Source: Haloarcula rubra (GTDB lineage Archaea > Halobacteriota > Halobacteria > Halobacteriales > Haloarculaceae). Taken from it: a stretch of DNA of 64,000 nt. The DNA lies in assembly GCF_019599465.1 (NCBI RefSeq), contig NZ_RKLR01000003.1, forward strand, positions 62,001 to 126,000, read 5' to 3'. Each line of letters opens with the position of its first letter. The first letter of the stretch is position 1. The position numbers were made by a program, and so were the translations under genes. Of the stretch, positions 1 through 64,000 are shown one piece after another. The notes below the pieces were generated by a model that had not been told where the DNA came from, did not search any database, and was given only the letters and a program-made list of their open reading frames with translations.

Positions 1-324
1 GATGGCGATGGAGTGGTCACCCCCGAGGACCAGCGGAAACTCACCGTCGTCGATGGTGGCCCGAACCGCGGTCCTGACGTCCTGACACACTTCGCCCGTC
101 TCCCGACGGAACTTCGCCCGCCCCCCGCTCGGTTGGTCGGCGTCGGGGTCCCGCTCCTCCGGCCGGGGCACCGCGAGGTCGCCGCCGTCGACGCAGGCCA
201 TCCCGAGGGCCTCCAACTGGTCTGCGAGCCCGCCGTATCGTATCGCCGAGGGCCCCATGTCGACGCCCCGGCGGTCTGCGCCGAGGTCCATCGGAACACC
301 GAGCACGCGAACTGTCCTGTCCAT
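1..324 (-). CDS. Arginase/agmatinase family protein, N-terminal part (cut by window edge)
   Basis: The reverse strand from an ATG at 322-324 stays open to the window edge and gives 108 residues. It begins MDRTVRVLGVPMDLGADRRG, followed by a GPSAIRYGGL segment, and ends at LGGDHSIAI. The GVPxDxG...GPxAiR and GGDHS signatures are those of the ureohydrolase family; the GGDHS histidine is a manganese ligand. Arginase makes ornithine and urea from arginine, while agmatinase or formimidoglutamase relatives use related substrates. The GPSAIR spacing looks arginase-like (rocF), but the C-terminal substrate residues lie outside the window, so substrate is not settled. Truncation is due only to the window boundary. 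Confidence 0.85.
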   Translation of the reverse strand, partial: MDRTVRVLGVPMDLGADRRGVDMGPSAIRYGGLADQLEALGMACVDGGDLAVPRPEERDPDADQPSGGRAKFRRETGEVCQDVRTAVRATIDDGEFPLVLGGDHSIAI

Positions 325-399
325 ATCGACGGTTGTCGGTCCAGCGGATAAAGGACGGGGGCACCAGTTAAGTTGCCGCCACGGTAAGCATCGTCATCG

Positions 400-1929
400 A
401 TGGGGCACGACGAGAGCGCCGCCGCTGATCACGTCCTCTACCTCGACACCGTCGAGTCACGCGTTACGACCGTCACACGGGAACTCGAGTCCCGGGCGGA
501 CGTGACTGTCTACGCCGCCACGTCGGTAGAGGACGCGCTCGATCGGTTGGCGTGGCCCGACATCGACTGTCTGGTCGTCGCGCATCGCGCCGAACAGTTC
601 GACGGTATCGAGGCCGCAGAACGGATCTGTGAGACCCACCCCTGTCTCCCCGTGATTCTGTTCGTGAGTCCGGACAGCGAGTCGGCAGCCTCGCGCGCGG
701 TCGGTACCGCCGTCGACGAGTTCGTCGTCCACGAGGGTCCGGCGGCGTTCGACACGCTGGCGACCGCGATAGCGGACGAGCGCATCGACGACGACATCGG
801 CGACGAACACACGACCGCCGACCCAGCGGGGGCGTTCGTCCCGAACGTCGACGACGAGACGGTCGACCGGTTGCTTCGAGACGGCATCGACCGCGCCCAC
901 CTCGCCGAACTCCTCCACAAGAGCAGGTTGTTCGACACAATCTTCGAATCGATTCCGGTCCACCTCTTCGTCAAAGACGAACAGGGTCGTCACCGGTACG
1001 TGAGTGCCGGCTACTTCGAAGACGAACTGGACGAGTTTCTGGGGAAGACCGACCCCGAAATCGGTCTCGTAGCCAACCGCCACGCCCGGCGAGCCTATCT
1101 CGAGGACATGCACGTCATGGAGGCGGACACGTCGGTCCTCGACAAGGTCGAGTACCTCCCGATGCTCGACCAGTGGAACCTCACCTCGAAGGTGCCGTGG
1201 CGCGACCCGAACGGTGACGTCGTCGGCCTCATCGGCGTCACGCGTGACATCTCCGAACGAAAGGAACGCCAGGAACAGGTCAAACGGCAGAACGAGCGGT
1301 TGAATCGCTTCGCCGACATGGTGAGTCACGACCTGCGCAACCCACTGCAGTTGGCGATGTTGCGACTCGAACTCGCTCGGGATGCCGAGGACGACGAGGA
1401 GTTGGTCGAGAACCTCGACGGCGTCGAGAGCGCGCTCGAACGAATCGACGAACTCGTCGAAGACGTGTTGGCCCTCGCCAGACAGGGGACGCAGGTCGTG
1501 ACGCCGTCACCCGTGGATCTGGACGACGTCGTCGACGTGACGTGGTCGTCGGTCGACGCCCCCGACGCGACGGTCGAACGCGCCGGCAGCCTCGGGACGA
1601 TACTCGGCGACGAGAGTCGCCTCAGACAGATGCTGGCGAACGTCTTCAGAAACGCCATCGAACACGGCGGGCCGTCGGTCACGATTCGGGTCGGCCCGCT
1701 CGACACCGGCCCCGGCTTCTACGTCGAGGACGACGGCTCCGGATTTCCCGACGCGGACGTCGACGACCTGTTCGACGCCGGGTACACCACGTCCGCCGAC
1801 GGGACGGGGTTCGGCCTCTCCATCGTCCAGGAGATCGCGGCGGCACACGGCTGGGACATCTCGGCGACGAACGGAGCGAACGGCGGCGCCAGGCTCGAGT
1901 TCTCGGGCATCGAGCGCCCGGAGGCGTAG
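400..1929 (+). CDS. PAS-domain sensor histidine kinase with degenerate receiver-like N-terminus
   Basis: A 509-residue soluble kinase. Residues about 10-130 look like a receiver domain, but the usual phospho-acceptor Asp at the end of beta-3 is replaced (DCLVVAHRAEQ), so it is probably a pseudo-receiver. A PAS domain covers about 175-285 (FDTIFESIPVHLFVKDEQGR). The HisKA H-box is FADMVSHDLRNPLQ with the phospho-accepting His near residue 310. HATPase_c motifs follow: N-box NVFRNAIEHG near 414-422, G1 DDGSGF near 443 and G2 GTGFGLS near 466. No transmembrane segment is visible. It stands alone, with no adjacent response regulator, as is common for haloarchaeal kinases. The signal it senses is unknown. 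Confidence 0.9.
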   Translation: MGHDESAAADHVLYLDTVESRVTTVTRELESRADVTVYAATSVEDALDRLAWPDIDCLVVAHRAEQFDGIEAAERICETHPCLPVILFVSPDSESAASRAVGTAVDEFVVHEGPAAFDTLATAIADERIDDDIGDEHTTADPAGAFVPNVDDETVDRLLRDGIDRAHLAELLHKSRLFDTIFESIPVHLFVKDEQGRHRYVSAGYFEDELDEFLGKTDPEIGLVANRHARRAYLEDMHVMEADTSVLDKVEYLPMLDQWNLTSKVPWRDPNGDVVGLIGVTRDISERKERQEQVKRQNERLNRFADMVSHDLRNPLQLAMLRLELARDAEDDEELVENLDGVESALERIDELVEDVLALARQGTQVVTPSPVDLDDVVDVTWSSVDAPDATVERAGSLGTILGDESRLRQMLANVFRNAIEHGGPSVTIRVGPLDTGPGFYVEDDGSGFPDADVDDLFDAGYTTSADGTGFGLSIVQEIAAAHGWDISATNGANGGARLEFSGIERPEA

Positions 1930-2242
1930 GTCGGGAGCCTACTCGTACTGATCACAGACGCTTTCGACGCCCGCCTCCAGCGGCGTCTCCGCTGTTCCCC
2001 ACAACCGTCGTCTAGTGCAACGACGTCGCCGTCCGCCGCCACTACTCCGGCCCGATACGACCCCACAACCTGACGCCAGCGGTCACCGGAACCGCTGTCC
2101 GCTCGTAGGTGTGGCAGGCCGACCAACCAGTAGGCGGGTGTCGTTTTATTCTTTCCAGTCGGAACGCAAAACTCGGTGACGAGAGCCCCGAACGACGTGG
2201 AGCACCGTCGCTTTTAAGAACGGCTGTACCGAACGACATACT
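1930..2242. other. Intergenic stretch of 313 nt with one promoter
   Basis: I see no convincing gene on either strand; the open frames here have arginine-rich shadow composition. The only recognisable element is an AT-rich box, CTTTTAAG, at 2211-2218, located 24 nt before the ATG at 2243. Confidence 0.5.
2210..2219 (+). promoter_or_regulatory. TATA-like core promoter for the wHTH gene
   Basis: The box CTTTTAAG lies about 25 nt upstream of the ATG at 2243. This is the spacing of a leaderless haloarchaeal transcript and supports that ATG as the start. Confidence 0.5.
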
Positions 2243-2776
2243 ATGTCTTCAATCGAGCTGACACCCAGTCAGAAAAATATTCTGCAGGAACTCGTGAACC
2301 TGTACAGGGAGAGCGAGAGTGCAGTGAAAGGCGAAGATATCGCAGAGAAGGTCGACCGCAACCCCGGCACCATCCGCAACCAGATGCAGAGCCTGAAGGC
2401 CCTGCAACTGGTCGAGGGCGTCCCCGGCCCGAAGGGCGGCTACAAGCCGACCGCGACGGCCTACGACGCGCTCCAGATTCAGGACATGGATCAGGCCGCC
2501 GAAGTACCCCTCCGACACAACGGCGATCTCGTCGAACACGCGAACGTCGAGGAGATCGATCTCACGAGCGTCCACCACCCCGAGGAGTGCCGCGCCGAGA
2601 TTCAGCTTCAGGGGTCGCTCTCGGAGTTCCACGAAGGCGACTCGGTCACCGTCGGGCCGACGCCGCTCTCGAAGCTCCAGATTATCGGGACGCTCGAGGG
2701 GAAAGACGACACGAACAACAAACTCATCCTCGCTATCGACGACATGCGCGCCCCCGCCGGCGAGCCCGAACACTGA
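2243..2776 (+). CDS. Winged-HTH transcriptional regulator (Rrf2-like HTH, archaeal)
   Basis: The 177-residue protein begins with a winged helix-turn-helix over about residues 5-75 (LTPSQKNILQEL ... EDIAEKVDRNPGTIRNQMQSL, wing GVPGPKGGYKPT). A compact C-terminal domain of about 80 residues (RAEIQLQGSLSEFHEGDSVTVGPTPLSKLQIIGTLEG) looks like a beta-rich sensor or dimerisation module. The GxxGPKGGY wing resembles Rrf2/TrmB-type archaeal regulators, but no iron-sulfur cysteines are present. The target is unknown. The downstream gene encodes NADH dehydrogenase, yet it is 167 nt away, so an operon is doubtful. Confidence 0.75.
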   Translation: MSSIELTPSQKNILQELVNLYRESESAVKGEDIAEKVDRNPGTIRNQMQSLKALQLVEGVPGPKGGYKPTATAYDALQIQDMDQAAEVPLRHNGDLVEHANVEEIDLTSVHHPEECRAEIQLQGSLSEFHEGDSVTVGPTPLSKLQIIGTLEGKDDTNNKLILAIDDMRAPAGEPEH

Positions 2777-2943
2777 TTCGGTCGTCGGTTCTTCTCTCTG
2801 TCTCCTCTGTCCGTTCGCGGCGCTCGAACGTCCGGTAGCGGTCCCACCCCACAGCTATGTCGTCGACGATTAATTACTGAGGTGGAGCGTTCTCTGACGG
2901 CGATTTCGTAGCCTTTGTATCACCCGCTCCCGGAGTCGCCAGT

Positions 2944-4107
2944 ATGAGCGACAAGGTCGTCGTACTCGGTGCGGGGTATGCCGGTGCAGGCGCCATCAAG
3001 AGCCTCGAAGACGAACTGAACGGTGAAGCCGACGTCACGTGGATCTCCGACACGGACTACCACCTCGTCCTCCACGAGTCCCACCGGTGCATCCGGGACC
3101 CATCTGTCCAGGATAAGGTCGCCATCCCCGTCCACGAGATAAAACAGCCGACGACGAACTTCGTCCAGGATACGGTCGTCGACATCGACACCGAGGACCG
3201 ACTCGTCGAACTCGAATCCGGCGACGACGTCGAGTACGATTACCTCCTCGTCGGACTCGGTTCCCAGACGGCCTTCTTCGGCATCGACGGCCTCAGAGAG
3301 TACGCCCACACGCTGAAGAGCCTCGACGATGCGCTGGGCATCCACGACGCGATTCAGACGGCGGCCCGCGAAGCCTCCCAGAGCGACCCGGCACAGGTCA
3401 TCGTCGGCGGTGCCGGCCTCTCGGGCATCCAGACGGCCGGCGAAATCGCCGAGTTCCGTGACAACCACCGCGCACCCATCGACATCCACCTCGTCGAAGG
3501 TCTCGACGAGATATTCCCGGGCAACGACCCCGAACTGCAGGGTGCCCTGCGCAAGCGGCTGGAAGCGGCCGACGTGAACATCCTCACCGGCGACTTCATC
3601 GGCGAAGTCGACGAGGAGACGGTGTACATCGGCGACGACGAGGAACTCGACTACGACACCCTCATCTGGACCGGCGGAATCACCGGCCGCGACTGCGTGC
3701 GCGACGTCGACCTGGAGAAAGACGAGCGCAACCACCGCATCCACTCCGAGGGCGACTTCCAGACCGAGAACGAGCGCGTGTTCGCCATCGGCGACTGCGC
3801 CCTCATCGACCAGCCCGGCGAACAGCCGGCCCCGCCGACGGCACAGGCCGCGTGGCAGGCCGCCGAAGTCGCCGGCGAGAACCTCGCCCGCTCGGTCCGC
3901 GGCCAGCCCCTGAAGACCTGGACCCACAAGGACAAGGGGACGGTCATCTCCGTCGGCGAGGAGGCCGTCGCCCACGACGTGATGGGCATGCCCATCGACA
4001 CGTTCGGCGGCCTCCCGGCGAAGGTGTTGAAGAAGGGCATCGCCGCCCGCTGGATAGCCGACGTCACCGGCATCGGTCGCGCCGCGAAGGCGTGGCCGGA
4101 CATGTAG
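2944..4107 (+). CDS. NAD(P)/FAD-dependent oxidoreductase, type II NADH dehydrogenase-like
   Basis: This 387-residue flavoprotein probably passes electrons from NADH to quinone at the membrane without pumping protons. The N-terminus carries the FAD Rossmann motif VVVLGAGYAGAGAIKSL (residues 4-20). A second dinucleotide-binding motif, VIVGGAGLSGIQTAGEIAEF, lies near 153-172 for NADH. The distal FAD motif VFAIGDCALI lies near 279-288. Length and order match archaeal Ndh-2/sulfide:quinone reductase relatives. The catalytic cysteine pair of sulfide:quinone reductases is not evident, favouring NADH dehydrogenase. A hairpin with T-run follows the stop at 4111. Confidence 0.88.
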   Translation: MSDKVVVLGAGYAGAGAIKSLEDELNGEADVTWISDTDYHLVLHESHRCIRDPSVQDKVAIPVHEIKQPTTNFVQDTVVDIDTEDRLVELESGDDVEYDYLLVGLGSQTAFFGIDGLREYAHTLKSLDDALGIHDAIQTAAREASQSDPAQVIVGGAGLSGIQTAGEIAEFRDNHRAPIDIHLVEGLDEIFPGNDPELQGALRKRLEAADVNILTGDFIGEVDEETVYIGDDEELDYDTLIWTGGITGRDCVRDVDLEKDERNHRIHSEGDFQTENERVFAIGDCALIDQPGEQPAPPTAQAAWQAAEVAGENLARSVRGQPLKTWTHKDKGTVISVGEEAVAHDVMGMPIDTFGGLPAKVLKKGIAARWIADVTGIGRAAKAWPDM

Positions 4108-4110
4108 CGA

Positions 4111-4167
4111 CCACTTTTTGCAACTCCCTCGGGCGCCTGCGGCGCCCTCAGTCGTGCAAAAACGTGG
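4111..4167 (+). terminator. Nested inverted repeat after ndh-like gene, likely terminator
   Basis: Outer arms CCACTTTTTGCA (4111-4122) and TGCAAAAACGTGG (4155-4167) are complementary except for one inserted base. Inside is a perfect stem GGGCGCC (4131-4137), loop TGC, GGCGCCC (4141-4147). The element starts 4 nt after the stop and contains T-runs. Termination is inferred. Confidence 0.45.
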
Positions 4168-4343
4168 GGAAAATCGCGGCGTGCTCCTGTCGCGCCTTCG
4201 GCACGGTAGTCCGCGCGCCACGTCTGAACCGGCGGCGTAGCCGCCGGATGCTGGCCGCCCCGTATTCTGCTCGCTATCTGCTCGGGGCCTGCCCTCCCCC
4301 GTCGTCGCGGCACGGAGGCCGCTCTCGGCCACCGCCGGGCCAC
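4168..4343. repeat. Non-coding stretch with strong palindrome
   Basis: No gene is seen. A perfect inverted repeat CCGGCGGC (4229-4236), GTA, GCCGCCGG (4240-4247) stands out. Together with the preceding nested hairpin this 236-nt gap resembles a haloarchaeal intergenic palindromic element. Confidence 0.35.
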
Positions 4344-5126
4344 TCAGTCCGCGACGGCCCAGAACCCGAGCGTGCGCGGCACCTTCGCTCGTAGCTCCGG
4401 CGACGAACTGCCGCCGGGGTCCTCGTCGTAGTCGTCCGGGTCGTCGCTCTGCGGGACTTCGTACACTTCCTTCACGGTGAATCCCGCGTCGACTAGTGCC
4501 GCGTGGAGGTCACCCACAGTTCGGTCGAAGACGACGATGTCCTCGTGTAATACCTCGTCGTGCTTGTCGCGGCGAGGCCCGGTGGCGTGGTAACTCCGTT
4601 CGAGGGCCAGCGTCTCCGGGTCGAACAGTTCGTGGAAGGGGTGGGGTACGTCGAAGGTGAGTACGCCCCCATCCCGGAGCAGGCGGTGGGCCTCCCCGAG
4701 TGCCGCCGCGATGTCCTCGACCATGAAGTAGACGAACCCAGAGTACGCCACGTCGAACGCGTCGTCGGCGAGTGGCACGTCCGTCACGTCGCCCGTGACG
4801 AACCGGGCGTCGACGCCGTACAGGTTTCGGAGGCGAACCGCGTGGCGGAGTTGCTCGATAGAGAAGTCGACACCGACGGCCCTCTCGACGCCGTCGCGAG
4901 CGGCACCGACCGTTCCCTGCCCGCCGCCACAGCCCAGTTCGACGAACGCCGTGTCTTCGCGGGCCGGCAACCGGTCGGCCTGCCAGTCCGCCATCGACTC
5001 GGGGTCGGGCAACGGCGAGTACACCGGTGGAAGCCCACCCTCGGCAGTCGCCGCGTTCCACAGCGCCTGATGGTCGTCGCTCCACGCGTCCCACAGTCTC
5101 CGGTTCTCCCGATTCGCATCCCCCAT
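4344..5126 (-). CDS. Class I SAM-dependent methyltransferase
   Basis: Starting at the ATG at 5124-5126, the protein has 260 residues. SAM-binding motif I is FVELGCGGGQ at residues 61-70, followed by the acidic post-I strand (VGVDFS) and motif FVTGDVTDVPLADDAFDVAYSGF typical of the Methyltransf_11/UbiE-like fold. The N-terminal NRRLWDAWSDDHQ segment resembles small-molecule methyltransferases. The open frame extends upstream of 5126 only as antisense to the neighbouring phosphorylase, so the internal ATG is preferred. The substrate is not recognisable. It is downstream of and co-directional with the nucleoside phosphorylase, 64 nt apart. Confidence 0.85.
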   Translation of the reverse strand: MGDANRENRRLWDAWSDDHQALWNAATAEGGLPPVYSPLPDPESMADWQADRLPAREDTAFVELGCGGGQGTVGAARDGVERAVGVDFSIEQLRHAVRLRNLYGVDARFVTGDVTDVPLADDAFDVAYSGFVYFMVEDIAAALGEAHRLLRDGGVLTFDVPHPFHELFDPETLALERSYHATGPRRDKHDEVLHEDIVVFDRTVGDLHAALVDAGFTVKEVYEVPQSDDPDDYDEDPGGSSSPELRAKVPRTLGFWAVAD

Positions 5127-5190
5127 ACGGGTCGTTCCAGCAGGCCGAAAGATGAGTTTTCTGGTGGTTTGCGAACGCGTGACAGCGAGG

Positions 5191-6015
5191 CTATCGCTCG
5201 ATGGAGAGCCCGGCGTGCCACCCGTCGGCGTCCGCCTCTTCGACGGCCTCGTCCATCCGTTGGAGGTAGGTGACGGCGAGGCTGGCGCACTTCGTCGCCT
5301 TGCGCTCGCCTTCGGTCCGGAACTCGCCCGTCTCGCGGTTGGCGTAGACGGTACAGACCGCGCCGGCCCGGAGGCCGTAGATGCTGGCGAGCGTGAGGAT
5401 GCTCGCCGCCTCCATCTCGAAGTTGACGACGCCGGCCTGTCGGAGTTCGTCGATTTTGGCGTCGCTGTCGCGGGCCTCGAACCCGTCGAACCCGGGGCGT
5501 GACTGCCCGGCGTAGAAGCTATCGGTCGAGCAGGTGACGCCGAGGTGGTAGTCGTAGCCCAGTTCCTCGGCGGCGGCGACGAGCGCCGAGACGACGCGGT
5601 GGTCGGCGGTCGCCGGGTAGTCCTCGCGGACGTACTCCTTGCTCGTCCCCTCCTGCCGGACCGCACCGGTCGTGATGACCAAATCCCCGACGCTTGCCTC
5701 CGGTTGGATGCTCCCGCAGGACCCCACTCGTAGCAGGGTGTCGACGCCGACACGGGCCAGTTCCTCGACGGCGATGGCCGCCGACGGCGACCCGATACCG
5801 GTCGATGTCACGGAGATGGGCGTCCCGTCGTGCGTTCCGGTCGCGGTCCGGTACTCGCGGTGCTGGCCGGTCACCTCGTAGTCGTCCCAGTCGGCGACCA
5901 CCTTCTCGACCCGTTCGGGGTTCCCGGGCAGGAGGACGCTGTCGGCCACGTCGTCGGGCCCGACGGCGAGGTGGTACTGTTCCTCGTCGTTCGGGTCCTC
6001 GCTGTCGCCCGTCAT
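5191..6015 (-). CDS. udp: Nucleoside phosphorylase, probably uridine phosphorylase
   Basis: This 274-residue enzyme cleaves a nucleoside with phosphate to give a free base and (deoxy)ribose-1-phosphate. The N-terminal LLPGNPERV (residues 29-36) binds phosphate. LLRVGSCGSIQPEASVGDLVI and the NFEMEAASILTLASIYGL segment, with the ribose-binding MEAA, are diagnostic of the PNP/UDP hexameric family. Its ATG overlaps the stop of cytidine deaminase by 4 nt (ATGA), so the two are translationally coupled. Deamination of cytidine to uridine followed by phosphorolysis is the logical pathway. Base specificity is inferred from that coupling. Confidence 0.9.
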   Translation of the reverse strand: MTGDSEDPNDEEQYHLAVGPDDVADSVLLPGNPERVEKVVADWDDYEVTGQHREYRTATGTHDGTPISVTSTGIGSPSAAIAVEELARVGVDTLLRVGSCGSIQPEASVGDLVITTGAVRQEGTSKEYVREDYPATADHRVVSALVAAAEELGYDYHLGVTCSTDSFYAGQSRPGFDGFEARDSDAKIDELRQAGVVNFEMEAASILTLASIYGLRAGAVCTVYANRETGEFRTEGERKATKCASLAVTYLQRMDEAVEEADADGWHAGLSIER

Positions 6016-6398
6016 CTGTCGAGGTGGCCGGGCGTGATGGTCGTCGGGAGCAGTTCGCCGAGGGTGTACTCCGCGGCGTCTTCGCCGTCGGTGTAGATGG
6101 GGAAGTCGTCGTCACAGAACTCCGCCAGCGTCTGTCGGCACATCCCGCAGGGGGTCACACCGTCGCGCTTGTCAGAGGAGACGGCGAGACGGACGAACTC
6201 GCGGTGGCCGTCCCTGACCGCCGACCCGATAGCCACCTCCTCGGCGTGGAGGCTGTTGCTGTAGTTCGCGTTCTCGATGTTGCACCCGGTGTAGACGGTG
6301 CCGTCCGCCGTCTCGATGGCGGCGCCGACGCGGTACTCCGAGTACGGGGCGTAGGAGGCTTCTACGGCCTCCCGTGCTGCGTCCATCAGGTCGTCCAT
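6012..6398 (-). CDS. cdd: Cytidine deaminase
   Basis: A 128-residue zinc hydrolase converting cytidine to uridine. The zinc site is visible as SLHAEEVAIGSAV (His51, catalytic Glu53) and TPCGMCRQTL (Cys84, Cys87). The first ligand is His, as in the E. coli-type enzyme, rather than the Cys typical of short homotetrameric deaminases, although the length is that of the short form. Substrate-binding GCNIENANYSNS precedes it. The stop overlaps the start of the uridine phosphorylase gene, forming a salvage operon. Confidence 0.93.
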   Translation of the reverse strand: MDDLMDAAREAVEASYAPYSEYRVGAAIETADGTVYTGCNIENANYSNSLHAEEVAIGSAVRDGHREFVRLAVSSDKRDGVTPCGMCRQTLAEFCDDDFPIYTDGEDAAEYTLGELLPTTITPGHLDR

Positions 6399-6443
6399 AC
6401 CGACGGATCGGGCGGCCGCGGCAAATAGGCACCGACGACGGCG

Positions 6444-7805
6444 TCACTCGTCGCCGGCGGAATCGATAGCGGACGCGACGACGGCCCGCACCTCCTCGAC
6501 GAGTGCGTCGACGTCGTCGCTCTCGGCGTACACCCGCACGTACGGCTCGGTGCCGCTCGGACGGACGAGCGTCCACGAGTCGTCGGGGAACGAGAGGCGC
6601 ACGCCGTACTCCGTCGACACCTCGGCGGCCGGGAAGGCCTCGGGGAGCGTCTCGCCGACCGTCGCCATCGCATCGGCCTTGCGGTCGTCGGGACACTCGA
6701 CGCTGACCTTCCGGTACGGGCGTTCGGTGACGACCGCTCGGCGCTCCGCGAGGCTCTCGGCGGCGAACAGGCGCGTGAGGACGGCCGCGCTCGCGACGCC
6801 GTCTATCCACCCACTGAACGCCGTGTGGACGTGCTTCCACGGTTCCGCGGCGAACACTATCGCCGTCTCGTCGCCGCCGGCCGCCCGCTCGCGGGCGATA
6901 CCCTCGTGGAGCGCGCCGAGGTGGACTCGTTCGACGCGGCCGCCCGCCGCTGTGACGCGTTCGTCGATGCGACCCGACGCGTTCGGCGTGGTGACCACGA
7001 CGGGGTCGCCGGCGTCCGCGGCGCGCGTGTAGTGCTCGGCCAGCATCGCGAGTACGGTGTCCTCGTGGATCACCTCGCCGTCGCCGTCGACGACGACGAT
7101 GCGGTCCGCGTCGCCGTCGTGCCCGAACCCGAACGCGGCGTCCGACGCGGCGACGAACGACCGGAACTTCGCGAGCGACTCCGGCGTCGGTTTGCTCTCC
7201 CGACTCGGGAAGTAGCCGTCGACGTTGGCCTCGGTGGCGACGACGCCGGCCCCGAGGGCACGGAGTACCTGTGGCGTCGCGACGCCGGCCATCCCGTTAC
7301 CACAGTCCACCGCGACGGTCAGGTCGTCGGGGTCTGCCCCGAACCCGCGGGCGTACTCGGCGACGGCGGCCCGATACTCCGGCAGTACGTCGGCCCCTGC
7401 CGACCGTCCCCACTCGCCCCACTGGGTGGCGGCCGCGTCCGCCTCGACTCGCCGCTCGACGGTCGCCTCCGCCTCACCGTCGTACTCCTCGCCGTCGTCG
7501 AACAGTTTGATGCCGTTGTCGGCCGGCGGGTTGTGACTCGCGGTCACCATCGCGCCCCGTCGGTTCCGCGATGCGTATGCCAGCGCCGGCGTCGGGACTG
7601 CTCCGATGCGGACCACGTCCGTACCAGCACTCTCCAGACCGGCGGCGAGCGCGTCGGCCAGCGCCGGCGAACTCACCCGTCCGTCGTGACCGAGCGCGAA
7701 CTCGTCGCCGTCTCGGCCCGCCGCTCGGCCCACGGCGAGGGCGAGTTCGGGCGTCACTCGCTCGACGACGTCCCCTCGGATTCCGGCGGTCCCGAACAGT
7801 TCCAT
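6444..7805 (-). CDS. Phosphohexomutase-family protein (GlmM/PMM type), candidate phosphopentomutase
   Basis: The 453-residue protein has all four alpha-D-phosphohexomutase signatures. These are the phosphoserine loop TASHNPPADNG (Ser90), the metal loop GFGHDGDADRI near 227-237, a sugar-specificity loop replaced by WKHVHTAFSGW-type residues, and the phosphate loop RPSGTEPYVRV near 408-418. The family interconverts 1- and 6-phosphates of hexoses or hexosamines, but some archaeal members act as phosphopentomutases. It lies 45 nt upstream of the cdd-udp pair on the same strand. That suggests conversion of ribose-1-phosphate to ribose-5-phosphate. Exact substrate is inferred; phosphoglucosamine mutase remains possible. 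Confidence 0.85.
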   Translation of the reverse strand: MELFGTAGIRGDVVERVTPELALAVGRAAGRDGDEFALGHDGRVSSPALADALAAGLESAGTDVVRIGAVPTPALAYASRNRRGAMVTASHNPPADNGIKLFDDGEEYDGEAEATVERRVEADAAATQWGEWGRSAGADVLPEYRAAVAEYARGFGADPDDLTVAVDCGNGMAGVATPQVLRALGAGVVATEANVDGYFPSRESKPTPESLAKFRSFVAASDAAFGFGHDGDADRIVVVDGDGEVIHEDTVLAMLAEHYTRAADAGDPVVVTTPNASGRIDERVTAAGGRVERVHLGALHEGIARERAAGGDETAIVFAAEPWKHVHTAFSGWIDGVASAAVLTRLFAAESLAERRAVVTERPYRKVSVECPDDRKADAMATVGETLPEAFPAAEVSTEYGVRLSFPDDSWTLVRPSGTEPYVRVYAESDDVDALVEEVRAVVASAIDSAGDE

Positions 7806-7872
7806 ACCCGTCTCTGCGTCCGGTCCGTGTATAGTTCTCCCGCTCTGTCCCGTCGCGTCGGGTAGAGCGACC

Positions 7873-8589
7873 CTACAGCAGTTCGTCGAAGTCGTACCCC
7901 TGGATGTCGACGCCCTCGCTGGTCACGTCCGCGAGGTAGATGCCGTTCCCGGAGCCAGTGTCACGCTCGGCGGCGGCCTTGATGGAGGCGGCGGCGACTT
8001 CGCGCGCTTTCTCGTTGGTCATGTCGTCCTCGTAGCGGTCCTCCAGCGTCCCGTAGGCGACGGTGAGTCCCGAGCCAGTGACGGTGTAGTCGTCTTTCAT
8101 GACGCCGCCGGCGGGGTCGATAGAGTAGACGTGGTGGCCGTCGTCGTCGACGCCGCCGAGGATGGGGTTGATAGCGAAGAACGGGCCGCCGCGAGCGAAG
8201 TTGCCGGCGAGCGTCGAGAGCGCCTGCATGCTCATGTCCTCGCCACGTCGGGCCTCGTAGAGGTCGACCTCGGCACGGAGCGACCGGATGAACGACTGGG
8301 CGCCGCCGACGCTGCCGACCAGCGTGAGCGCGGCGTTCGGGTGAATCTGTTCGACCTTCTGGACGTTCTTGTTCGAGACGAACCGGCCGCCGAGCGAGGC
8401 GCGCATGTCCGTCGCGATGACGACGCCTTCGGTCGTCGAGATACCGATAGTGGTCGTCCCGGTCTTGTTGACCTTCTCCTCGTCCTGCCCGGACTGCTGG
8501 GGCAGGGACCCGACCTCGGGTTCGTAGGGGTCGGTCTGGAACTCGTCTGCGGTCGGGGGGCGTGAGAAGTCGGGAGTCGTGTCTCTCAT
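7873..8589 (-). CDS. psmB: Archaeal proteasome beta subunit
   Basis: A 238-residue precursor of the 20S proteasome catalytic subunit. A propeptide of about 44 residues ends in NKTG, and autoprocessing would expose Thr45 in TTTIGIS as the N-terminal nucleophile. The conserved Lys is in the RFVSNKNVQKVEQI segment, and the GSGLTVAYGTLEDRY and SGNGIYLADVTSEG segments are typical of archaeal beta subunits. It degrades unfolded proteins together with alpha subunits, which are not in this window. It is a single gene, with a separate start 67 nt upstream of the mutase gene end. Confidence 0.96.
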   Translation of the reverse strand: MRDTTPDFSRPPTADEFQTDPYEPEVGSLPQQSGQDEEKVNKTGTTTIGISTTEGVVIATDMRASLGGRFVSNKNVQKVEQIHPNAALTLVGSVGGAQSFIRSLRAEVDLYEARRGEDMSMQALSTLAGNFARGGPFFAINPILGGVDDDGHHVYSIDPAGGVMKDDYTVTGSGLTVAYGTLEDRYEDDMTNEKAREVAAASIKAAAERDTGSGNGIYLADVTSEGVDIQGYDFDELL

Positions 8590-8665
8590 TACCGCCCGGT
8601 ACCACTCCGCCGCTGATAAAACCTCTTCTTGTGGTGAGGCTGACCGCCTCCACCGCCGACGCCGC

Positions 8666-8836
8666 TTACGCGCTCGCCCGTTCGTAGGCGTCTCCGAGTC
8701 CCTCCACGGCCCGGTTGATGGGGAGGCTGAGGCCGAACCGTTCGGTGACCATCGCCACCGGCAGCAGCAGGATGCCGGCTATCAGCGCGAGTTGATACAG
8801 TGCGAGCAGCGTTGCGGTGTACAGTCGGGCTTCCAT
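8666..8836 (-). CDS. Small haloarchaeal membrane protein (56 aa)
   Basis: Reading the reverse strand from ATG 8834-8836 gives MEARLYTATLLALYQLALIA followed by a hydrophobic GILLLPVAMV stretch and an acidic amphipathic tail ending YERASA. One long membrane helix is predicted by eye at residues 7-30. An ATATATAAT box at 8867-8875 lies about 30 nt upstream, which supports this start and leaderless expression. It is upstream of psmB on the same strand. Function is unknown. Confidence 0.7.
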   Translation of the reverse strand: MEARLYTATLLALYQLALIAGILLLPVAMVTERFGLSLPINRAVEGLGDAYERASA

Positions 8837-8866
8837 CGTCCCTCGGCAGAGTGCAGGGAGTAGCCC

Positions 8867-8875
8867 ATATATAAT
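8867..8875 (-). promoter_or_regulatory. TATA box for the 56-aa membrane protein
   Basis: The box ATATATAAT, read on the reverse strand as ATTATATAT, is about 30 nt upstream of the ATG at 8836. Confidence 0.5.
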
Positions 8876-9111
8876 TCTTCGGACCGGCTCACGTGTTCGT
8901 CGTATCGTTCGTGACAGACTGATGGGCCGCCGTACAGCGATTAAACCGGACTTGTACGAGACGCAACTACATGTGTGTGATTCGACCGGTCGACCGTAAC
9001 TGGCGCGTTGGAACGCGTCGACGTTCGCATAAGTTATGGCGATAGTTACGGTGAGGTGCGCGCCGGGCGCGAACCAAAACTACCGAATAGTCGGGTCACC
9101 AGAGTACGTGT

Positions 9112-9480
9112 ATGAACTACCTCGTTGCGATGGAAGCAGCCTGGCTGGTCCGTGACGTAGACGACATCGACGACGCCATCGGCGTCGCGGTGAGCGAAGC
9201 AGGGAAACGCCTCAACGAGGCCGAGATGGACTACGTCGAGGTCGAGGTCGGTGCGACCGGATGTCCGGCGTGTGGGGAACCGTTCGACTCGGCGTTCATC
9301 GCCGCCGACACCGCGCTCGTCGGGCTGGTGCTGGAGATGGACGTGTTCAACGCCGAGTCCATGGAGCACGCCCAGCGCATCGCGAAGAGCGAAATCGGTG
9401 GCGCGCTCCGCGACGTCCCGCTGAAGGTCATCGAAGTGTTCGAGACCGAGGAAGACGAGGAGAGCGGCGCCGAGGCCTGA
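9112..9480 (+). CDS. UPF0212 / DUF555 family protein
   Basis: The 122-residue protein matches the archaeal DUF555 family from its MNYLVAMEAAWLVRDVDDIDDAIGVAVSEAGKRLN-like start. It also has a single CPACG motif (Cys51, Cys54) followed by a FDSAFIAADTALVGLVLEMDVFNAESMEHAQRIAK-type helical domain. The cysteine pair may bind zinc with a second protomer. An acidic tail ends the protein. Role unknown. A T-run at about 9500-9505 follows the stop and may terminate transcription before the HTH-CBS gene. Confidence 0.85.
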   Translation: MNYLVAMEAAWLVRDVDDIDDAIGVAVSEAGKRLNEAEMDYVEVEVGATGCPACGEPFDSAFIAADTALVGLVLEMDVFNAESMEHAQRIAKSEIGGALRDVPLKVIEVFETEEDEESGAEA

Positions 9481-9508
9481 GCGGCTCCGAGAGGCGGTGG
9501 CTTTTTGT

Positions 9509-9523
9509 ATAACCTCTAGTTAT
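9509..9523 (+). promoter_or_regulatory. Palindrome at the HTH-CBS gene promoter
   Basis: ATAACCTCTAGTTAT contains the inverted half-sites ATAAC and GTTAT and sits just upstream of the ATG at 9532. It is a candidate operator for the regulator itself. Confidence 0.4.
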
Positions 9524-9531
9524 AGAGGGGC

Positions 9532-10074
9532 ATGGAACTACCGACGCCCGAGGACCTGCGGGAGCGGCGAAACGAACTGGAGTTGACCCAGAGCGAACTC
9601 GCCGAGCGAGCGGACGTCTCACAACCGCTCATCGCCCGCATCGAAGGGGAAGACGTCGACCCGCGACTGTCGACGCTCCGCCGCATCGTCAACGCCCTCG
9701 ACGAGGCCGAGGGCGGTATCGTCCGGGCGCGTGACGTGATGAACTCCCCGGTGGTCAGCGTCGAACCGGACGACTCCGTCCACGAGAGCAAGGCACTGAT
9801 GGACGAGAAAGGGTACTCGCAGGTGCCCGTCATCCGCGACGGGTCGCCACAGGGCCTCATCGGCAACTCCGACATCCGCCAGCGACCCGAGGAGAACGTC
9901 GGCGACCTGCCGGTCGCAGAGGTGATGCACGAGTCTATCGCGACGGTCGAACCCGACGCCACCATCGACGAGGTGGACGCCTACCTCAACCACAACGCCG
10001 CCGTGATGGTCGTCGAAGACGGCCAGACGGTCGGCGTTATCACCGAGGCCGACATGGCCCGGACGGTTAGCTGA
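9532..10074 (+). CDS. HTH-type transcriptional regulator with two CBS domains
   Basis: An XRE-type helix-turn-helix spans residues about 5-50 (LRERRNELELTQSELAERADVSQPLIARIEG). Two CBS motifs follow, at about 65-115 (ARDVMNSPVVSVEPDDSVHESKALMDEKGYSQVPVIRDG) and 125-178 (VAEVMHESIATVEPDATIDEV ... GVITEADMART). CBS pairs usually bind adenine nucleotides, so it may couple energy status to transcription. A palindromic AT-rich box (ATAACCTCTAGTTAT) lies 20 nt before the start at 9509-9523. It could be an autoregulatory operator overlapping the promoter. Targets are unknown. Confidence 0.88.
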   Translation: MELPTPEDLRERRNELELTQSELAERADVSQPLIARIEGEDVDPRLSTLRRIVNALDEAEGGIVRARDVMNSPVVSVEPDDSVHESKALMDEKGYSQVPVIRDGSPQGLIGNSDIRQRPEENVGDLPVAEVMHESIATVEPDATIDEVDAYLNHNAAVMVVEDGQTVGVITEADMARTVS

Positions 10075-10224
10075 CGACTATTGCGTCGCTGGGGAGCGGG
10101 GGTCTCCGTATCAGCGCTGAAACCCCGCCTGTAAACATTATACGGGTCCTAAGAACGGTTAGCGCCGACAAAACGGTCGTATCGTTATATAGGCTCGCTC
10201 GCTGGACTCACGAGCGTCACACCT

Positions 10225-10371
10225 ATGCAACCCACCCAGACGTCCCTCGATTCTCACCTCGAAGCCGCGCTGGAGGAGGCCGACGACGACACCACACGCT
10301 ACCATCTGCGGCAGGCACTTCAGTTGCGCATCGCAGAGAAAGAGACGGAGTCAGACCGCGTCTCTGTCTAA
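10225..10371 (+). CDS. Small conserved-looking acidic protein (48 aa)
   Basis: From ATG 10225 the frame encodes MQPTQTSLDSHLEAALEEAD and continues through DDDTTRYHLRQALQLRIAEKE to a stop at 10371. Composition is strongly haloarchaeal and helical. A TATATAGG box at about 10186-10193 lies about 32 nt upstream. It runs convergent to purM, with 4 nt between the stops. I do not recognise a domain. Confidence 0.65.
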   Translation: MQPTQTSLDSHLEAALEEADDDTTRYHLRQALQLRIAEKETESDRVSV

Positions 10372-10375
10372 GTAG

Positions 10376-11386
10376 TCACTCTCGCAGTTCCAGTCCGCGC
10401 ACGCCGACGACGCCGTCACCTTCTTCGACGTGCCCGATGACTCGTGCGTCTTCGGAGGCCCCGACTACGGCTTCGGCGTCCGTCTCGGGGAGTGCCGCGA
10501 CGAACCCGGTACCCATGTTGAACGTCCGGTGCATCTCCTCGTCGTCGACGTTGCCCTCGGACTGGACGAACCCGAAGACCGCCTGCGGGTCGAACGGGTC
10601 CGTAATCTCGTAGCGGTGGTCGCCCATCCGCGTGAGGTTCGTCCACCCGCCACCGGTGACGTGGGCCGCCGCGTGGGTCTCTACGTCGCGGAGCGGCTCC
10701 AGTACCTCGCTGTAGATGCGCGTCGGCGTGAGCAGTTCCTCGGCGATGGTCACGTCCGGGTTCGGGGGGAAGGGGTCGGTGTACTCGTGATTCCGCGTCA
10801 CGGCCTCGCGAGCGAGCGTGAGGCCGTTGGAGTGGATGCCGGAGGATGGCCACCCGACCAGGACGTCGCCGGTCTCCGCTTCGCCGGGGAACACCGCGTC
10901 CTTCGGCGCGAGACCGGCACAGGTGCCGGCGATGTCCAGCCCTTTGATGACGTCCGGCATCACCGCCGTCTCGCCGCCGACGAGGGCGACACCCGCCCGC
11001 TTCGCCCCCGCACGGAGGCCGGCCCCGATCTCCTCGCTGGTCTCCTCGTCGGGTGTCTCGACGGCGAGGTAGTCGACGAACGCCACGGGTTCGACGCCGG
11101 CCGCGAGCAGGTCGTTGACGTTCATCGCCATGCAGTCGATGCCGATAGTGGAGTAGTCGCCGATGGCCTCGGCGACGAGGAGTTTCGTCCCGACGCCGTC
11201 CGTAGCGAGCGCGAGGTACTGGTCGCCGATGTCGACGAGGCCCGCGTAATCACCTTCGAACTCACCGGCGGCGCCGATGAGCGCTTTCGTCGCGGCCTCG
11301 CTCGCGTCGATGTCGACGCCCGTCTCGGCGTAGGTCAGTCCCTCCGCTTCCTCCGAGGCGTCGGCCTCGCTCGTGTCGTCGGTCAT
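10376..11386 (-). CDS. purM: Phosphoribosylformylglycinamidine cyclo-ligase (AIR synthetase)
   Basis: The 336-residue enzyme closes the imidazole ring in purine biosynthesis, making AIR from FGAM with ATP. YAETGVDIDASEAATKALIG, the ATDGVGTKLLVAE Asp-containing metal motif, VNDLLAAGVEPVAFVDYLA, ALVGGETAVMPDVI, and the C-terminal AAHVTGGGWTNLTRMG segment are PurM-specific. I prefer the ATG at 11384-11386 over an upstream extension that would add nine non-conserved residues. It is a single gene, 48 nt downstream of the M50 protease gene stop. Confidence 0.95.
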   Translation of the reverse strand: MTDDTSEADASEEAEGLTYAETGVDIDASEAATKALIGAAGEFEGDYAGLVDIGDQYLALATDGVGTKLLVAEAIGDYSTIGIDCMAMNVNDLLAAGVEPVAFVDYLAVETPDEETSEEIGAGLRAGAKRAGVALVGGETAVMPDVIKGLDIAGTCAGLAPKDAVFPGEAETGDVLVGWPSSGIHSNGLTLAREAVTRNHEYTDPFPPNPDVTIAEELLTPTRIYSEVLEPLRDVETHAAAHVTGGGWTNLTRMGDHRYEITDPFDPQAVFGFVQSEGNVDDEEMHRTFNMGTGFVAALPETDAEAVVGASEDARVIGHVEEGDGVVGVRGLELRE

Positions 11387-11434
11387 ACCCGAGACGGTGC
11401 GTGGGTCGGGCAAAAGGCCATCGTTCGCGCCCGC

Positions 11435-12073
11435 TCAGAACGGAATCAGGAACAGCGCGCCGACGGCCAGCAGAATCGACGGGACGGCGACGGCGAGGAA
11501 GACGAGCGTACTCCACGCACGCACCTTCCGGCCGTCGAGCGGCCCGAACGGGAGCATGTTGAACCCCGCCAGAAAGAGGTTTATCTGGAGGCCACGGCGG
11601 GCGAGGTCCCAGAGGATGCCGGAGGTGCCCGCGAGGAGGGCGACGACGAACGGGACGAAGAAGACGACGGCCAGCAGGATGTTCGTCACCGGACCGGCCA
11701 GCGCGATGAGGCCGTTCTCCCGCGCGGTGATGCGCCCGCGGTGGACGACGGCACCGGGCGCGGCGAAGAGGAAGCCGATCAGCGCACCGACGATGGCGAA
11801 CCCGAGCATCCGATAGTCGGCTTTGAACGCCGCGACCTGCCCGAATCTGACCGCCACCACCTTGTGGGCGAGTTCGTGGAGGAGGAAGCCGACGCCGACG
11901 GTCAACAGTGAGACGACGAGCGTCTGGACGACGGCCGAGAGGGTCAGGCCGCCAACCTGCCCGAGCAGTGCTGACCGTAGCTCACGCTCTAGGAGGAGCG
12001 TGAAGGCCACGCCGAGCGCGAGCCACGCTATCAGCAGGTCCTGCACCTCGTCCCGACTGAAGGTGAGATTCAT
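11435..12073 (-). CDS. Site-2 protease family (M50) membrane metalloprotease
   Basis: A 212-residue polytopic protein with about six hydrophobic segments. The zinc motif FLLHELAHKV gives His66, Glu67 and His70, and the second ligand is Asp near 179 in NMLPFGPLDGRKV. It is a minimal M50 protease without a PDZ domain. Site-2 proteases cut transmembrane regulators inside the bilayer. Its ATG overlaps the TraB-family gene's stop by 4 nt (ATGA), indicating translational coupling. Substrates are unknown. Confidence 0.9.
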   Translation of the reverse strand: MNLTFSRDEVQDLLIAWLALGVAFTLLLERELRSALLGQVGGLTLSAVVQTLVVSLLTVGVGFLLHELAHKVVAVRFGQVAAFKADYRMLGFAIVGALIGFLFAAPGAVVHRGRITARENGLIALAGPVTNILLAVVFFVPFVVALLAGTSGILWDLARRGLQINLFLAGFNMLPFGPLDGRKVRAWSTLVFLAVAVPSILLAVGALFLIPF

Positions 12074-13596
12074 GCTACGAGCCCCCATACGAGGTCGGCG
12101 CTGTTCTGTGCACCCTCTATCATCTTCGAGACGACCCACGCCACGTCACGGTCCTGCGTGGCGAGATACGGTAACACCACGACAGGGAACGCGAAACTCG
12201 CGAGCATGCTCCCGACGTTGGTCATCGCGACGATGAGGATGAGTCGGAACAGCGGGACGGCCCGCAGGCGCTTGACGAGGTCCAGAATCGGGGCCTCCTC
12301 GTCGGCCAGAATCTCGTTGAGCTTGCCGATATCGCCGACGTTGACCGAGATGTACCGCAGCTCGACGTAGCCGGCGAACCACCCCGGGGCCAGCAGGGGG
12401 TTGACGCTCGTCATCCACGCGATGCCGCCGCCGACGAGCGAACTGCTCCAGTGAGCGCCGGCGAGGCGAGCGAGGCCCGCGGCGGCGATACCGTTCATGA
12501 AGAACCACGCGGCGAACACCTGCAGGAGGAAGGTGTCGCGGACGCCCGCCATCGCGAGCAACACGAAGAAGGCCAGGAAGCCCAGCGTGATGAGGTAGCC
12601 GACCACCTTGTAGAGCGAGAACCGGCTCCCGGTCTCTCTCCCGGTGAGTGAGTCGATTGGTGGCAGTTCTTCGGGGTGTGCGAGATAGTGCTCGATGCCC
12701 TCGCGGTGGCCCGCACCGACGACGGCCACCACGTCGTAGCCGGCCTCACGGAGGCCGACCAGTCGGTGGGCGATATAGGCGTCTCGCTCGTCGATGAGCG
12801 CCTCGGCGCCGCCGGGCGAGAACCGGCGGAACTCCTCCATCATCGCGCCGACGACGTCGGTGTCGGTCAGTTCTTCGAGGTCGAACTCCTCGACGTCCTC
12901 GCCGCCGGCCCGCACTCGGGTCAGCAGCGCCGCGATGGGCACTCCGACCAGTGTCGTGACGACGACGCCAACCAGCACCGCGTCCAGTATGCCGACGACG
13001 GTGCCGCCGATGGTTCCAGAGAGGACACCGGCGGGGAGGAGCAACGGCCCGCCGAGCGTCGTCGCGAGGACGGCACCCAGCAAGCCGAAGACAGAGCCGA
13101 CGGTGAAGCCGACGGTCAGCGGCGGCCCGAGTTCGGCCATGAGACTGCCGACGAGCGTGAGTTTCTCGCGGAGCGTCAGCCTCGCCCAGAACCGCTGGAC
13201 GGTGGTCTGGATGTCCCGGTCGACCAGCGCGACTCCCAGTCCCAGTTCCTCGGCGGTGTCGATGGCCGCCTTCATGTCCGCGCCGGGTTCGATGTCGAAG
13301 CGCTCGCCGAGCCGCGTCTGCACGTACGACAGCATCCAGTAGGCGAGGAACTGGAAGACGGTGTTCCCACGGAGGAGGTCGCTCGCGTCCAAGTCGTCGG
13401 GCGTCTCGCCCTTCATCTGCTGGTAGCGACCTTCGTCCAGTTCGACGGCCACCATGTCGGGTCGTCGTTCCGCTATCGTCGACTGGACCTCTTCGACGCT
13501 GTGTTCGGAGACGTGCGCCGTCCCGACGACGGTGACGGACCCGTCGCCGGACGGGGCTGGAGGGTCGTCGCCCGCCGACGCCGCGTGTTCGGTCAT
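12070..13596 (-). CDS. TraB/PrgY family membrane protein
   Basis: The protein of about 508 residues starts with a soluble TraB domain. This contains VVGTAHVSEHSVEEV, MVAVELDEGRYQQM and VVGAGHREGIEHYL, which are signatures of the TraB/Tiki/ChaN-like metallo-superfamily. Several hydrophobic segments follow in the middle and C-terminal parts. PrgY-type relatives restrain peptide pheromone activity in Firmicutes; the archaeal role is unknown. An in-frame GTG at 13599 lies one codon before the ATG at 13596; I use the ATG. The gene overlaps the M50 protease, so the two may act on a common substrate. Confidence 0.87.
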   Translation of the reverse strand: MTEHAASAGDDPPAPSGDGSVTVVGTAHVSEHSVEEVQSTIAERRPDMVAVELDEGRYQQMKGETPDDLDASDLLRGNTVFQFLAYWMLSYVQTRLGERFDIEPGADMKAAIDTAEELGLGVALVDRDIQTTVQRFWARLTLREKLTLVGSLMAELGPPLTVGFTVGSVFGLLGAVLATTLGGPLLLPAGVLSGTIGGTVVGILDAVLVGVVVTTLVGVPIAALLTRVRAGGEDVEEFDLEELTDTDVVGAMMEEFRRFSPGGAEALIDERDAYIAHRLVGLREAGYDVVAVVGAGHREGIEHYLAHPEELPPIDSLTGRETGSRFSLYKVVGYLITLGFLAFFVLLAMAGVRDTFLLQVFAAWFFMNGIAAAGLARLAGAHWSSSLVGGGIAWMTSVNPLLAPGWFAGYVELRYISVNVGDIGKLNEILADEEAPILDLVKRLRAVPLFRLILIVAMTNVGSMLASFAFPVVVLPYLATQDRDVAWVVSKMIEGAQNSADLVWGLVA

Positions 13597-13849
13597 CACC
13601 CGCGTTACACAGTCGCTTCCTTTACCCTTGTCGGGTCGGCGAGGATGCCGTACGACGGACGAATGCAGATTGTAGGTGTAGCGACAGATACGTGAACGAT
13701 GTATCTCAAATATCTGTTGTTTCGACGTTAATTTTCGCTTTCATGAATGGCGTAAATGCACGACAGCGGCGACTTACTATATCGTAATCTACTCACCTTT
13801 TACTCAGCAATAATCATACGTCTCGGGTTCGACTGACCTATCGGGAAAC

Positions 13850-14125
13850 ATGCACGACTTGACTGGGTTTCAACGCGACTTGCTGTACGTGATTGCCGGA
13901 CTGGACGAACCGCACGGGCTCGCTATCAAGGACGAACTCGAGGACTACTACGAGAGCGAGGTCAACCACGGTCGACTCTATCCCAACCTCGACACGCTCG
14001 TCGAGAAGGGACTCGTCGAGAAGGGCGAACGTGACCGTCGGACGAACTTCTACACACTGACACGCCGTGGCCAGCGCGAACTCGACGCCCGACAGGACTG
14101 GGAGTCGCAGTACGTCACGGCCTGA
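13850..14125 (+). CDS. PadR family transcriptional regulator
   Basis: This 91-residue protein is a single winged-helix PadR domain: FQRDLLYVIAGLDEPHGLAIKDELEDYYESEVNHGRLYPNLDTLVEKGLVEKGERDRRTNFYTLTRRGQREL. It lacks the C-terminal dimerisation helix of long PadR proteins. It is preceded by about 250 nt of AT-rich non-coding sequence. Its targets are unknown; divergent traB and the co-directional thioesterase gene are the nearest candidates. Confidence 0.9.
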   Translation: MHDLTGFQRDLLYVIAGLDEPHGLAIKDELEDYYESEVNHGRLYPNLDTLVEKGLVEKGERDRRTNFYTLTRRGQRELDARQDWESQYVTA

Positions 14126-14176
14126 CAATCGGTTGGCGTCGGTACACTGAACTGAGTGGGTCGGTGAGTAGCCCGT

Positions 14177-14614
14177 ATGGTCGACCTCTTAGAGACGCGT
14201 CTGGAGAACCGGTGGATGGTCCAGCCGAACCACGCCAACCACCTCGGTACCACGCACGGTGGGAACGTGCTGAAGTGGATGGACGAACTGGGGGCGATGG
14301 CCGCGATGCGCTTCGCCGGCGAGAGCTGTGTCACCGCCCGCATGGACCAGGTGAACTTCAAGCGACCCGTTCCGGTCGGGGACACGGCCGTCGTCGAGGC
14401 GTACGTCTACGACGCCGGGACGACGAGCATCAAGGTCCGCCTGAAGGCGGCCCGCGAGGACCCACGGACCGGCGAGCGCGAACCGACGACCGAGTCGTAC
14501 TCGGTCTACGTCGCCGTCGACGACGAGGGCGACCCGCTCCCCGTTCCCGACCTCACGGTAGACTCGGAGCGAGGGCGGGACCTCCGGGCGGCGGCCCTCG
14601 ACGGCGAGCGTTGA
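14177..14614 (+). CDS. Acyl-CoA thioesterase, hotdog fold
   Basis: The 145-residue protein is a single-domain hotdog thioesterase. NHANHLGTTHGGNVLKWMDELGAMAAMRFAG is the canonical signature (Asn and Asp active-site region), and ARMDQVNFKRPVPVGDTAVVEAYVYDAGTTSIKV forms the beta-sheet. It resembles the YciA/acyl-CoA hydrolase group, which releases free CoA from acyl-CoA. It lies 51 nt after the PadR gene on the same strand, so co-transcription is possible. Confidence 0.88.
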   Translation: MVDLLETRLENRWMVQPNHANHLGTTHGGNVLKWMDELGAMAAMRFAGESCVTARMDQVNFKRPVPVGDTAVVEAYVYDAGTTSIKVRLKAAREDPRTGEREPTTESYSVYVAVDDEGDPLPVPDLTVDSERGRDLRAAALDGER

Positions 14615-14645
14615 CGTTTATGCCGCTCGGTGTCGAACACGGCCT

Positions 14646-15101
14646 ATGGCACTCGACGTACCCGTCCCGGACCGCCCCGCGCTCTCCAGTTCGATGGACG
14701 CCGAGGACTACGAGGACGTGGAGGTACAGGGCGACGAGTATCGACGTGACGAACTGGCCGACGTACTGGACGAGGGTGCGTGGGCCGACGCGTTCGAACG
14801 CTGGGCGGCCGACACGTCGCTCGAGGAGGACGCGTGGGCCGTCGTCACCGACCTCGACCTGATAGCGGAGTTCGACTTCTTCTGGGACTCGTTCGCCGGC
14901 CGCGTCGGCTACCACGCTCCGGGCCTCCCCGAGGACTGGCGCGAACGCGACATCCACCCGGACGTCGACTCGTGGGAGACGGTGTCGTCTATCAACGCGG
15001 GACTCACCGAACTCGGGCAGGTCGTCTGTGACGTGATCAAGGACGAGTACGTCGACTGGGAACCCGACGAGGTCGACGCCGGCGACCTCCCGGACTTCTA
15101 G
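14646..15101 (+). CDS. Uncharacterised haloarchaeal protein (151 aa)
   Basis: A strongly acidic soluble protein, rich in Asp, Glu and Trp (EGAWADAFERWAADTSLEEDAWAV, FDFFWDSFAGRVGYHAPGLPEDW). I do not recognise the family, though the composition and absence of low-complexity regions suggest a real conserved protein. It follows the thioesterase gene by 31 nt and its last 4 nt overlap the 3' end of the convergent methyltransferase gene. Confidence 0.7.
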   Translation: MALDVPVPDRPALSSSMDAEDYEDVEVQGDEYRRDELADVLDEGAWADAFERWAADTSLEEDAWAVVTDLDLIAEFDFFWDSFAGRVGYHAPGLPEDWRERDIHPDVDSWETVSSINAGLTELGQVVCDVIKDEYVDWEPDEVDAGDLPDF

Positions 15102-15649
15102 AGGGACCCTTCGAGGACGAACGTCTCGCGTCGGTCCTCGGCGCGGTGGACCTCGATACCGACCGCCTCGCACATCTCCACGGCGTCGGCCGCGGCGTAC
15201 CGTTCGTCGACCGGTGGACCGTCGTCGCCGCTACCGGCCCGCGTCCAGTCGGCGAACCCGACGCGTCCACCCGGTGCCAGCACGTCCGCGACGGCTTCCA
15301 TCGCGGCCGGCGTGGCGAACTCGTGGAACGTCATCGTCGAGACGACGGCGTCGACCGGTTCCTCGACCGGCATCGACTCGACGTCCGCGGTCACTGGCAC
15401 CACGTTCTCGGGCATCCCCTTCTCTCGGTACAGGTCGTGCATCTCCGACTGGATGTCCAGCGCGTACACGGTGCCCGCGGCGGCGGCGACGTCGTCCGTG
15501 TAGAACCCGGTCCCGCTCCCGAGGTCGACGACCACGTCGTCGGGTCCCGGGTCGAACAGTGCGAGCAACTCGTCGACGGAGACGTACTCGTAGCGACTCT
15601 GGTCTTCGAGTTCCTCGGCCCGGTCGACGTCGAAGGTGTGGAATCCCAT
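15098..15649 (-). CDS. Class I SAM-dependent methyltransferase
   Basis: The 183-residue protein has SAM motif I VVVDLGSGTGFYTDDVA at residues 39-55, the acidic ribose-binding strand VYALDIQSEM and the motif VVSTMTFHEF. It resembles UbiE/ArsM-like small methyltransferases, with the last domain truncated as in several archaeal stand-alone members. The substrate is unknown. The start MGFHTFDVDRAEEL is well positioned for this subfamily. Confidence 0.85.
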   Translation of the reverse strand: MGFHTFDVDRAEELEDQSRYEYVSVDELLALFDPGPDDVVVDLGSGTGFYTDDVAAAAGTVYALDIQSEMHDLYREKGMPENVVPVTADVESMPVEEPVDAVVSTMTFHEFATPAAMEAVADVLAPGGRVGFADWTRAGSGDDGPPVDERYAAADAVEMCEAVGIEVHRAEDRRETFVLEGSL

Positions 15650-15736
15650 CCCTTCGAGGTAGTTCGCCTACGAACAAAACCCTCACCCCCGTACGGGACC
15701 GGCACGCTGATAACTGCTCATGTACTCCGTTCGAGT

Positions 15737-15916
15737 ATGGTAGCTATCGTCTCGCCCAGCGAACGGGAGTGTGAACGCTGTGGCCGACGTGACGTATGGG
15801 ACGAGGACGCGAACACCTGGCGCATCGTCGTCGAAGACGGCGAGAAACGCTCGGGTAATCCCCACTGCCTCCACGAGTGGGACATCAACGGGTCGTTCAA
15901 CCCGCTGGCAGAGTAA
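15737..15916 (+). CDS. HEWD family small zinc-finger-like protein (59 aa)
   Basis: From ATG 15737 the protein contains ECERCGRRDVWDED (Cys12, Cys15) and NPHCLHEWDINGSFNP (Cys44, His46). The terminal HEWDINGxFNP stretch is the name-giving feature of the haloarchaeal HEWD family. Cys/His spacing suggests one zinc site. These proteins are small, cytosolic and of unknown function. The cutA gene follows 41 nt downstream. Confidence 0.85.
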   Translation: MVAIVSPSERECERCGRRDVWDEDANTWRIVVEDGEKRSGNPHCLHEWDINGSFNPLAE

Positions 15917-15957
15917 CTGGCCGAACGTTCTTCTTCACCGCGGCTGTCTGCGTGGAC

Positions 15958-16275
15958 ATGCCGACTGCCTTCGTCACTGCACCGCGGGACGCCGCGACCG
16001 ACATCGCCCGGACGCTCGTCGACGACCGCCTCGCTGCCTGTGTGAATCTGGTCGACTGTACCTCCGTCTACCGATGGGACGGGGCGGTCCACGAGGACGA
16101 CGAGGTGATACTGCTCGCGAAGACGACCGACGACCGGTACGGAACGCTCGTCGACCGCGTCGAGGAACGCCACCCGTACGACGTGCCGTGTATCGAACGA
16201 TTCGACGAGGACGACGTTCTCGACCGGTTCCGTGACTGGCGCGAGGGTGCCGTCGAGTCGGACGAGACTGCGTAG
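15958..16275 (+). CDS. cutA: CutA1 divalent-cation tolerance protein
   Basis: The 105-residue protein matches the trimeric CutA1 ferredoxin-like fold: FVTAPRDAATDIARTLVDDRLAACVNLVDCTSVYRWDG, followed by EVILLAKTTDDRYGTLVDRVEERHPYDVPCIERF. It is linked with copper tolerance in bacteria, though the molecular role is unclear. An upstream in-frame extension to 15877 overlaps the HEWD gene, so I choose the ATG at 15958, which begins directly with the first beta strand. Confidence 0.93.
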   Translation: MPTAFVTAPRDAATDIARTLVDDRLAACVNLVDCTSVYRWDGAVHEDDEVILLAKTTDDRYGTLVDRVEERHPYDVPCIERFDEDDVLDRFRDWREGAVESDETA

Positions 16276-16296
16276 AAGAGGGGTGTCGTCAGTCGC

Positions 16297-19200
16297 TCAG
16301 GGCCGTGCCTGAATCGTCGCCGGTTCGGCCAACGCGCCGGGCGTACTCGTCGCCGTCGCCGTCTCGGTCGGGGTGGCCGTCTCCGTCGTCGAGTCCCCGC
16401 TCGACGTCTCGTTTGTCGACGTCTCGTTCGTCGATGTCTCGTTGCTCAGCGCCTCGTCCGTCGAGTTGGTGCTGCTCTCGTTGTCCGGTTGGCGCTCGAA
16501 GAGCGGTTCCAGTTCTACCGTCGCGGCCGTCTCGTTCTCGCCGATGACCTGCCCTTCGGAGACGTCGGTCGTCCCGGCGAACGCCATCGGACTGCCGTTC
16601 TGTGTCCCCCTCGCGGTGAACTGATACTGCGTCTCGGCACGCACGCTGACGTTCGTGTACCCCTCCTCGGTCCCCCACTGGTCGTAGCCGGTCGTGGAGT
16701 ACGGGAGGGTCATCTCGAAGTTCCCGTTCGCGTCCGTCTGTGCCTGCTGGCGGTAGACGAACGTCTCGTTGGTCTGGTGGTTCCGCATCCGGACGGACGC
16801 GGTCACCGTCGTGTTCGCGGGGCCGGTGCCCTCGACGGTCGCACCGGGCACTCGCTCGAACACCTTCGTCCACGCGGGGTTGTTCTGACTCATCAGGTTC
16901 GTCGACGCTTCGGGCATACAGAACGTGCGCCCGTTGAGCGGCATCGCCGTCGCGTTGGGCGAACAGGTCCCGTTCGTCGCGGGCCGGAACCGGACGCCGA
17001 TACTCTGTGACTCGACGAGCATCCCTCTGTTGTGGGAACTCGACTCGTAGGCGTTGCGCTCGCTGGACCCGACGTAGCGGTAGTGCTCCATCGCCGGGAC
17101 TCGCTCGCTCGGGACGGACCCGAAGCCACCCACCTGTGCGGTGGAGTCGTTCTGCACGTAGGCACGCGCCTGTTCCATCGTGTTGAACGTCTTGATGGTA
17201 CGGCCGTCGGACGGCGGCGCACGGTACTGTCGTCCGTTCTGCTGTGCGAGTCGCCAGTCGAGCACGACCGGCTGTGGCTGGACGGCGCTCCCGTGGAACT
17301 CGTAGAGCCTGACGACCGTCGTGTCGTAGTAGGCCTGCGTGCGGTACTTGAACCGCTGTCCCGTCTGTGGGTTCGTGAAGATAGAGCGGTAGTAGTCGCT
17401 CGCAGAGACGTTCGAGACGTCGTAGAACCGAGGCGGGGCGAAGAACTTCCCGCCGCTCATTCCCCCGTAGACGTTCGTCATCTTCCAGTCGACGGCGACG
17501 TAGCGGGTCTTCGCGTCGTCCTCGTCGACCTGGTTCAGCACGTCGTTGGCCTGGCTCTCGTTGGGTGCCAACAGGAAGTTGGCGGCCACGTCGGTCCCCT
17601 GTTGGAACGGGTTCGCGTTCGGTATGCGTTCGCCTTCGACGGTTATGAGGTGGCCGTAGTCCCACCACGACATCACCCCGTACTCGCCGGACTGGTAGTC
17701 GTAGTCGTCGGTGTTCTGGTAGGTCCCGTAGTACTCCAGCGTCCCGTCACCGCCGGTGCCGTACGCGCCCTCGGCAGGGGTGTTCTCTTCCATCCAGTCC
17801 AGCCCGTCGTTCCAGCCCTGTGCCTCGTTGCCCGGCGCGGCGCTCGCCCCCACGGCGGCGGCGGACGGCGCGACGAAGACGAGCGGACCGACGATGGTGA
17901 ACACGAGTGCGATGGCCGTGAGGACCTGATAGAACTCCACACCCTCGTCGGCCGAGAAGTCTATCCACTCGACGACCCGACCGACGACGAAGGCGGTCAG
18001 TGCGGCGACCGGGAACACCAGATAGACGCCGAATCGAATCTGGGTGAACGACGCCGCGAGGATGAACGCGCCCCAGACGACCACGAGGAACTGCTCCGCG
18101 GGGGCGTCTCGGTCGAGCAGTTGCTTGCCGGCGATGTACAGCGCGCCGGTGATAGCCACGAACAGCGCCAGCCCGTAGTACCGGTAGAGGACGCCGGGGT
18201 CCCGGAGCGGCGTCGCCTCACCGACGGAGGTCTGGGTCGCGGACGGACTGGACGTGAACCCGACGACACGCAGGACCTGGTCGACGAAGTAACTCAGGAG
18301 GTCCGGCGTCAGAATCGCCATCAGCACCGCGACGACGGCGATGATGCCGCCGACCGTGACCGGGTAGAGGTTCCGGTCGTAGTCTTCGGCCTCCATGAAC
18401 CGGGCCAGCCACGCCATGAAGACCGTTCCACCGGCGATGGCGAACGCGAGCAGTGGCTGGAGCAGCGAGTGCTCGGTCGCCGTGATAGAGAGCGTGTTGA
18501 TGACGGCGAGTTCGAAGACGGCCACAGAACCCATCATCACGGCGCCAGCGATGCCGACGTGCTCGGGGCTCTTCCCGCGGACGAACTCGATAGTGAGCCA
18601 GAGGAGGAAGAAGACACCGAGGATGCCGAGGAGGAGGACGGCGGGCGGCCACGTCCAGAGGTACAGCGCCATGGCGACGCCAGCGAGCAGCGAGTAGCCG
18701 ACGGTGTCCCGGAGTGCGTCGACGTCGCGTTCGAGGAACTGCTCGTAGACGGGTTTGTCCCGTTCGGCGACGCTGATGGCGACCATCACGGCGAAGACGG
18801 CCGTCACCTGCAGGAGCCCTTCGGCGACCTGGTGGTCGTACGTTCCGACGAGGCCTCGCTGGAGGAACGTCCCGGCGGACAGCGCGAGGACGACGACGGC
18901 CGTGACGCCGCCGAGTCGACCGCTGAGGCGACGCCCCATGTAGTAGGTCGGAATCGCGGCGGCGGTGCCCATCACTGCCGGGGCGACGATGGCGACCATC
19001 CCGACGGTCTGTTCGGAGGGCGACCCCAGACCGACGACGAGCGCTATCGTCGCGAAGACCTGGTCCATGAGCGTCCCGAACTGCCCCGAAGCGTTGCCGT
19101 ACGGGAAGTACGTCCACGGGTCGAACGGCATCGTCGCCGGCCAGTTTTCGACCACGTACATCGTCGAGCGGAAGTGGTACCACGGGTCCTGCCCGCTGAA

Positions 19201-19365
19201 CAGCACCTCTCCGTCGACGACGAAGTTCGAGACGTTTCTGGCTCTGTTCCACAGCATGAACCCGAGCAGTACCAGGAGTGTGGGGACGTGGTACCACTCC
19301 TGTACCCAGTCCAGGGCGGACTCGAGTTCGGGGTAGTCGTCGAGATAGCCCCGCGATTGACTCAT
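16297..19365 (-). CDS. aglB: Archaeal oligosaccharyltransferase AglB (STT3)
   Basis: At 1022 residues, this is the membrane enzyme that transfers lipid-linked glycan to Asn-X-Ser/Thr sequons of exported proteins. The N-terminal half has about a dozen hydrophobic helices and the first catalytic acidic motif in FSGQDPWYHFRS near residue 60. The sequon-binding WWDYGH motif lies near 565-571. The C-terminal extracellular part ends in a Ser/Thr/Glu-rich tail. It is divergent from an AglG-like glycosyltransferase gene with 57 nt between starts. The glycan-assembly enzymes it needs lie next to it and further right. Confidence 0.95.
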   Translation of the reverse strand: MSQSRGYLDDYPELESALDWVQEWYHVPTLLVLLGFMLWNRARNVSNFVVDGEVLFSGQDPWYHFRSTMYVVENWPATMPFDPWTYFPYGNASGQFGTLMDQVFATIALVVGLGSPSEQTVGMVAIVAPAVMGTAAAIPTYYMGRRLSGRLGGVTAVVVLALSAGTFLQRGLVGTYDHQVAEGLLQVTAVFAVMVAISVAERDKPVYEQFLERDVDALRDTVGYSLLAGVAMALYLWTWPPAVLLLGILGVFFLLWLTIEFVRGKSPEHVGIAGAVMMGSVAVFELAVINTLSITATEHSLLQPLLAFAIAGGTVFMAWLARFMEAEDYDRNLYPVTVGGIIAVVAVLMAILTPDLLSYFVDQVLRVVGFTSSPSATQTSVGEATPLRDPGVLYRYYGLALFVAITGALYIAGKQLLDRDAPAEQFLVVVWGAFILAASFTQIRFGVYLVFPVAALTAFVVGRVVEWIDFSADEGVEFYQVLTAIALVFTIVGPLVFVAPSAAAVGASAAPGNEAQGWNDGLDWMEENTPAEGAYGTGGDGTLEYYGTYQNTDDYDYQSGEYGVMSWWDYGHLITVEGERIPNANPFQQGTDVAANFLLAPNESQANDVLNQVDEDDAKTRYVAVDWKMTNVYGGMSGGKFFAPPRFYDVSNVSASDYYRSIFTNPQTGQRFKYRTQAYYDTTVVRLYEFHGSAVQPQPVVLDWRLAQQNGRQYRAPPSDGRTIKTFNTMEQARAYVQNDSTAQVGGFGSVPSERVPAMEHYRYVGSSERNAYESSSHNRGMLVESQSIGVRFRPATNGTCSPNATAMPLNGRTFCMPEASTNLMSQNNPAWTKVFERVPGATVEGTGPANTTVTASVRMRNHQTNETFVYRQQAQTDANGNFEMTLPYSTTGYDQWGTEEGYTNVSVRAETQYQFTARGTQNGSPMAFAGTTDVSEGQVIGENETAATVELEPLFERQPDNESSTNSTDEALSNETSTNETSTNETSSGDSTTETATPTETATATSTPGALAEPATIQARP

Positions 19366-19390
19366 TGGTCCGAATCACTGCTAACGCGCG

Positions 19391-19398
19391 CATAAGCC
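19391..19398. promoter_or_regulatory. CATAAGCC element between divergent aglB and aglG-like genes
   Basis: The box GCATAAGCC lies 24 nt before the ATG at 19423 and 25 nt before the aglB ATG at 19365 on the other strand. It may serve both directions. It shares the CATAA core with the octamer seen at surface genes beyond 41 kb. Confidence 0.4.
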
Positions 19399-19422
19399 TT
19401 TTGACCTCTCCCCGACAGCGGG

Positions 19423-20400
19423 ATGGAAACGCCTAACAGCACCCGGGATGCACCAGCGTGCATGCGCGTCTCGGTCGTCCTGTGTACACATACGATGGAG
19501 CGGTACGACGACTGTCGGGCGGCGGCCGAGAGCGTCCTCCGCCAGTCGTACGACAGCGTGGAACTCGTCCTCGTCTCCGACGGCGACGAGGCGGTCTACG
19601 AACGGTACGAGGCGGACTTCGGTGACCGCGACGACGTGCTCACCTACTGCAACGACGAGAACGTCGGCCTACTGGAGAGTCGGAACAACGGCGCGGAACT
19701 GGCGACTGGCGACGTCGTGGCGTTCGTCGACGACGACGCCGTCGCCGACGAGCAGTGGATCGCGAAACTCGTCGCGGCTTACGAAGCGGACGAGGACCGC
19801 CTCGCCGTCGGCGGCCGTATGGTCCCGGCATGGGTCGCCGGCAAGCCCGCTTTCCTCCCCGAGGAGTTCTACTGGCTCGTCGGCGTCACCAACCGCGGGT
19901 TCGGCCCCGACGGCGACCCCGACGAGGCTGGCGAGGTCCGCAACACGTTCGGGTCGAACATCTCGTTCCGCCGCGACGTGTTCCTCGAACTGGGCGGGTT
20001 CGAGGACGACATCGGCGGCCGACAGGGCGAGAAGAACCTGCAGGGCGGCGAGACGGAACTGTGTGCCCGGTTGCAGAGCGAGTACGGGACCGGGGTCTAC
20101 TACGTCCCCGACGCGCTCGTCGCACACAAGATATTCGACTACCGGACGGACCCGGGGTGGCTCGTCGACCGGGCGTTCTGGCAGGGGTACTCGAAACGCG
20201 GCATGGAGGTGTTCGTCCCCGAGTCGACCGGCGCTGAATCCGACTTCCTTCGGGACCTGCTGTTCTCGTTCGTGCCCGACAGGGTGGGTAGGCTCGTCCG
20301 GTCGCCGTCGGTCGCTGGCCTCCTCCAGTTGGTCTTCCTGTTCGTCCTGACCGGGGCCGTTGCCGCGGGCTACGGATACGGAGTGGTCGTATGGCGCTAG
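19423..20400 (+). CDS. aglG: GT2 glycosyltransferase, AglG-like
   Basis: The 325-residue protein is a family 2 glycosyltransferase: SVVLCTHTMERYDDCRAAAESVL at the nucleotide-sugar fold start, DEAVYERYEADFG, and the metal-binding VDDDA near residue 105. A C-terminal hydrophobic helix (LLQLVFLFVLTGAVAAGYGYGV) anchors it at the membrane. Length and tail fit haloarchaeal AglG, a hexuronic acid transferase in S-layer glycan assembly. Divergence from aglB supports that role. An alternative start at Met14 exists. The 3' end overlaps the next gene by 10 nt. Confidence 0.8.
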   Translation: METPNSTRDAPACMRVSVVLCTHTMERYDDCRAAAESVLRQSYDSVELVLVSDGDEAVYERYEADFGDRDDVLTYCNDENVGLLESRNNGAELATGDVVAFVDDDAVADEQWIAKLVAAYEADEDRLAVGGRMVPAWVAGKPAFLPEEFYWLVGVTNRGFGPDGDPDEAGEVRNTFGSNISFRRDVFLELGGFEDDIGGRQGEKNLQGGETELCARLQSEYGTGVYYVPDALVAHKIFDYRTDPGWLVDRAFWQGYSKRGMEVFVPESTGAESDFLRDLLFSFVPDRVGRLVRSPSVAGLLQLVFLFVLTGAVAAGYGYGVVVWR

Positions 20401-21512
20401 CAGACCTCGACGTCGCCGTCGCCCACTGGCACGTCCGTTCGTGGGGCGGCGCCGAGTACCTCGTGACGCGACTCGCCGAAGCCCTCGACATCGACCGGGT
20501 ATTCACGCTCGGCGAGCCTGACCCGGAGTCGGGAAACCCGTACGGTGCTGTCAGCTTCGAAGACGTGACGCCTTCGCTTTCCACACCTCGCGTGCGCAGG
20601 GTACAGCGTCGTGCCGGTCGCGTCTTCGAGTACGCCCAGTGGGAGGATGTCGATTGGCGATCATTCGGTGACCCGGACGTCCTCGTCACGTCCGGTGCGA
20701 CGACACGATCGGTCATCACGCCCGACGACACACTCCACATCAACTACTGCCACTCGCCGCCTCGCTGGTACTACGATCTCTATCACGACCGGAAAGACTC
20801 ACTTACCGGGGTTCTCACGCGACCACTGTTGCGGTATCTGCGCCAGCGAGACATGACCATCGACCCTCGTGTAGACCGCTACTTCGCGAACTCCCCGATT
20901 ATCGAGCGGCGGCTGTGGAAGTACTACAAGCGCGAGGCGACGGTACTGTATCCACCGATCGACTTGGACGCCTACCAGAACAACGGCGACGACGGTTTCT
21001 ACCTCCATCTCGGGAGACTTGATCAAGAGAAAGGTGTCCCCGCTGTCGTCGACGCGTTCGCCGGGACAGACCACGAACTCGTGTTCGCCGGCGGGATGGG
21101 CGACGTTGGGTCCGCGGTCACAGAACGTCTCGAACAGGCACCGAACATCGACTACCGCGGCTTCGTCACCGAAGATGAAAAATACGACTTGCTCTCTCGC
21201 TGTCGCGCCGTCGTGTTCAACGGTCGGAACGAGGACTTCGGCATCGTCCCTATCGAGGCCAACGCCAGCGGTAAAGCGGTTCTAGCCCGGGACGACGGGT
21301 TTCCCGGACTCTACGTTACTGACGGGGTGAACGGGCTTACCCACGACGGGTCGGCCGACGGCATCGGTCGCGTGGTGGAACGATTCGCGAACGACTCATT
21401 CACTGTGAACCCTGCCAGGACTGCCGAAAAGTTCAGCGCCGAAGCATTCGAGTCACAACTTCGGGATGACATCCAAACGTACTGGTGTGACTTTTCAGCG
21501 AGCAAAATCTAA
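20391..21512 (+). CDS. GT4 family glycosyltransferase (WbaZ-like)
   Basis: The 373-residue protein begins ADLDVAVAHWHVRSWGGAEYL, a typical GT-B N-domain with a sugar acceptor loop. The GT4 C-domain shows FYLHLGRLDQEKGVPAVVDAF and the E-x7-E-like NEDFGIVPIEANASGKAVLA. It would add a sugar from a nucleotide donor to the lipid-linked glycan on the cytoplasmic face. Translational coupling with the AglG-like gene is visible in the 10-nt overlap. Base composition becomes more AT-rich from here. Confidence 0.85.
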   Translation: MALADLDVAVAHWHVRSWGGAEYLVTRLAEALDIDRVFTLGEPDPESGNPYGAVSFEDVTPSLSTPRVRRVQRRAGRVFEYAQWEDVDWRSFGDPDVLVTSGATTRSVITPDDTLHINYCHSPPRWYYDLYHDRKDSLTGVLTRPLLRYLRQRDMTIDPRVDRYFANSPIIERRLWKYYKREATVLYPPIDLDAYQNNGDDGFYLHLGRLDQEKGVPAVVDAFAGTDHELVFAGGMGDVGSAVTERLEQAPNIDYRGFVTEDEKYDLLSRCRAVVFNGRNEDFGIVPIEANASGKAVLARDDGFPGLYVTDGVNGLTHDGSADGIGRVVERFANDSFTVNPARTAEKFSAEAFESQLRDDIQTYWCDFSASKI

Positions 21513-21599
21513 CCCACCACGTTCTGCCAGCTCCTCTCTAGCCTCCGAAACGACAAAATTAATCACCGTATCCACTGAGGGTATCAGCAAGCAACTCTC

Positions 21600-22751
21600 A
21601 TGCGCGTCGGAATCGTCACACCGCGATACCCACCCAACGTCGAGGGCGGTGGTGAACGGAGCGCCCAACTGCTCGCCGAACAGTTGGCCGTTCACGCCGC
21701 GGTAGACGCAGTCACGGTGTTTAGTTTCGACGGCGAGACGGTCGAACGTCGGAACGGCATCGAGATCCAGCGCCTCTGTCGCGCCTCATCGATAGTGACC
21801 GAATGGCAGAATCTCAAAGCTGGCTATCATCTCAAAGACCAACTATCTGAGGTCGACGTCCTGCACGCATACAATATGGAGTTACACCCTATCGTTGGGC
21901 TGTTAGGGCTAGGAAACGTTGACGCCACAGTCGCGACGTTGAACTCCTATCACTTCCTTCCGAAATCTGTCTCGAATACCGACCCAGGTCCGTTAGAACG
22001 TCTCTACGAACTGATCGGCCACCCCACGACGGGACGTCTGATGCTGCAGGCGATGAGCAGAATCGACGCGTTCGTCGCGATAAGCACTGCTGTTCGCGAT
22101 ATCTACGCAGCACACGGCGTTCCGCCAGACCGAATCCGTGTCGTTCCGAACATGCTGGATCCTGAGTTCACCGTTCCCGACCGGGAGTCTGGAGCTGGCA
22201 AGAGTCTCCTCTACGTCGGCGAGATATCTCATCGGAAGGGCGTCGGGGACCTCGTCCGGGCGCTGGCGGAGCTACCTGCAGACTACTCGCTCCGTATCGT
22301 CGGTGACGGGCCGGCCATGGACGAGGTTAGAGAGCTAACGGAGAGCCTTGGTCTCACAGACCGGACGATGTTGACCGGCCACGTCGACTACGACGAACTG
22401 ACGACGGAATACGCGACGGCGGACGTATTTGTTCATCCGGGGGTCTGGCCTGAGCCGTTCGGTCGAACTGTCCTCGAAGCCATGCAGGCGGGCTTACCGG
22501 TCGTCTGCACCGACGTCGGGGGACCGAGCGATATCGTCCAAGACGAGGCGCTCAAATGTCCACCTGGTGAACCTGATGCACTTGCCAACGCAATATCGAC
22601 TGCTGTTGAGATGGAAGGCGTCGGTGAGCGCAACCGTACGTTCGCCAACGAGACGTACGCACCTGCCAAAGTGACAGCAAACATCGTCGCTCTGTACGAG
22701 GAGTTGCTCGCAGGGACCACCAAGCAGACAGTCATGAAACCGAAATCGTGA
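21600..22751 (+). CDS. GT4 family glycosyltransferase
   Basis: The 383-residue protein has the GT4 donor-side signatures LLYVGEISHRKGVGDLVRALAEL and VHPGVWPEPFGRTVLEAMQAGLPVVCTDVGGPSDIV, with the family E-x7-E catalytic pair. N-terminal VGIVTPRYPPNVEGGGERSAQLLAEQL is the acceptor-side glycine-rich loop. It lies 87 nt after the previous GT4 and likely continues the same glycan assembly set. Sugar specificity cannot be read from sequence. Codons carry more A/T at third positions than the flanking housekeeping genes. Confidence 0.87.
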   Translation: MRVGIVTPRYPPNVEGGGERSAQLLAEQLAVHAAVDAVTVFSFDGETVERRNGIEIQRLCRASSIVTEWQNLKAGYHLKDQLSEVDVLHAYNMELHPIVGLLGLGNVDATVATLNSYHFLPKSVSNTDPGPLERLYELIGHPTTGRLMLQAMSRIDAFVAISTAVRDIYAAHGVPPDRIRVVPNMLDPEFTVPDRESGAGKSLLYVGEISHRKGVGDLVRALAELPADYSLRIVGDGPAMDEVRELTESLGLTDRTMLTGHVDYDELTTEYATADVFVHPGVWPEPFGRTVLEAMQAGLPVVCTDVGGPSDIVQDEALKCPPGEPDALANAISTAVEMEGVGERNRTFANETYAPAKVTANIVALYEELLAGTTKQTVMKPKS

Positions 22752-22778
22752 ACTGACCGTGTCACACTATTCCGATGG

Positions 22779-24212
22779 ATGACTGACGTGAATGTCCTGT
22801 TGATAGTCCTCGATAGCGTCCGCGCGCAAAACGTCAGTCTGTACGACTACCACCGTGAGACGACCCCGTTTCTCGAAGCGTACAGCGACCGTGCTACCGT
22901 CTACACGCAGGCCCGAGCGCCCGGTATCCACAGTGTCGCGAGTCATGCCAGTCTTTGGACCGGTGCCCACGTCGAGCAGCACCAAGTGAAACGACACGAG
23001 GACGAGCTCAAACCCGAGACGACCATTTGGGAGACGCTCAACAAGCGTGACTACCGGACCAGCATATTCACCACTAATCCCGTGGTCGCACACTCGTCGA
23101 ACCTCGCGGACGTTTTCGACGATCGATTCACCGACGAATTCGTCGATAACAAATCGAAGCTCTTTCCCGTGGCACACAGTCCCGCCGACGTAGTCAAACA
23201 CGAGGGCATAGCCGGAAATCTCCGACGGTGTTTCCAGGACGATTCCACAGTCAAAGCAATCTTGAACAGCGCACATCACTTTTATAAAAAAGAGCGGGGG
23301 GAAGCCACAGACACTGTCACATCTAGTGACCTCGTTGATGAGTTCCTCTCTTGGTCAGATGATTTAACCGACCCATGGGCCGCTTGCATCAACCTGATGG
23401 ATGCTCATTTCCCGTACGAACCGTCACCAGAACACGACCTCTGGGGCGGTGAGAAACTGCAGGCGCTGCACTCCGAATTCCAAAAACCGCCTGCCAACGA
23501 GTTTATTCAGGGCCGACACTGGTGGCAACTGGAAGCTTTCGAACACCTCTACGACGGGACAATACGGCAACTCGACGGGTTCGTCGAACAAATCATTACA
23601 GGCCTGAAACGCAACGACGTGCATGACGACACCATCATCATCGTGACGAGTGACCACGGAGAAGGATTCGGAGAAATAAGTCGGCTGACTGGACGGACCC
23701 GACTAGTAGACCACAGTTGGGGTATCGACGAAGTCCTCACACACGTTCCACTTCTGGTGAAGTACCCCGATCAGACGGACCCCGCGATTGTCGACCGGCT
23801 GGCCTCACTAACCGAGTTCCCTTCCACAGTCGAGGCGGTCCTAGACGGGACTGCTGGAACCGATTCATTCGTCCCAGAGGGGCCAGTCGTCTCGTCGACG
23901 GACAGACTCCTCGAAGCGGACGACGGGATCTTCGATGGAAGCAGTGAGGCACGAGAAGACTACTATGGACCGTGGCGTGCCGTGTACGAACAGACCGACG
24001 AAGGCGTCAAAAAGTACGCCCAGCGAGGAACAGACTCGATTACCGAAGTCATCGATGGAACAAGGGTATCAGAACATATCGAGAGCGGTGGCGAAAAAAT
24101 GGTTGAACTGACTTTTGCCGATTTGACACCACTTGATCTCAAAAGATCAACGCAAGGTGAAGTGACGAGCGAGGTAGAGGACAGGCTCTCAGAACTCGGC
24201 TACCTCAGGTAA
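22779..24212 (+). CDS. Sulfatase / alkaline phosphatase superfamily protein
   Basis: The 477-residue protein starts NVLLIVLDSVRAQNVSLYDY, the canonical metal-binding strand of sulfatases. The nucleophile region is APGIHSVASHASLWTG, lacking the C/S-x-P-x-R formylglycine motif, so it is not a classical sulfatase. The second metal motif IIIVTSDHGEGFGE is present. It may instead transfer or remove a phosphoryl or sulfuryl group on the glycan. It lies 27 nt after the GT4 gene. The C-terminus ends LSELGYLR, matching two other superfamily members in this window. Confidence 0.85.
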   Translation: MTDVNVLLIVLDSVRAQNVSLYDYHRETTPFLEAYSDRATVYTQARAPGIHSVASHASLWTGAHVEQHQVKRHEDELKPETTIWETLNKRDYRTSIFTTNPVVAHSSNLADVFDDRFTDEFVDNKSKLFPVAHSPADVVKHEGIAGNLRRCFQDDSTVKAILNSAHHFYKKERGEATDTVTSSDLVDEFLSWSDDLTDPWAACINLMDAHFPYEPSPEHDLWGGEKLQALHSEFQKPPANEFIQGRHWWQLEAFEHLYDGTIRQLDGFVEQIITGLKRNDVHDDTIIIVTSDHGEGFGEISRLTGRTRLVDHSWGIDEVLTHVPLLVKYPDQTDPAIVDRLASLTEFPSTVEAVLDGTAGTDSFVPEGPVVSSTDRLLEADDGIFDGSSEAREDYYGPWRAVYEQTDEGVKKYAQRGTDSITEVIDGTRVSEHIESGGEKMVELTFADLTPLDLKRSTQGEVTSEVEDRLSELGYLR

Positions 24213-24282
24213 GACGACAGAGGTCCCCCCTCTCACGGACGAATGAGGACGTATTTATATCTGAAGCGAGGGTTTGTCTGAT

Positions 24283-25185
24283 ATGGTACTCGTGGTGTTG
24301 GCCCTAGATGCTGCCGATATCCGACACGCGGAGGAGTTCTCCTGCGACAATATATTGCTTGACAACCACACCAAGATGGAGTCGGTCGCCCACCGTCTGG
24401 ACCACCCACACACGGGCGAAGCTTGGCCGTCGATCGCGACGGGTCTGCACCCGACCGAACACGGTGTAACCGGCCACGGCTCCTGGGATAGCGCAGCGCT
24501 GACCGGACTCTCCCGCGTCGCACATAAATTGAACATTAGTGGATCTATTCGGAGCGCCGTCGGCGACCTCATCAAGAGTAGCACCGATCAGGAGTGGACC
24601 CTACTGACTGTTGACGACCCGACGTTCCTCGATGGAGAGTACAGAGCGGTGCACAACTGGCCGGGTGTCTACCGAAACGAAGCCCTGCAGTACATTTGGC
24701 GGTTGTTCGCGCAGGCGAAAGACGACGAGATTTCGAAGGAGACGTTCATCCGAGAGGCGTACACCGAGGCCGCCAGCAAGTTCGGTTGGATCCACGAAGC
24801 AATGTCCAAGGACGTAGAAATCGCCGCGACTCACATCCACATCTTGGACGTACTCGGCCATCTCTACCCCGAAGACAGGGAGAGCTACCGTGAAGTGTAC
24901 GAGGACGTAGACGAACGTGTCGGCGAAGTCCGTGACACACTTGGGGAGGACGACGAACTGTTGATTCTGAGTGACCATGGGATGGAGGTTTCGTGGGTTG
25001 AAGAAGACGACGACTACGGCACGCACTCTTGGCGTGCTATCGCGAGCACCACGCTTGACTCACCGCCAGAACACGCCTTAGATGTCAAAAGTTGGGTCGA
25101 AAACAATATCCAAGCAGTTGATACCAAGCGGACGGCCACGGACCTCCCGGAGGAACAACTTCGCGAATTGGGGTACATCGAATGA
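24283..25185 (+). CDS. Alkaline phosphatase superfamily protein (nucleotide pyrophosphatase/phosphodiesterase-like)
   Basis: Starting at the ATG at 24283 the protein has 300 residues; a TTG three codons earlier is possible. VLVVLALDAADIR is the first metal strand. TGEAWPSIATGLHPTEHGVTGHGSW is the nucleophile segment typical of type I phosphodiesterases (the Ser or Thr before the ATG). ELLILSDHGMEVSW carries the second Asp-His pair and GTHS follows. The C-terminus is LRELGYIE. It lies in the glycosylation locus, so it may modify glycan phosphates or lipid carriers; this is inference. Confidence 0.83.
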   Translation: MVLVVLALDAADIRHAEEFSCDNILLDNHTKMESVAHRLDHPHTGEAWPSIATGLHPTEHGVTGHGSWDSAALTGLSRVAHKLNISGSIRSAVGDLIKSSTDQEWTLLTVDDPTFLDGEYRAVHNWPGVYRNEALQYIWRLFAQAKDDEISKETFIREAYTEAASKFGWIHEAMSKDVEIAATHIHILDVLGHLYPEDRESYREVYEDVDERVGEVRDTLGEDDELLILSDHGMEVSWVEEDDDYGTHSWRAIASTTLDSPPEHALDVKSWVENNIQAVDTKRTATDLPEEQLRELGYIE

Positions 25186-25337
25186 ATTGTCGTGCCGGAC
25201 TGGTTGGTGGGACGGCGCTACCGCTCGTCGGATCCATAGACAGCTGAATACGGTTATGGATATCCGGATAATCGCCGACCTGCTGTCGGCAGCGCTCGGT
25301 CAACAAATTGTCTTCGCGCCAGTACCGTCCACCTGAG

Positions 25338-26774
25338 ATGAGTATCGGCGACACTGATTTCGGCGTGCAGGTTGGCATCGGCTTCATCGGCCGAGTCGTG
25401 ACGATGCTCGTCGCATTCCTCGGTGCCATCGTGCTCGCCCGGGTACTCGGCCCCGACGGCTACGGTTCGTTCTACATTTTGATGGCCACCGTGTCGGTAC
25501 TTGATAACCCAGTCACGGGGTGGGCGAACGCGTGTCGGAAACGGCTCACAGAGGAGGGGTTCCCGGCAGGCGAAGCAGTCGGATCCACGTTGCTCGGGGT
25601 GTTAGTCGCTGCAATCGCCGTCACACTGGGGTCGTGGCTGGCCGCGCCGTACATTGCTCAGTTCACTGGCCAACCAGACGGCTGGGCGCTCCTTTCCCTG
25701 CTCTTTCTCGGGATGGTTACCTACGTCGGAACCCTGGAGATACTCAAAGCAAGTGCCCAGTTCGGCATGAGCCAGTGGATGATCGCCGGCCGGGACGTGG
25801 TTCGGGTGCTCGCACAGGGGGCTCTCGTCCTCGCCGGCCTCGGTGTCGTCGGGATGGTCGGCGGGATGGTCATCGCTAACTTGCTCGCGGCCCCAGTTGT
25901 AATATATCTGCTCGGCATCCGTCCCGAATTCCCTAGCCGTGAGACTGTACGCAGCGTATCTAGGTTCGCAAGATCGAGTATCCCGAACGGATTTTTCAGC
26001 ACCGCCCAAAACCGGATGGACACCTTGCTACTGGCGTTCCTCGCCACCCCCGGTATCGTTGGGAACTACGAGGTTGCACTCCGGTTGACGACGCCGGCGA
26101 TGTTCGTCGCCGGCGTCGCTGGAAGTGGCCTGATGGGGCGCATCAGCAATCGTCGGAGTAAACAACAGGACGTCGAGAACGACATCCAGAACAACCTCTC
26201 GTACGTCAGTATCATCGCGCTCCCACTGTTCGTCGGCGCGCTTACCGTCGGGACGCCGGTTATCGTGACGCTCTTCAGTAACCAGTATTCTGGGGCTGGT
26301 GCGTTCGTGGCGGGCTTAGCGCTGTTTCATTTGTTCCGGTCCCAGAAGACCGTGCTGGGATCGACGCTGGACGGGTTCGACCGGCCCGACCTCAACCTCC
26401 GTATCTCTGGACTTGTGTTCGGCTTGAACCTGTTACTGGGCGTTGCATTGTTCTTTGCCATCGGTCCTATCGGTGTGGTGGTCGCAACGATCATCAGCGA
26501 GGCTGTCGGGTACGTGACGACGGCGTATCTCGTGCGCTCGCTCGTCCCCTCTCTGACCCTCATCCCTCAACCCGTGATTCACCAGGCCGTCAGTGGCCTC
26601 GTGATGGGTACCGTCGTCTACACGGCGCGAGAACTGCTCCCACTCCGGTGGTGGGGGTACGTGATATTCGTCGTGGCGCTGGGTGGTGGAACCTACTTCG
26701 CGACGCTGTTGGTCATCAGTGAACCGTTCCGGGGAACGGTTCGAGCGATTACCCGCGACGCCGGCCTAATCTGA
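25338..26774 (+). CDS. Flippase, oligosaccharide/polysaccharide transporter family (Wzx/AglR-like)
   Basis: The 478-residue protein is almost entirely hydrophobic, with about 12-14 membrane helices separated by short loops. The N-terminus GFIGRVVTMLVAFLGAIVLARVLGPDGYGSFYI is typical of MATE-like polysaccharide flippases. It would move lipid-linked glycan to the outer face for AglB. I choose the ATG at 25338 over an upstream TTG. It closes the co-directional gene run that begins at 19423. Convergent with the trmB-like gene, with 3 nt between stops. Confidence 0.87.
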   Translation: MSIGDTDFGVQVGIGFIGRVVTMLVAFLGAIVLARVLGPDGYGSFYILMATVSVLDNPVTGWANACRKRLTEEGFPAGEAVGSTLLGVLVAAIAVTLGSWLAAPYIAQFTGQPDGWALLSLLFLGMVTYVGTLEILKASAQFGMSQWMIAGRDVVRVLAQGALVLAGLGVVGMVGGMVIANLLAAPVVIYLLGIRPEFPSRETVRSVSRFARSSIPNGFFSTAQNRMDTLLLAFLATPGIVGNYEVALRLTTPAMFVAGVAGSGLMGRISNRRSKQQDVENDIQNNLSYVSIIALPLFVGALTVGTPVIVTLFSNQYSGAGAFVAGLALFHLFRSQKTVLGSTLDGFDRPDLNLRISGLVFGLNLLLGVALFFAIGPIGVVVATIISEAVGYVTTAYLVRSLVPSLTLIPQPVIHQAVSGLVMGTVVYTARELLPLRWWGYVIFVVALGGGTYFATLLVISEPFRGTVRAITRDAGLI

Positions 26775-26777
26775 CTG

Positions 26778-27620
26778 TCAGTCTGGCGTCGCCGTACTCT
26801 CGTACTCCCACACCAGATCGAAGTACCGCTTCATCCCCGCGACGAACGATCCGTTCTCCGTCAACGCGGCCTGTCGCATGTGGTTCGGTACGTCGGGTTC
26901 CTCCACCAGTAGAATCGCCTCACCACCCTCGTAGTCCATGCTCGGGTCCACCAACGTCCCGCGCCACGGCAGTTTCTCCGTGCTGAACCGGACGCCAACC
27001 TCGGGGAACTCTTCGGCCAACCGCTCCACCACTTCCGCCTGCACCGCGGCTTTCTCCGCCGGTAACTTCTCGGGGTGCAGGAAGAGGACGGCGACGTCGA
27101 CGCCCCGGTCGACGGCTTCTGCCAGCGCCCGAGACACGCTGTCGAGGTAGGCGAAACTGTTGGTAATGACCCGGAGCGTGTCCGCGGCATCGTCGTAGAG
27201 GCGGCGCGTCTCCCGTTCGCTCGGTGCGCCGACGTCGACGACGTGGAACAGTTCGGCGGTCGGCGAGATGTCCTCGCTCGCACGCTCGTACCGCGGGCGA
27301 TACTTCGCGAGGAAGGCGTCGCGATGGGCGTCGATGTCGCTGGCGAACCCCTCGAACTCCTGCCGTCGGTTCTCGACGGCGCGGTCGAGAATCTCCTCGG
27401 GGGATTTCGGCTGGTACTCCTTCGGGCGACCGGGAATCACTTTGATGAACCCGCGGTCGGCCAGCGAGTCGAGGACGCCGTAGATGCGCGCCTTCGGGAT
27501 GCCGGTCGCTTCGGCGAGGTTCGGGGCGGTGGTCCGTCCGAGCGACAGCAACTCCTCTAGCGCCGTCGTCTCGTACTCGGTCAGCCCAACGCTGTCGAAC
27601 ACGTCGGACGCGTCGGTCAT
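26778..27620 (-). CDS. TrmB family transcriptional regulator
   Basis: This 280-residue protein has an N-terminal winged HTH (residues about 10-80: VGLTEYETTALEELLSLGRTTAPNLAEATGIPKARIYGVLDSLADRGFIKVIPGRPKEYQ). A linking helix and a C-terminal PLD-like TrmB effector domain follow (FHVVDVGAPSERETRRLYDDAADTLRVITNSFAYLD). It starts at the ATG at 27618-27620. A TACT-N8-GAGTA site, the motif reported for the Halobacterium TrmB sugar regulator, lies 78 nt upstream on the shared intergenic side. The longer open frame reading into the dehydrogenase gene is antisense and not used. Confidence 0.88.
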   Translation of the reverse strand: MTDASDVFDSVGLTEYETTALEELLSLGRTTAPNLAEATGIPKARIYGVLDSLADRGFIKVIPGRPKEYQPKSPEEILDRAVENRRQEFEGFASDIDAHRDAFLAKYRPRYERASEDISPTAELFHVVDVGAPSERETRRLYDDAADTLRVITNSFAYLDSVSRALAEAVDRGVDVAVLFLHPEKLPAEKAAVQAEVVERLAEEFPEVGVRFSTEKLPWRGTLVDPSMDYEGGEAILLVEEPDVPNHMRQAALTENGSFVAGMKRYFDLVWEYESTATPD

Positions 27621-27697
27621 AGCCCTTCGTTCGCCCCCGGGAAGGTAAAACGCGCGGGAGTAGCGCCGGAAAGTATATGCCGACCGAACACTACAGT

Positions 27698-27714
27698 TAC
27701 TCGCAACGTGAGTA
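27698..27714 (+). promoter_or_regulatory. TrmB-type operator TACT-N8-GAGTA
   Basis: TACT (27698-27701), eight bases and GAGTA (27710-27714) form the published haloarchaeal TrmB motif. It sits inside a larger perfect inverted repeat GTTACTC/GAGTAAC (27696-27716). The repeat spans the GTG start of the small cysteine protein and faces the trmB-like gene. Binding would block initiation at that start. Confidence 0.6.
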
Positions 27715-27824
27715 ACCAAGAGCCGGTACCGACCGAACGGGACGACGAGCACCTCGCCGACGTCGACGACGGGTGTGGGTGCACCGAGATCTGGGAACAC
27801 ATCAGCGAACAGCGCGAGGAGTGA
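27708..27824 (+). CDS. Small leaderless cysteine-containing protein (38 aa)
   Basis: From a GTG at 27708 the frame reads MSNQEPVPTERDDEHLADVD, then DGCGCTEIWEHISEQREE and stop at 27824. A CGC pair with following Trp-His suggests a metal or redox site. A TATATGC box at 27673-27679 is about 29 nt upstream, fitting leaderless expression. The start codon lies inside the TrmB-type operator. Acidic composition and high GC3 support coding. No family is recognised. Confidence 0.6.
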   Translation: MSNQEPVPTERDDEHLADVDDGCGCTEIWEHISEQREE

Positions 27825-27950
27825 GGACGGGTCCGGTCGGATTCGGCACGAGCGAACGCCGACAGAGACGCCCCTTCGGGCGACGCTATATATGTAACGA
27901 ATATTGGTAAATAATCTCCCTTCGACAGTCCTGCCGGAGCTGTCAACTGT

Positions 27951-29114
27951 ATGTCCATGAACGCTGTCGTGTATCAGGGACCACACGACGTCGCCATCGA
28001 AGAAGTAGACGAACCGGAGATAGAACACCCGAACGACGTACTCATCGACATCACGACGAGTTGCATCTGCGGGTCCGACCTCCACATGTACGAGGGGCGG
28101 ACTGCGGCAGAGCCGGGAATCGTGTTCGGACACGAGAACATGGGAATCGTCAGCGAGGTGGGCGAGGCGGTCAGCACGCTGGAGGAAGGCGACCGCGTCG
28201 TCGCGCCGTTCAACGTCGCTTGCGGCCACTGTGAGAACTGCGAGAACGGCTACACGGGGTTCTGTACGAACGTCAACCCCGGGTTCGCCGGCGGCGCCTA
28301 CGGCTACGTCGCCATGGGGCCGTACAAGGGCGGTCAGGCGGAGAAACTGCGCATCCCGTACGCGGACTTCAACGCCCTGAAACTCCCGGAGGGCGACCAG
28401 CACGAGGACGCGTTCTCGCTCCTCGCGGACATCTTCCCGACGGGGTGGCACGGCACGGAACTCGCCAACCTCGAACCGGGCGACTCCGTCGCCATCTACG
28501 GCGCGGGGCCGGTCGGACTGATGGCCGCGTACAGCGCGAAGATCAAGGGTGCAGCGGAGATCTACTCCATCGACCGCGTCCCGAGTCGCCTCGAACTCGC
28601 CGAGCAACACTGCGACGCGACGGCCATCAACTTCGAGGAGGGCGACCCGGTCGAACAGATAAAGGACGAACACGGCGGCGAGGTCGACAAAGGCGTCGAC
28701 GCCGTCGGCTATCAGGCCATCGATCCCGAGAAGGAGGCCGACGACGCCTACGACCCCGCCCGCGAGAACCCGGCGGTGGTCCTCAACAACCTCATCCGGA
28801 CGGTGAAACCGACCGGGGAACTCGGGATTCCGGGCCTGTACGTCCCGGAAGACCCCGGTGCACCCGACGAGATGGCCGCGCAGGGTCGTCTCGGCATCGA
28901 CTTCGGCCTCCTCTTCGAGAAGGGCCAGAAACTCGGCACCGGCCAGTGTAACGTGAAGTCCTACAACCGGGAACTGCGCGACCTCATCATCGAGGGCCGT
29001 GCCGACCCCAGTTGGGTCGTCTCCCACCGGGTCTCGCTCGAACAGGCCCCGGAGATGTACGAGAAGTTCGACGACCGGGAAGAGGGCGTCACGAAGGTCT
29101 TGCTCGAACCGTAG
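27951..29114 (+). CDS. Zinc-dependent dehydrogenase, glutathione-independent formaldehyde dehydrogenase-like
   Basis: The 387-residue medium-chain dehydrogenase has catalytic zinc ligands Cys40 (ICGSD), His61 and Glu62 (FGHENMG). A structural zinc lobe contains CGHCENCENGYTGFC (Cys91, 94, 97, 105). The Rossmann motif YGAGPVGLMAAYSAKIKG follows, then EIYSIDRVPSRLELA. The sequence is closest in pattern to Pseudomonas-type formaldehyde dismutase/dehydrogenase, which oxidises formaldehyde with NAD. Other primary alcohols cannot be excluded. A T-rich terminator follows at 29133. Confidence 0.85.
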   Translation: MSMNAVVYQGPHDVAIEEVDEPEIEHPNDVLIDITTSCICGSDLHMYEGRTAAEPGIVFGHENMGIVSEVGEAVSTLEEGDRVVAPFNVACGHCENCENGYTGFCTNVNPGFAGGAYGYVAMGPYKGGQAEKLRIPYADFNALKLPEGDQHEDAFSLLADIFPTGWHGTELANLEPGDSVAIYGAGPVGLMAAYSAKIKGAAEIYSIDRVPSRLELAEQHCDATAINFEEGDPVEQIKDEHGGEVDKGVDAVGYQAIDPEKEADDAYDPARENPAVVLNNLIRTVKPTGELGIPGLYVPEDPGAPDEMAAQGRLGIDFGLLFEKGQKLGTGQCNVKSYNRELRDLIIEGRADPSWVVSHRVSLEQAPEMYEKFDDREEGVTKVLLEP

Positions 29115-29117
29115 CCC

Positions 29118-29139
29118 GGCCCCCACCAGTCGTTTTTTC
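29118..29139 (+). terminator. T-run terminator after formaldehyde dehydrogenase-like gene
   Basis: Six consecutive T bases at 29133-29138 follow the stop at 29114 by 18 nt in a GC-rich setting, which is the usual haloarchaeal termination signal. Confidence 0.45.
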
Positions 29140-29179
29140 GACCGATACCGCTAAGCAGGACAGTCCACTACGGTGACAC

Positions 29180-29338
29180 ATGTGTCAGTACTGTAGCTAC
29201 CGGTTCCACGACGGCTGGACGCAGTTACTGGAGTACGACGAGACGTACCAGAACGCCGTCGCCGGGGAGTCACAGTCGACGTACGGCTTCCACGAGGAGT
29301 GGGACGACCTGAAAGACGAGGTCGGCTACGGGACGTAG
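29180..29338 (+). CDS. Small uncharacterised protein with CxxC (52 aa)
   Basis: From the ATG at 29180 the frame encodes MCQYCSYRFHDGWTQLLEYD and continues with ETYQNAVAGESQSTYGFHEE to a stop at 29338. An N-terminal Cys-X2-Cys and following His may bind metal. It is convergent and abutting with the CobW gene (stops adjacent at 29338/29339). That layout and good codon use support a real gene. Function unknown. Confidence 0.6.
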   Translation: MCQYCSYRFHDGWTQLLEYDETYQNAVAGESQSTYGFHEEWDDLKDEVGYGT

Positions 29339-30454
29339 TCAGGCCTCCCGCGGGAACGGGTCCGAATCGTACGTCGCCTCGCGTTCTTTTGCCGTCGCCA
29401 GACAGTCGTCGAGGCGAGCCGTCAGCGCCGTCTCGTCGACGTCGCGACCGATGAAGACGAGTCGCGTCGCCGGGTCGTCGTCGCCCCACTCGCCGATGGG
29501 GCCGGCCTGCACGGACGGCCCGGCCTGACTGACGCCCAGCACCGCCTCGGGCCTGCTCGCGACCCACGCGAACCCCTTCGCGCGGACGATACTGCCGTCC
29601 CACTCGTCGAGGAAGGCGTCGAACCGACCCGGGTGGAACGGCCGCTCACGTCGGTAGACGAACGAGTCGACCCCGTGGGCCGCGGCCGCCGACCGGTCGC
29701 CGTGGTCGTGCCCGTCCCCGTGGTCAGACTCTGCCTCTGCCAGCGCTCGCTTCCACCCCTGCTGTCGTTTCGTCGCCTCGAAGTCGAACAGGCCCGTGCC
29801 GAGGACGGCGTCCGGGGGCACGTCGCTGTACGTCGTTCGGTGGACGGTCGCCCGTGGCTGGAGCTCTCGAATCGCCGCCTCGACGTCTTCCAGCGCGTCG
29901 TCGGGGACCATGTCACACTTGTTCACCAACAGCACGTCACAGAACTCTATCTGGTCGACGAGCACGTCGGTCAGCGGTCGCTCGGGGTCTGGTGCGGCGT
30001 CGGGGAGCGACGCCTCGGGGTCGAACGCCTTCCAGAAGCCGTACGCGTCGACGACGGAGACGGTCGTGTCGAGCTGGAACTGCTCGGGTAGGCTCCCCGC
30101 CTCCGTGCCGACGGTGAGCGTGCGCGCGATGGGGAGTGGTTCGCTGATGCCCGACGCTTCGACGACGAGGTAGTCGAACGACCGAGACTCGGCCAGTCGT
30201 GTCACCTCGGTCACGAGGTCGTCCTGCAACCGACAACAGATACAGCCGTTCGAGAGGTCGACGATGCCCTCTTCGGCGTCCTCGGCCAACAGCTCGGCGT
30301 CGACGTTCACCTCGCCCATGTCGTTGACGACGACGGCGATGCGCCGCCCGCCGGGGTCGTCGAGCAAGCGGTTGACGAGCGTCGTCTTGCCGGCCCCGAG
30401 CGGTCCGCTGACGAGGGTGATGGGTATCGTGTCAGCGTTCGTGACTGAGCTCAT
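29339..30454 (-). CDS. CobW/ZNG1-family GTPase metallochaperone
   Basis: The 371-residue G3E GTPase has the P-loop VSGPLGAGKTT (residues 16-25), the metal-binding GCICC motif (Cys72, 74, 75) and the specificity motif LLVNKCDMV. A His-rich loop HGDGHDHGD near 243-252 precedes a CobW C-terminal domain. These proteins deliver zinc or cobalt to client enzymes in a GTP-dependent way. The client is unknown; the convergent CxxC protein and zinc dehydrogenase next door are possible. There is no cobalamin gene nearby, favouring zinc. Confidence 0.9.
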   Translation of the reverse strand: MSSVTNADTIPITLVSGPLGAGKTTLVNRLLDDPGGRRIAVVVNDMGEVNVDAELLAEDAEEGIVDLSNGCICCRLQDDLVTEVTRLAESRSFDYLVVEASGISEPLPIARTLTVGTEAGSLPEQFQLDTTVSVVDAYGFWKAFDPEASLPDAAPDPERPLTDVLVDQIEFCDVLLVNKCDMVPDDALEDVEAAIRELQPRATVHRTTYSDVPPDAVLGTGLFDFEATKRQQGWKRALAEAESDHGDGHDHGDRSAAAAHGVDSFVYRRERPFHPGRFDAFLDEWDGSIVRAKGFAWVASRPEAVLGVSQAGPSVQAGPIGEWGDDDPATRLVFIGRDVDETALTARLDDCLATAKEREATYDSDPFPREA

Positions 30455-30558
30455 ACTGTGTCACCTCGTCCCACGGCGTTATCAACCTCCCGTCCACGCT
30501 CGAAAGCCGCCGACCGTGGACCCGTATTTATTTGGGCGAGCGTGGTAGACTTCGGGTA

Positions 30559-31593
30559 ATGGCCGACCGTGACGACGTCTGCGTGTTGCTCCCCGCCTAC
30601 GACGAGGCCGAGACTATCGAGCGCGTCGTCAGCGGGTTCCGTGACCAGGGGTTCGGCAACGTACTGGTGATAGACGGTGGGTCGACCGACGGGACGCCCG
30701 ACATCGCCCGCGAGGCCGGCGCTCGGGTGGTCGAACAGCAGGGCAGCGGCAAGGGGCAGGCCGTCCGAGAGGCCGTCGCCCGTCACGTCGACGCCGAGTT
30801 CGTGTTGATGGCCGACGCCGACGAGACGTACCGAGCGGACGAGGCCGACCGGATGCTCGAACCGCTGTTCGAGGGGCGGGCCGACCACGTCATCGGCAAC
30901 CGCTTCGCCGACATGCGACCGGGCGCCATGACGCGACTCAATCAGGTGGGTAACAAGGTAATCAACTGGGCGTTCTCGGTCATCCACGGCCACTACCTCA
31001 CCGACATCCTCTCGGGATACCGGGCGTTCACTCGCGAGTCCTTCCAGCGCCTCTCGCTCTCCTCGGAGGGGTTCGGCATCGAGACGGAGATGGCCGTCGA
31101 GTGCGTCAAACACGGCCTGCGGACGGAAGTCGTCCCCATCACCTACGAGCCTCGACCCGACGAGTCCGAGACGAACCTCCGGCCGTTCCGGGACGGCGGG
31201 ACCATCATCGTCACGCTCTACCGGATGGCCAAGACCAACAACCCGCTCTTCTACTTCGGGAGCGTCGGGTTCGGTTCCATCGGCCTCGGCGTCGCGCTGG
31301 GCGCGTTCGTCGTCTACGACTGGGTGGTCAACAGTATCTCACACGAGGTCGTCGCGATGGTCGGCGGCATCGCCATCGTTCTGGGCATCCAGTTGCTGAT
31401 GTTCGGCGTCCTCTCGGACATGATCGTCACCGTCAACCGGGAACAGACCCGACGGCTGGAGGACATCGCCCACCGACTCGGCGGCCAGCAACCGCCGTCG
31501 GCGGCCGTCGAGTTCGGCGACAGCGACGAGGACGGGACCGGGGGGGACGGCGACACCGAGACGGCCGTCTCCGCGGGGGACCGGCAGGGTTAG
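30559..31593 (+). CDS. aglJ: AglJ-like GT2 dolichyl-phosphate glycosyltransferase
   Basis: The 344-residue GT2 enzyme starts with VCVLLPAYDEAETIERVV and has VIDGGSTDGT and the metal motif ADADETYRADEADRM. A Lys-rich acceptor loop DILSGYRAFTRESFQRL and two C-terminal membrane segments follow (near 235-255 and 265-290). This architecture matches haloarchaeal AglJ, which adds the first glucose to dolichol phosphate in N-glycosylation. A TATTTATT box about 30 nt upstream supports the ATG at 30559. Its stop overlaps the convergent DUF5789 gene by 4 nt. Confidence 0.85.
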   Translation: MADRDDVCVLLPAYDEAETIERVVSGFRDQGFGNVLVIDGGSTDGTPDIAREAGARVVEQQGSGKGQAVREAVARHVDAEFVLMADADETYRADEADRMLEPLFEGRADHVIGNRFADMRPGAMTRLNQVGNKVINWAFSVIHGHYLTDILSGYRAFTRESFQRLSLSSEGFGIETEMAVECVKHGLRTEVVPITYEPRPDESETNLRPFRDGGTIIVTLYRMAKTNNPLFYFGSVGFGSIGLGVALGAFVVYDWVVNSISHEVVAMVGGIAIVLGIQLLMFGVLSDMIVTVNREQTRRLEDIAHRLGGQQPPSAAVEFGDSDEDGTGGDGDTETAVSAGDRQG

Positions 31594-31916
31594 AAGGGGA
31601 CCAGCGAGCGTAGTTGCGAGAGGAGACTCGTGCCCGTGGCTTCGCGCTTGCGCTCGAACACGGGGTGGAGCGCGTTGAGCAGTTCCTGTTCGTTCTCGAA
31701 CTCGCGGACGTCCGCTTCGTCCAGTGCGTCCGCCACCGTCACTGAGTGGCCGGTGGCGTCGTACGGCACCTCGACGTGGCCGGCACGCTCACGGACCGTC
31801 CGAGCGTCCGCGGGGTACTCGATGGCTATCTCGCTCAGTCTGGCGTCGAGTGCCGCGATACCGAACTCGATGACGTCCGGTTCGTCGCTGTCGTCGGCAG
31901 GTGGCCGTACTCCCAT
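31590..31916 (-). CDS. DUF5789 family haloarchaeal protein (108 aa)
   Basis: The protein reads VIEFGIAALDARLSEIAIEYPADARTVRERAGHVEVPYDATGHSVTVADALDEADVREFENEQELLNALHPVFERKREA. The YDATGHSV and FENEQELLNALHPVFE segments are characteristic of DUF5789, a small soluble haloarchaeal family. Function unknown. It is convergent with aglJ, sharing 4 nt at the stops. Confidence 0.8.
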   Translation of the reverse strand: MGVRPPADDSDEPDVIEFGIAALDARLSEIAIEYPADARTVRERAGHVEVPYDATGHSVTVADALDEADVREFENEQELLNALHPVFERKREATGTSLLSQLRSLVPF

Positions 31917-31965
31917 TAGTTGGTGTCACGGCCTAGGGGATGGAAAATCCTGTGTTCTGCTCGGC

Positions 31966-32316
31966 TCAGTCGTCGCAGGCGGCGAGCCACTCGTCGGCCC
32001 AGCACGCTATCTCGTCGAACACCGGGCAGAGCGACTCCCCCTTGTCCGTGAGTTGGTAGTACGTCGCGACGGGGGCGTCCTCCTCTAGCCGTCGTTCGAC
32101 GAACCCCATCTCCTGCAAGTCGTCGAGGACGCGCGAGAGGGTCCGCGAACTGGCGTCCGTGGCGCGTTTGAGTTCGTTGAACCGGCGCTCCCCGTTCTGG
32201 AGTTCGTGGAGGACGACGAGTCGCCACTTCGACCCGATCTGTTCGAGCGACTCGACGATAGCGCACGGCCCCTCTTCCTCGGCCCCGGCGGATTCAGTGA
32301 ACACTTCTGATGACAT
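31966..32316 (-). CDS. HxlR-type winged-helix transcriptional regulator
   Basis: The 116-residue protein is a single HxlR domain: GPCAIVESLEQIGSKWRLVVLHELQNGERRFNELKRATDASSRTLSRVLDDLQEMGFVERRLEEDAPVATYYQLTDKGESL. The first Cys sits where redox-sensing HxlR/HypR proteins keep theirs. I start at the ATG at 32314-32316, directly after a palindrome GATACCTGGTATC. It is divergent from a DoxX-family gene, its likely target. Confidence 0.9.
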   Translation of the reverse strand: MSSEVFTESAGAEEEGPCAIVESLEQIGSKWRLVVLHELQNGERRFNELKRATDASSRTLSRVLDDLQEMGFVERRLEEDAPVATYYQLTDKGESLCPVFDEIACWADEWLAACDD

Positions 32317-32320
32317 CGGT

Positions 32321-32333
32321 GATACCTGGTATC
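32321..32333 (+). promoter_or_regulatory. Perfect palindrome at the hxlR start
   Basis: GATACC-T-GGTATC lies 4 nt before the hxlR ATG. It is a candidate autoregulatory operator for the encoded regulator. Confidence 0.5.
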
Positions 32334-32358
32334 TTCTATGTCCGGGAAGCGATATATA

Positions 32359-32374
32359 GGTTCGCATTCGAACC
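32359..32374 (+). promoter_or_regulatory. Perfect palindrome adjoining the doxX-like promoter
   Basis: GGTTCG-CATT-CGAACC directly follows the box GATATATAGG (32351-32360), which could serve as TATA element for both directions. It is a second operator candidate for the HxlR protein. Confidence 0.5.
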
Positions 32375-32384
32375 AAGTAACGTA

Positions 32385-32453
32385 ATGAAACCACCATTCG
32401 CAGCACGACCCGACCGCTCGACCACCACCGCCGCGACGGAGGTGTCCGCCTGA
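32385..32453 (+). CDS. Possible leader mini-ORF before doxX-like gene (22 aa)
   Basis: An ATG at 32385 lies 24 nt after the TATATA box and encodes MKPPFAARPDRSTTTAATEV-SA. Its TGA at 32451-32453 overlaps the ATG of the DoxX gene (TGATG). The leaderless position and overlapping stop suggest translational coupling. The peptide itself may have no function. Confidence 0.4.
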   Translation: MKPPFAARPDRSTTTAATEVSA

Positions 32454-32872
32454 TGGTGTTCGACACCGCTGGCGGCGCGCTCGTCTTCCTGTTCGCCCGA
32501 GTCCTGTTCGGCGGCGTCCTCGCATTCATGGGCGTGAACCACTTCCTGAACGCCGAGCAGATGACTCCCTACGCCGAGGCGAAGGGCCTGCCCGCGCCGG
32601 GCCTGACCGTCTACGGGAGCGGCGGTCTGCTCGTCTTCAGCGGCCTCGGCATCATCCTCGGCGTCTTCCCGGTGCTGGCCGCCGGCGCGCTGGCGACGTT
32701 CCTGCTCGTCTCGGCCGTCACGATGCACGACTTCTGGGCCGTCCCCGAGGACCAGCAGCAAGACGAGATGACCGGCTTCCTGAAGAACGTCGCGATGGCC
32801 GGGGGCGCACTCGTCCTGCTGGCCGCCGCTGGCACCGCGTGGCCGTACAGCGTCGGCGTCGGCCTCGTCTGA
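32453..32872 (+). CDS. DoxX family membrane protein
   Basis: The 139-residue protein has four hydrophobic helices: VFLFARVLFGGVLAFMGVNHF, GLLVFSGLGIILGVF, LAAGALATFLLVSAVTMHDFWA and the last one near 115-135. The FMGVNHFL and MHDFW segments are DoxX signatures. DoxX-family proteins are linked to thiosulfate:quinone oxidoreductase or redox stress, though many have no defined role. Divergence from HxlR suggests stress-responsive control. The start overlaps the mini-ORF stop. Confidence 0.85.
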   Translation: MVFDTAGGALVFLFARVLFGGVLAFMGVNHFLNAEQMTPYAEAKGLPAPGLTVYGSGGLLVFSGLGIILGVFPVLAAGALATFLLVSAVTMHDFWAVPEDQQQDEMTGFLKNVAMAGGALVLLAAAGTAWPYSVGVGLV

Positions 32873-33018
32873 GGACGGCCGCGTACCTCGCTCTCCGTAC
32901 CGAAGCGCTTTATCGAACCGTCCACACGCTGGAGCGACGGGTTTCGAGCCCCGACCGTCGACCGACCCACGCCTCGCGGCGCCAGTCATAAGCCGCCACC
33001 GTCCAGAGGTAGGGGTGA

Positions 33019-34668
33019 ATGATGCAGTCGTTGCCGGGCGCTTTGGACGCGGTGCCGGTCCGCTCGCTCGCCGTCGTCGTCACCGTCGCTCTCGTCCTCG
33101 TCGGCCTGCGCCGCCTCGCAGGTGCGCGACTCAGCACTCCACTCCGCCGTCGCCTCCTCTTCGGGGTGCCGTGGGGGACGGTGCTGACGATGGCCGGTAT
33201 CCTCGCCGTCTACCTGTTCGTGCAGGGAACGTGGTGGCACTCGCGCCCCCTCGTCACGCCGTTTCGGACGTGGTCGTACTTCTACCCGCTCGGGATGCTG
33301 ACCGGGCCGTTCACCCACGGCAGCGACGCACACGTCACCGGCAACCTCGTCGGCACCTTCGCCTACGGCGCCGTCGTCGAGTACGCGTGGGGCCACTACC
33401 CCCAGCGCCGCGGTCGACAGACGTTCTCGTCCCTGTCGACGAACCCCTTCGCCCGCATCCTCGCCGTCCCCGTCGCGATGGCGGGCGTCGGCGTCTTCAG
33501 CGGCGTGTTCGCCGTCGGTCCCGTCGTCGGGTTCTCCGGCGTCGTCTTCGCGCTGGCCGGGTTCGCGCTGGTGACCCGTCCGTTCCTCTTCCTCGGCGCG
33601 TTGCTCGGCAGTCGCGTCCTCGACCAGGTGTACACGGCGCTGCTGTTCCCCGAACCGACCGTCGGCGGGAGTACGCGCTTCGTCACGCCGTGGTGGGCCA
33701 ACATCGCGATTCAGGGCCACGCTATCGGCCTCCTCGCCGGCGTCGTCCTCGGCGCCGTCTTCCTCTGGGCGCGGAGCGAGCGTCCGGCGACGACGCGCGT
33801 GTTCTTCGCGACGCTCGTGTACGCCGTCTCGAACGGCCTCTGGGCCGTCTACGTTCCGGTCGGTGGCGGTCGGTTCACCCTTTTCCGGTGGCTGGGGACG
33901 GGGCTGGTGTTCGTCCTCGCACTCCTCGTGGCGGCCGCCACCGCGCGACTGGACCGGGGCCTCCGCCCGCGGTTCGAACGCGACTGGCACTCACTGGCCG
34001 GCCTCGTCCTCGTCGTCTCTCTCGCGGCGCTCTGTCTGGCCTCGGTGCCCGCCAACACGGCGACCATCGGCCCGGAGGACGTGCCGGCCGACGGCGTCGA
34101 GGTGCGGGACTACGTCGTCACGTACGACGAGAACGTCCGCAACGAGTACATCGCGAGCATCTCTCTCCCGTTCGGCCTCGGGGCCGACCAGACGAACGTC
34201 ACGGAGAGCGGCGTCATCGTCGCCAGCGACCGCCGCGAGATATGGATAGCGCAGGTCCAGAAGGGGCGACTGGCACTGAACCAGCGTGCGGCCGTCGTCG
34301 TGGGCGGGCCGGGGTGGCGCGAGACGGTGTACGCCAACCGGACCGGGTGGAACGTACTGGGCAACGAGTCCGTCTACCGGGTCCAACTCCGACGTGCGGG
34401 CGGTGACCGTCGGACGGTCTTCACGTCGTCGCCCTCGACGGCCGACACCACCATCGACGGGCGCAACGTCACGTTCAGACCCGCCGACGACGGCTTCCTG
34501 GTCGCCGTCCGGCGCGGGAACACGACGATAGACGTCGACCGACTGCCGCCGAACGCGACCACGCGGACTATCGGCGGCCTCGCGTTCGAGCGAAACCGGA
34601 CCCGACTGTACGCCGGCGTCAACGACACGCGCGTGAAAATCGCGGAACGGCGTCGGCCGCCGAAGTGA
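33019..34668 (+). CDS. Rhomboid-family intramembrane serine protease with large C-terminal domain
   Basis: The 549-residue protein has a rhomboid core: HVTGN with Asn near 109, the catalytic GFSG with Ser near 173, and the partner His near 234 in IQGHAIGLLAG. About seven membrane segments end near residue 340. The last 200 residues (from about 350) are a soluble beta-rich domain with several NxT/S sequons, probably outside the cell. This is far longer than the common 200-300 residue rhomboid. A TATA-like CTTTATCG lies further upstream at about 32911. Substrate unknown. Confidence 0.87.
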   Translation: MMQSLPGALDAVPVRSLAVVVTVALVLVGLRRLAGARLSTPLRRRLLFGVPWGTVLTMAGILAVYLFVQGTWWHSRPLVTPFRTWSYFYPLGMLTGPFTHGSDAHVTGNLVGTFAYGAVVEYAWGHYPQRRGRQTFSSLSTNPFARILAVPVAMAGVGVFSGVFAVGPVVGFSGVVFALAGFALVTRPFLFLGALLGSRVLDQVYTALLFPEPTVGGSTRFVTPWWANIAIQGHAIGLLAGVVLGAVFLWARSERPATTRVFFATLVYAVSNGLWAVYVPVGGGRFTLFRWLGTGLVFVLALLVAAATARLDRGLRPRFERDWHSLAGLVLVVSLAALCLASVPANTATIGPEDVPADGVEVRDYVVTYDENVRNEYIASISLPFGLGADQTNVTESGVIVASDRREIWIAQVQKGRLALNQRAAVVVGGPGWRETVYANRTGWNVLGNESVYRVQLRRAGGDRRTVFTSSPSTADTTIDGRNVTFRPADDGFLVAVRRGNTTIDVDRLPPNATTRTIGGLAFERNRTRLYAGVNDTRVKIAERRRPPK

Positions 34669-34678
34669 GCCCCGCTCC

Positions 34679-35302
34679 TCAGTCCCAGCGGATGCGGAAG
34701 ACTTCCGCGGTGATGGTCCGAGTGTCCTCGTCGTGGAAGTCGAACTGCTTCGGGAGGGCGAACTCCGTCTCGAAGGCGTGGGTCACGTCCCCGCCGTTGT
34801 CGGCGGCGAACGACTCGACGAACTCCCTGCTCCCCTCGTTGTGGACGGAGTAGGAGACGGCGGCTACCTCGGCGGCCGTCGCGAGGAACTCCCGGTCGGC
34901 GTGTTCGTTGCCGGACTGCGCGCCGAACGGCGGGTTCATCACGACGGTGGTATCCTCGGGGGGACAGAGCGGGGCCTGCGTCGCGTCAGCGCGCACCCAC
35001 GAGACGGACGTCGTCGACCCGACTTTCCGCTCGTTCTTCCGTGCCGTCGCCAGCGGTGCGGGGTCGATGTCGAGGCCGACGACGGTGTCGGGCCCACGGA
35101 GTGCCGCCCCCAGCGCGAGCATCCCGGTCCCGCACCCGAGGTCGACGACCGTCCGGTCCTGGATGTCGCCCTGCAGGTCGGCCGTGTGGACGAGGTGGGC
35201 CGCCAAATCCGGCGGCGTGCGGTACTGTTCGAGACTGGCCTGTGGATCGTCGAACCCCGCGACGACACCGAGTTGCTGGGCGAGCGCGCTCTTTGTCGGC
35301 AT
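34679..35302 (-). CDS. METTL5-family methyltransferase (NPPF-type)
   Basis: The 207-residue protein has SAM motif I VVDLGCGTGML (residues 52-62) and the amino-methylation motif NPPF at 123-126. An N-terminal LEQYRTPPDLAAHLVH segment precedes them. This layout matches archaeal METTL5 relatives, which are probable N6-adenine rRNA methyltransferases. The downstream FGAQSGNEHADREFL and C-terminal FFHDEDTRTITAEVFRI-type segment support the family. It starts at ATG 35300-35302; the longer reading frame adds non-conserved residues. Confidence 0.85.
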   Translation of the reverse strand: MPTKSALAQQLGVVAGFDDPQASLEQYRTPPDLAAHLVHTADLQGDIQDRTVVDLGCGTGMLALGAALRGPDTVVGLDIDPAPLATARKNERKVGSTTSVSWVRADATQAPLCPPEDTTVVMNPPFGAQSGNEHADREFLATAAEVAAVSYSVHNEGSREFVESFAADNGGDVTHAFETEFALPKQFDFHDEDTRTITAEVFRIRWD

Positions 35303-35387
35303 CAGCGGCAATACGCCAGAATCATGCAAAAATGTTTGCAAATGTCTGGTGGTAATCCACACTCGCGTCACCGACCGATTGGGCCGG

Positions 35388-36434
35388 TCACCACGTACCG
35401 TGGAAGGTGTCGAACTCTAAGTCCTCGAGGTCACGCTCCCCGATGGCTATCTCGTACTCGCCGGGCGTGAGCATCGGCCGCTTGAACTGCGGGCCGTCGT
35501 CGGTCGTGATGCGCGGACACCCGGTGTTGACGTAGGCGTCCATCCCGAAGTTCGTCAGTCGATCCGGCGTCACCTCGTCCATCGTGATGAGGTAGGCGTC
35601 GTCGTTGTTCTCGACTATCTCCTGTGCCTTCTCCCAGCGACCCTGCCCGATCTTCGTACAGAAGATGACGCCCCACGTCTCGGCGTCCATCGCCTTGTGG
35701 ACCGACGCGTAGCGCTGTTTCATGAACTTCTCGGTGTCGGCGACGGTCAGCGCGTTGTTGACCGGGTCCGCGATGACGACCTTCTTGTCCGGGTGTTCCA
35801 TCGCCAGTCCGAGCGGGTGGAACTTGCCGCCGCCGACGTAGAGAATCGTGTCGGCGTCGACGTCGGCCGAGGCGTAGTTACAACCCAGCACCTGCCCCTC
35901 GTTGGTCAGTCGGTCGTCGCCCTTGCGGACGTGGACCTCGTAGCCGCGTGCTTCGAGCCACGACCGCATCTCGTCGAACTTGTTCATGTGCTGGGCCGTC
36001 GTCACGAGGCCGACGTCGGGGTCCTCGTCCGGGTCCGGGAGTTCCTCGGCTTCGGCCTGCTCCATCATCGGGAAGACGTCGACGTTAGAGAAGAGGGGGA
36101 CGTAGATTATCTTGTCCGACTCCTTCATCGGGGAGTGACCGAAGTGGACGAACACGTCGGTCCGACGCATCAGGTAGGTGTCGAGGTCGCAGGCGCCGTA
36201 GCAGGGTTGGCCGGATATCATCACGGAGACGTCGTCGGGGAGTTCCGCGCGCAGGTCGTCGGCGACGGCGGGGCCGCGTCGTTTCAGCCCCTCGGGGAAC
36301 TGCAGTCCGACAGTGTCGGCGTCGCGTTCGTCGACAGCCTCGACGATACGGTCGAGTTCGTAGTCCCACTCGCGGTCGTGCTTGAGCGAGAGGCCTGTGT
36401 TTCGGAGGTCACCCTCGGTACGCTCTTGGCTCAT
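35388..36434 (-). CDS. dph2: Diphthamide biosynthesis enzyme Dph2
   Basis: The 348-residue radical-SAM-like enzyme performs the first step of diphthamide formation on elongation factor 2, adding the 3-amino-3-carboxypropyl group from SAM. Three cysteines that ligate the unusual [4Fe-4S] cluster are visible in QPCYGACD (near 82), VLGCNYASA and VNTGCPRI. VGLQFPEGLKRR and GGGKFHPLGLA are also Dph2 signatures. Archaea use a Dph2 homodimer. I start at ATG 36432-36434, which gives MSQERTEGDL. It lies divergent from the YlbF gene. Confidence 0.93.
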   Translation of the reverse strand: MSQERTEGDLRNTGLSLKHDREWDYELDRIVEAVDERDADTVGLQFPEGLKRRGPAVADDLRAELPDDVSVMISGQPCYGACDLDTYLMRRTDVFVHFGHSPMKESDKIIYVPLFSNVDVFPMMEQAEAEELPDPDEDPDVGLVTTAQHMNKFDEMRSWLEARGYEVHVRKGDDRLTNEGQVLGCNYASADVDADTILYVGGGKFHPLGLAMEHPDKKVVIADPVNNALTVADTEKFMKQRYASVHKAMDAETWGVIFCTKIGQGRWEKAQEIVENNDDAYLITMDEVTPDRLTNFGMDAYVNTGCPRITTDDGPQFKRPMLTPGEYEIAIGERDLEDLEFDTFHGTW

Positions 36435-36526
36435 TGGGACCGCATACTCCCTCGCGGGGTAAAACCTCCGCGCTTCGACCCGAGGTTTCGGCAAGCCTAT
36501 ACCGCGCGAGTCCTAATCTGACGGCG

Positions 36527-36925
36527 ATGAGCATCGACAGCGACACCGCCGCCGACCCGACCGGCGACCGAGTCGACGAACTCGCGACGGAGTTCGGCGA
36601 AGCCATCGCCGAACTGCCCGTCTACCAGCGCTTCGTCGAGGCGAAGGAGGCCGTCGAGAACGACGACGAGGCCCAGGAGGCCATCCAGGAGTTCGAACAG
36701 ATTCGTGAGGAGTTCCAACTCGCCCGCCAGACCGGCCGTGCGAGTCAGGAGGACCTGCGCGAACTCCAGAACGCACAGGAGGACCTCCACGACATCCCCG
36801 TCATGAGCGACTACCTCGAAGTCCAGAACGAACTCGAACTCCGCTTACAGGAGCTCAACGAAATCGTCTCGGAGCAACTCGCCGTCGACTTCGGCCAGAA
36901 GGCCGGCGGTTGCTGTGAAGACTGA
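36527..36925 (+). CDS. YlbF family protein
   Basis: The 132-residue, mostly helical protein matches the YlbF/YmcA fold: LATEFGEAIAELPVYQRFVEAKEAVENDDEAQEAIQEFEQIREEFQLARQTGR, then IPVMSDYLEVQNELELRLQELNEIVSEQL. The C-terminus GGCCED adds a vicinal cysteine pair, as in bacterial partners that carry iron-sulfur clusters in a RNase Y complex. Its archaeal role is unknown. I choose the ATG at 36527. Confidence 0.85.
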   Translation: MSIDSDTAADPTGDRVDELATEFGEAIAELPVYQRFVEAKEAVENDDEAQEAIQEFEQIREEFQLARQTGRASQEDLRELQNAQEDLHDIPVMSDYLEVQNELELRLQELNEIVSEQLAVDFGQKAGGCCED

Positions 36926-37054
36926 CTCGGGGACGTAGGTTCGACACTCGAAGTCCATTTTCACGTTCATCCTCGCGACATCGACAGCGATATCGCACGT
37001 CGATAGTCGTCGGACGTACCGTCACTCTGTGTAAAATCCCGACGGGCCGGCACA

Positions 37055-37189
37055 GTGCATATCCAAACGGTCGGAGACGTTCTCGCCACGGCGTATGTCG
37101 CACGCTCCCCGTCGCTCCGCTCGCCGCCCGCCGTCGCCGACGTCGAGTACGACGACTGGCGTATCGAGCGGTCCCGCGACGGTCCGTAA
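37055..37189 (+). CDS. Possible small protein (44 aa)
   Basis: A GTG at 37055 opens a frame ending in VADVEYDDWRIERSRDGP. Codon use has the high GC3 and acidic bias of neighbours, and an AT-rich TGTAAAATCC lies about 20 nt upstream. No family is recognised, and it may be a remnant. Confidence 0.3.
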   Translation: MHIQTVGDVLATAYVARSPSLRSPPAVADVEYDDWRIERSRDGP

Positions 37190-37221
37190 CGACTTAGCCA
37201 CGCCCACCCGCAGTCGGGACT

Positions 37222-38052
37222 ATGACGGTCGACTCAGACTGGGACGATTGGCTCCTGCGTGCTGTCGAAGACGCCGACCCGGACGGACTGGCTATCTGGT
37301 ATCTCGGCTGTAACGGTTTCGTCGTCAAGACGAGCGGCGACACAACGGTGTTCGTCGACCCGTACCTCGGCATCGGCGACCCGCCGCGGACCGTGCGGAT
37401 GGTCCCGGTGCCGTTCGACCCCTCGGAGGTCACCGAGGCCGACGCCGTCCTCGGGACCCACGAACACACGGACCACGTCCACGGGCCCTCGCAGGCCCCA
37501 ATCCTCGCGAGCACCGGCGCGGACTACTACACGACTGACAGCGGCCACGACGTCGTCAAGGAGGAGGCGTGGGTTGACAACTGGTCGGTCACCGACGACC
37601 AACTCCACGAAGTCACGGAGGGCGACAGCCTCGAAATCGGCGATCTGACCGTCCACGTCGAACCGGCCAACGACCCGGACGCCGAACACCCCGTCTCGTA
37701 CGTCTTCGAACACGAGTCTGGGACGTTCTTCCACGGCGGCGACGCCCGCCCCGGCGACTTCGAGGCGGTCGGCGATGCCTACGACATCGACCTCGGCGTC
37801 CTCGCGTTCGGGACCGTCGGGATGATTCCCGACAGCGACACTGGCGAACCCAAGCGGACCAAGTGGTACAACGACGAGAACATGATCATCGAGGCCGCCA
37901 ACGAACTCCAGCTAGACACCCTGCTGCCGAGCCACTGGGACATGTGGAAGGGGATGACTACCGAACCGACCGTCCTCCACAATCACGCCAACAGTTTCGA
38001 CTATCCGGCGTCGCTAGAGATAGCCGAAATCGGTGACCGCGTCGACCTCTGA
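37222..38052 (+). CDS. MBL-fold metallo-hydrolase (UlaG-like)
   Basis: The 276-residue protein shows the metallo-beta-lactamase motif GTHEHTDHVHG with His80, His82, Asp84 and His85. It begins with LAIWYLGCNGFVVKTSGDTTVFVDPYLG and has FFHGGDARPGD as a later ligand region. The pattern is that of L-ascorbate-6-phosphate lactonase UlaG and of related archaeal hydrolases. The true substrate is not known. It is followed 82 nt later by an unrelated coiled-coil gene with its own promoter. Confidence 0.87.
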   Translation: MTVDSDWDDWLLRAVEDADPDGLAIWYLGCNGFVVKTSGDTTVFVDPYLGIGDPPRTVRMVPVPFDPSEVTEADAVLGTHEHTDHVHGPSQAPILASTGADYYTTDSGHDVVKEEAWVDNWSVTDDQLHEVTEGDSLEIGDLTVHVEPANDPDAEHPVSYVFEHESGTFFHGGDARPGDFEAVGDAYDIDLGVLAFGTVGMIPDSDTGEPKRTKWYNDENMIIEAANELQLDTLLPSHWDMWKGMTTEPTVLHNHANSFDYPASLEIAEIGDRVDL

Positions 38053-38103
38053 ACACTCTCGGTAAGTTGTTGGTTTATCGTCAGGTGAGGCAGGCGAAGT
38101 ACC

Positions 38104-38110
38104 TTTAATA
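38104..38110 (+). promoter_or_regulatory. TATA box of the coiled-coil gene
   Basis: TTTAATA lies about 24 nt before the ATG at 38135, in the leaderless configuration. Confidence 0.5.
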
Positions 38111-38134
38111 GTGGCGGGGTATGCAGTGACATAC

Positions 38135-39268
38135 ATGAGTGATTCGCAAGCGTACGAGGAGATTACCGTCGCCTCGGATGGAGTGACCGTCACCAAGCGG
38201 TTCGAGGCCGACGAGTTCCCGGTGCCAGCCATAGCGTTCAACGTCCGCTCACGGCGCTCGGAGCCAGTCACGCTCAGACTGGTCGACACCGTCCCCGAAG
38301 ACGTCGCCGTCGAGGACCTCGGGTTCCACCCCGAGTACGGGTCCGAGTACTGGGACATCAACGACGACCGCATCGCCTTCGAGAAGGAGATAGAACCCGA
38401 CGCGGACTACACGACGGTCTACGGTATCCGTGCGACCGGGACCGACGACGTCGAGAAGTTCCTCACGGAACCGGCGATAGAGAACGTCGACCCGCCGCTG
38501 GACGACGACACCGACATCGTCGGCAGCGGCGACGACGCCGTGAAGGACGTCATCGCGGGCGAGAGTGACAGCGTGCCGGGGCTGGAGGACGACGCCGACG
38601 AGGACATCGAGACTCTCGACCTCAAAGACCCCAACGGGAAGAGCACTGCCGGCGGCAACGCGGGCGCGGCGGGCGACGACGACGTGGAACAGGCGGACGT
38701 CGACGTCGAGACGGGCAACGTCGTCGCGGCGATGGCGAACGAGATTCGCCAGAACAACGTCTCTGCCGACGACGTGAAACTGCTCAAGCGCGCCCTCGAC
38801 GCCGTCTCCGAAGACGACGAGGACGAGTCGGCGGGAGGCGTCAACGAGGCCCGCATCAAGCGTATCCAGTCGGACGTCTCCGACCTGCGCGCCTACACCG
38901 ACGCACTGGAGGAGTTCCTCGAAGAGAACGGGACGGGCGAGGAGATGATAGCGGAGTTCAGCGAGCGTCTCGACGCCTTCGAGACCGAACTGGCGACCTT
39001 CGAGGACGACATCCAGAGCGCCAAGTCCGCGGCGGAGTCGGCGACGGAGGACGTCGAAGCCGTCGAGTCGACCGTCGACTCGATGGACGACGAACTGGAC
39101 GAGATGGAGTCCCACCTCGGCGACCTCGAAGCCGAAATCGACGAGGTCCGCGAGGAGATCGGTGACGGCGAAATCGACGAGCGACTGACGGACCTCGAAG
39201 AGGAGATAGACGACCTCAAGGAGTGGCGCGAACAGCTCTCGTCCGTCATCGGTGGCGGCGGCGACTAA
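38135..39268 (+). CDS. Haloarchaeal coiled-coil protein with N-terminal beta domain
   Basis: The 377-residue acidic protein has an N-terminal beta-rich part of about 110 residues. A disordered Asp/Gly-rich linker follows (about 115-190). A long coiled coil at about 245-370 is rich in Glu, Asp, Leu and Ala (DVEAVESTVDSMDDELDEME, LEAEIDEVREEIGDG). No membrane helix or catalytic motif is visible. I infer a scaffold or structural protein. It may be co-transcribed with the HisG-like gene, 39 nt downstream, although that gene has its own TTTTATT box. Confidence 0.7.
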   Translation: MSDSQAYEEITVASDGVTVTKRFEADEFPVPAIAFNVRSRRSEPVTLRLVDTVPEDVAVEDLGFHPEYGSEYWDINDDRIAFEKEIEPDADYTTVYGIRATGTDDVEKFLTEPAIENVDPPLDDDTDIVGSGDDAVKDVIAGESDSVPGLEDDADEDIETLDLKDPNGKSTAGGNAGAAGDDDVEQADVDVETGNVVAAMANEIRQNNVSADDVKLLKRALDAVSEDDEDESAGGVNEARIKRIQSDVSDLRAYTDALEEFLEENGTGEEMIAEFSERLDAFETELATFEDDIQSAKSAAESATEDVEAVESTVDSMDDELDEMESHLGDLEAEIDEVREEIGDGEIDERLTDLEEEIDDLKEWREQLSSVIGGGGD

Positions 39269-39307
39269 TCGAACTGGTTTTATTCGTCCCGCCAGTGGAC
39301 ACCGCTA

Positions 39308-40204
39308 ATGACGACGACCAGAGTGGCCGTTCCCCGGAAGGGGCGGCCCCTCGAGGCGGTGCTGGAACGCCTCGCCGCCCGAACCGGGACGACCGAACTG
39401 GCGGACGACATCATCTCGACTCTGCGTTACGAGAAAGCGATTACCAAAGGCAACCAGACCGCCGAGGCCGACGTCTACCATCGCCTCGCCGAGTACTCCA
39501 GTCTCGACGACCCACACCGGCCGGAGTACACCCTCCTCCGCGACGACAGGGACGGGATGCCCCGTCGCGTCGTCTTCGACAGCGTCACCGTGCCGACCGA
39601 CCACGGCGACGTCCAGTTGATAGGGCGAGAGGAACCGTTCCGCGCGCTCCGTACCCACGAGTTCGCCCTCGGGTTCGACAGCGCCGACCTCGTACTGGAG
39701 GAAGTCGTGCAGCTCCGTGACGACGCGCTGACGAGCATCGCGGAGATAAACGACCGTATCGACCCGCTCGACACCGACGTTCGGGTCGTCACGGGTCTCG
39801 GCGACACGGTGTATCACACCCTGCTGGCGACGCCGGACGTCGTCGACTCACAGGACCGCACGCTGGACCGGGAGTTCGTCCGCAACTACGACGGCGAGCT
39901 CTGCATCTCGCCACGGTACGAACGCCTCGTAGAGGCCGTCCTCGGGACGGCGGCGCTCGACGGCATCACGTTCACGTATCCCGAGAACGGCAACGAGGAG
40001 GAGGCCGACATCGCGGCCACCGGCATCGGCGTCTACCTGACGGTGACGGGGTCGACCGCACGGGACCACGACCTCGAACTGGGCGAGCAGTTGTTCCCCA
40101 GCGAGACTGTGCTGTTAGAGAACGCGCGCGAACGCGACGCGACGACCGAAGACGTCGGCGAACTGTTCGCCGAACCCGAGGAGACGGCGCTCCAGTCCGT
40201 CTGA
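39308..40204 (+). CDS. Divergent HisG-like protein of unknown function
   Basis: The 298-residue protein starts RVAVPRKGRPLEAVLERLAARTG, resembling the HisG opening 'AVPNKGRL'. Its C-terminal ADIAATGIGVYLTVTGSTARDHDLELGEQLFPSETVLLENA resembles the HisG phosphoribosyl-binding 'TGTTLRENGL...E.....STA.LI'. ATP phosphoribosyltransferase makes the first committed histidine intermediate, but key spacing is altered here and no his gene is near. A paralogue that lost or changed activity is likely. Assignment rests on motif comparison by eye. Confidence 0.55.
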   Translation: MTTTRVAVPRKGRPLEAVLERLAARTGTTELADDIISTLRYEKAITKGNQTAEADVYHRLAEYSSLDDPHRPEYTLLRDDRDGMPRRVVFDSVTVPTDHGDVQLIGREEPFRALRTHEFALGFDSADLVLEEVVQLRDDALTSIAEINDRIDPLDTDVRVVTGLGDTVYHTLLATPDVVDSQDRTLDREFVRNYDGELCISPRYERLVEAVLGTAALDGITFTYPENGNEEEADIAATGIGVYLTVTGSTARDHDLELGEQLFPSETVLLENARERDATTEDVGELFAEPEETALQSV

Positions 40205-40216
40205 GTCACTCCCCTG

Positions 40217-40831
40217 CTATCGCTCGCAGACCCAGTGGAGAGCCGAACAGGCGCCGACGGCCAGCAGCACGACGACGGCGACCGGCGTGGTCGACGCGGC
40301 CGGTAGTAGCGCCGTCTGTGCGAGGAGCAGCCCCAGTCCCGCGAGCGCGATGGCGGCGTAGTACCGGTACCACGCTCTCGACGTCGCCACACCGTCTACG
40401 TACCTGCCGACGTCGTCGCCGGCCGGGCCGAGCGAGACGGTCGCCGCCTCGCGGTCGAACGCCACGATACCGAGGTCGTCCATCTTCGGCAGGTGGCTCT
40501 GGTGGAGCGAGACGTACACCCGCTTTCGCTGTCGCTCTGTCAGCGACTCCGGCGTCGTATCGTTCTCGATAGCAGCGACCTGTTCGGCGAGTGAACTAAC
40601 CGAGACCGACTCGTCCGGCGGGAGGACGCTGAGGGTCGCGCGGCGTCGCTCGTTCCGGAGGACGTCGAATATTGCACCGTCGTCTAGTGCGTCCTCCCCT
40701 CTCGAACCGGCGGGGTCGCCACAGAGCGTCCGAACGACCCCAGTATCGACTGTATCTGCGTCCTTCGAGTCGGCGTCGTGGTGGCCGTTCTGTTTGTCTC
40801 TCACGCGTACGGTCGGGTCGCAGTCTCTCAC
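40217..40831 (-). CDS. DUF7344 winged-helix protein with two C-terminal membrane helices
   Basis: The protein carries the DUF7344 HTH pattern: IFDVLRNERRRATLSVLPPDESVSVSSLAEQVAAIENDTTPESLTERQRKRVYVSLHQSHLPKMDDLGIVAFD. A C-terminal pair of membrane helices follows (WYRYYAAIALAGLGLLLAQTALL and TPVAVVVLLAVGACSAL). Membrane-tethered regulators of this type may respond to envelope state. Start choice is uncertain: GTG at 40831 and GTG at 40804 both fit, and the upstream TATATA box (about 40880) gives a leader. Divergent from a paralogue at 41113. Confidence 0.75.
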   Translation of the reverse strand: MRDCDPTVRVRDKQNGHHDADSKDADTVDTGVVRTLCGDPAGSRGEDALDDGAIFDVLRNERRRATLSVLPPDESVSVSSLAEQVAAIENDTTPESLTERQRKRVYVSLHQSHLPKMDDLGIVAFDREAATVSLGPAGDDVGRYVDGVATSRAWYRYYAAIALAGLGLLLAQTALLPAASTTPVAVVVLLAVGACSALHWVCER

Positions 40832-41112
40832 GGGGCGGTCGACGACGGTGCTGTCGTATTCACAACCTGACAGTCGACGTATATAGTTCTTTCTCGTATG
40901 CTTACTGTTTCGGACGGCGTGACTCGCCGGTTCGTGGCGACCGGTCCCCGCCGCCGACGGGTTTCGTTCAATGCTACGCCGAAGGCAGTAATCTCCCATG
41001 TCTCGGGGGTAACGACGCTGTAACAAATGTGTACCCGACGTTCGGTACGGCCGTGTCGTCTCTGACGACAGCTAGATGAACCGTCTACTCACCAACCGCG
41101 GCGACGGATGCG

Positions 41113-41637
41113 ATGGAACAAAACAACACAGAACTCTCACGCGACCGCGTCTTCGACATCCTCAGTAGCCCTCGCCGTAGATACGTGCTCTACTTTCTCA
41201 GGACCGAACCGAACCCGATTCAGTTGACCGACCTCGCCGAACACGTCGCTGCCTGGGAGAACGATACGACGGTCGAGGACCTCTCGACACAGCAGCGCAA
41301 GCGCGTGTACGTGTCTCTGTACCAGACACACCTTCCCAAACTCGCCGAGGCGGGACTCGTCAACTACGACGAGGAGTCGGGAGAGGTGTCGATCGCCCGC
41401 AAGGCGTCCGAGATAGACCCGTACCTCGGCGACCAGCAGGAGGAGCCGACGTGGTACCTGTACTACCTCGGCCTCGCCGTCGTGAGTACGCTCCTCATCG
41501 TCGCCTCTGCGCTCGGTTTGGGAATCGGTCAAGGAGTAGTCGCGGTGGTCGTCGTCGGCGCCTTCGTCGCGTTGACCGCGGTGCACGCCGTGTACCGATG
41601 GCGTCAGCGACCCCCACCGTCGGAGTTCAGCGAGTGA
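41113..41637 (+). CDS. DUF7344 winged-helix protein with two C-terminal membrane helices
   Basis: The 174-residue protein has the same layout as its divergent neighbour: VFDILSSPRRRYVLYFLRTEPNPIQLTDLAEHVAAWENDTTVEDLSTQQRKRVYVSLYQTHLPKLAEAGLVNYDEESG, then two membrane helices (YLYYLGLAVVSTLLIVASALGLGIG and VVAVVVVGAFVALTAVHAVY). It is a probable membrane-bound transcription factor. A TGTAACAA octamer lies 86 nt upstream at 41019. Function unknown. Confidence 0.85.
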   Translation: MEQNNTELSRDRVFDILSSPRRRYVLYFLRTEPNPIQLTDLAEHVAAWENDTTVEDLSTQQRKRVYVSLYQTHLPKLAEAGLVNYDEESGEVSIARKASEIDPYLGDQQEEPTWYLYYLGLAVVSTLLIVASALGLGIGQGVVAVVVVGAFVALTAVHAVYRWRQRPPPSEFSE

Positions 41638-41651
41638 GCGGCACGCCGCGA

Positions 41652-41759
41652 CTACTCTTCGTCCTGGGGGAGTAGTTGCTCGGGCTTCCGTAGATACGTC
41701 GGTGTGTTCGCGAACTCCACCATCCGTTCCAACTCCTGGTCAGTGATATGTCGAGGCAT
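41652..41759 (-). CDS. Small soluble protein (35 aa)
   Basis: On the reverse strand from ATG 41757-41759 the frame reads MPRHITDQELERMVEFANTP, then TYLRKPEQLLPQDEE and stop at 41652. A predicted amphipathic helix and an acidic tail are typical haloarchaeal features. An AT-rich TTACTAA box lies about 30 nt upstream. It is convergent with the DUF7344 gene, with 14 nt between. No function is known. Confidence 0.55.
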   Translation of the reverse strand: MPRHITDQELERMVEFANTPTYLRKPEQLLPQDEE

Positions 41760-41911
41760 CACACACCCGACCACCCCCTGTTCGGGGTTAGTAATTGTGC
41801 CCATAGCTCAGAGAATGAACTCTATACTCTCCCGGACGACGGCGCCGCCGGCGACCCGAGCACCGACGTCGAACCGCACGACGGTGGCCGTCCGTGTCGG
41901 TATACGACCAG

Positions 41912-41919
41912 CATAACAA
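41912..41919 (+). promoter_or_regulatory. CATAACAA promoter element before DUF457-like gene
   Basis: GCATAACAATAGGGG begins the unit. The GTG of a 12-aa mini-ORF (41946) is 26 nt downstream, and the main ATG is at 41989. Confidence 0.5.
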
Positions 41920-41945
41920 TAGGGGGTACGGTCCGACCCCCGGCC

Positions 41946-41984
41946 GTGAGACAGACCAGTGACGTCGTCGGGTGGGGTGCATAG
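41946..41984 (+). CDS. Possible leader mini-ORF (12 aa)
   Basis: A GTG 26 nt after the CATAACAA element encodes a 12-residue peptide ending in TAG at 41984, 4 nt before the main ATG at 41989. It fits the mini-ORF pattern described under findings, but a GTG start makes it weak. Confidence 0.3.
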   Translation: MRQTSDVVGWGA

Positions 41985-41988
41985 TTCG

Positions 41989-42558
41989 ATGTGGCCGTGG
42001 GAACATCTCGCCGTCGGCTACCTCCTCTACTCGCTGGTAGTACGGGCGACCGGTCGGTCCCGACCGCGGGGCCCCGACGTCCTCGCCGTCGGTCTCGGGT
42101 CGCAGTTCCCCGACCTCGTCGACAAGCCGCTCGGGTGGGGGACGACGCTGTTGCCCTCCGGAACGTCGCTCGCCCACTCGTTGCTGTTCGCTGTCCCCGT
42201 CGCGACGCTCGTCGTCCTCGTCGCCGCCCGGTACCGCCGGTCCTCGATAGGTATCGCCTTCGCAGTCGCGTACCTCGCACACATCCCCAGCGACGTGGTG
42301 TACCCACTCGTGCTGGGCGACGAACTCCGGTTGGGGTTCGTACTCTGGCCGCTGATTCCGGCCGACCCGATGCCGCCGACGAACGTCTTCGCCCGCGTGG
42401 GTCACCTGTTCACCGACTTCCTCGCCGTCGTCTCGACGCAGGCGGGACTCAGGTTCCTCTTCCTCGAAGCGTTCCTGCTCGGTGTGACCCTCCTCGTCTG
42501 GCACGCCGACGGCCTCCCGGGACTGGAACTGGTCAGGCCGACACCCACCGACCGATAG
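41989..42558 (+). CDS. Metal-dependent hydrolase-like membrane protein (DUF457/YdjM family)
   Basis: The 189-residue protein has about four membrane helices and the metal-site pattern of the YdjM/DUF457 family. This includes PWEHLAVGYLLYSL with His6, GLGSQFPDLVDKPLGW with Asp pairs, GTSLAHSLLFAVP, and AHIPSDVVYPLV. The family is annotated as membrane-bound metal-dependent hydrolases, mainly by similarity. Substrates might be lipid or glycan lipids. It has its own CATAACAA promoter. Confidence 0.8.
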   Translation: MWPWEHLAVGYLLYSLVVRATGRSRPRGPDVLAVGLGSQFPDLVDKPLGWGTTLLPSGTSLAHSLLFAVPVATLVVLVAARYRRSSIGIAFAVAYLAHIPSDVVYPLVLGDELRLGFVLWPLIPADPMPPTNVFARVGHLFTDFLAVVSTQAGLRFLFLEAFLLGVTLLVWHADGLPGLELVRPTPTDR

Positions 42559-42642
42559 CGGGGGGTCGACCGAGCGCGTGCGGCGTCGTGAGATGTCTGA
42601 CGGTGGTTTTAATTAGTGTCGTTCTGTTCATTGTGTTAGCAG

Positions 42643-42993
42643 ATGTCACGTAAGAGTGGGGAGCTTTCGGCCGGGGGCAGACGGGGGAACAGCGAATCGG
42701 GGGACGCGGGCGTCGTGGACCGGCAGCCCACGTACGACCCGACCACCGACACGTACCTGACGACGTTCTCGCCGACGGACACCGCGGCGAGCATCGCCGT
42801 CGTGGCGGCGCTGACCGACGTCCGGCACTGTTCGACGACCGACCTCGAACCGCTCTACGACGGGCTGGACACGGACGCGCTCGACGCGCTCGTCGACGGT
42901 GCCGGGCCGTCGCTCGAGGTGCGTTTCTCGGTGGACGGGTTCGGGGTACTCGTCACCAGTACGGGGCGTATCGAAGTGACGCCGCCGGAGTGA
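42643..42993 (+). CDS. HalOD1 output-domain protein
   Basis: The 116-residue protein has the HalOD1 pattern at about 40-115: ASIAVVAALTDVRHCSTTDLEPLYDGLDTDALDALVD ... VRFSVDGFGVLVTSTGRIEV. HalOD1 is a haloarchaeal stand-alone or fused signalling output domain. A TTTTAATTAG box about 26 nt upstream supports the ATG at 42643. It sits between regulators and secreted proteins and may take part in their control. Target unknown. Confidence 0.82.
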   Translation: MSRKSGELSAGGRRGNSESGDAGVVDRQPTYDPTTDTYLTTFSPTDTAASIAVVAALTDVRHCSTTDLEPLYDGLDTDALDALVDGAGPSLEVRFSVDGFGVLVTSTGRIEVTPPE

Positions 42994-43047
42994 GCGTCGG
43001 GTCGCTAGAAGGGTCGGGCGAGACGGGGTGTCCGGAACGCGGGCCGC

Positions 43048-45168
43048 TCAGTCTCGCCGTCCGAGGACCGTCAGGAGCGTGAGCGCCACGGCCAGTAGCG
43101 CGAGGACGACGCCGAACCCGGCGCCGCTCCCGCCGGTGGTCGTGGCCTCCGTCGTCACCGCGTCTCGGGTCTGCTCTTCGTCCGTCGAGACGGCCTCGAC
43201 GGTGAGCGTTCCGACCGACACGTCGCCGACCCCGACATCGTGCGTCCCGGCCGGCGGCGAGATGGACGCACTGACGGTCCGCTCGCCACCCGCCGGGACC
43301 GACACCGACCGCTCGGTCACGGTCTCGCCGTCGACGGTTATCGGCACCGTCCGCTCGATTTCGGCGGAGCCGTCGTTTCGGACGGTCGCACGCACCGTCA
43401 CCGTCTCGTCGGCACCGATACTCGTCTTCGAGAGGGAGCCGGTCGTACTGACCGGGTCGACCGTCCCCACGGCCACCGCCGAGAACCGCGTCATCTGCGC
43501 CCGGTAGGTGACGGTATCGGCGTTCGACCCCACGCGCGTCGTCCGCAGCGGCATCCATTCGCCAGATGCCTCGTCGTACCGGTAGAGGACGACGTTCGCC
43601 TCGGCCGAGTCACCGAGTGACGCGCGGTCGACGGCCATCGTCACCGTCCCGTTCTGGACCGGTGACTCGGTGGTGTTCCCGCCGGACTGGAGCGACGGCC
43701 GCAGCACGTAGCCGTTGGCAACCGACAGGCCCTCCGCTGGCGGGCCGCCGTCGGTCAGGTTCCGCGTGCGAACGGCTTCGAGCCAGAGGGTCCCGGCCTC
43801 GGCCGACTCGACGGACACGGATTGCAGCGTCGCGTCGCTCCTCGGCATGTCGAAGACGAACTGCACCGTGTCGCCGGCGGTGGCGTTCGCCTCGTACCCG
43901 ACCTGCGTGTCGTTGCCGACCGCGACGGTGTTGCCCGCCGCCGTGGTCGGTGGCACGACGGTCAGCGTCTCGGGTGACGCGTCGCCGAGCGACACCTCGA
44001 ACTGGCCGGTCCGGTTCGGCGTCATGCTGACCGTGACCGTCCGAATCCGGTACGACTCGACCGTCTCGTTGACTCGCGTCGCCGTCCGTCCGTCGACGAG
44101 GACGGGCCGGTCGAAGGCTCCCGTCTTGTCGCCGTAGTTCGCGAGCGTGACCGTGTACTCGACCGAGGAGCCCAGCGTCGCGGATGTCTGGTTGAGCCCG
44201 GCATTGAGGACACGGAGGTTGGACTCCACCGGGCCGTCCGACCCGTGGCCGCTTCCGGCGTGGTGGCCGCTCCCGTCGTCGGAGCTGGAATCGGTCGAGT
44301 TATCGCTCTTGATCTCCGTCTCGTTCTCGGTGACGTTCGTGACGTCCGTGGCGGTCAGTTCGTAGGAGAACTGGCCGCTGAAGTCACCGCTCGCGACGAC
44401 GACAGTGTGGGGCAAGTCGTTGCCGATCGTGTACTCGATAGTCACGTCCCGGCCGGAGTACGGGGCGACCTCTTGGGCGACGATCCGATTGTTCGGCGCG
44501 ATGAGGTACAGCGCCGAATCCTCGGACGAGGACAGCGTCAACTCGATTTCCTGTCCGACGTTCCCACTGAGTTGGACTTCCTCGTATCGACCGTTGTACT
44601 GGGTTCGCTCGTCGTTCGTCTCGTCGACCGTGCCGACGATGGTGTCGCCAACGCTCATCTCCAGGTCCTCATTCTCGTCGAGTCGTTCCAAGGAGAGCAG
44701 ATACTCGAACGTATCCTCGGGGAAGTGACTGGTCACCTGTATCGTGTAGGTGCCGTCCTCCGGGAGCCGGTGGAGTATCTCCGAGTTGTTGCCTTCGCCG
44801 CCGTCCTCGTTCTGGGCGACTCGCTGGCCGTCCGGGCCCACGAGGACGAGCGAGGTGTCCGTCGGCGCGTACACCTCGATGTCGACGACGTCTCCGGCCT
44901 CGCCTTCGAACGAGACTGGCTCGTAGTACCAGTCCCCGCTGTGGCTGTTCTCCGTGGGGTTCGACCGTATCGGGTCGACGCTGTCGACTGCTCCGGACAC
45001 CGTCTCGCCGTACGCGATTTCTCGGGTGTCGTCCGTCGCTGGTGCCGAGGCGACGACACCCACCCCTGCAATCGGACCGACGACGGCGACGAGGGCGACC
45101 ACCACCACGGCGACCAGACGGACGCCCCGCCGTCGACGGACCGCGTTCCGCTGTGTCTGTTCGGACAT
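43048..45168 (-). CDS. Secreted surface protein with PPC and CARDB-like domains, PGF-CTERM-like tail
   Basis: The 706-residue protein starts with an Arg-rich n-region and a hydrophobic signal peptide (VRLVAVVVVALVAVVGPIAGVGVVASA). PPC-type beta domains near 45-160 and 165-275 follow (DVVDIEVYAPTDTSLVLVGPDG, YTIQVTSHFP). A Ser/Asp/His linker, a CARDB-like beta domain (about 310-410) and further beta repeats make up the middle. The tail GGSGAGFGVVLALLAVALTLLTVLGRRD resembles PGF-CTERM with Ala for Pro, the target of archaeosortase. An in-frame GTG lies one codon upstream. Many N-glycosylation sequons suit AglB. Confidence 0.82.
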   Translation of the reverse strand: MSEQTQRNAVRRRRGVRLVAVVVVALVAVVGPIAGVGVVASAPATDDTREIAYGETVSGAVDSVDPIRSNPTENSHSGDWYYEPVSFEGEAGDVVDIEVYAPTDTSLVLVGPDGQRVAQNEDGGEGNNSEILHRLPEDGTYTIQVTSHFPEDTFEYLLSLERLDENEDLEMSVGDTIVGTVDETNDERTQYNGRYEEVQLSGNVGQEIELTLSSSEDSALYLIAPNNRIVAQEVAPYSGRDVTIEYTIGNDLPHTVVVASGDFSGQFSYELTATDVTNVTENETEIKSDNSTDSSSDDGSGHHAGSGHGSDGPVESNLRVLNAGLNQTSATLGSSVEYTVTLANYGDKTGAFDRPVLVDGRTATRVNETVESYRIRTVTVSMTPNRTGQFEVSLGDASPETLTVVPPTTAAGNTVAVGNDTQVGYEANATAGDTVQFVFDMPRSDATLQSVSVESAEAGTLWLEAVRTRNLTDGGPPAEGLSVANGYVLRPSLQSGGNTTESPVQNGTVTMAVDRASLGDSAEANVVLYRYDEASGEWMPLRTTRVGSNADTVTYRAQMTRFSAVAVGTVDPVSTTGSLSKTSIGADETVTVRATVRNDGSAEIERTVPITVDGETVTERSVSVPAGGERTVSASISPPAGTHDVGVGDVSVGTLTVEAVSTDEEQTRDAVTTEATTTGGSGAGFGVVLALLAVALTLLTVLGRRD

Positions 45169-45356
45169 CACTGCGAGAGTGAGTAGACTACAGTATAGTT
45201 ACCCACTCCGTACGAGAGGGCTGCGGTCCGAACACCAGGCAGACCCGAATTTTGCACCGATTCGTCTCATAGGAGGGCGTTTCTGGCGGTAAGTGTGTCC
45301 TTCTCACGGGTCGCTGGTCGGTTATTCGGTTAGTTACCATACACTGTGGAGCGCTG

Positions 45357-45722
45357 GTGTCACGAGTGGCGTCCGATTTCACGACAGAGGTCGCGTTCGT
45401 CGAGGAGCGCGGCACGAACGTCGAACGTCTGCTCTGGGGCGTGGTGATCGTCGCCTCCGCGGCCGACGTCGTCCTGACGCTCGTCGGCGTGTCGATGTGT
45501 TTCAGCGAGGCCAACCCGGTGGCGCGCGCGGCGTTAGACACGGCGGGTGGCGCCGGACTCATGGGGCTGAAACTCCTCGCACTGGGGGCGCTGTTCGTCG
45601 TCTACCGACGGGTCAGACCCGCGTACCGACGGGCGGCACTGACGGCGTTCTCGCTCCCGCAACTGTTCGCAGTCGGGCACAACAGCCTGTTGCTCGTCCA
45701 GTACGGGCCGGGCTGTCTCTGA
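45357..45722 (+). CDS. DUF5658-family small membrane protein
   Basis: The 121-residue protein has three or four hydrophobic helices (LLWGVVIVASAADVVLTLVGV, GAGLMGLKLLALGALFVVY, and a third near 95-115). ADVVLTLVGVSMCFSEANPVARAAL matches DUF5658. Function unknown. The first GTG is at 45357; a second in-frame GTG at 45366 is better spaced from a CCATACACT box at about 45338 for leaderless initiation. Confidence 0.75.
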   Translation: MSRVASDFTTEVAFVEERGTNVERLLWGVVIVASAADVVLTLVGVSMCFSEANPVARAALDTAGGAGLMGLKLLALGALFVVYRRVRPAYRRAALTAFSLPQLFAVGHNSLLLVQYGPGCL

Positions 45723-45723
45723 G

Positions 45724-46254
45724 TCAGGAGGACTCGTCCGCCATCGCTCGCGAGGACACCGACGCACTGCGCGTCCGTTCGAGGACCGAGATAGCGTCTT
45801 CCGGCGTGTACGCGACGCCGTCGACGACACAGGGGAAGACGGCGACGAGCTTCTGCTCCGCGTAGAGTGCCAGACACCGACACGGCGGGACGATACGCCG
45901 GAACGATTCGTCGGCGAAGCTGGAGGTGACCTTCGTGATGCGGAAGAACGGCGAGATGGAGATACCGCGTTTGGCCGCGAGTGCGTAGAACTCGCCGATG
46001 GTCGAGACGATGCGCTCTCCGCTGCCGACGTTCGCGAGCACGCTCCCCGTACAGATGCTATCGCCCCAGACCAGCAGGTCGACGCCGTCCACAACCCCCT
46101 CGTCGGCGAGTCCCGACAGTCGCTCGACGAGGGCGTCCTGCTGTCGCTTGCTGCCCACGGGTGCCAACGAGTGGACGAACACCTCGGCGGTGAGTGACGT
46201 CTCCGTGGAAGGCAACAGTTCTTCGAGGGGGGTCGCTGACTCACCTGAACTCAT
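45724..46254 (-). CDS. Uncharacterised haloarchaeal protein (176 aa)
   Basis: From ATG 46252-46254 the protein reads MSSGESATPLEELLPSTETS and carries a long mixed alpha/beta domain. This contains LVWGDSICTGSVLANVGSGERIVSTIGEFYALAAKRGISISPFF and a Cys-containing IVPPCRCLALYAEQKLVAVFPCVVDGVAYTPEDAI segment. No family is recognised, but composition is normal for haloarchaeal soluble proteins. It is convergent with the DUF5658 gene. A TTTAATAGG box about 30 nt upstream supports this start. Confidence 0.65.
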   Translation of the reverse strand: MSSGESATPLEELLPSTETSLTAEVFVHSLAPVGSKRQQDALVERLSGLADEGVVDGVDLLVWGDSICTGSVLANVGSGERIVSTIGEFYALAAKRGISISPFFRITKVTSSFADESFRRIVPPCRCLALYAEQKLVAVFPCVVDGVAYTPEDAISVLERTRSASVSSRAMADESS

Positions 46255-46668
46255 GTCTCTCACGTAGCGATGCCCCCAGTGACCTATTAAAGACATAGGA
46301 CGCTTCGGGACATAAGACCGACTTACAGCGCCTGTATCACGTAATAGCGACGAATAAGGCTGCGTTGGGGGAGAGCGGACAGCGCAGCCGGGACGACGGC
46401 GCCGCCGTCTCGTGTGGCCTGAGTGGGGGTGGGGTGGGTGAGTTGGCAAGGGATGGACCGGTGTGGGCCAGTACGCGCAGGTGTTCGCTCTCCCCGCGTC
46501 GGAGTCGACGGGGTGGCCGTGTATTGTTATTCCGTGGTTAGTGGCGGTAGGGAGTGTGACTGCCGGTCGGCGTCCGCGAGCCACGTCCGTCGTATTCGAG
46601 CCCATCGCCCGCGTGTCGGCGTGAAGGAAGTTCATAACTACCTGAAAGACAGCGAGTTGACTGGTGTG
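46255..46668. other. Intergenic stretch of 414 nt
   Basis: No gene is convincing on either strand. The region holds the reverse-strand promoter of the 176-aa gene near 46285, a G-rich stretch at about 46420-46450, an orphan TTGTTAT (reverse ATAACAA) at 46524-46530 with no start codon in range, and the CATAACTA element at 46633 that serves the following small gene. Confidence 0.5.
46633..46640 (+). promoter_or_regulatory. CATAACTA promoter element before small membrane protein
   Basis: TTCATAACTACC lies 28 nt before the ATG at 46669, the leaderless spacing. It is a one-base variant of the CATAACAA octamer. Confidence 0.5.
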
Positions 46669-46764
46669 ATGTTCGCACTGAAACGGGTCCTCCTGATTGG
46701 CATCGGTCTCCTCACCGTCGGACTTGCTTACCGGACGATACGGTCGGGTCACGGCGGGCAATGA
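46669..46764 (+). CDS. Very small membrane protein (31 aa)
   Basis: From ATG 46669 the protein reads MFALKRVLLIGIGLLTVGLA followed by YRTIRSGHGGQ. One membrane helix with a short basic tail is evident. The CATAACTA box 28 nt upstream makes the start credible, and the gene is followed 45 nt later by a DUF7344 gene. Function unknown; it may be a regulator-associated or envelope peptide. Confidence 0.55.
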   Translation: MFALKRVLLIGIGLLTVGLAYRTIRSGHGGQ

Positions 46765-46809
46765 GCGGCAGCGTGCCGCGTCCCTCGACCACGCCCTCCG
46801 CACGCAGCT

Positions 46810-47172
46810 ATGACGAGTGAGGACGAGACCTCGCCGTTAGCCGACGCGGACAGCGACACCGGCCTGTTACCGGACGCAGAGTGTATCGACCTGCTCTCGT
46901 CGAACCGGCGGCGAATCCTGCTCCGCGCGCTCGTCGACGCCGACGAGCGCGAGCACTCACTGGAGTCGCTGGCCGCGACGGTCGCACAGACGGAACAGGG
47001 CACGGACCTCGCCGACGTCGCGACGCACCGCGTCGGCGTCTCACTCCACCACGTCCACCTCCCGAAACTGGACGACGCCGGCGTCCTCGACTACGACAGG
47101 GAGACCAACACCGTCCGGTTCTACGGCAACGACCGTATCGAGACGTGGTTAGAGACCATGCGCGACGACTAG
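46810..47172 (+). CDS. DUF7344 soluble winged-helix protein
   Basis: The 120-residue protein has the DUF7344 pattern (CIDLLSSNRRRILLRALVDADEREHSLESLAATVAQTEQGTDLADVATHRVGVSLHHVHLPKLDDAGVLDYDRETN) without the membrane helices of the two paralogues near 41 kb. It would bind DNA in the cytoplasm. It probably shares a transcript with the upstream 31-aa gene. It is convergent with the FemAB-like gene. Its proximity to genes bearing the CATAACAA octamer makes it a candidate regulator. Confidence 0.8.
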   Translation: MTSEDETSPLADADSDTGLLPDAECIDLLSSNRRRILLRALVDADEREHSLESLAATVAQTEQGTDLADVATHRVGVSLHHVHLPKLDDAGVLDYDRETNTVRFYGNDRIETWLETMRDD

Positions 47173-47180
47173 CCGGTGGC

Positions 47181-48182
47181 TCACTTGAGCCGTCGGTAGA
47201 GCCGAGCCATCGCGCCGAACCCGGGCGCGCTCCGCTCGAGCGAGTGGTAGCGGGTCAGCGTCGGGGCGAACTTCGACTTGTACCGCGAGAGCCGCGGGTT
47301 GTTCGCTCCGACGAGGTCGTACGCTCCGACGCCCCGTGCGGACGCGTCACGGATGACGTACCAGTGCAGCAGATCGTTGATGTCGTATTCGAGGTCGGTC
47401 TTGACCGTCCCCTGCCAGCCGTACGCGCGGCGGCCGTCGTCGAGGACGAGACTACCCCCCGCGAACACGCCGTCGATGGTACAGACGTACGGGCGGAGGT
47501 ACCCCTCGGGCAACGCCTCGTAGAGGTCCTCGACGAGTTCGATAGTCACGGGGAACTGGAGGTCCTGTTCCGCGTGCCGGTTGCGGACCTGTGTGATGAT
47601 GCTCCGGGCGGCCGCGTGTCCGGATTCGGTCACCGTACAGTCGTCCTCTGCCTCCCTCACGTTCGACCGGGCGTCGCGACTGAAGCGGTCGAACAGCGCG
47701 TCCGGGCCGGCCTCGAGGTCGACGACGTAGGTGAACCGCGGCGTCTCTTCGAACATCTCCCAGTCGAACGGGCGCGTGTCGGGGGTCGTGATAGACGTTC
47801 GGACGTGGACGTATCGAGGGGCGTGTGTCCGGTCCAGCCAGTCCAGACAGCGCTCGACGAACCGGCGTCGACGGCGCTCGACCGAGTTGGACTTCATCCC
47901 GGGACTGGTCAGGATGACGGGCCCGAGGTAGCTCACTTTGAGGTCCGGTGGTGGCGAGAACGCCGTCGTTATCGGCCCCTTCTCGATGGTGAACAGCGGG
48001 AACAGACCGACGGGTTCCTGACCCTTGTACCCTATCAGCGGGTGAAACGCCGCGTCGGCGTGGTCGGCGAACACCGAGAGCGCCTCGAAGCGATGGAACG
48101 GTGTCCGTTCGTCCGTCCGTTCTAACGTGTCGTTCCAGACGTCGCTGTCGCTCGCGTCGAGCGCGGTTATTTCCAGGCTCAT
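47181..48182 (-). CDS. FemAB/GNAT-fold acyltransferase-like protein
   Basis: The 333-residue protein is a double-GNAT FemAB/BioF2-type enzyme. It has TPFHRFEALSVFADHADAAFHPLIGYKGQEPVGLFPLF near the start, then RDARSNVREAEDD, and GGSLVLDDGRRAYGWQGTVKTDLEYDINDLLHWYVIRDASARGVGAYDLVGANNPRLSRYKSKF near 240-305. Bacterial relatives add amino acids to peptidoglycan or modify surface glycolipids; some occur in exopolysaccharide clusters. Archaea lack peptidoglycan, so a glycan acylation role is inferred. The ATG overlaps the stop of a mini-ORF. Confidence 0.8.
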   Translation of the reverse strand: MSLEITALDASDSDVWNDTLERTDERTPFHRFEALSVFADHADAAFHPLIGYKGQEPVGLFPLFTIEKGPITTAFSPPPDLKVSYLGPVILTSPGMKSNSVERRRRRFVERCLDWLDRTHAPRYVHVRTSITTPDTRPFDWEMFEETPRFTYVVDLEAGPDALFDRFSRDARSNVREAEDDCTVTESGHAAARSIITQVRNRHAEQDLQFPVTIELVEDLYEALPEGYLRPYVCTIDGVFAGGSLVLDDGRRAYGWQGTVKTDLEYDINDLLHWYVIRDASARGVGAYDLVGANNPRLSRYKSKFAPTLTRYHSLERSAPGFGAMARLYRRLK

Positions 48183-48235
48183 GGGTCCATCCCTCTTCGT
48201 ATCCCCCAGTTCCGGAGACCGGTAAGCGCCAACAT
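48179..48235 (-). CDS. Possible leader mini-ORF before FemAB-like gene (18 aa)
   Basis: On the reverse strand an ATG at 48235 encodes MLALTGLRNWGIRRGMDP and ends in TGA (48181-48179) overlapping the main ATG (ATGA). It starts 30 nt after a TATAACTTA element. This is the same geometry as at the DUF1616 and GT2 genes. Confidence 0.4.
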   Translation of the reverse strand: MLALTGLRNWGIRRGMDP

Positions 48236-48266
48236 CGCTCGCTTCGTACTGACGACCACGGGGGGT

Positions 48267-48274
48267 AAGTTATA
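48267..48274 (-). promoter_or_regulatory. TATAACTT promoter element upstream of FemAB-like gene
   Basis: The reverse strand reads GGCTATAACTTACC. The mini-ORF ATG at 48235 lies about 30 nt downstream. It is a variant of the TATAACAA octamer. Confidence 0.45.
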
Positions 48275-48345
48275 GCCAGCCTACCTCCGGACGCAGTCAC
48301 GGCACCTGCGGGCCGTCGAGACGGGCGTTCCGGCGGTACGGACGC

Positions 48346-48353
48346 CATAACAA
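48346..48353 (+). promoter_or_regulatory. CATAACAA promoter element before DUF1616 gene
   Basis: CGCCATAACAAAGCG is followed by the mini-ORF ATG at 48385, 31 nt later, then by the main GTG at 48447. Confidence 0.55.
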
Positions 48354-48384
48354 AGCGACGTTCCCGGATAGCCCGTATCGAACA

Positions 48385-48450
48385 ATGTCTGGGGCTAGCG
48401 TTCGGGCGACCCGTGAGTCGACGACGGACCGGTGGAGGTCTAGGGCGTGA
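48385..48450 (+). CDS. Possible leader mini-ORF before DUF1616 gene (21 aa)
   Basis: ATG 48385 encodes MSGASVRATRESTTDRWRSR-A and ends in TGA overlapping the GTG of the main gene (GTGA at 48447-48450). It lies 31 nt after the CATAACAA element, in the leaderless position. Confidence 0.4.
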   Translation: MSGASVRATRESTTDRWRSRA

Positions 48451-49451
48451 GCGTCACCGAGACCGCTCGCCGGCTGGCGGCGTCCACGTTAGACGTCGTA
48501 CCGATAGACCTCGTGGCACTCCTCGTCTACGTCGTCTTCGCCAGCGCGGCAGTGACCGTCGGCGTCGGCGGGACGGTGGTCGGCTTCGTGGTCGGCTCCC
48601 TCCTCGTGTTCTTCGTCCCGGGGTACGCGGTCATCGCTGCCCTCTTTCCCCGCCGACCACAGAACAGGGACGCCGGTGAGGGCGCTATCGGCCTGTCGCT
48701 GACGGCCGCCCACGACGGCGTCCTCGCACGGGAGCGACTGGCGCTGTCGTTCGGTCTCAGCGTGACGCTGATTCCGCTCGCCGCGGTCACGCTCGGAGCG
48801 CTGGGTATCAGACTGACCACGGAGTCCGTGCTCGCATCGGTGTGGGTCGTCGTCGTATTCGGCGTGGTCGTCGGCACTGCTCGACGGCTCGCCGTCCCGT
48901 CCCACGAGCGGTTCGACCCGCTGGCGGTCGCCCGGCAGACCGGGACGGAGCGCTTCTTCGGCGGCGACGCCGTGACTCGCGCGCTCACCGTCTGTCTCTG
49001 TATCGCCGTCGTGGCCGCGCTCGGGTCGCTCACCGTCGCCCTCGCGGGGCCGACCCAGTCGATGTCCTACACCAGTGCCTCGCTGCTGACCGAGTCGCCC
49101 TCTGGTGAGAACGTCGCCGGTGGGTACCCGACGAACGGGACGGTCGGCGAGTCGACTTCGCTCGTCGTCGAAGTGACGAACCACCACGACAGCGCCGCCA
49201 CCTACACCGTCGTCGCGAGGCTCCAGCGCGTCGACGGCGGGACGGTCCTCGCCAGCGAGACGCTCCGCCGTCAGTCACAGCGGGTCGCCGTGAACGAGAC
49301 GTGGACGTACGACCACACGGTCACGCCGACGATGGCCGGACAGGACCTCCGATTGGCGTACTACGTCGTCCGCGGACCGATGCCGGACACCGTCGACGAC
49401 GGGACTGCGGACAAGGTCCTCTACCTGCGAATCGACGTCGCGCCGCGGTGA
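48447..49451 (+). CDS. DUF1616 family membrane protein
   Basis: The 334-residue protein starts at GTG 48447. Hydrophobic segments near 20-60, 95-115, 125-145 and 185-205 anchor it. LVALLVYVVFASAAVTVGVGGTVVGFVVGSLLVFFVPGYAVIAALFPRR with the FxPGYxxxxxLFP motif is the DUF1616 signature. The last 120 residues form an extracytoplasmic beta-sandwich (VEVTNHHDSAATYTVVARL). DUF1616 proteins are frequent in archaeal exopolysaccharide and N-glycan loci, but their role is unknown. Confidence 0.85.
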   Translation: MSVTETARRLAASTLDVVPIDLVALLVYVVFASAAVTVGVGGTVVGFVVGSLLVFFVPGYAVIAALFPRRPQNRDAGEGAIGLSLTAAHDGVLARERLALSFGLSVTLIPLAAVTLGALGIRLTTESVLASVWVVVVFGVVVGTARRLAVPSHERFDPLAVARQTGTERFFGGDAVTRALTVCLCIAVVAALGSLTVALAGPTQSMSYTSASLLTESPSGENVAGGYPTNGTVGESTSLVVEVTNHHDSAATYTVVARLQRVDGGTVLASETLRRQSQRVAVNETWTYDHTVTPTMAGQDLRLAYYVVRGPMPDTVDDGTADKVLYLRIDVAPR

Positions 49452-49763
49452 CCGGGCTGGCCGACGGTCGCATCGGTCGGTAGCCGCCGTCACCGTCCTT
49501 GCTCTGTCACCGGGGAACCGCTTCTCTCGACGACGCTCGTCACGTCCGCGACATTTTTGACTATCGACGGTCGCGCCCGTCGCGCATCGTCGTGTGCAAC
49601 AGCAGGCGACGTTGACGCCGTCAGACTCCGCCGCCGAGACTGCTCGTCCGGTTCGAATGGCGGTTCGACCCGACGGCATCGCTGTCGGCGGCTGTCAGTA
49701 TCTTCCTCGCCTCGAAATCCACCGTCCACCCGAGAGAAGGACCGGAAACCGAACGTGAGGGTC
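49452..49763. other. Intergenic stretch of 312 nt between convergent genes
   Basis: I find no convincing coding frame. The region carries a T-run (ATTTTTGA, about 49552-49559), which may terminate the DUF1616 transcript, and nothing else recognisable. Confidence 0.45.
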
Positions 49764-52700
49764 TCAGAGCTGTCGACTGAGGACGGCGATACTGCCCGCG
49801 ACGAGTCCGATGCTGCCGAGCGCGAGGAGGCCCAGCAGGAGCGGGGACATCGAACCGCCGTCGCCGCCGGACTGGACCCACGACTCGGTCTGGACGGTCT
49901 TGGCCTCGCCGCCGACGGTCACCGACGCGTTCTGTCCGTTGACGCCCACAGTGTACTGGCCGGGGTGTTCGATTCGCTGGTCGAAAGTGACCGTCTTCGT
50001 CTCGCCGGGTGCGACGGTCACGGACTGGCGCTCGACCACCTCACCGAAGACGACGAAGGAGGCGTTCTCGGTGCCGGTGACGGTCCCGTCGTTGCGGAAC
50101 GTCGCGCGCACCTGCACGGACTCCCCGGCGTCGACCGTCTCGCGTTCCACGTCGACCGACGGGGGGCCGATGTCGGCTCTCGCTGGCGCGACGTCGACGG
50201 TCGTCTGGAGGCCGGCGACGGTGAGGCGCTGTTGCCCGGCCGCCGTCGGGACGACGGTAAACTGGAGACGCTCGGTCTCGCCCGCCCGAATCGTCACGCG
50301 TTCGGAGGCGACGACGCGACCGCCGAGGACCGTCGTCACCGTCTCAGACCCGTCCCGGTGCCCGGTGTTGGCGAGCGTCACCGAGACGTTCGTCGACCGG
50401 TTCGCCACCGGCGACCCGGCGACTGCGAGGTCGGTCCCGACGACCTGTGCCGTCGGGAGGCCGACGACCAGCGGTTCCTCCGGGCCGGCCGTCGCGTTGA
50501 GGACGACGGTCGAGTCGTTGCGGACCAGCGTCGTCTCGACGGGCTCCCACCCGGACCCGTTCCACGTCGCGACGACGAGCGAGTCGACCGAGCCACCACG
50601 GTCACGGACTGCCGCTCGGTCGACGGCTAGCTGGTAGGTGACCGAGGCGGGGGCGGGACCGGACGAGACGGTCGGGCCGAGTGCCAACAGCGTCTCGTCG
50701 GTGCCGGTGGGTGGCCCGTCGCTCCCGTTCCACTCGTCGGTCACGGTCACTGCGGTGTCGGGTTCGACGTCGGCGAGCGCGATACGCCGGACCGTCACCG
50801 GACCGCTTCCGAGCGCTCCGTCCTCGATTTCGGCACCGACGAGGTTCGACTCGACGTTGCTCTCGACGACGACGGCGTTCCCCTCGCGCGTCGCCGTCCC
50901 GGGGGGTTCGACGTCGTCTGGTTCGGGCGCCGGGGCGGGGGCCGCACCGCCTCCGCCACCGCCGCCACCGCCTCCGCCGCTGTCGCTTCCGCCGCCTCCA
51001 CCGCCCCCACCGCCACCGCTGGACGACTGTGCGACGGTCACCGTGACGGCGGCGCTCGCCGTCTGGCCGTACCGGCCGGTCACCTCGTACGTCGCCGTGT
51101 ACTGGCCGCTCGTCTCGAAGACGTGGCTGGTCTGTGAGGCGACAGACGTGGTCGTGGTCCCGTCGCCGAAGTCGAGACGCTGGCTCTCGACGCGGTCCGC
51201 CGGGGTCGCCTCGGCGGTGAACACCACTGTCTCGCCCGGCTGCACCTGCTGGCTGTCCGCCGACAGCGTGGCCGTCAGGTCCGTCGCGGCCTCGACGCTG
51301 ACCGTCGCTGTCGCCGTCGACGACACGTTCTCGGCGTCCGTGACGGTCACGCTCACCGTCCGGTTGCCGACGGTGTCGAACGCCGTGGTCAGCGTGGCGT
51401 TCGCCGTCACGTTCTCGGCGGTGCCGTCGCCGTCGGTGTCCCACTCGTAGGTGGCGCCACCGCGGGGGACCGTCGAGTTGCTGGCGTCCAGCGTGACGTT
51501 CGCCGCCGGACGTGCAGTCGCGGGTGCGTCGAGTCTGGCGACCGGGTCCTCGGTCGCGTTACGCTGGACGGCGACTGTCGCGTTCGCGCTGTCCGTCTGT
51601 CCGCTGGCGTCGGCGACGGTGACGGCCACCGTCCGATTCCCCGTGGTGGCGAACGTCGTCTGAATCTGCGACGCCGTGGTTCGCCGGTCGACCGTCCCGT
51701 CGCCGTCCACGTCCCAGCGGTACTCGGTGATACCGAAGTCGTCCGTCGAGTTGCCCGCGTCCAGCACGATGCTCTCGTTCCGGAGCGCCGTCTCCGGCGC
51801 CGACAGGGCCGCGCTGGGCGGTTGGTCGACGACGACGTCGATACTGGTGTTCGCCGTGTCGGTGTCGCCCTGGCCGTCGCTGACGGTCAGCGAGACGTTG
51901 TACGAGCCAGCCTGCGTGTAGGTGTGCTGCACGGTGGGGCCGGTCGCGCTGGTGCCGTCACCGAGCGTCCACGCGTACGTGGCCGACTCGCCGACGGTCG
52001 AGTTACGCCCGTCGAAGGTGACCGTCTCGCCCACGTTGGCTTCTGTCGGCCCCTCGATAACCGCCTCGACGGACTGGTTGGACGTGACTGTCACCGAGGC
52101 CGTGGCCTCGCCGCGCCGCCGCTCCATGTCGTCGACGAACACGGTGACCGTCTTCTCGCCGGTCGTGTCGTACGTCCGGTTCAGCGTCGGCCCGTCCGTC
52201 TCGACATCGACGGTGCCGTCGCCGTCCGTGTCCCAGAAGTAGCCGTAGATGTCCCCGTCGTCCGTCGAGTTGCTGGCGTCGTAGGTGACCGTCTGGCCGA
52301 CGGTGGCGTTCGACGGCGACGCCGTCAGCGACGCGTCAGGTGCGCTCCCGGCCGCACACGCCCCCTGCTGGACCGACACCGAGGCGTTCTTCGAGAGCGG
52401 GGCGAGGCGCTCCTCCGGCCCTCTGGCACTCCAGTTCAGTGGGTCGTCGGCGTACGCCCAGTCCTTGCTCTCTTTTGCGTAGGTGTCGTTCCCCCACTCG
52501 GCGTCGACGACGATGGCGGAGTCGTTGGCGTGCGCGAGCCCGCGCAGCGCGCCCCCGTCGTTCCGGTCCGGTTCCCACATCCAGTCCATCTGGCTGGACG
52601 TGTCGTTGTGGACGAATCGGTCGTCCTGGTTGGGGTAATTGTCGTCTTCGACGGCCCACTCCGCCTCTGTCGGGATGTTCGTGATGTCCATCGAGACGGC

Positions 52701-53060
52701 GCCGGCGGTGTCGCCCCCGTCGTTGCGCTTGTCGTGGAGGAAGACGAGACTGTCGCCCTGAGACCCGCGATAGACGTAGAACTGGCTTACCTGCGACACC
52801 TGCCGCTCGTCGGTCCCGTGAGAGCTGAAGTCCGTGTCGTTCTGGTAGTCGTAGTACGTGACGACGTCCTGTGACCCGTCCCCGACGATGGTAAGCGGAA
52901 CACACCGCTCGCCCTGCACCACGCTGTAGGCGGCCGGTCTGTTCTCGACGTTCTCGACGTTCCCCGCGGCCGTGCCGACCGGTCCTAAGGGGCCGATACT
53001 TGCGCCGACGACGAGCAGTACCAAAGCGATGCTCCTGATTGCGAGTGTCTCCCGTTCCAT
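49764..53060 (-). CDS. Large secreted multi-PKD-domain surface protein with C-terminal anchor
   Basis: The 1098-residue protein has a signal peptide (residues 1-32) and a Trp/Asp-rich N-domain with no recognised family (about 40-240). About five PKD repeats with the YDASNSTDDG/YxWDxDGDG pattern cover about 245-675. A striking poly-Gly linker at 679-706 (nt 50941-51024) separates them from a beta-rich C-terminal half. CARDB-like strands lie near 890-1050 and a membrane anchor ends the protein (MSPLLLGLLALGSIGLVAG). Many NxS/T sequons indicate glycosylation by AglB. It probably forms extended surface structures. Confidence 0.82.
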   Translation of the reverse strand: MERETLAIRSIALVLLVVGASIGPLGPVGTAAGNVENVENRPAAYSVVQGERCVPLTIVGDGSQDVVTYYDYQNDTDFSSHGTDERQVSQVSQFYVYRGSQGDSLVFLHDKRNDGGDTAGAVSMDITNIPTEAEWAVEDDNYPNQDDRFVHNDTSSQMDWMWEPDRNDGGALRGLAHANDSAIVVDAEWGNDTYAKESKDWAYADDPLNWSARGPEERLAPLSKNASVSVQQGACAAGSAPDASLTASPSNATVGQTVTYDASNSTDDGDIYGYFWDTDGDGTVDVETDGPTLNRTYDTTGEKTVTVFVDDMERRRGEATASVTVTSNQSVEAVIEGPTEANVGETVTFDGRNSTVGESATYAWTLGDGTSATGPTVQHTYTQAGSYNVSLTVSDGQGDTDTANTSIDVVVDQPPSAALSAPETALRNESIVLDAGNSTDDFGITEYRWDVDGDGTVDRRTTASQIQTTFATTGNRTVAVTVADASGQTDSANATVAVQRNATEDPVARLDAPATARPAANVTLDASNSTVPRGGATYEWDTDGDGTAENVTANATLTTAFDTVGNRTVSVTVTDAENVSSTATATVSVEAATDLTATLSADSQQVQPGETVVFTAEATPADRVESQRLDFGDGTTTTSVASQTSHVFETSGQYTATYEVTGRYGQTASAAVTVTVAQSSSGGGGGGGGGGSDSGGGGGGGGGGGAAPAPAPEPDDVEPPGTATREGNAVVVESNVESNLVGAEIEDGALGSGPVTVRRIALADVEPDTAVTVTDEWNGSDGPPTGTDETLLALGPTVSSGPAPASVTYQLAVDRAAVRDRGGSVDSLVVATWNGSGWEPVETTLVRNDSTVVLNATAGPEEPLVVGLPTAQVVGTDLAVAGSPVANRSTNVSVTLANTGHRDGSETVTTVLGGRVVASERVTIRAGETERLQFTVVPTAAGQQRLTVAGLQTTVDVAPARADIGPPSVDVERETVDAGESVQVRATFRNDGTVTGTENASFVVFGEVVERQSVTVAPGETKTVTFDQRIEHPGQYTVGVNGQNASVTVGGEAKTVQTESWVQSGGDGGSMSPLLLGLLALGSIGLVAGSIAVLSRQL

Positions 53061-53118
53061 GATGGTCCGACGGGCTGGTGCCCGACTGAGTATGGCCGGG
53101 TTTCAGAAGAGTACGGCT

Positions 53119-53126
53119 TTGTTATA
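53119..53126 (-). promoter_or_regulatory. TATAACAA promoter element upstream of PKD protein
   Basis: The reverse strand reads GCTCTATAACAAAGCC and lies 58 nt before the ATG at 53060. No mini-ORF is visible here, so the transcript would have a leader of roughly 30 nt. Confidence 0.5.
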
Positions 53127-53152
53127 GAGCGCCGTCTCTCGGTAACGGCCAC

Positions 53153-54262
53153 TTACACCGAGTCGGTGTTCAGTTGAATCTGCTCGCCGGCGGCCGGTCG
53201 TGCCGCGGCCCGCCGCACCTCTTCCATGATGCGAAGCGTCCACGTCCCCTCGGCGACGGGGACCGGCATCGGGTCGCCGTTGAGAATCGCTCTGGCCTCG
53301 GCGTCGAACTGGTAGTAGTGGGAGTCGAGGTCGCGTTCGGCCGCCCAGTCGTCGGTGAAGCTCCGGCGGGCGACGGCGACGACGTTCTCCAGCGTCCCCT
53401 CGATGCGGCCGAGGACGTGGTCGACGTTCGTGAGCGCGCGGGCCTTCGCGGAGGCCTCGTAGTCCCGGTCGAGGACCGTCACCGTCTGGGAGACGACGTC
53501 GACGAGCAGACTGCCCCGCTCGCCGTGGATTCGGATGGACTTGTGCGGGACGTCGCTGGCCAGTATCGTGGCGTTACACAGGACGTCCGTCTCGCTCGTG
53601 TACTGGAACTGGACGCTGTCGTAGTCGAACCCTTGCTCGTACTCTCTGGTGAGAGTGGTCTGGGCCTGAATCGCGTCGTCGTCGACCGGGTAGCCGCCGA
53701 GTTTCAGCACGATGTAGATGGGGTGTGGGAGTCCCTCCTCGAACTCGCCGCCGGGGAGGTCGAACGCCCACGCGCCCCGGCGCACGTCGTCGGGGTACGT
53801 CTCGCCGGTGTAGAGGATGTTCACGGAGCGGACGTCGCCGATGGCGCCGCGGTCGACGAGCCGGGTCGCCTTGCGAACGGCCGGGTCGAAGTTGTGGTTG
53901 TGGACGACCGACACCGGCACGTCGTGGTCGGCGGCGAGCGATTCCAGTTCCTCCGCTTCGACTACCGACGTCGTCACGGGCTTCTCTATCTGGACGGCGA
54001 TATCGTCCTCGATGGCCATCCGCGCCAGGTCGAGGTGTGTCTGGACGGGCGTACAGAGGTGAATCCAGTCGAGGTCTTCACGGGCGAGCATCCCCTCGAA
54101 GTCGGCGAAGGCACCGATGTCGTACTCGGTCGCTTTCGCTCGCGCTCGTGACTCGTCGAGGTCACATATCGCGACGAGGTTCGTCAGCGGACACTTCTGG
54201 AGGCCGGAGAGGTGGACGTCGGACACCGTGCCGCCGCCGACGACTGCGCTGTTCAGCGTCAT
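53153..54262 (-). CDS. Gfo/Idh/MocA family oxidoreductase
   Basis: The 369-residue protein has the Rossmann start AVVGGGTVSDVHLSGLQ and the family EKPVTTS motif near residue 95. The catalytic-region GxxxHxxH-like GLPHPIYIVLKLGG is also present. It is a NAD(P)-dependent dehydrogenase likely acting on a nucleotide sugar or inositol. The surrounding glycan genes suggest a sugar-nucleotide step. Start chosen at ATG 54262; a GTG 6 nt upstream also exists. A TATAACAA element lies 27 nt before the ATG. Confidence 0.88.
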   Translation of the reverse strand: MTLNSAVVGGGTVSDVHLSGLQKCPLTNLVAICDLDESRARAKATEYDIGAFADFEGMLAREDLDWIHLCTPVQTHLDLARMAIEDDIAVQIEKPVTTSVVEAEELESLAADHDVPVSVVHNHNFDPAVRKATRLVDRGAIGDVRSVNILYTGETYPDDVRRGAWAFDLPGGEFEEGLPHPIYIVLKLGGYPVDDDAIQAQTTLTREYEQGFDYDSVQFQYTSETDVLCNATILASDVPHKSIRIHGERGSLLVDVVSQTVTVLDRDYEASAKARALTNVDHVLGRIEGTLENVVAVARRSFTDDWAAERDLDSHYYQFDAEARAILNGDPMPVPVAEGTWTLRIMEEVRRAAARPAAGEQIQLNTDSV

Positions 54263-54289
54263 CGTCACATCACCTCGGTGCTGTCGGTA

Positions 54290-54297
54290 TTGTTATA
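54290..54297 (-). promoter_or_regulatory. TATAACAA promoter element upstream of Gfo/Idh gene
   Basis: The reverse strand reads CGCCTATAACAATACC, 27 nt before the ATG at 54262, giving a leaderless main gene. Confidence 0.55.
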
Positions 54298-54416
54298 GGC
54301 GCTGTGTGCGGCGGTAAGGCCCTTCTACTGGCGTCGTCACGACGCCGTTACCGGTGGCCGACGCCGTCGTCCCGTCGATAGCCGCCGAATCGACCGGACG
54401 CACGGCACAAGCCGAC

Positions 54417-54424
54417 CATAACAA
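54417..54424 (+). promoter_or_regulatory. CATAACAA promoter element before GT2 gene
   Basis: GACCATAACAATGCCC is followed 30 nt later by the mini-ORF ATG at 54455. Confidence 0.55.
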
Positions 54425-54454
54425 TGCCCGAGACAACACCAGTTTCCGGCGAGA

Positions 54455-54493
54455 ATGGGCCCTGAAACTCCCCGGCGCGTCGGAGCGTGGTGA
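54455..54493 (+). CDS. Possible leader mini-ORF before GT2 gene (12 aa)
   Basis: ATG 54455 encodes MGPETPRRVGAW and ends in TGA at 54493, 2 nt before the main ATG at 54496. It starts 30 nt after CATAACAA, consistent with leaderless initiation and coupling. Confidence 0.4.
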   Translation: MGPETPRRVGAW

Positions 54494-54495
54494 CG

Positions 54496-55539
54496 ATGTA
54501 CCGTGACGCAACCGTCGCCGTCGTCGTGCCAGCGTACAACGAGGAGGGACTGGTAGGCGAGACTATCGAGACGATTCCCGGCTACGTCGACCGGATATAC
54601 GCCGTCGAGGACGGGTCGACCGACGGGACGTGGGCGGAGATACGCCAGACCGCCGAGCGCGTCAACGCCGCCTCGACGTCCAGAAACGGCTTCTCGCGTC
54701 GTGTCGTTCCCATCAAGCACGACGCGAACCGCGGCGTCGGGGGTGCGATAAAGACCGGCTACCTCGCCGCCCGCGAGGACGGCATCGACGTGACCGCGGT
54801 CATGGGCGGGGACGCCCAGATGCAACCGGAACTGCTCGAAGGCGTCGTCCGCCCGATCGTTGAGGGCGAGGCCGACTACGTCAAAGGGAATCGGCTCATG
54901 AACGAGGCCCACCGGAGCGGGATGCCCCGGTTCCGCTACGTCGGCAATCGCATCCTCACGTGGCTGACCCGCATCGCGAGCGGCTACTGGACCATCGGCG
55001 ACCCGCAGAACGGGTACACCGCCATCTCGCTGCACGCACTGGAGGAGGCTGGCATCGAGGACATGTACGAGTACTACGGCTACTGCAACGACCTCCTCGT
55101 CAGGTTGAACGTCGCGGGTCTCCGGGTCGTCGACGTGCCGCGGCCGGCGAACTACGGCGACGAGGAGAGCCACATCGCCTATCGCTCGTACATCCCGAAG
55201 GTGTCGGGGATGCTCCTGCGGAACTTCCTCTGGCGCCTGCGGACCAAACACGTCGAGGAGGGGCCGTACTCGATGCTCGCGCTGTTCGTCGGCGCGGCGA
55301 TGACTGTCCTCGCCGGTGTCGTCGACGCCGTGCGGAGCGATGGGTCCCTCCTCGAATCCCTCCCCCGCCTGCTCGGGTCGCTCCTCCTCGGCACCGCCTT
55401 CCTCGCCGGGGCGTTACTGGTCGACCGGAACTACGAACAGCATCTCGACGACCGTATCGACCCGCCCGTGGCCGACGCGGAGTCCGAGGGTAGCGAAGAG
55501 TCCTCGGCCTCCGTCTCGCCCGCCGTCGGCGACGACTGA
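54496..55539 (+). CDS. GT2 glycosyltransferase with C-terminal membrane helices (DPM-like)
   Basis: The 347-residue enzyme starts VAVVVPAYNEEGLVGETIETIP and has VEDGSTDGTW and the metal motif GGDAQMQPELLEGVV. A DPQNGYTAISLHAL acceptor loop and an interfacial helix follow. Two membrane segments lie near 255-310 (MLALFVGAAMTVLAGVVDAV and LLGSLLLGTAFLAGALLV). It resembles dolichyl-phosphate mannose or glucose synthases and would make a lipid-linked sugar. The tail is acidic and Ser-rich. Start is ATG 54496. Confidence 0.86.
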   Translation: MYRDATVAVVVPAYNEEGLVGETIETIPGYVDRIYAVEDGSTDGTWAEIRQTAERVNAASTSRNGFSRRVVPIKHDANRGVGGAIKTGYLAAREDGIDVTAVMGGDAQMQPELLEGVVRPIVEGEADYVKGNRLMNEAHRSGMPRFRYVGNRILTWLTRIASGYWTIGDPQNGYTAISLHALEEAGIEDMYEYYGYCNDLLVRLNVAGLRVVDVPRPANYGDEESHIAYRSYIPKVSGMLLRNFLWRLRTKHVEEGPYSMLALFVGAAMTVLAGVVDAVRSDGSLLESLPRLLGSLLLGTAFLAGALLVDRNYEQHLDDRIDPPVADAESEGSEESSASVSPAVGDD

Positions 55540-55571
55540 CGGCAGCAAGGTCTTACTCGGTGTAAAGCCAC

Positions 55572-55579
55572 CATAACAA
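55572..55579 (+). promoter_or_regulatory. CATAACAA promoter element before Tat beta-helix lipoprotein
   Basis: CCACCATAACAATTCG lies 25 nt before the ATG at 55605, leaderless spacing. Confidence 0.55.
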
Positions 55580-55604
55580 TTCGATTCTCGTCGTCAGGGA
55601 CGGT

Positions 55605-57032
55605 ATGTCACGGGAGTGGACGCGTCGTCGGTTGCTCGCCAGACTCGGCGCCGCTGGTCTGCTCGGCTCACTCGCCGGGTGTCCACGCGAGGACGGCGCG
55701 CCGAGGACCACGACGCCCACGGAACGGACGACGCGGCCGACCACCGTCGACACCGCCGTCTCCAGAGAGACGCCGACGGCCACCGAGTCAGCGACCGCCA
55801 CGCCGGCCCCCGAGGACTACGACAAGGTCGTCGACGTCGTCGAGGAAGGCGCCGACCCGACCGGGTCCGTCTCCATCCACTCGACGCTCCAGTCGCTGGA
55901 CACCGACCACACGCTGGTCCGGTTCCCGCCCGGCGAGTACCTGCTCGACGAACACTGGTACGTCGACGAGTTCACTCGGCTGGGCATCGTCGGCCCGGAG
56001 GCGACCATCACCACCGTCCCGAACTTCGGTGGGCCGCTGTTCGGGCTGGGTCGCAGCGAGGACGCAACCGACCTCGCCGTCGAGGGGCTGACGTTCGACT
56101 TTCGGCGGGAGAACACCGGACCACGGCCGCTCCACCTGACCGTCGCCGACGACCTGCACGTCTCGGACGTCACCGTGCGCGGCGAGTTCGACGTGGACCA
56201 GGACGGGATGCGGTTCGGCGTCACCGACCCCGACGGGACGGGAGTCGTCCGACGCCTCCGCATGCCGGACGGTGGCGCCCCTCAGTTCACGAACACCGGC
56301 TGTTACGTCGGCGACGACCACCGCGGCCACGTCCGGTTCGAGGACTGTCTCGTGGGTGGATTCCCGGACAACGGCCTCTACGCCTCCCCCGCGCCGGGTC
56401 GCGTCGACGTCGTCGGCGGTCGGTACGAGAACAACGGCGTCTCGAACGTGCGGGTGAGCGGGCCAGCGACCGTCGAGGGCGTGACGGTCCGCTGTGACAC
56501 GGCCCGGCCGGGCGTCCCGAACATGCGCGGCATCCGCCTCCGCGAGGGTTCGAACGTCCTCGTCGACGGCTGTCGCGTCGTGATGGACCGCGTGACGGAG
56601 AGCGACGGCGCCATCACCTGCGCCAACTGGCTCGAGTCGGCCACGATTCGGAACACCCACGTCACCGTCCGGGCCGACGGGGTCCGGGCGCTCTGGGCGA
56701 AAGACCCGAAGAACGGCTCCAGCGCGGAACGCCGCTACCCGCTGCAGATTCGGAACCTCACCGTCGACGGGTCCGCCGCCGGGAACACGGCGATAATGAT
56801 AAGCGGGCGGAACGGGACGCTCCTCGACGGCCTCTGTGTCTGCCAGACCGGCCGGGGGCGGAACGGCGTCACTGTCGTCCAGTCGGCCGACTCCGCCCTC
56901 CGCCAGTCGTCCATCACCGTCACCGGGACACCGCTGGTGACCGAACAAGCGGCGCTCGACAGGCGTGACCTCAGCCTCCAGTCGCTCGGGAGTCCCGGCC
57001 GCGTGAGCAACGGCGTGTGTGACTGCTCGTGA
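55605..57032 (+). CDS. Tat-exported lipoprotein with right-handed beta-helix
   Basis: The 475-residue protein starts with a twin-arginine signal (WTRRRLLARLGAAGLLGSLAGC) ending in a lipobox Cys at about residue 26, so it is lipid-anchored outside the cell. A Thr/Pro/Glu linker follows. From about residue 90 the repeats read LVRFPPGEYLLDEHWYVDEFTRLGIVGPEATITTV and continue as parallel beta-helix coils with N-x-S/T sequons. Such folds bind or cleave polysaccharides. A role on surface glycan is inferred; no catalytic triad is assigned. Confidence 0.83.
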   Translation: MSREWTRRRLLARLGAAGLLGSLAGCPREDGAPRTTTPTERTTRPTTVDTAVSRETPTATESATATPAPEDYDKVVDVVEEGADPTGSVSIHSTLQSLDTDHTLVRFPPGEYLLDEHWYVDEFTRLGIVGPEATITTVPNFGGPLFGLGRSEDATDLAVEGLTFDFRRENTGPRPLHLTVADDLHVSDVTVRGEFDVDQDGMRFGVTDPDGTGVVRRLRMPDGGAPQFTNTGCYVGDDHRGHVRFEDCLVGGFPDNGLYASPAPGRVDVVGGRYENNGVSNVRVSGPATVEGVTVRCDTARPGVPNMRGIRLREGSNVLVDGCRVVMDRVTESDGAITCANWLESATIRNTHVTVRADGVRALWAKDPKNGSSAERRYPLQIRNLTVDGSAAGNTAIMISGRNGTLLDGLCVCQTGRGRNGVTVVQSADSALRQSSITVTGTPLVTEQAALDRRDLSLQSLGSPGRVSNGVCDCS

Positions 57033-57044
57033 CCGCGCCGGTGC

Positions 57045-58655
57045 TCACTCGCCGTCCGCGAGGTAGCCGAGGTTGGCGAGTCGGTCGGCCACGTCGTGGT
57101 CCTCCCGAACCCGCCGCTCCGTGGTCTCGTAGTCGGGGTACGACTCGACCGGTGACGGGTCGACTATCGGGAGCGGGGTCCCGTCCATCCGCTCGGCACG
57201 CGGAACGCCGAGCGTACTCAGGACCGTCGGTGCCACGTCGAACAGGTGCGCGTCCGCGAGCGACGCCGACCCGTCGACGGCCGGCCCCGTCGCGGCGACG
57301 ACGCCGTCGCGCTTGTGGTTCCACGGCTCACGGGGCGTCCCGAACCACTCGCCGAGCAGGGAGCCGTTGAGGAAGTTGTCGAACGCTCGGGGGACGACGA
57401 CCACGTCCGGCGCGTCCTCGACGTAGGGGCCGTCGAAGACGGCCTCCCGCGGGCGGACCGCCTCGAAGACCCGTTCCCCGTCCGGGTCTTCGAGGGCCGC
57501 CAGCCGGTCGATAACCTCCCGGCGCGTCGACTCGTACGCGTCCGGGTCGACGACGCCCTCGGGTTCGCGGCCCGCGAGGTTGAGACGGACGCCCAGTTCG
57601 ATGCGGTCGCGCATGTACGCTCGCGAAGCACGGAAGTCGACCTGCTCCGTGCCCGCCCGGACGGCGTCGGTCGGCACGATTCGAGCGACGGTGTCTGCCA
57701 GCCCGAGCGGCTCGAGGACGGCCTCGACGCGCTGACTCGTCACACCGGCGCGGGCGAGGAGGCCGACGCCCCGTTCCAACGGGCCGGGGTCGGGCGTCCC
57801 GCCGCTCTCGCCCTGCTGGAGGCGACGGCGAGCGATGGCGTCCCACGACGGCATCCCCTCCCCGCCGGTCGTCGTCGCAAGCAGGTTCCAGTCCCGTAAG
57901 CACTCGTTAACGCGGATTTCGTGCCCCTCGTAGGGGCCGATGCCGTGGTCGCTGACCACGACGACGTTCTCCGGGGCCGCGGCGTCGAGGGCCATCGCTA
58001 CGGCGTCGTCGACGGCCTCGAACACACACTCGACGGCCTCGGTGTCTTCCGGTCGCCGGTGGAACACCGTGTCGGTCTGCTGGAACTCCAGAAAGCCGAA
58101 GTCCGGGTCGAACCGGTCGACGAGGTAGGCGAACGCGTCGCCTCTGGACCTCGCGTGTGCCGCTACGTCGTCGAGTGCCGCCTCGCCCGGTGTGTCCATC
58201 GGCCCGTAGACCGAGTAGGACCCGATGGCCGAACGCACGTCGTCGAGGATACCCTCGGGGTGGCCCGGCGGGTCCTCCGGAGAGACGTAACCCGGGATTA
58301 CCGCGCCGTCGACGTCGCTCGCGGGGCCGGTCACCGGGACGTTCACCACGACGCTGCTGTGGCCGTGGTGATCCATCAACTCCCACAGTGCGTGGGCGCG
58401 AACGTCCGTCGCGTCCACGACGTCGTGGTCGTAGCCGTCGAAGCGGAGGAACCCGTAGACGCCGTGTTTCCCGGGGTTGACGCCGGTGTACAGCGACGGC
58501 CACGCGCTCGGTGTCCACGGCGGGAGTTGCGAGGTCAGCGGCCCGCTGACGCCCTCCTCGAAGAGTCCCGACAGCGTCGGCGTCACCCCGGCGTCGAACA
58601 GCGGTTCGAGGACCGAGCGACAGACCCCGTCCAACCCCAACAGCAGTGTCTGCAT
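57045..58655 (-). CDS. Type I phosphodiesterase / nucleotide pyrophosphatase family protein
   Basis: The 536-residue enzyme has the superfamily metal strand LLLGLDGVCRSVLEP. The nucleophile region is PPWTPSAWPSLYTGVNPGKHGVYGF (Thr or Ser before the AWPS). VVVVSDHGIGPYEGHE with the second metal-binding Asp-His follows. The C-terminus is RLANLGYLADGE, like the two relatives at 22.8 and 24.3 kb. It is soluble and lacks a signal peptide. It may remove or transfer phosphoryl groups in glycan or lipid carrier metabolism. A TATAACGAA element is 26 nt before its ATG. Confidence 0.88.
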   Translation of the reverse strand: MQTLLLGLDGVCRSVLEPLFDAGVTPTLSGLFEEGVSGPLTSQLPPWTPSAWPSLYTGVNPGKHGVYGFLRFDGYDHDVVDATDVRAHALWELMDHHGHSSVVVNVPVTGPASDVDGAVIPGYVSPEDPPGHPEGILDDVRSAIGSYSVYGPMDTPGEAALDDVAAHARSRGDAFAYLVDRFDPDFGFLEFQQTDTVFHRRPEDTEAVECVFEAVDDAVAMALDAAAPENVVVVSDHGIGPYEGHEIRVNECLRDWNLLATTTGGEGMPSWDAIARRRLQQGESGGTPDPGPLERGVGLLARAGVTSQRVEAVLEPLGLADTVARIVPTDAVRAGTEQVDFRASRAYMRDRIELGVRLNLAGREPEGVVDPDAYESTRREVIDRLAALEDPDGERVFEAVRPREAVFDGPYVEDAPDVVVVPRAFDNFLNGSLLGEWFGTPREPWNHKRDGVVAATGPAVDGSASLADAHLFDVAPTVLSTLGVPRAERMDGTPLPIVDPSPVESYPDYETTERRVREDHDVADRLANLGYLADGE

Positions 58656-58937
58656 CGTAGCCGTCTCCCGCGGCTGTTGGCTTCGTTATACGAGTCTTAC
58701 TGCCGACAGCAGTGTGGTATGCAACTCCTAGACACACGTTACTGAGGAGTAGATTCAGCTTAGGGAACTATTTCTTCGCGTGTCTATAGAAAACCTGAAT
58801 TAAGTTCCTGCTACGAGGAACCAACTACGGGTGGTAAGAAGACCGTACGTAGTCGGTGACTAATCTCGCCTAAGTAGGATAACCCTACGCAGCAGCTGGT
58901 CAGAACACCTTTTCAGGTAGGTTGAGCCTGCCCGGAT
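58656..58937. other. AT-richer intergenic stretch of 282 nt
   Basis: This gap holds the reverse promoter element at 58682-58690. The forward half (58741-58920) is distinctly more AT-rich than surrounding DNA and contains short repeats (GTAGG...CCTAC near 58876-58890). I see no gene. A CCTTTTCAGG box at about 58909-58918 may be the promoter of the next gene. Confidence 0.4.
58682..58690 (-). promoter_or_regulatory. TATAACGAA promoter element upstream of phosphodiesterase gene
   Basis: The reverse strand reads CTCGTATAACGAAGCC, 26 nt before the ATG at 58655. It differs from TATAACAA by an inserted G. Confidence 0.45.
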
Positions 58938-60803
58938 ATGGCAGGAAGCCATGACGACGACTCCGCCGAGAAAGGACATCGTACTAACCGCCGCACGTTC
59001 ATGAAGACCGTCGGCGTCGCGGCGACGGCCGCTGTCGGGAGTACGGCCGTCACCGGGGCGTTCGCGGCCGATACGACCGTCGACCTCGCCGACGAGGGCC
59101 TCCAGAATGGAGAGCTTATCGACCCCTATCTGGAGGAGTTCTTCGTCGACGGGAACGAAGTGCTGATTCCGGCCGGCGAGTACGAGTACACGGGCGACGG
59201 CCTCGGCGGCGACGTCGCCAACGCCGCGCTCGTCGGGTCCGCCGACGGCGTCACGTTCAACCGCCCTGACGACCCCGAGACGACGGTTAGGCCGAGCATA
59301 CGGGCGACGAGCGGGACCGTCCGCATCGAGAACATCACCGTCCGCGGCAAGCGCGGCGAGGAGCAGTCCCGCTGGCGCGTCGGCGCCGACGAGGGTGCGA
59401 CCATGGAAGTCGTCAACGTGAACGTCCCCGACGGCACCGTCGAGAACTCGGACTCGACGGGGGTCTACGCCGGCTCCGACCACGCCGGGACACTCCTGAT
59501 TAAGGCGTGCTACTTCGCGCAACTCGGCAACGTCGCCTGCTACGTCTCGGACCCCTACACGGGTGAGAACGGACAGGTCGTCGTCGAAGACTGCGTCTTC
59601 CGGAACACCAACGCGGCCGGCGTCCGCTTCGCGCCGGGCGACAGCGTCGTCCGTGGCTGCTACTTCGAAGCGACGGAGGAGGCGCCCTCCGAGACCGGTG
59701 GCGGCGTCGCCCAGCGTGGCATCAAAATCGACGACGCGGGCCAGAGCGTCGTCATCGAGGACTGCGACTTCAACTGGACCGACGTCGGCGGTCCCTGCGT
59801 CGACTTCCACGAGCGCGGGGAGGGTGGCTCCGGCGTCGTCCGGAACTGCCGCATCACGAACGACGGCGACAGCGAACCGTTCGACACAGACTGGGACGTC
59901 ACGGGCAACTGGACCGGCGAGAACATCCAACTCACGGGCAGCGGTCCGACGGACGTACCCGACGGGTTCGAAGCCGTCACCGGGAGCGAGGCCACGCCCG
60001 CGGACACGGACTACGCTATCTGGACGCCGGTCGGGAGCGAGTCCACGAGTTCGTCTGAGACCGAGACAGAGACGAGCACCGAGACCACGACCGAGGAGAG
60101 TACCGAGACGGCGACCCCCGAACCCACCGAGACGGCCACGCCGGAGCCGACCGAAACCGCGACGCCGGAGCCGACTGACACGGCCACGCCCGAACCGACG
60201 GAGACGGCTACACCAGAGCCCACGGACACGGCCACGCCGGAGCCGACGGCGACCGCGACCCCCGAGCCGACCGACACGGCAACGCCAGAACCGACGGCGA
60301 CGGCCACGCCGGAACCCACCGAAACCGCGACGCCCGAACCGACGGCGACGGCCACACCAGAGCCCACGGAGACGGCCACGCCGGAGCCGACCGAAACCGC
60401 GACGGCCGAACCCACCGAAGCCGCTCCCTCGGATAGCTCCGAGGCACCCGCCCAGCAGAATCAGGGCGGTGGGTCGTCCGACGCGGGCGACTCGCGGAGC
60501 GAGACCGGCGCGGAGAAGTCGTCGGCGCCGAAGGGGTACCCCAACCGCATCGAGATAGACGGGACCGGCGACGCCGAGGAGGACGCCACCTACACCTTCT
60601 CGGTCACCGGCGACGTCGTCGTCGACGAGGAGCGGACGAAAGTCGTCAACAGCGGGACGGCGGCCGACGAGAAGACGGACCACGTCGGGTGTAAAGTCGT
60701 CAGCGGACACGTCGGGAACGGCGTCGACGCCTACTACTACAGTGGGCGTCTCCGCGACGTGGACGTGCAGGGCGACGGTGAACTCTACATCTACCACGGC
60801 TGA
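58938..60803 (+). CDS. Tat-exported beta-helix protein with 24-bp repeat linker and C-terminal haloarchaeal domain
   Basis: The 621-residue protein begins with a Tat signal (TNRRTFMKTVGVAATAAVGS). A beta-helix region covers about 45-360 (VLIPAGEYEYTG ... GSDHAGTLLIKACYFAQLGN). The linker at 391-494 has 13 copies of an eight-residue TATPEPTE-type unit (nt 60108-60419). The last 90 residues form a beta domain (YPNRIEIDGTGDAEEDATYTFSVTGDVV) seen after beta-helices in haloarchaea. No lipobox follows the signal. Likely a secreted polysaccharide-binding protein; its neighbour at 55605 shares the helix type. Confidence 0.82.
   Translation: MAGSHDDDSAEKGHRTNRRTFMKTVGVAATAAVGSTAVTGAFAADTTVDLADEGLQNGELIDPYLEEFFVDGNEVLIPAGEYEYTGDGLGGDVANAALVGSADGVTFNRPDDPETTVRPSIRATSGTVRIENITVRGKRGEEQSRWRVGADEGATMEVVNVNVPDGTVENSDSTGVYAGSDHAGTLLIKACYFAQLGNVACYVSDPYTGENGQVVVEDCVFRNTNAAGVRFAPGDSVVRGCYFEATEEAPSETGGGVAQRGIKIDDAGQSVVIEDCDFNWTDVGGPCVDFHERGEGGSGVVRNCRITNDGDSEPFDTDWDVTGNWTGENIQLTGSGPTDVPDGFEAVTGSEATPADTDYAIWTPVGSESTSSSETETETSTETTTEESTETATPEPTETATPEPTETATPEPTDTATPEPTETATPEPTDTATPEPTATATPEPTDTATPEPTATATPEPTETATPEPTATATPEPTETATPEPTETATAEPTEAAPSDSSEAPAQQNQGGGSSDAGDSRSETGAEKSSAPKGYPNRIEIDGTGDAEEDATYTFSVTGDVVVDEERTKVVNSGTAADEKTDHVGCKVVSGHVGNGVDAYYYSGRLRDVDVQGDGELYIYHG
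60108..60419 (+). repeat. 13 tandem 24-bp repeats encoding TATPEP-T/E units
   Basis: Thirteen consecutive 24-bp units encode TATPEPTE or variants with Asp or Ala at the last position and Ala for Pro in the last copy. Units differ at synonymous sites. The repeat makes an extended, probably O-glycosylated linker, and copy number may vary between strains. Confidence 0.85.
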
Positions 60804-60805
60804 AG

Positions 60806-61006
60806 ATGTTCTCGAACAACGAGTGGGACGACGTCCCGGACGACCCCGACCCGCACGAGAACCTCGACTACGAGATGGAGGAACTCACCGTCATCCAGTC
60901 GGAGACGGACGACAAGTACGTCTTCCTCCCGGCAGAGGAGGACCACCTGCTAGAGGACGCCTTCATCGTCGCCGGCGCCGACGCCCTCGTGGAACTGCGC
61001 GAGTGA
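60806..61006 (+). CDS. Small acidic haloarchaeal protein (66 aa)
   Basis: The protein reads MFSNNEWDDVPDDPDPHENL, then DYEMEELTVIQSETDDKYVFLPAEEDHLLEDAFIVAGADALVELRE. It is very acidic, without Cys or a membrane helix. It starts 2 nt after the upstream stop, so it is translationally coupled. Its role is unknown; co-expression with the beta-helix protein is likely. Confidence 0.7.
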   Translation: MFSNNEWDDVPDDPDPHENLDYEMEELTVIQSETDDKYVFLPAEEDHLLEDAFIVAGADALVELRE

Positions 61007-61024
61007 GGGCGGCTTAAGGGCCTC

Positions 61025-61032
61025 TATAACTA
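61025..61032 (+). promoter_or_regulatory. TATAACTA promoter element before BKACE-like gene
   Basis: CTCTATAACTATCC lies 41 nt before a GTG at 61074 and 53 nt before the ATG at 61086, so a leader of about 15-30 nt is likely. Confidence 0.4.
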
Positions 61033-61043
61033 TCCGCCGATGC

Positions 61044-61065
61044 GTGGTGTGGTCGCACACACCAC
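61044..61065 (+). promoter_or_regulatory. Inverted repeat in the BKACE-like gene leader
   Basis: GTGGTGTG (61044-61051), six bases, CACACCAC (61058-61065) is a perfect 8-bp inverted repeat just after the promoter element. It could be an operator or RNA hairpin. Confidence 0.45.
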
Positions 61066-61085
61066 TACACTCGGTGTGGGTGACG

Positions 61086-61958
61086 ATGACTTACGACGAC
61101 TACATTCGCGGCGACGAGGCGATACTCGGCGTCGCACCGACGGGCTACCGCTATTCGACGGACGTGAACGAATCGCTGCCTGTGGCTCCCGACGAGGTCG
61201 CAGAGCAGGTGTACGAATCGGCGTCGTTCGGCGCGACGCTGGCCCACCTCCACGGCCGCGACGCCGACGGCGAGCCGGCCCCGTCACGCCTGTCGGCGTT
61301 CGGGTCGGCAGTCAGGGACCTCTGTCAGGACGACGTGCTCGTCGAGTACGCCGTCGAACCGCGGTGTTCGCCGGGCGACTTCCTCGCTATCCTCGACGAG
61401 GGCCCCGCGCCTGACCTGGCGTCGGTCCGGGTCGGCCCCGCCCAGTACGGCTACCGCGAGGCGTCCGACACGAGTCGTCGAGACGTCGACAGGTTCGTCG
61501 AGGAACTGGTGACGCGCGGTATAAAACCCAACCTGTTGGTCACCAGCGGTCGTGACTTGCAGGAGGTCTACCGACTGCGCGAGCAGTCGGTGCTCGAGGA
61601 CCCGCCGGTGCTGACGCTCCTGTTCGGGGCCGCCGACGGGACCGTCGCGACGCCGACGAACGTCCTCTCGCTACTCGACGCCGTCCCCGACGAGGCGGCC
61701 TGCTTCGTGCGTGCGACCGGCCCGAACCAGTACCCGCTGACCGCCGTGGCCTTCTTCCTCGGGGCCCACCCCGTCGTCGGGATGGAGGACAACCTCTTCG
61801 TCGGCCCCGAGACGCCCGTCGAGCGCAACGCCCAACTCGTCCGGCAGGCCGCAGAGCGGACGCGCTACTCGCTCCGAGAGGTCGCCTCCCCGACGGTCAC
61901 GCGGCGACTGCTGGGCCTGCCCAGCGTCGAGACCGAGGACAACGACATCGAGGTGTGA
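61086..61958 (+). CDS. BKACE family (beta-keto acid cleavage enzyme, DUF849) protein
   Basis: The 290-residue protein has the BKACE opening AILGVAPTGYRYSTDVNESLPVAPDEVAEQ. Zinc ligands lie in LAHLHGRD (His54, His56), and VVGMEDNLFVGPETPVERNAQLV supplies a later Glu. Family members condense a beta-keto acid with acetyl-CoA or run the reverse reaction. It is somewhat shorter than most bacterial members. Among surface genes its natural substrate is unclear. Several starts are possible (GTG 61074, GTG 61080, ATG 61086). Confidence 0.82.
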   Translation: MTYDDYIRGDEAILGVAPTGYRYSTDVNESLPVAPDEVAEQVYESASFGATLAHLHGRDADGEPAPSRLSAFGSAVRDLCQDDVLVEYAVEPRCSPGDFLAILDEGPAPDLASVRVGPAQYGYREASDTSRRDVDRFVEELVTRGIKPNLLVTSGRDLQEVYRLREQSVLEDPPVLTLLFGAADGTVATPTNVLSLLDAVPDEAACFVRATGPNQYPLTAVAFFLGAHPVVGMEDNLFVGPETPVERNAQLVRQAAERTRYSLREVASPTVTRRLLGLPSVETEDNDIEV

Positions 61959-62022
61959 AACCGTCGCCTACCGAGCGAAGGCGGACCATACCTTTCTCTC
62001 GGGACGCCGCCTCGTCGGTACG

Positions 62023-62799
62023 ATGGACGCTGTGATACTGGCGGCCGGTCAGGGCACCCGACTCCGTCCGCTCACGGACGACAAACCGAAGGGCATGGTC
62101 GAAGTCGCGGGCAAGCCTATCCTCACGCACTGTTTCGAACAGGTCATAGAGCTCGGTGCCGAGGAACTGTACGTCGTCGTCGGCTACAAGAAACAGGTCA
62201 TCATCGACTACTACGAGGACGAGTTCGAGGGCGTCCCCATCACGTACACCCACCAGCGCGAACAGAACGGCCTCGCGTCGGCCCTCCTCACCGTCGAAGA
62301 GCACGTCGACGACGAGTTCATGTTGCTACTCGGCGACAACATCTTCGACGCCAACCTCGGCGACGTGATAACGCGCCAGCGCGAGGAGCGGGCCGACGCC
62401 GCCTTCCTCGTCGAGGAAGTGCCGTGGGAGGAGGCCAGTAGGTACGGCGTCTGTGACACCAACAAGTACGGCGAGATAACCGATGTCGTCGAGAAACCCG
62501 ACGACCCGCCGTCGAACCTGGTGATGACCGGCTTCTACACGTTCACCCCGGCCATCTTCCACGCCTGTCACCTCGTCCAGCCCTCCGACCGGGGCGAGTA
62601 CGAACTGAGCGACGCCGTGGACCTGCTCATCGACTCGGGGCGAACCATCGACGCCATCCGCATGGACGGATGGCGCGTGGACGTGGGCTATCCCGAGGAC
62701 CGCGACGCGGCCGAACAGCGGCTACAGGACGACGCCGTCACCGTCGCGGACGGGGTCGACGAGGAGACCACGTCTGCCGCCCAGTCCGGCAGCGAGTGA
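62023..62799 (+). CDS. aglF: Sugar-phosphate nucleotidyltransferase, AglF-like
   Basis: The 258-residue enzyme has the nucleotidyltransferase signature AVILAAGQGTRLRPLTDDKPKGMVEVAGKPI and LLLGDNIFDANLGDVI. DVVEKPDDPPSNLVMTGFYTF and MDGWRVDVGYPEDRDAAEQRL follow. The pattern is that of UTP/dTTP-glucose-1-phosphate transferases such as haloarchaeal AglF. It makes the UDP-glucose needed for glycan sugars. The end is a Ser/Glu-rich tail. A CATACCTT box at 61987 lies 28 nt before the ATG. Confidence 0.85.
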   Translation: MDAVILAAGQGTRLRPLTDDKPKGMVEVAGKPILTHCFEQVIELGAEELYVVVGYKKQVIIDYYEDEFEGVPITYTHQREQNGLASALLTVEEHVDDEFMLLLGDNIFDANLGDVITRQREERADAAFLVEEVPWEEASRYGVCDTNKYGEITDVVEKPDDPPSNLVMTGFYTFTPAIFHACHLVQPSDRGEYELSDAVDLLIDSGRTIDAIRMDGWRVDVGYPEDRDAAEQRLQDDAVTVADGVDEETTSAAQSGSE

Positions 62800-62834
62800 C
62801 CGGGAACAGTCGCACCCACGACGTATTCTCTGTG

Positions 62835-63794
62835 TCACGACGTATTACCGTCGGCGACGGGCGTCGACTCCGCCCGTAGCGTCTGCCGTGCGACGTCGTA
62901 CATCGTCTCGACCGTCAGGTCGCCGTCTTCGCGGCGTCGGTCGACGTGTTCCAGAATCGCGCGGAGGCGGTCCACGTCGCGGCGCTCGGTGACGTTGTTC
63001 GGGTGCAACCAGAGGTGGCAGACGCCGTCCTCGCTGGCCGCGGCGTCGACACCGAGACGGGCCTGTCTCACCACCGGGTCGCCGACCGTCGCCGAGAACA
63101 CCTGCCGGGCGACGCCCTCGAACTCGAAGAGGTACATCGACGCGGGGACGTTCACGAGGCCGTACTCGTCGACGGTGGGGGTCACGAGCGGCGGCGGCCG
63201 TTCGACCACCGTCGCCCGTGCGACCTTCCGGGCCGCGCCGAGGACGGGACCGTCGACCCCGGGCGACGGCGCGGTGCCCCGGTAGGAGGTGAACCCGGCG
63301 TTCGCGAGGGCCTCTCGGTGGCCGACGCGGTTGCGTGGGAAGACGAAGGAGTGTAGCGAGACGCCGGCGGCCTCGGCCGCTTCGACCGCTCGACGGCACT
63401 CCGCGTCGGCGAGTTCGGGCGTCGCGTAGTCGGCCCCGAACAGTACGTGCGAGTAGGTGTGACAGCCGACGTCGTGTGGCACCGGGCCGTCGACGAGCGA
63501 GCGAATCAGGTCCGGCGCGAAGCGGAACCGCTCGGGCATCGGGTCCGGCTCCCGCTCGTGGGCGAACCACCCCGGCGGCGACGGGTGGCCGACGTGTGCC
63601 CCGTTGCAGGAGTCCTCGAACAGGTGGCCGACGACGGCCCACGTCGCCGGGACCGCGAACTCCTCGAACAGGTCGACGAGGCGCTCCCACCCCCAGCGTG
63701 CCCGCTCGATGCGCTCGGTCGGGCGGTCCTCGGGCGGATAGTCGTGAAAGCCCCAGCCGAGTTCCGCGTCGACGGAGACGACGACAGTTCCCAT
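62835..63794 (-). CDS. Polysaccharide deacetylase family protein
   Basis: The 319-residue protein carries the NodB/CE4 signature: VSVDAELGWGFHDYPP with the catalytic base Asp, DVGCHTYSHVLFG with the metal His pair, and SFVFPRN later. It has no signal peptide, so it is probably cytoplasmic or exported without a recognisable signal. It would remove acetyl groups from N-acetyl sugars in surface polysaccharide. It is convergent with aglF, and has a CATAACCAA element 26 nt before the ATG. Confidence 0.87.
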   Translation of the reverse strand: MGTVVVSVDAELGWGFHDYPPEDRPTERIERARWGWERLVDLFEEFAVPATWAVVGHLFEDSCNGAHVGHPSPPGWFAHEREPDPMPERFRFAPDLIRSLVDGPVPHDVGCHTYSHVLFGADYATPELADAECRRAVEAAEAAGVSLHSFVFPRNRVGHREALANAGFTSYRGTAPSPGVDGPVLGAARKVARATVVERPPPLVTPTVDEYGLVNVPASMYLFEFEGVARQVFSATVGDPVVRQARLGVDAAASEDGVCHLWLHPNNVTERRDVDRLRAILEHVDRRREDGDLTVETMYDVARQTLRAESTPVADGNTS

Positions 63795-63820
63795 TTGTTT
63801 CCGAGTCGGGGTCGCTCGTA

Positions 63821-63829
63821 TTGGTTATG
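63821..63829 (-). promoter_or_regulatory. CATAACCAA promoter element upstream of deacetylase gene
   Basis: The reverse strand reads GCATAACCAATACG, 26 nt before the ATG at 63794. It is a one-base variant of CATAACAA. Confidence 0.5.
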
Positions 63830-63918
63830 CGACGGTGACGGGTCGGTAAGCCGACTGTAGCATCAGGTTACGACCCGCCGACGGCGACCGGTAGCGGCCG
63901 CCGATTTCACAGGACGCC

Positions 63919-63926
63919 CATAACAA
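63919..63926 (+). promoter_or_regulatory. CATAACAA promoter element before the gene cut by the window end
   Basis: GCCCATAACAAAGCCCGG, 36 nt before the ATG at 63963. Confidence 0.5.
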
Positions 63927-63962
63927 AGCCCGGAACTTGCTGAAATCTCCGACAGAGCACCG

Positions 63963-64000
63963 ATGAACGGGACCCGCTGTGTCGACCGGTCCGAGACGTA
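63963..64000 (+). CDS. Start of an unidentified gene (cut by window edge)
   Basis: ATG 63963 opens MNGTRCVDRSET before the window ends. A CATAACAA octamer upstream supports a transcription start here. Too short to identify; a mini-ORF cannot be ruled out. Confidence 0.35.
   Translation, partial: MNGTRCVDRSET

Follow-up and report, generated by a model that had tools for sequence, protein, structure and literature searches.

A bipartite promoter element points to a surface-polysaccharide regulon across the class Halobacteria

Why does one octamer recur before the genes of a surface-glycan region in Haloarcula rubra, and what reads it? The window that we analysed, a stretch of 64,000 nucleotides, contains seven copies of YATAACAA compared to 0.16 expected, all to the right of 41.9 kb (at 41912+, 48346+, 53126-, 54297-, 54417+, 55572+ and 63919+), while the maximum count was 2 in 100 shuffled versions of the window. 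Each of these seven lies where an initial annotation had placed it, before one of seven named genes. The exact octamer is absent from positions 1-41000, and the sole left-half copy of ATAACAA is GATAACAA at 23145, which also agrees with that annotation.

The octamer is not generally enriched in this genome. Based on pattern searches and sampled stretches, the 4.67 Mb hold 41 exact copies compared to 82 of the reversed word, and a genome-wide enrichment was therefore rejected. Rather than being equally frequent throughout, 10 of the 41 copies fall inside one 38-kb surface-polysaccharide cluster on the contig (C31:103,912-142,182; Poisson P ~4e-12), which corresponds to window 41,912 to ~80,182 and thus continues past the right edge. 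In control promoters of the same genome, NATAACAA was found in 0 of 98. A chance or compositional origin of this clustering is favoured only by the A/T-richness of the octamer, which makes it commoner in intergenic DNA; it is contradicted by the shuffling, by the reversed word and by the control-region and cross-genus tests described below, and we regard it as already refuted.

The boxes of the window, with scores from a matrix derived from other genera, are the following.

41912..41919, plus strand: CATAACAA box of a YdjM/DUF457-like membrane protein gene (41989-42558), matrix score 22.3
46524..46531, minus strand: AATAACAA box upstream of an HTH_63 regulator gene (45724-46182 or longer), score 21.9
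46633..46640, plus strand: variant box CATAACTA, weak, score 12.9
48267..48274, minus strand: variant box TATAACTT with TAGG upstream, FemAB-like acetyltransferase gene (47181-48182), weak, score 10.9
48346..48353, plus strand: CATAACAA box of a DUF1616 gene (48447-49451), score 23.4
53119..53126, minus strand: TATAACAA box of a PKD-domain surface protein gene (49764-53060), conserved in L052-L054
54290..54297, minus strand: TATAACAA box of a Gfo/Idh/MocA gene (53153-54262), exactly 35 nt to the ATG
54417..54424, plus strand: CATAACAA box of a GT2 gene (54487/54496-55539), conserved in L052-L055
55572..55579, plus strand: CATAACAA box of a Tat-signal protein gene, 33 nt to the ATG (55605), conserved in L052-L055
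58683..58690, minus strand: variant box TATAACGA of a phosphodiesterase gene (57045-58655), 35 nt to the ATG, score 14.3
61025..61032, plus strand: variant box TATAACTA of a BKACE-family gene (61086-61958), score 14.6
63822..63829, minus strand: variant box CATAACCA of a polysaccharide deacetylase gene (62835-63794), 35 nt to the ATG, below the matrix cut-off
63919..63926, plus strand: CATAACAA box of a hexapeptide acyltransferase gene (start at window +64028, past the right edge), score 23.1

The site at 46531-, which has an exact core, had been overlooked; its counterpart is AATAACAA in three relatives (G016, G010 and G002) and TATAACAA in a fourth (G013). Among the variants that had been proposed, the matrix supports those at 46633, 48274-, 58690- and 61025, and exact octamers in relatives support those at 58690- (TATAACAA in G064, before the corresponding gene) and 63829- (G010 and G002 both have CATAACAA in the equivalent position), while CATACCTT at 61987 is not supported.

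The full element is bipartite, YAnG-N5-YATAACAAW, a form that had gone unnoticed, with YAnG at -9 to -6 relative to the box. In motif profiles built twice from different sets of regions, the A at -8 is present in 43 of 52 and 59 of 63 sites and the W at +8 in 50 of 52 and 59 of 63. Weak A/T steps with ~10-bp phasing occur at -39, -28, -18 and -8 of the box; a TTACC ~20 bp upstream, spotted by eye in several Haloarcula promoters, was dropped, as the wider set has weak A/T phasing instead. The distance from the first base of the box to the start codon has its mode at 33-36 nt, with 35 the commonest, which is 25-28 nt after the last base. The earlier estimate of a start 25-32 nt after the box thus describes the modal distance and does not extend to several boxes that precede the annotated gene by 43-110 nt, frequently owing to a tiny ORF in between. 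The 48346 box reaches the DUF1616 gene via a 21-aa ORF that overlaps its GTG start, the 63919 box reaches the acyltransferase gene via a 22-aa ORF that overlaps its ATG, and a 12-aa ORF lies between the 54417 box and the GT2 gene.

Compared to the TATA consensus of the genome itself, boxed promoters differ in register from ordinary ones. The A/T block of the box lies at ~-34 to -27, while TATA lies at -30 to -25 in ordinary promoters, such that the box is displaced 3-4 bp upstream relative to an ordinary TATA, and YAnG falls at about -44 to -41, beyond the usual contacts of TBP and TFB. A T-rich TATA at ~-30 to -25 with a preceding A-rich BRE, which control promoters have, was not found in the boxed promoters. 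The -11/-10 A/T element and the leaderless start are present: A/T becomes more frequent at +23/+24 of the box, and the start codons follow at +33 to +36. The initial description of an atypical TATA element is therefore correct only by half, given the upstream shift of the A/T block and the conserved YAnG that reaches -44 to -41; in these promoters the TATA is deviant and directly preceded by a conserved element, made up of YAnG and the phased A/T steps. The element has no dyad symmetry of the kind expected for a winged-helix dimer.

The proteins that might read the element are encoded in or near the cluster.

window +78,964 to 79,242, minus strand: small winged-helix protein (PF25213-like), past the right edge, the lead candidate activator
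41113..41637, plus strand: DUF7344 regulator-like protein (PF24035, 113 bits) with C-terminal hydrophobic stretches, a candidate partner
40217-41026, minus strand, and 46810-47172, plus strand: other DUF7344 genes
45724..46803, minus strand: ORF with an HTH_63 domain, real start probably near 46250

The winged-helix protein matches PF25213, the HVO_A0261 N-terminal winged-helix family, with 43.0 bits (Pfam gathering cut-off 35), and weakly matches an ArsR-family regulator in the PDB (7r22, E 0.0099); its helix IAHVSRAL is largely conserved. Just upstream of its gene is encoded an apparently membrane-anchored DUF7344 protein, and a CGTAACAA block upstream of the operon is nearly invariant in 12 species.

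The presence of the winged-helix protein tracks the element strongly across genomes, apart from those of one genus. Boxes precede the start codons of Gfo/Idh orthologues, usually by 33-36 nt, in 26 genomes from 8 genera, and all 26 also encode the winged-helix protein, while the two genomes whose only Gfo/Idh orthologue is boxless both lack it. Regions from ~15 other genera, picked solely by this protein, contain 72 boxes in 400 kb, distributed over 19 of 20 regions, compared to 1 box in 20 control regions. In 12 genomes from other haloarchaeal families, 73 of 150 bipartite sites, located by pattern searches, are within 50 kb of the winged-helix gene (4.7 expected). Similarly, the bipartite word exceeds its reversed control in genomes with the protein (250:100 and 249:83), but not in 12 genomes without it outside genus g6 (84:85). 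Genus g6 is an exception, as five of its genomes have site clusters (87 versus 33 for the control) with no winged-helix copy detected at E<=1e-18; in two further genomes (G055 and G056), the sites are distant from the copy found there.

Clustering, conservation across genera and recurrence in other families provide strong support, at the level of sequence, for a surface-glycan regulon with its own element at the core-promoter position, as had initially been suggested. The scan of this and related genomes finds the box beside surface-polysaccharide genes class-wide, which points to an element that marks a surface-polysaccharide regulon across Halobacteria and may serve as a dedicated switch for building the cell surface. 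We found no published description of the motif, nor relevant work on DUF7344 or HVO_A0261, among the openly available papers that we searched, and this promoter switch of surface clusters has apparently not been described so far.

Our best explanation, to which we give about even chances, is that a bipartite element with the octamer as its core marks a regulon of weak-TATA promoters that depend on an activator encoded in the cluster, most likely the winged-helix protein. The element, its ~35 nt spacing to leaderless starts, the normal -11/-10 region, the restriction to clusters and the conservation all appear in the DNA itself. We infer that the promoters lack a proper BRE/TATA and would require a DNA-binding activator, which would cover the BRE and upstream TATA edge, follow a single face of the helix, as the ~10-bp phasing of the upstream A/T steps suggests, and recruit TFB, TBP and polymerase. 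The adjacent DUF7344 protein would probably be its sensor or partner, and the operon seems to be autoregulated via the variant box CGTAACAA. The sequence evidence is best matched by an activator that works at a weak-TATA promoter, and the lead candidate is the winged-helix protein, which is encoded next to DUF7344. As sole and sufficient determinant, the winged-helix protein is weakened by genus g6 and by its secondary copies, whose surroundings are mostly boxless (17 matches versus 17 reversed), such that its co-location with boxes may reflect the cluster, not binding. A broader proposal, which we advance tentatively and consider improbable as a whole, is that the winged-helix and membrane-bound DUF7344 proteins replace BRE/TATA recognition in a class-wide, sigma-factor-like promoter class for surface-polysaccharide clusters, with the translation of part of the genes coupled to that of tiny leaderless ORFs.

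The linkage of DUF7344 and HTH_63 genes to boxes is about equal to that of the winged-helix protein, and either might instead be the activator that reads the box. DUF7344-like genes occur in 18 of 20 winged-helix regulator regions of other genera, and the divergent pair formed by the HTH_63 ORF and the DUF7344 gene at 46810-47172 is kept in seven genomes of the Haloarcula group and in one further genus. However, DUF7344 genes are numerous and divergent, and, of the 28 in this genome, all those encoded elsewhere than in the cluster are boxless within 1.5 kb, which discounts them as box markers; we find this assignment rather unlikely. The initial annotation had offered either a TFB/TBP pair or an activator at the box, of which the activator has proved the better half and the pair has gained no positive support. 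If YATAACAA were an alternative BRE/TATA, read in the manner of a sigma factor by a dedicated member of the expanded haloarchaeal TFB set or by a TFB/TBP pair, this would suit the overlap with the BRE/TATA position, the directionality and the fixed start spacing, in a genome whose TFB genes number about a dozen (25 domain hits), and bop-promoter work indicates that TATA boxes in haloarchaea can be strongly deviant (PMC2121645). Yet the cluster encodes no TFB, the nearest and only one on the contig being ~447 kb away, TFB-like proteins occur in 3 of 20 regulator regions, not far above chance, and YAnG with the phased A/T steps extends far upstream of TFB contacts; we judge this unlikely.

Could the box instead be an operator, at which a winged-helix or DUF7344 repressor keeps TBP/TFB out for as long as the surface genes are not required? 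Winged-helix proteins of the MarR/ArsR type are often repressors, and the box overlaps the core promoter. A repressed promoter should, however, retain a good TATA box, and the boxed promoters show none at -30 to -25, unlike control promoters, which argues against repression and leaves it distinctly unlikely.

The control of surface-polysaccharide building and change is little studied in archaea. Given a precise element, target genes across Halobacteria and a few candidate regulators, this question can be put directly to the test in a haloarchaeon amenable to genetics. The regulon favoured here would clearly exemplify an archaeal promoter class that can be recognised from sequence alone, and would bear on the abundance of haloarchaeal TFBs and on what else determines promoter specificity.

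The bop-type promoters of Halobacterium are activated by Bat. Like the boxed promoters, they have a deviant TATA and no recognisable BRE (PMC2121645), with a conserved element directly upstream, and are thought to depend on an activator or a special TBP/TFB; they differ in sequence, and the boxed promoters have an invariant A/T core shifted 3-4 bp upstream, a much larger, surface-glycan gene set, and a small winged-helix protein, not Bat, as candidate regulator. The CsmR motif of Haloferax volcanii, TATCA-N4-TGATA, is likewise promoter-proximal and adjoins the TATA box, and CsmR controls motility and cell-shape genes, with direct targets that rise on csmR deletion (PMC13286277); this motif is semi-palindromic and of different sequence, and boxed promoters contain YAnG-N5-YATAACAAW in its place. 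EarA, a winged-helix activator, compensates for the weak BRE of Methanococcus archaellum promoters (PMC13286277), and thus resembles the role proposed for our candidate, that of serving weak-BRE promoters of surface-structure genes, although in another lineage, with other targets and with no shared sequence motif shown. Finally, the boxed promoters share with the canonical haloarchaeal promoter (BRE CGAAA, TATA TTWT, -10 WW; PMC4983044) its spacing to a leaderless start and its A/T element at -11/-10, but YATAACAAW at ~-34 to -27 and the upstream YAnG replace its BRE/TATA.

We find strong support for a regulon with a real bipartite promoter element, consisting of YAnG, five bases and YATAACAAW. 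All seven exact octamers that the initial annotation had placed within 41,912-63,926 were recovered on the strands claimed, and these are the only YATAACAA copies in the window, compared to 0.16 expected and a maximum of 2 among 100 dinucleotide shuffles. Across the 37 contigs (4.67 Mb) of the assembly, YATAACAA occurs 41 times versus 82 for the reversed word, a composition control, and thus there is no general preference for the octamer genome-wide. Ten of the 41 copies lie within 38 kb of this contig (C31), from window position 41,912 across the right edge to ∼80,182 (Poisson P 4e-12), and 98 further intergenic promoters taken as a sample of this genome all lack NATAACAA.

The gene content is that of a surface-polysaccharide cluster; the boxed genes and their neighbours are:
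YdjM-like, FemAB-like acetyltransferases, DUF1616, PKD surface protein, Gfo/Idh oxidoreductases
GT2 and GT4 glycosyltransferases, Tat-signal protein, phosphodiesterase, nucleotidyltransferase, polysaccharide deacetylase
hexapeptide transferase, DUF354, flippase, formyltransferase, DegT aminotransferases
epimerase, ATP-grasp, UDP-sugar dehydrogenase
The window species belongs to the GTDB Haloarcula group and is close to Haloarcula pellucida (92% identity in the Gfo/Idh protein). On contig C9, far from the cluster, two divergent octamers (18,566 minus, 18,646 plus) stand before genes for a PKD surface protein and for a Tat-signal protein resembling, by eye, polysaccharide deacetylase; comparable divergent pairs occur in genome G002 (C12:1,103,927/1,104,015 and C1:674,214/674,311).

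The box is conserved where its surroundings are not. Upstream of Gfo/Idh orthologues, NATAACAA is retained in 26 genomes of 8 genera with divergent flanks, mostly 33-35 nt from the ATG. It is absent upstream of two orthologues in the genus g6 (G050, G054) and of one extra paralogue in G075, and these boxless promoters resemble ordinary TATA promoters. In 40-kb regions of ten relatives, nearly all boxes are intergenic and 5' of a gene; in G047, the C, T and A forms are absent from this stretch, and the Gfo/Idh box is GATAACAA.

We profiled two promoter sets, 52 nonredundant promoters from Gfo/Idh regions and 63 from regions picked by another criterion, and the profiles agree. Since ATAACAA was fixed by promoter selection, the evidence is in the flanking positions: Y at -9, A at -8 (43/52 and 59/63), G near -6/-7, W at +8 directly after ATAACAA (50/52 and 59/63), A/T at +23/+24, and start codons at +33 to +36, some of which will be wrong calls of a simple caller. 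In 100 combined promoters selected for A at -8, A/T peaks at -39, -28 and -18. In control promoters, A occupies -35 to -33, T/A -30 to -25 and A/T -11/-10. Taking starts at +35, the boxed -11/-10 element matches that of controls, the boxed A/T core is 3-4 bp upstream of the control register, and no TATA was found at -30 to -25.

In many boxed promoters where no gene starts at +31 to +48, this interval holds instead an ATG from which an ORF of 8-59 codons runs. With orthologues counted separately, 45 such ATGs fall in this 18-nt interval versus 3-9 in five others, and 23 of the 45 ORFs end in an NTGA overlap with a long-ORF start. Examples at boxes of the window are:
48385-48450, 21 aa, before DUF1616, overlapping the main-gene start
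63963-64031, 22 aa, before the hexapeptide gene, overlapping the main-gene start
54455-54495, 12 aa, before GT2, stopping just before the ATG or overlapping an alternative GTG
The short ORFs (12-22 aa in the window) begin about where a leaderless start is expected, also at orthologous places in related loci, an arrangement that suggests leader ORFs with coupled translation.

None of the TFB genes (25 domain hits in the genome) is near the cluster, the one on this contig being ∼447 kb away. The regulators that the cluster does encode are several DUF7344 proteins, one HTH_63 protein and one winged-helix protein, the last accompanied by a variant box:
window +78,964-79,242, PF25213-like winged-helix protein, 93 aa
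window +80,043, minus strand, ATATGTGATACGTAACAAAG-type block at the winged-helix operon promoter
This near-invariant block, usually ATATGTGATACGTAACAAAG, is 5' of the operon in 12 Haloarcula-group species (L150-L161), and a variant box at the candidate's own promoter suggests autoregulation. Many Haloarcula species without a Gfo/Idh gene have, ∼650 bp from the winged-helix gene, a CATAACAAAGTATTAAGTGGCAAGGTGATGTTGATTTGAAATG promoter that is highly conserved (L162-L179).

The helix around IAHVSRAL is largely conserved in the winged-helix protein. Relatives of the protein were found in 89 of the 146 genomes of the family and in 113 of 292 genomes sampled across the class. Twenty 20-kb regions from ∼15 other genera, picked by and centred on this protein alone, contain 72 copies of NATAACAA versus 23 reversed, with a box in 19 of 20, compared to a single NATAACAA in 20 control regions (same genomes, mostly same contigs ∼400 kb off). 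Among the matches listed, which cover 12 of 17 genomes of other families, a winged-helix gene lies ≤50 kb from 73 of 150 bipartite sites versus 4.7 expected. The ratio of bipartite sites to reversed words reaches 249:83 and 250:100 where the protein is present; in 12 genomes that lack it (outside g6) the ratio is 84:85. These counts treat phylogenetically related genomes as independent. In g6, five genomes in which no copy was detected nevertheless have site clusters (87:33), and in G055 and G056 the clusters lie away from their copy; another regulator or a divergent winged-helix copy may serve in g6 (G050-G056). Most secondary copies have no surrounding boxes, and DUF7344 genes occur together with the protein in 18 of the 20 regions. 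Because of the g6 exceptions, the boxless secondary copies, the non-independence of relatives and this co-linkage, we give the winged-helix protein a roughly even chance of being the reader of the box. Four DUF7344 proteins lie in or at the edges of the cluster (window 40217-41026, 41113-41637 and 46810-47172; C31:141,411-141,968); most of them, among these the ones read over their full length, have hydrophobic C-terminal stretches, and they are possibly membrane-anchored regulators of surface genes.

An activator lying over the BRE/TATA edge would account for three features of these promoters, which lack a proper TATA: the upstream shift of the A/T core, the conservation of the upstream half and the phasing of the A/T steps. 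We found nothing relevant on the motif or candidate regulators in the open-access literature. The boxed element differs from the CsmR motif TATCA-N4-TGATA (PMC13286277). The bop/Bat promoters have a non-canonical TATA and no BRE (PMC2121645), and boxed promoters would work like them under the proposed mechanism, a likeness that does not by itself make them members of that system.

Follow-up and report, generated by a model that had tools for sequence, protein, structure and literature searches.

Gene Setting and the NYATAACAA Motif

The DNA analysed here is a haloarchaeal stretch of 64,000 nucleotides (G000:C31:62001-126000, hereafter the window) with G+C = 66%. Between 48 and 64 kb it carries genes of surface-glycan type, which encode an acyltransferase, a DUF1616 protein, a PKD-domain protein, a Gfo/Idh protein, and a family 2 glycosyltransferase (GT2). 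A short motif recurs in this region: CNATAACAA is present in 7 copies in the window versus 0.09 expected, and the best consensus for this octamer is NYATAACAA. The 4.67 Mb genome has 14 copies of the form CYATAACAA. Six of these fall within 48-64 kb of the window, and the seventh of the cluster sits 5.3 kb past the window end. In most relatives, genome-wide counts of CYATAACAA are not above those of a reversed-pattern control, so many off-cluster copies are chance occurrences. NYATAACAA sites are found at window positions 48345, 54416, 55571, and 63918 on the forward strand, at 53127 and 54298 on the reverse strand, and at L088:5325, 12056, and 16181; there is no obvious A-rich BRE upstream of the sites.

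An archaeal TATA box at about -27 would put a leaderless start at the motif-to-start distance seen here, which in the window and in relatives is 26-36 nt for mini-ORFs and 25-37 nt for directly leaderless genes. The octamer-to-start distance had been described as 30-31 nt; it is not strictly so, with an overall range of 25-37 nt. NYATAACAA behaves like a TATA element specific to a regulon of surface-glycan type genes, and it may rely on a dedicated TFB/TBP or an activator.

Mini-ORFs Between the Motif and the Main Genes

All five mini-ORFs reported in a preliminary description of this DNA were found, at the positions given below. On the reverse strand, the octamer variant CTATAACTT (48267..48275; kept as TATAACTT or TATACTTA in Haloarcula relatives) precedes an 18-codon mini-ORF, MLALTGLRNWGIRRGMDP (48179..48235; 18, 14, and 15 codons in relatives), which overlaps by ATGA with the FemAB-like main ORF, an acyltransferase (47181..48182; Pfam Acetyltransf_6, the FemAB match being weak). 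On the forward strand, the octamer CCATAACAA at 48345..48353 is followed by a 21-codon mini-ORF, MSGASVRATRESTTDRWRSRA (48385..48450; 21, 15, 14, and 24 codons in relatives), with a GTGA overlap to the DUF1616 protein main ORF (48447..49451). Within this mini-ORF lies an SD-like GGAGGT (48434..48439), 7 nt ahead of the main GTG at 48447. The same octamer at 54416..54424 (forward strand) precedes the 12-codon GT2 mini-ORF MGPETPRRVGAW (54455..54493; 12, 11, 34, and 38 codons in Haloarcula relatives). Its TGA lies 2 nt ahead of ATG 54496, where the main ORF is taken to begin (54496..55539, forward strand, alternative starts GTG 54487 and 54490), or forms a GTGA overlap with GTG 54490.

Two of the five are located further upstream in the window, both on the forward strand. 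The octamer GCATAACAA (41911..41919) precedes a mini-ORF that starts with GTG, VRQTSDVVGWGA (41946..41984), which has 12 codons here as well as in three relatives and ends with a TAG 4 nt ahead of the main ATG 41989 of a YdjM-type membrane protein (41989..42558). In front of a DoxX family gene (32453..32872), the promoter-like element is not the octamer but TATATA (32353..32358). It is followed by the 22-codon mini-ORF MKPPFAARPDRSTTTAATEVSA (32385..32453), which ends in TGATG and contains an SD-like GGAGGTG (32438-32444), 8 nt ahead of ATG 32453.

A sixth mini-ORF, absent from the preliminary description, follows the octamer CCATAACAA at 63918..63926 (forward strand) in the leader of a hexapeptide-repeat transferase. 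This mini-ORF, MNGTRCVDRSETYRSPPRRPGA, has 22 codons; its first part occupies 63963..64000, and its end lies 31 nt past the window, where it overlaps the main start by ATGA. In the same genome, NYATAACAA precedes at least three further mini-ORFs beyond the initial five.

Motif-Associated Genes Without a Mini-ORF

In the absence of a mini-ORF, the main gene had been proposed to start at the same distance from the octamer. This is the case for two directly leaderless genes, one with its main ATG 55605 located 25 nt behind the octamer (55571..55607, forward strand), and the Gfo/Idh gene with its main ATG 54262 located 27 nt behind it (54260..54298, reverse strand). The PKD-domain gene departs from the rule: its octamer is followed by a conserved 58-nt spacer before ATG 53060 (53058..53127, reverse strand), in which we found neither an ATG/GTG mini-ORF nor a clear SD. 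The spacer is well conserved in three relatives, so that this motif also precedes a leader of another type. GT2 orthologs from another genus of the family (L049-L051) lack a mini-ORF; their octamer lies about 42 nt ahead of the main ATG.

Conservation of the Geometry in Relatives

We compared orthologous regions in seven further genomes of the Haloarcula clade and three from another genus, with Haloarcula pellucida, H. amylovorans, and H. rara as the named relatives, and tabulated those leaders in which the main gene does not lie directly behind the motif. This yielded 46 leaders in six families, namely YdjM-like, DUF1616, GT2, hexapeptide-repeat transferase, a 367-aa protein (the gene downstream of L088:16181), and FemAB-like. 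The six families were chosen for showing the feature, and the lineages share ancestry.

In all 46 leaders the motif, or a TATA-like variant of it, is followed at a fixed place by a start codon. The stop lies at -8 to +4 relative to the main start (from 8 nt inside to 4 nt before it) in 45 of the 46 octamer-class leaders, which places these, together with 28/28 DoxX leaders, in the range of about -8 to +10 nt for a termination-reinitiation pair. Over the 46 leaders the stop-to-start gap is -4 in most, and otherwise -8, -1, 0, +1 to +4, and once -14; the GT2 mini-ORF of G062 runs 14 nt past the main start. In G064, the mini-ORF of the hexapeptide-transferase starts 63 nt after the motif and retains the -4 overlap. 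One sub-clade of the FemAB-like family has a distance shorter by 8 nt, and a TAG abutting the ATG in place of ATGA. The frame is retained through length differences of 66 nt in GT2 and 18 nt in DUF1616 (overall, frame-keeping changes of 3, 6, 12, 18, and 66 nt were seen), and length changes that alter the frame finish on another stop at the junction. The DoxX leader keeps its frame in all 28 Haloarcula loci with a full-length match, with 22 codons in 25 loci, 23 in two, and 24 in one, always ending in TGATG; apart from the first codons, the SD-like box, and the junction, its columns are not conserved.

The expectation that these frames would be conserved in position and not in sequence was thus borne out, in that start and junction are kept while the peptides are unalike; loss of the frames in close relatives with conserved promoters, which would have spoken against the proposal, was not seen in the Haloarcula relatives examined.

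Statistical, Frame, and Codon Tests

Whole leaders were shuffled except for their last 10 nt, and starts 24-37 nt after the motif with a frame end at -8 to +4 were counted. The geometry is present in 26 of 27 lineage representatives versus 2.7 expected, shuffled leaders showing it about 10% of the time. Chance is excluded by this comparison, and the earlier impression of a geometry too regular for easy coincidence is upheld. The nominal P for the lineage representatives, about 1e-26, is indicative only because of the shared ancestry and because the families were picked for the feature; in this genome alone, 6/6 families have the geometry (P about 2e-6). A null with fixed frame and junction, under which 17/27 would be expected, was too lenient, and whole-leader shuffling was used instead.

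A frame test independent of the shuffle counted internal stops in 74 leaders, and found 0 in the mini-ORF frame versus 21 and 26 in the other two frames. This bears on the possibility that the conserved ATG matters at the level of DNA, as a promoter or initiator element, and that the open frame is a by-product. Such an element would fit the fixed distance from the motif and the partly conserved context (in DUF1616 leaders, for instance, GAACAATG); it gives no account of the 0 versus 21 and 26 stops, the frame-keeping length changes, or the junction, and we regard it as very improbable.

Codon-level comparison of close pairs showed that changes are spread evenly over the three codon positions of the mini-ORFs (21/269, 32/268, and 31/259 respectively), while in the main ORFs they fall mostly on position 3 (13, 6, and 65 of 342 respectively). 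Similarly, codon-position divergence in the DoxX leader is 0.40/0.43/0.43 for the mini-ORF versus 0.12/0.09/0.38 for the main ORF. The changed codons of the mini-ORFs in close pairs comprise 47 non-synonymous and 21 synonymous ones. Taken with the lack of in-frame stops, this even distribution indicates that the peptide is free to change in a frame that stays open and linked to the main start, i.e., an architecture conserved without conservation of the peptide, as in coupled leaderless small ORFs of the mycobacterial type.

These counts also weigh against two explanations that assign a role to the peptide. Functional micropeptides acting in trans would agree with mini-ORFs that are probably translated, but the excess of non-synonymous changes and the even codon-position change make this extremely unlikely. 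A regulatory leader peptide or attenuator, in which a signal sensed by the nascent peptide or its codons would govern the main gene, is a kind of control that usually sits at short ORFs before biosynthetic genes. However, the peptides differ between relatives and are under no codon-level constraint, and a search of Rfam with window positions 40000-64000 gave no match at the gathering score, so that neither a conserved peptide or codons nor a known RNA family points to an attenuator, leader peptide, or riboswitch. We consider this explanation quite improbable.

Octamer Sites Outside the Cluster

Of the octamer stretches outside the cluster, 20 were inspected and about half are promoter-like. 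In relatives, mini-ORFs follow the octamer at L251 (reverse strand), L262, L264, and L269, and six further genes are directly leaderless. Two candidates were discounted, L270 as probably lying within a coding frame and L268 for its unclear main start. On another contig of the same genome, a PKD-domain gene is preceded by a 25-codon mini-ORF ending in TGATG, and its H. pellucida counterpart has 25 codons and a 5-nt gap. At G000:C9:18559-18653 (L003/L004), a divergent octamer pair separates a directly leaderless gene from the 25-codon mini-ORF and its PKD-domain protein, and this arrangement is retained in H. pellucida (L251).

Among 161 first genes in 483 kb, the geometry was present in 10 versus 5.3 expected, so that leaders not behind the octamer show no clear excess (three of the 10 positives came from the cluster, and the crude start calling missed known cases). 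The design therefore appears to belong mainly to the octamer set; other cases, such as DoxX, are isolated. An isolated non-octamer candidate is the 13-codon frame MSASSNGGHVAEP on the forward strand at window coordinate 204543 (G000:C31 about 266.5 kb), which precedes an SDR-type reductase with an ATGA overlap and is kept in H. pellucida.

Ribosome Sites at the Main Starts and a Proposed Mechanism

The main ORFs had been thought to lack a ribosome site of their own, which proved incorrect: in each of the families, SD-like complementarity is stronger at the main starts than in shuffled sequence (means per family of -8.0 to -10.6 versus -4.1 to -5.8 kcal/mol), and the SD-like sites are located inside the mini-ORFs. 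Hairpin masking of the main starts was considered and dropped, because on folding the main starts are only slightly more paired than the mini-ORF starts, which is uninformative. The SD-like sites could permit independent initiation at the main starts. On this basis the main genes might be ordinary SD-led genes with leaders of 40-100 nt and incidental mini-ORFs, as the complementarity in every family would suggest. That explanation leaves the conserved start codon, the frame-specific lack of stops, and the junction unexplained, and in Haloferax SD motifs failed to drive initiation at a 5'-UTR (PMC3986360); we therefore consider it unlikely.

In haloarchaea, SDs are frequent at overlapping gene pairs, and overlapping pairs of Haloferax were strictly coupled in 9/9 cases tested (PMC6728339). 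The SD-like sites inside the mini-ORFs would, by analogy, fit this haloarchaeal use of SDs for re-initiation at overlaps and not at 5'-UTRs. Termination-reinitiation in H. volcanii has a steep distance dependence and uses the SD at re-initiation (PMC6728339; PMC10666635), and coupling has all but vanished once the spacing reaches about 22 nt (PMC10666635). The gaps observed here are within the range used by Haloferax (PMC10666635). The combination of SD-like sites at the junctions with the coupling known from Haloferax makes these leaders look like minimal operons with a disposable first gene.

Natural leaderless bicistronic leaders with coupled re-initiation are, on the comparative sequence evidence, likely the best explanation. 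The TATA-like element, which is NYATAACAA or, at DoxX, TATATA, would put the predicted 5' end at or a few nt before the mini-ORF start. The ribosome would then start without a leader on the mini-ORF, translate 11-38 arbitrary codons, stop at the SD-like site on the main start, and pass to the main ORF by termination-reinitiation. Selection would act on the start codon, the open frame, and the stop/start junction of the mini-ORF, and not on its peptide. Because relatives keep the layout while the tiny peptide drifts, the mini-ORF probably serves only for ribosome delivery to the real gene. The original proposal of leaderless initiation on a mini-ORF with coupled re-initiation is accordingly favored by the junction, the open frame, and the free peptide, and has to give up its missing ribosome site.

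Comparison With Known Systems and Implications

In mycobacteria, leaderless ORFs of <50 codons with a stop overlapping the annotated start (RTGA) have been described, and in the example shown the coupling is conserved and the peptide is not (Shell et al., 2015, PMC4633059). That system is bacterial and backed by 5'-end and ribosome data, whereas in Haloarcula we infer the transcript 5' ends, the translation of the mini-ORFs, and the dependence of the main genes on them from comparison only. The Haloarcula leaders further differ in being archaeal, concentrated behind one promoter motif, and linked to surface-glycan type genes. The arrangement and its conservation pattern are known from mycobacteria, and we regard the archaeal, motif-associated form as new.

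Within haloarchaea, there is a close likeness to the gene overlaps of 4, 1, or 8 nt with strict coupling in Haloferax volcanii (Huber et al., 2019, PMC6728339; 2023, PMC10666635). The partners there are normal operon genes, whereas the upstream partner in Haloarcula is a disposable frame of 11-38 codons at the predicted 5' end. H. volcanii also has uORFs of 15-31 aa before normal genes (Babski et al., 2016, PMC4983044), and these were the only haloarchaeal precedents found in a partial coverage of the ribosome-profiling literature. The section on these uORFs deals only with leaders of 150-250 nt, and junction coupling and conservation are outside its subject. The glycan gene agl15 has a 15-aa uORF in such a long leader (PMC4983044, Table 2), a possible parallel in a second genus of haloarchaea. 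A leaderless bicistronic design in Corynebacterium likewise uses a leaderless promoter, a fore-cistron, an internal SD, and re-initiation on the target gene (PMC10367133); it is engineered, whereas the Haloarcula version looks natural and conserved. Ribosome delivery by short uORFs is among the proposed functions of coupling in a recent review (PMC12548453).

It is conceivable, though rather doubtful, that this results in control at the level of a regulon, in which the NYATAACAA surface-glycan genes would depend on leaderless initiation plus re-initiation and be tuned by the capacity for leaderless initiation or ribosome recycling, and not by their own start sites. For annotation, a translated tiny frame need not mean a functional peptide, and the true gene start may be at the junction. 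The cases are short, conserved, and present in culturable Haloarcula species. If the proposed mechanism is true, archaea, like mycobacteria, would deliver ribosomes to real genes via throw-away leaderless ORFs, which may provide a possible answer to how leadered haloarchaeal genes are translated, given the failure of SD motifs at the Haloferax 5'-UTR.
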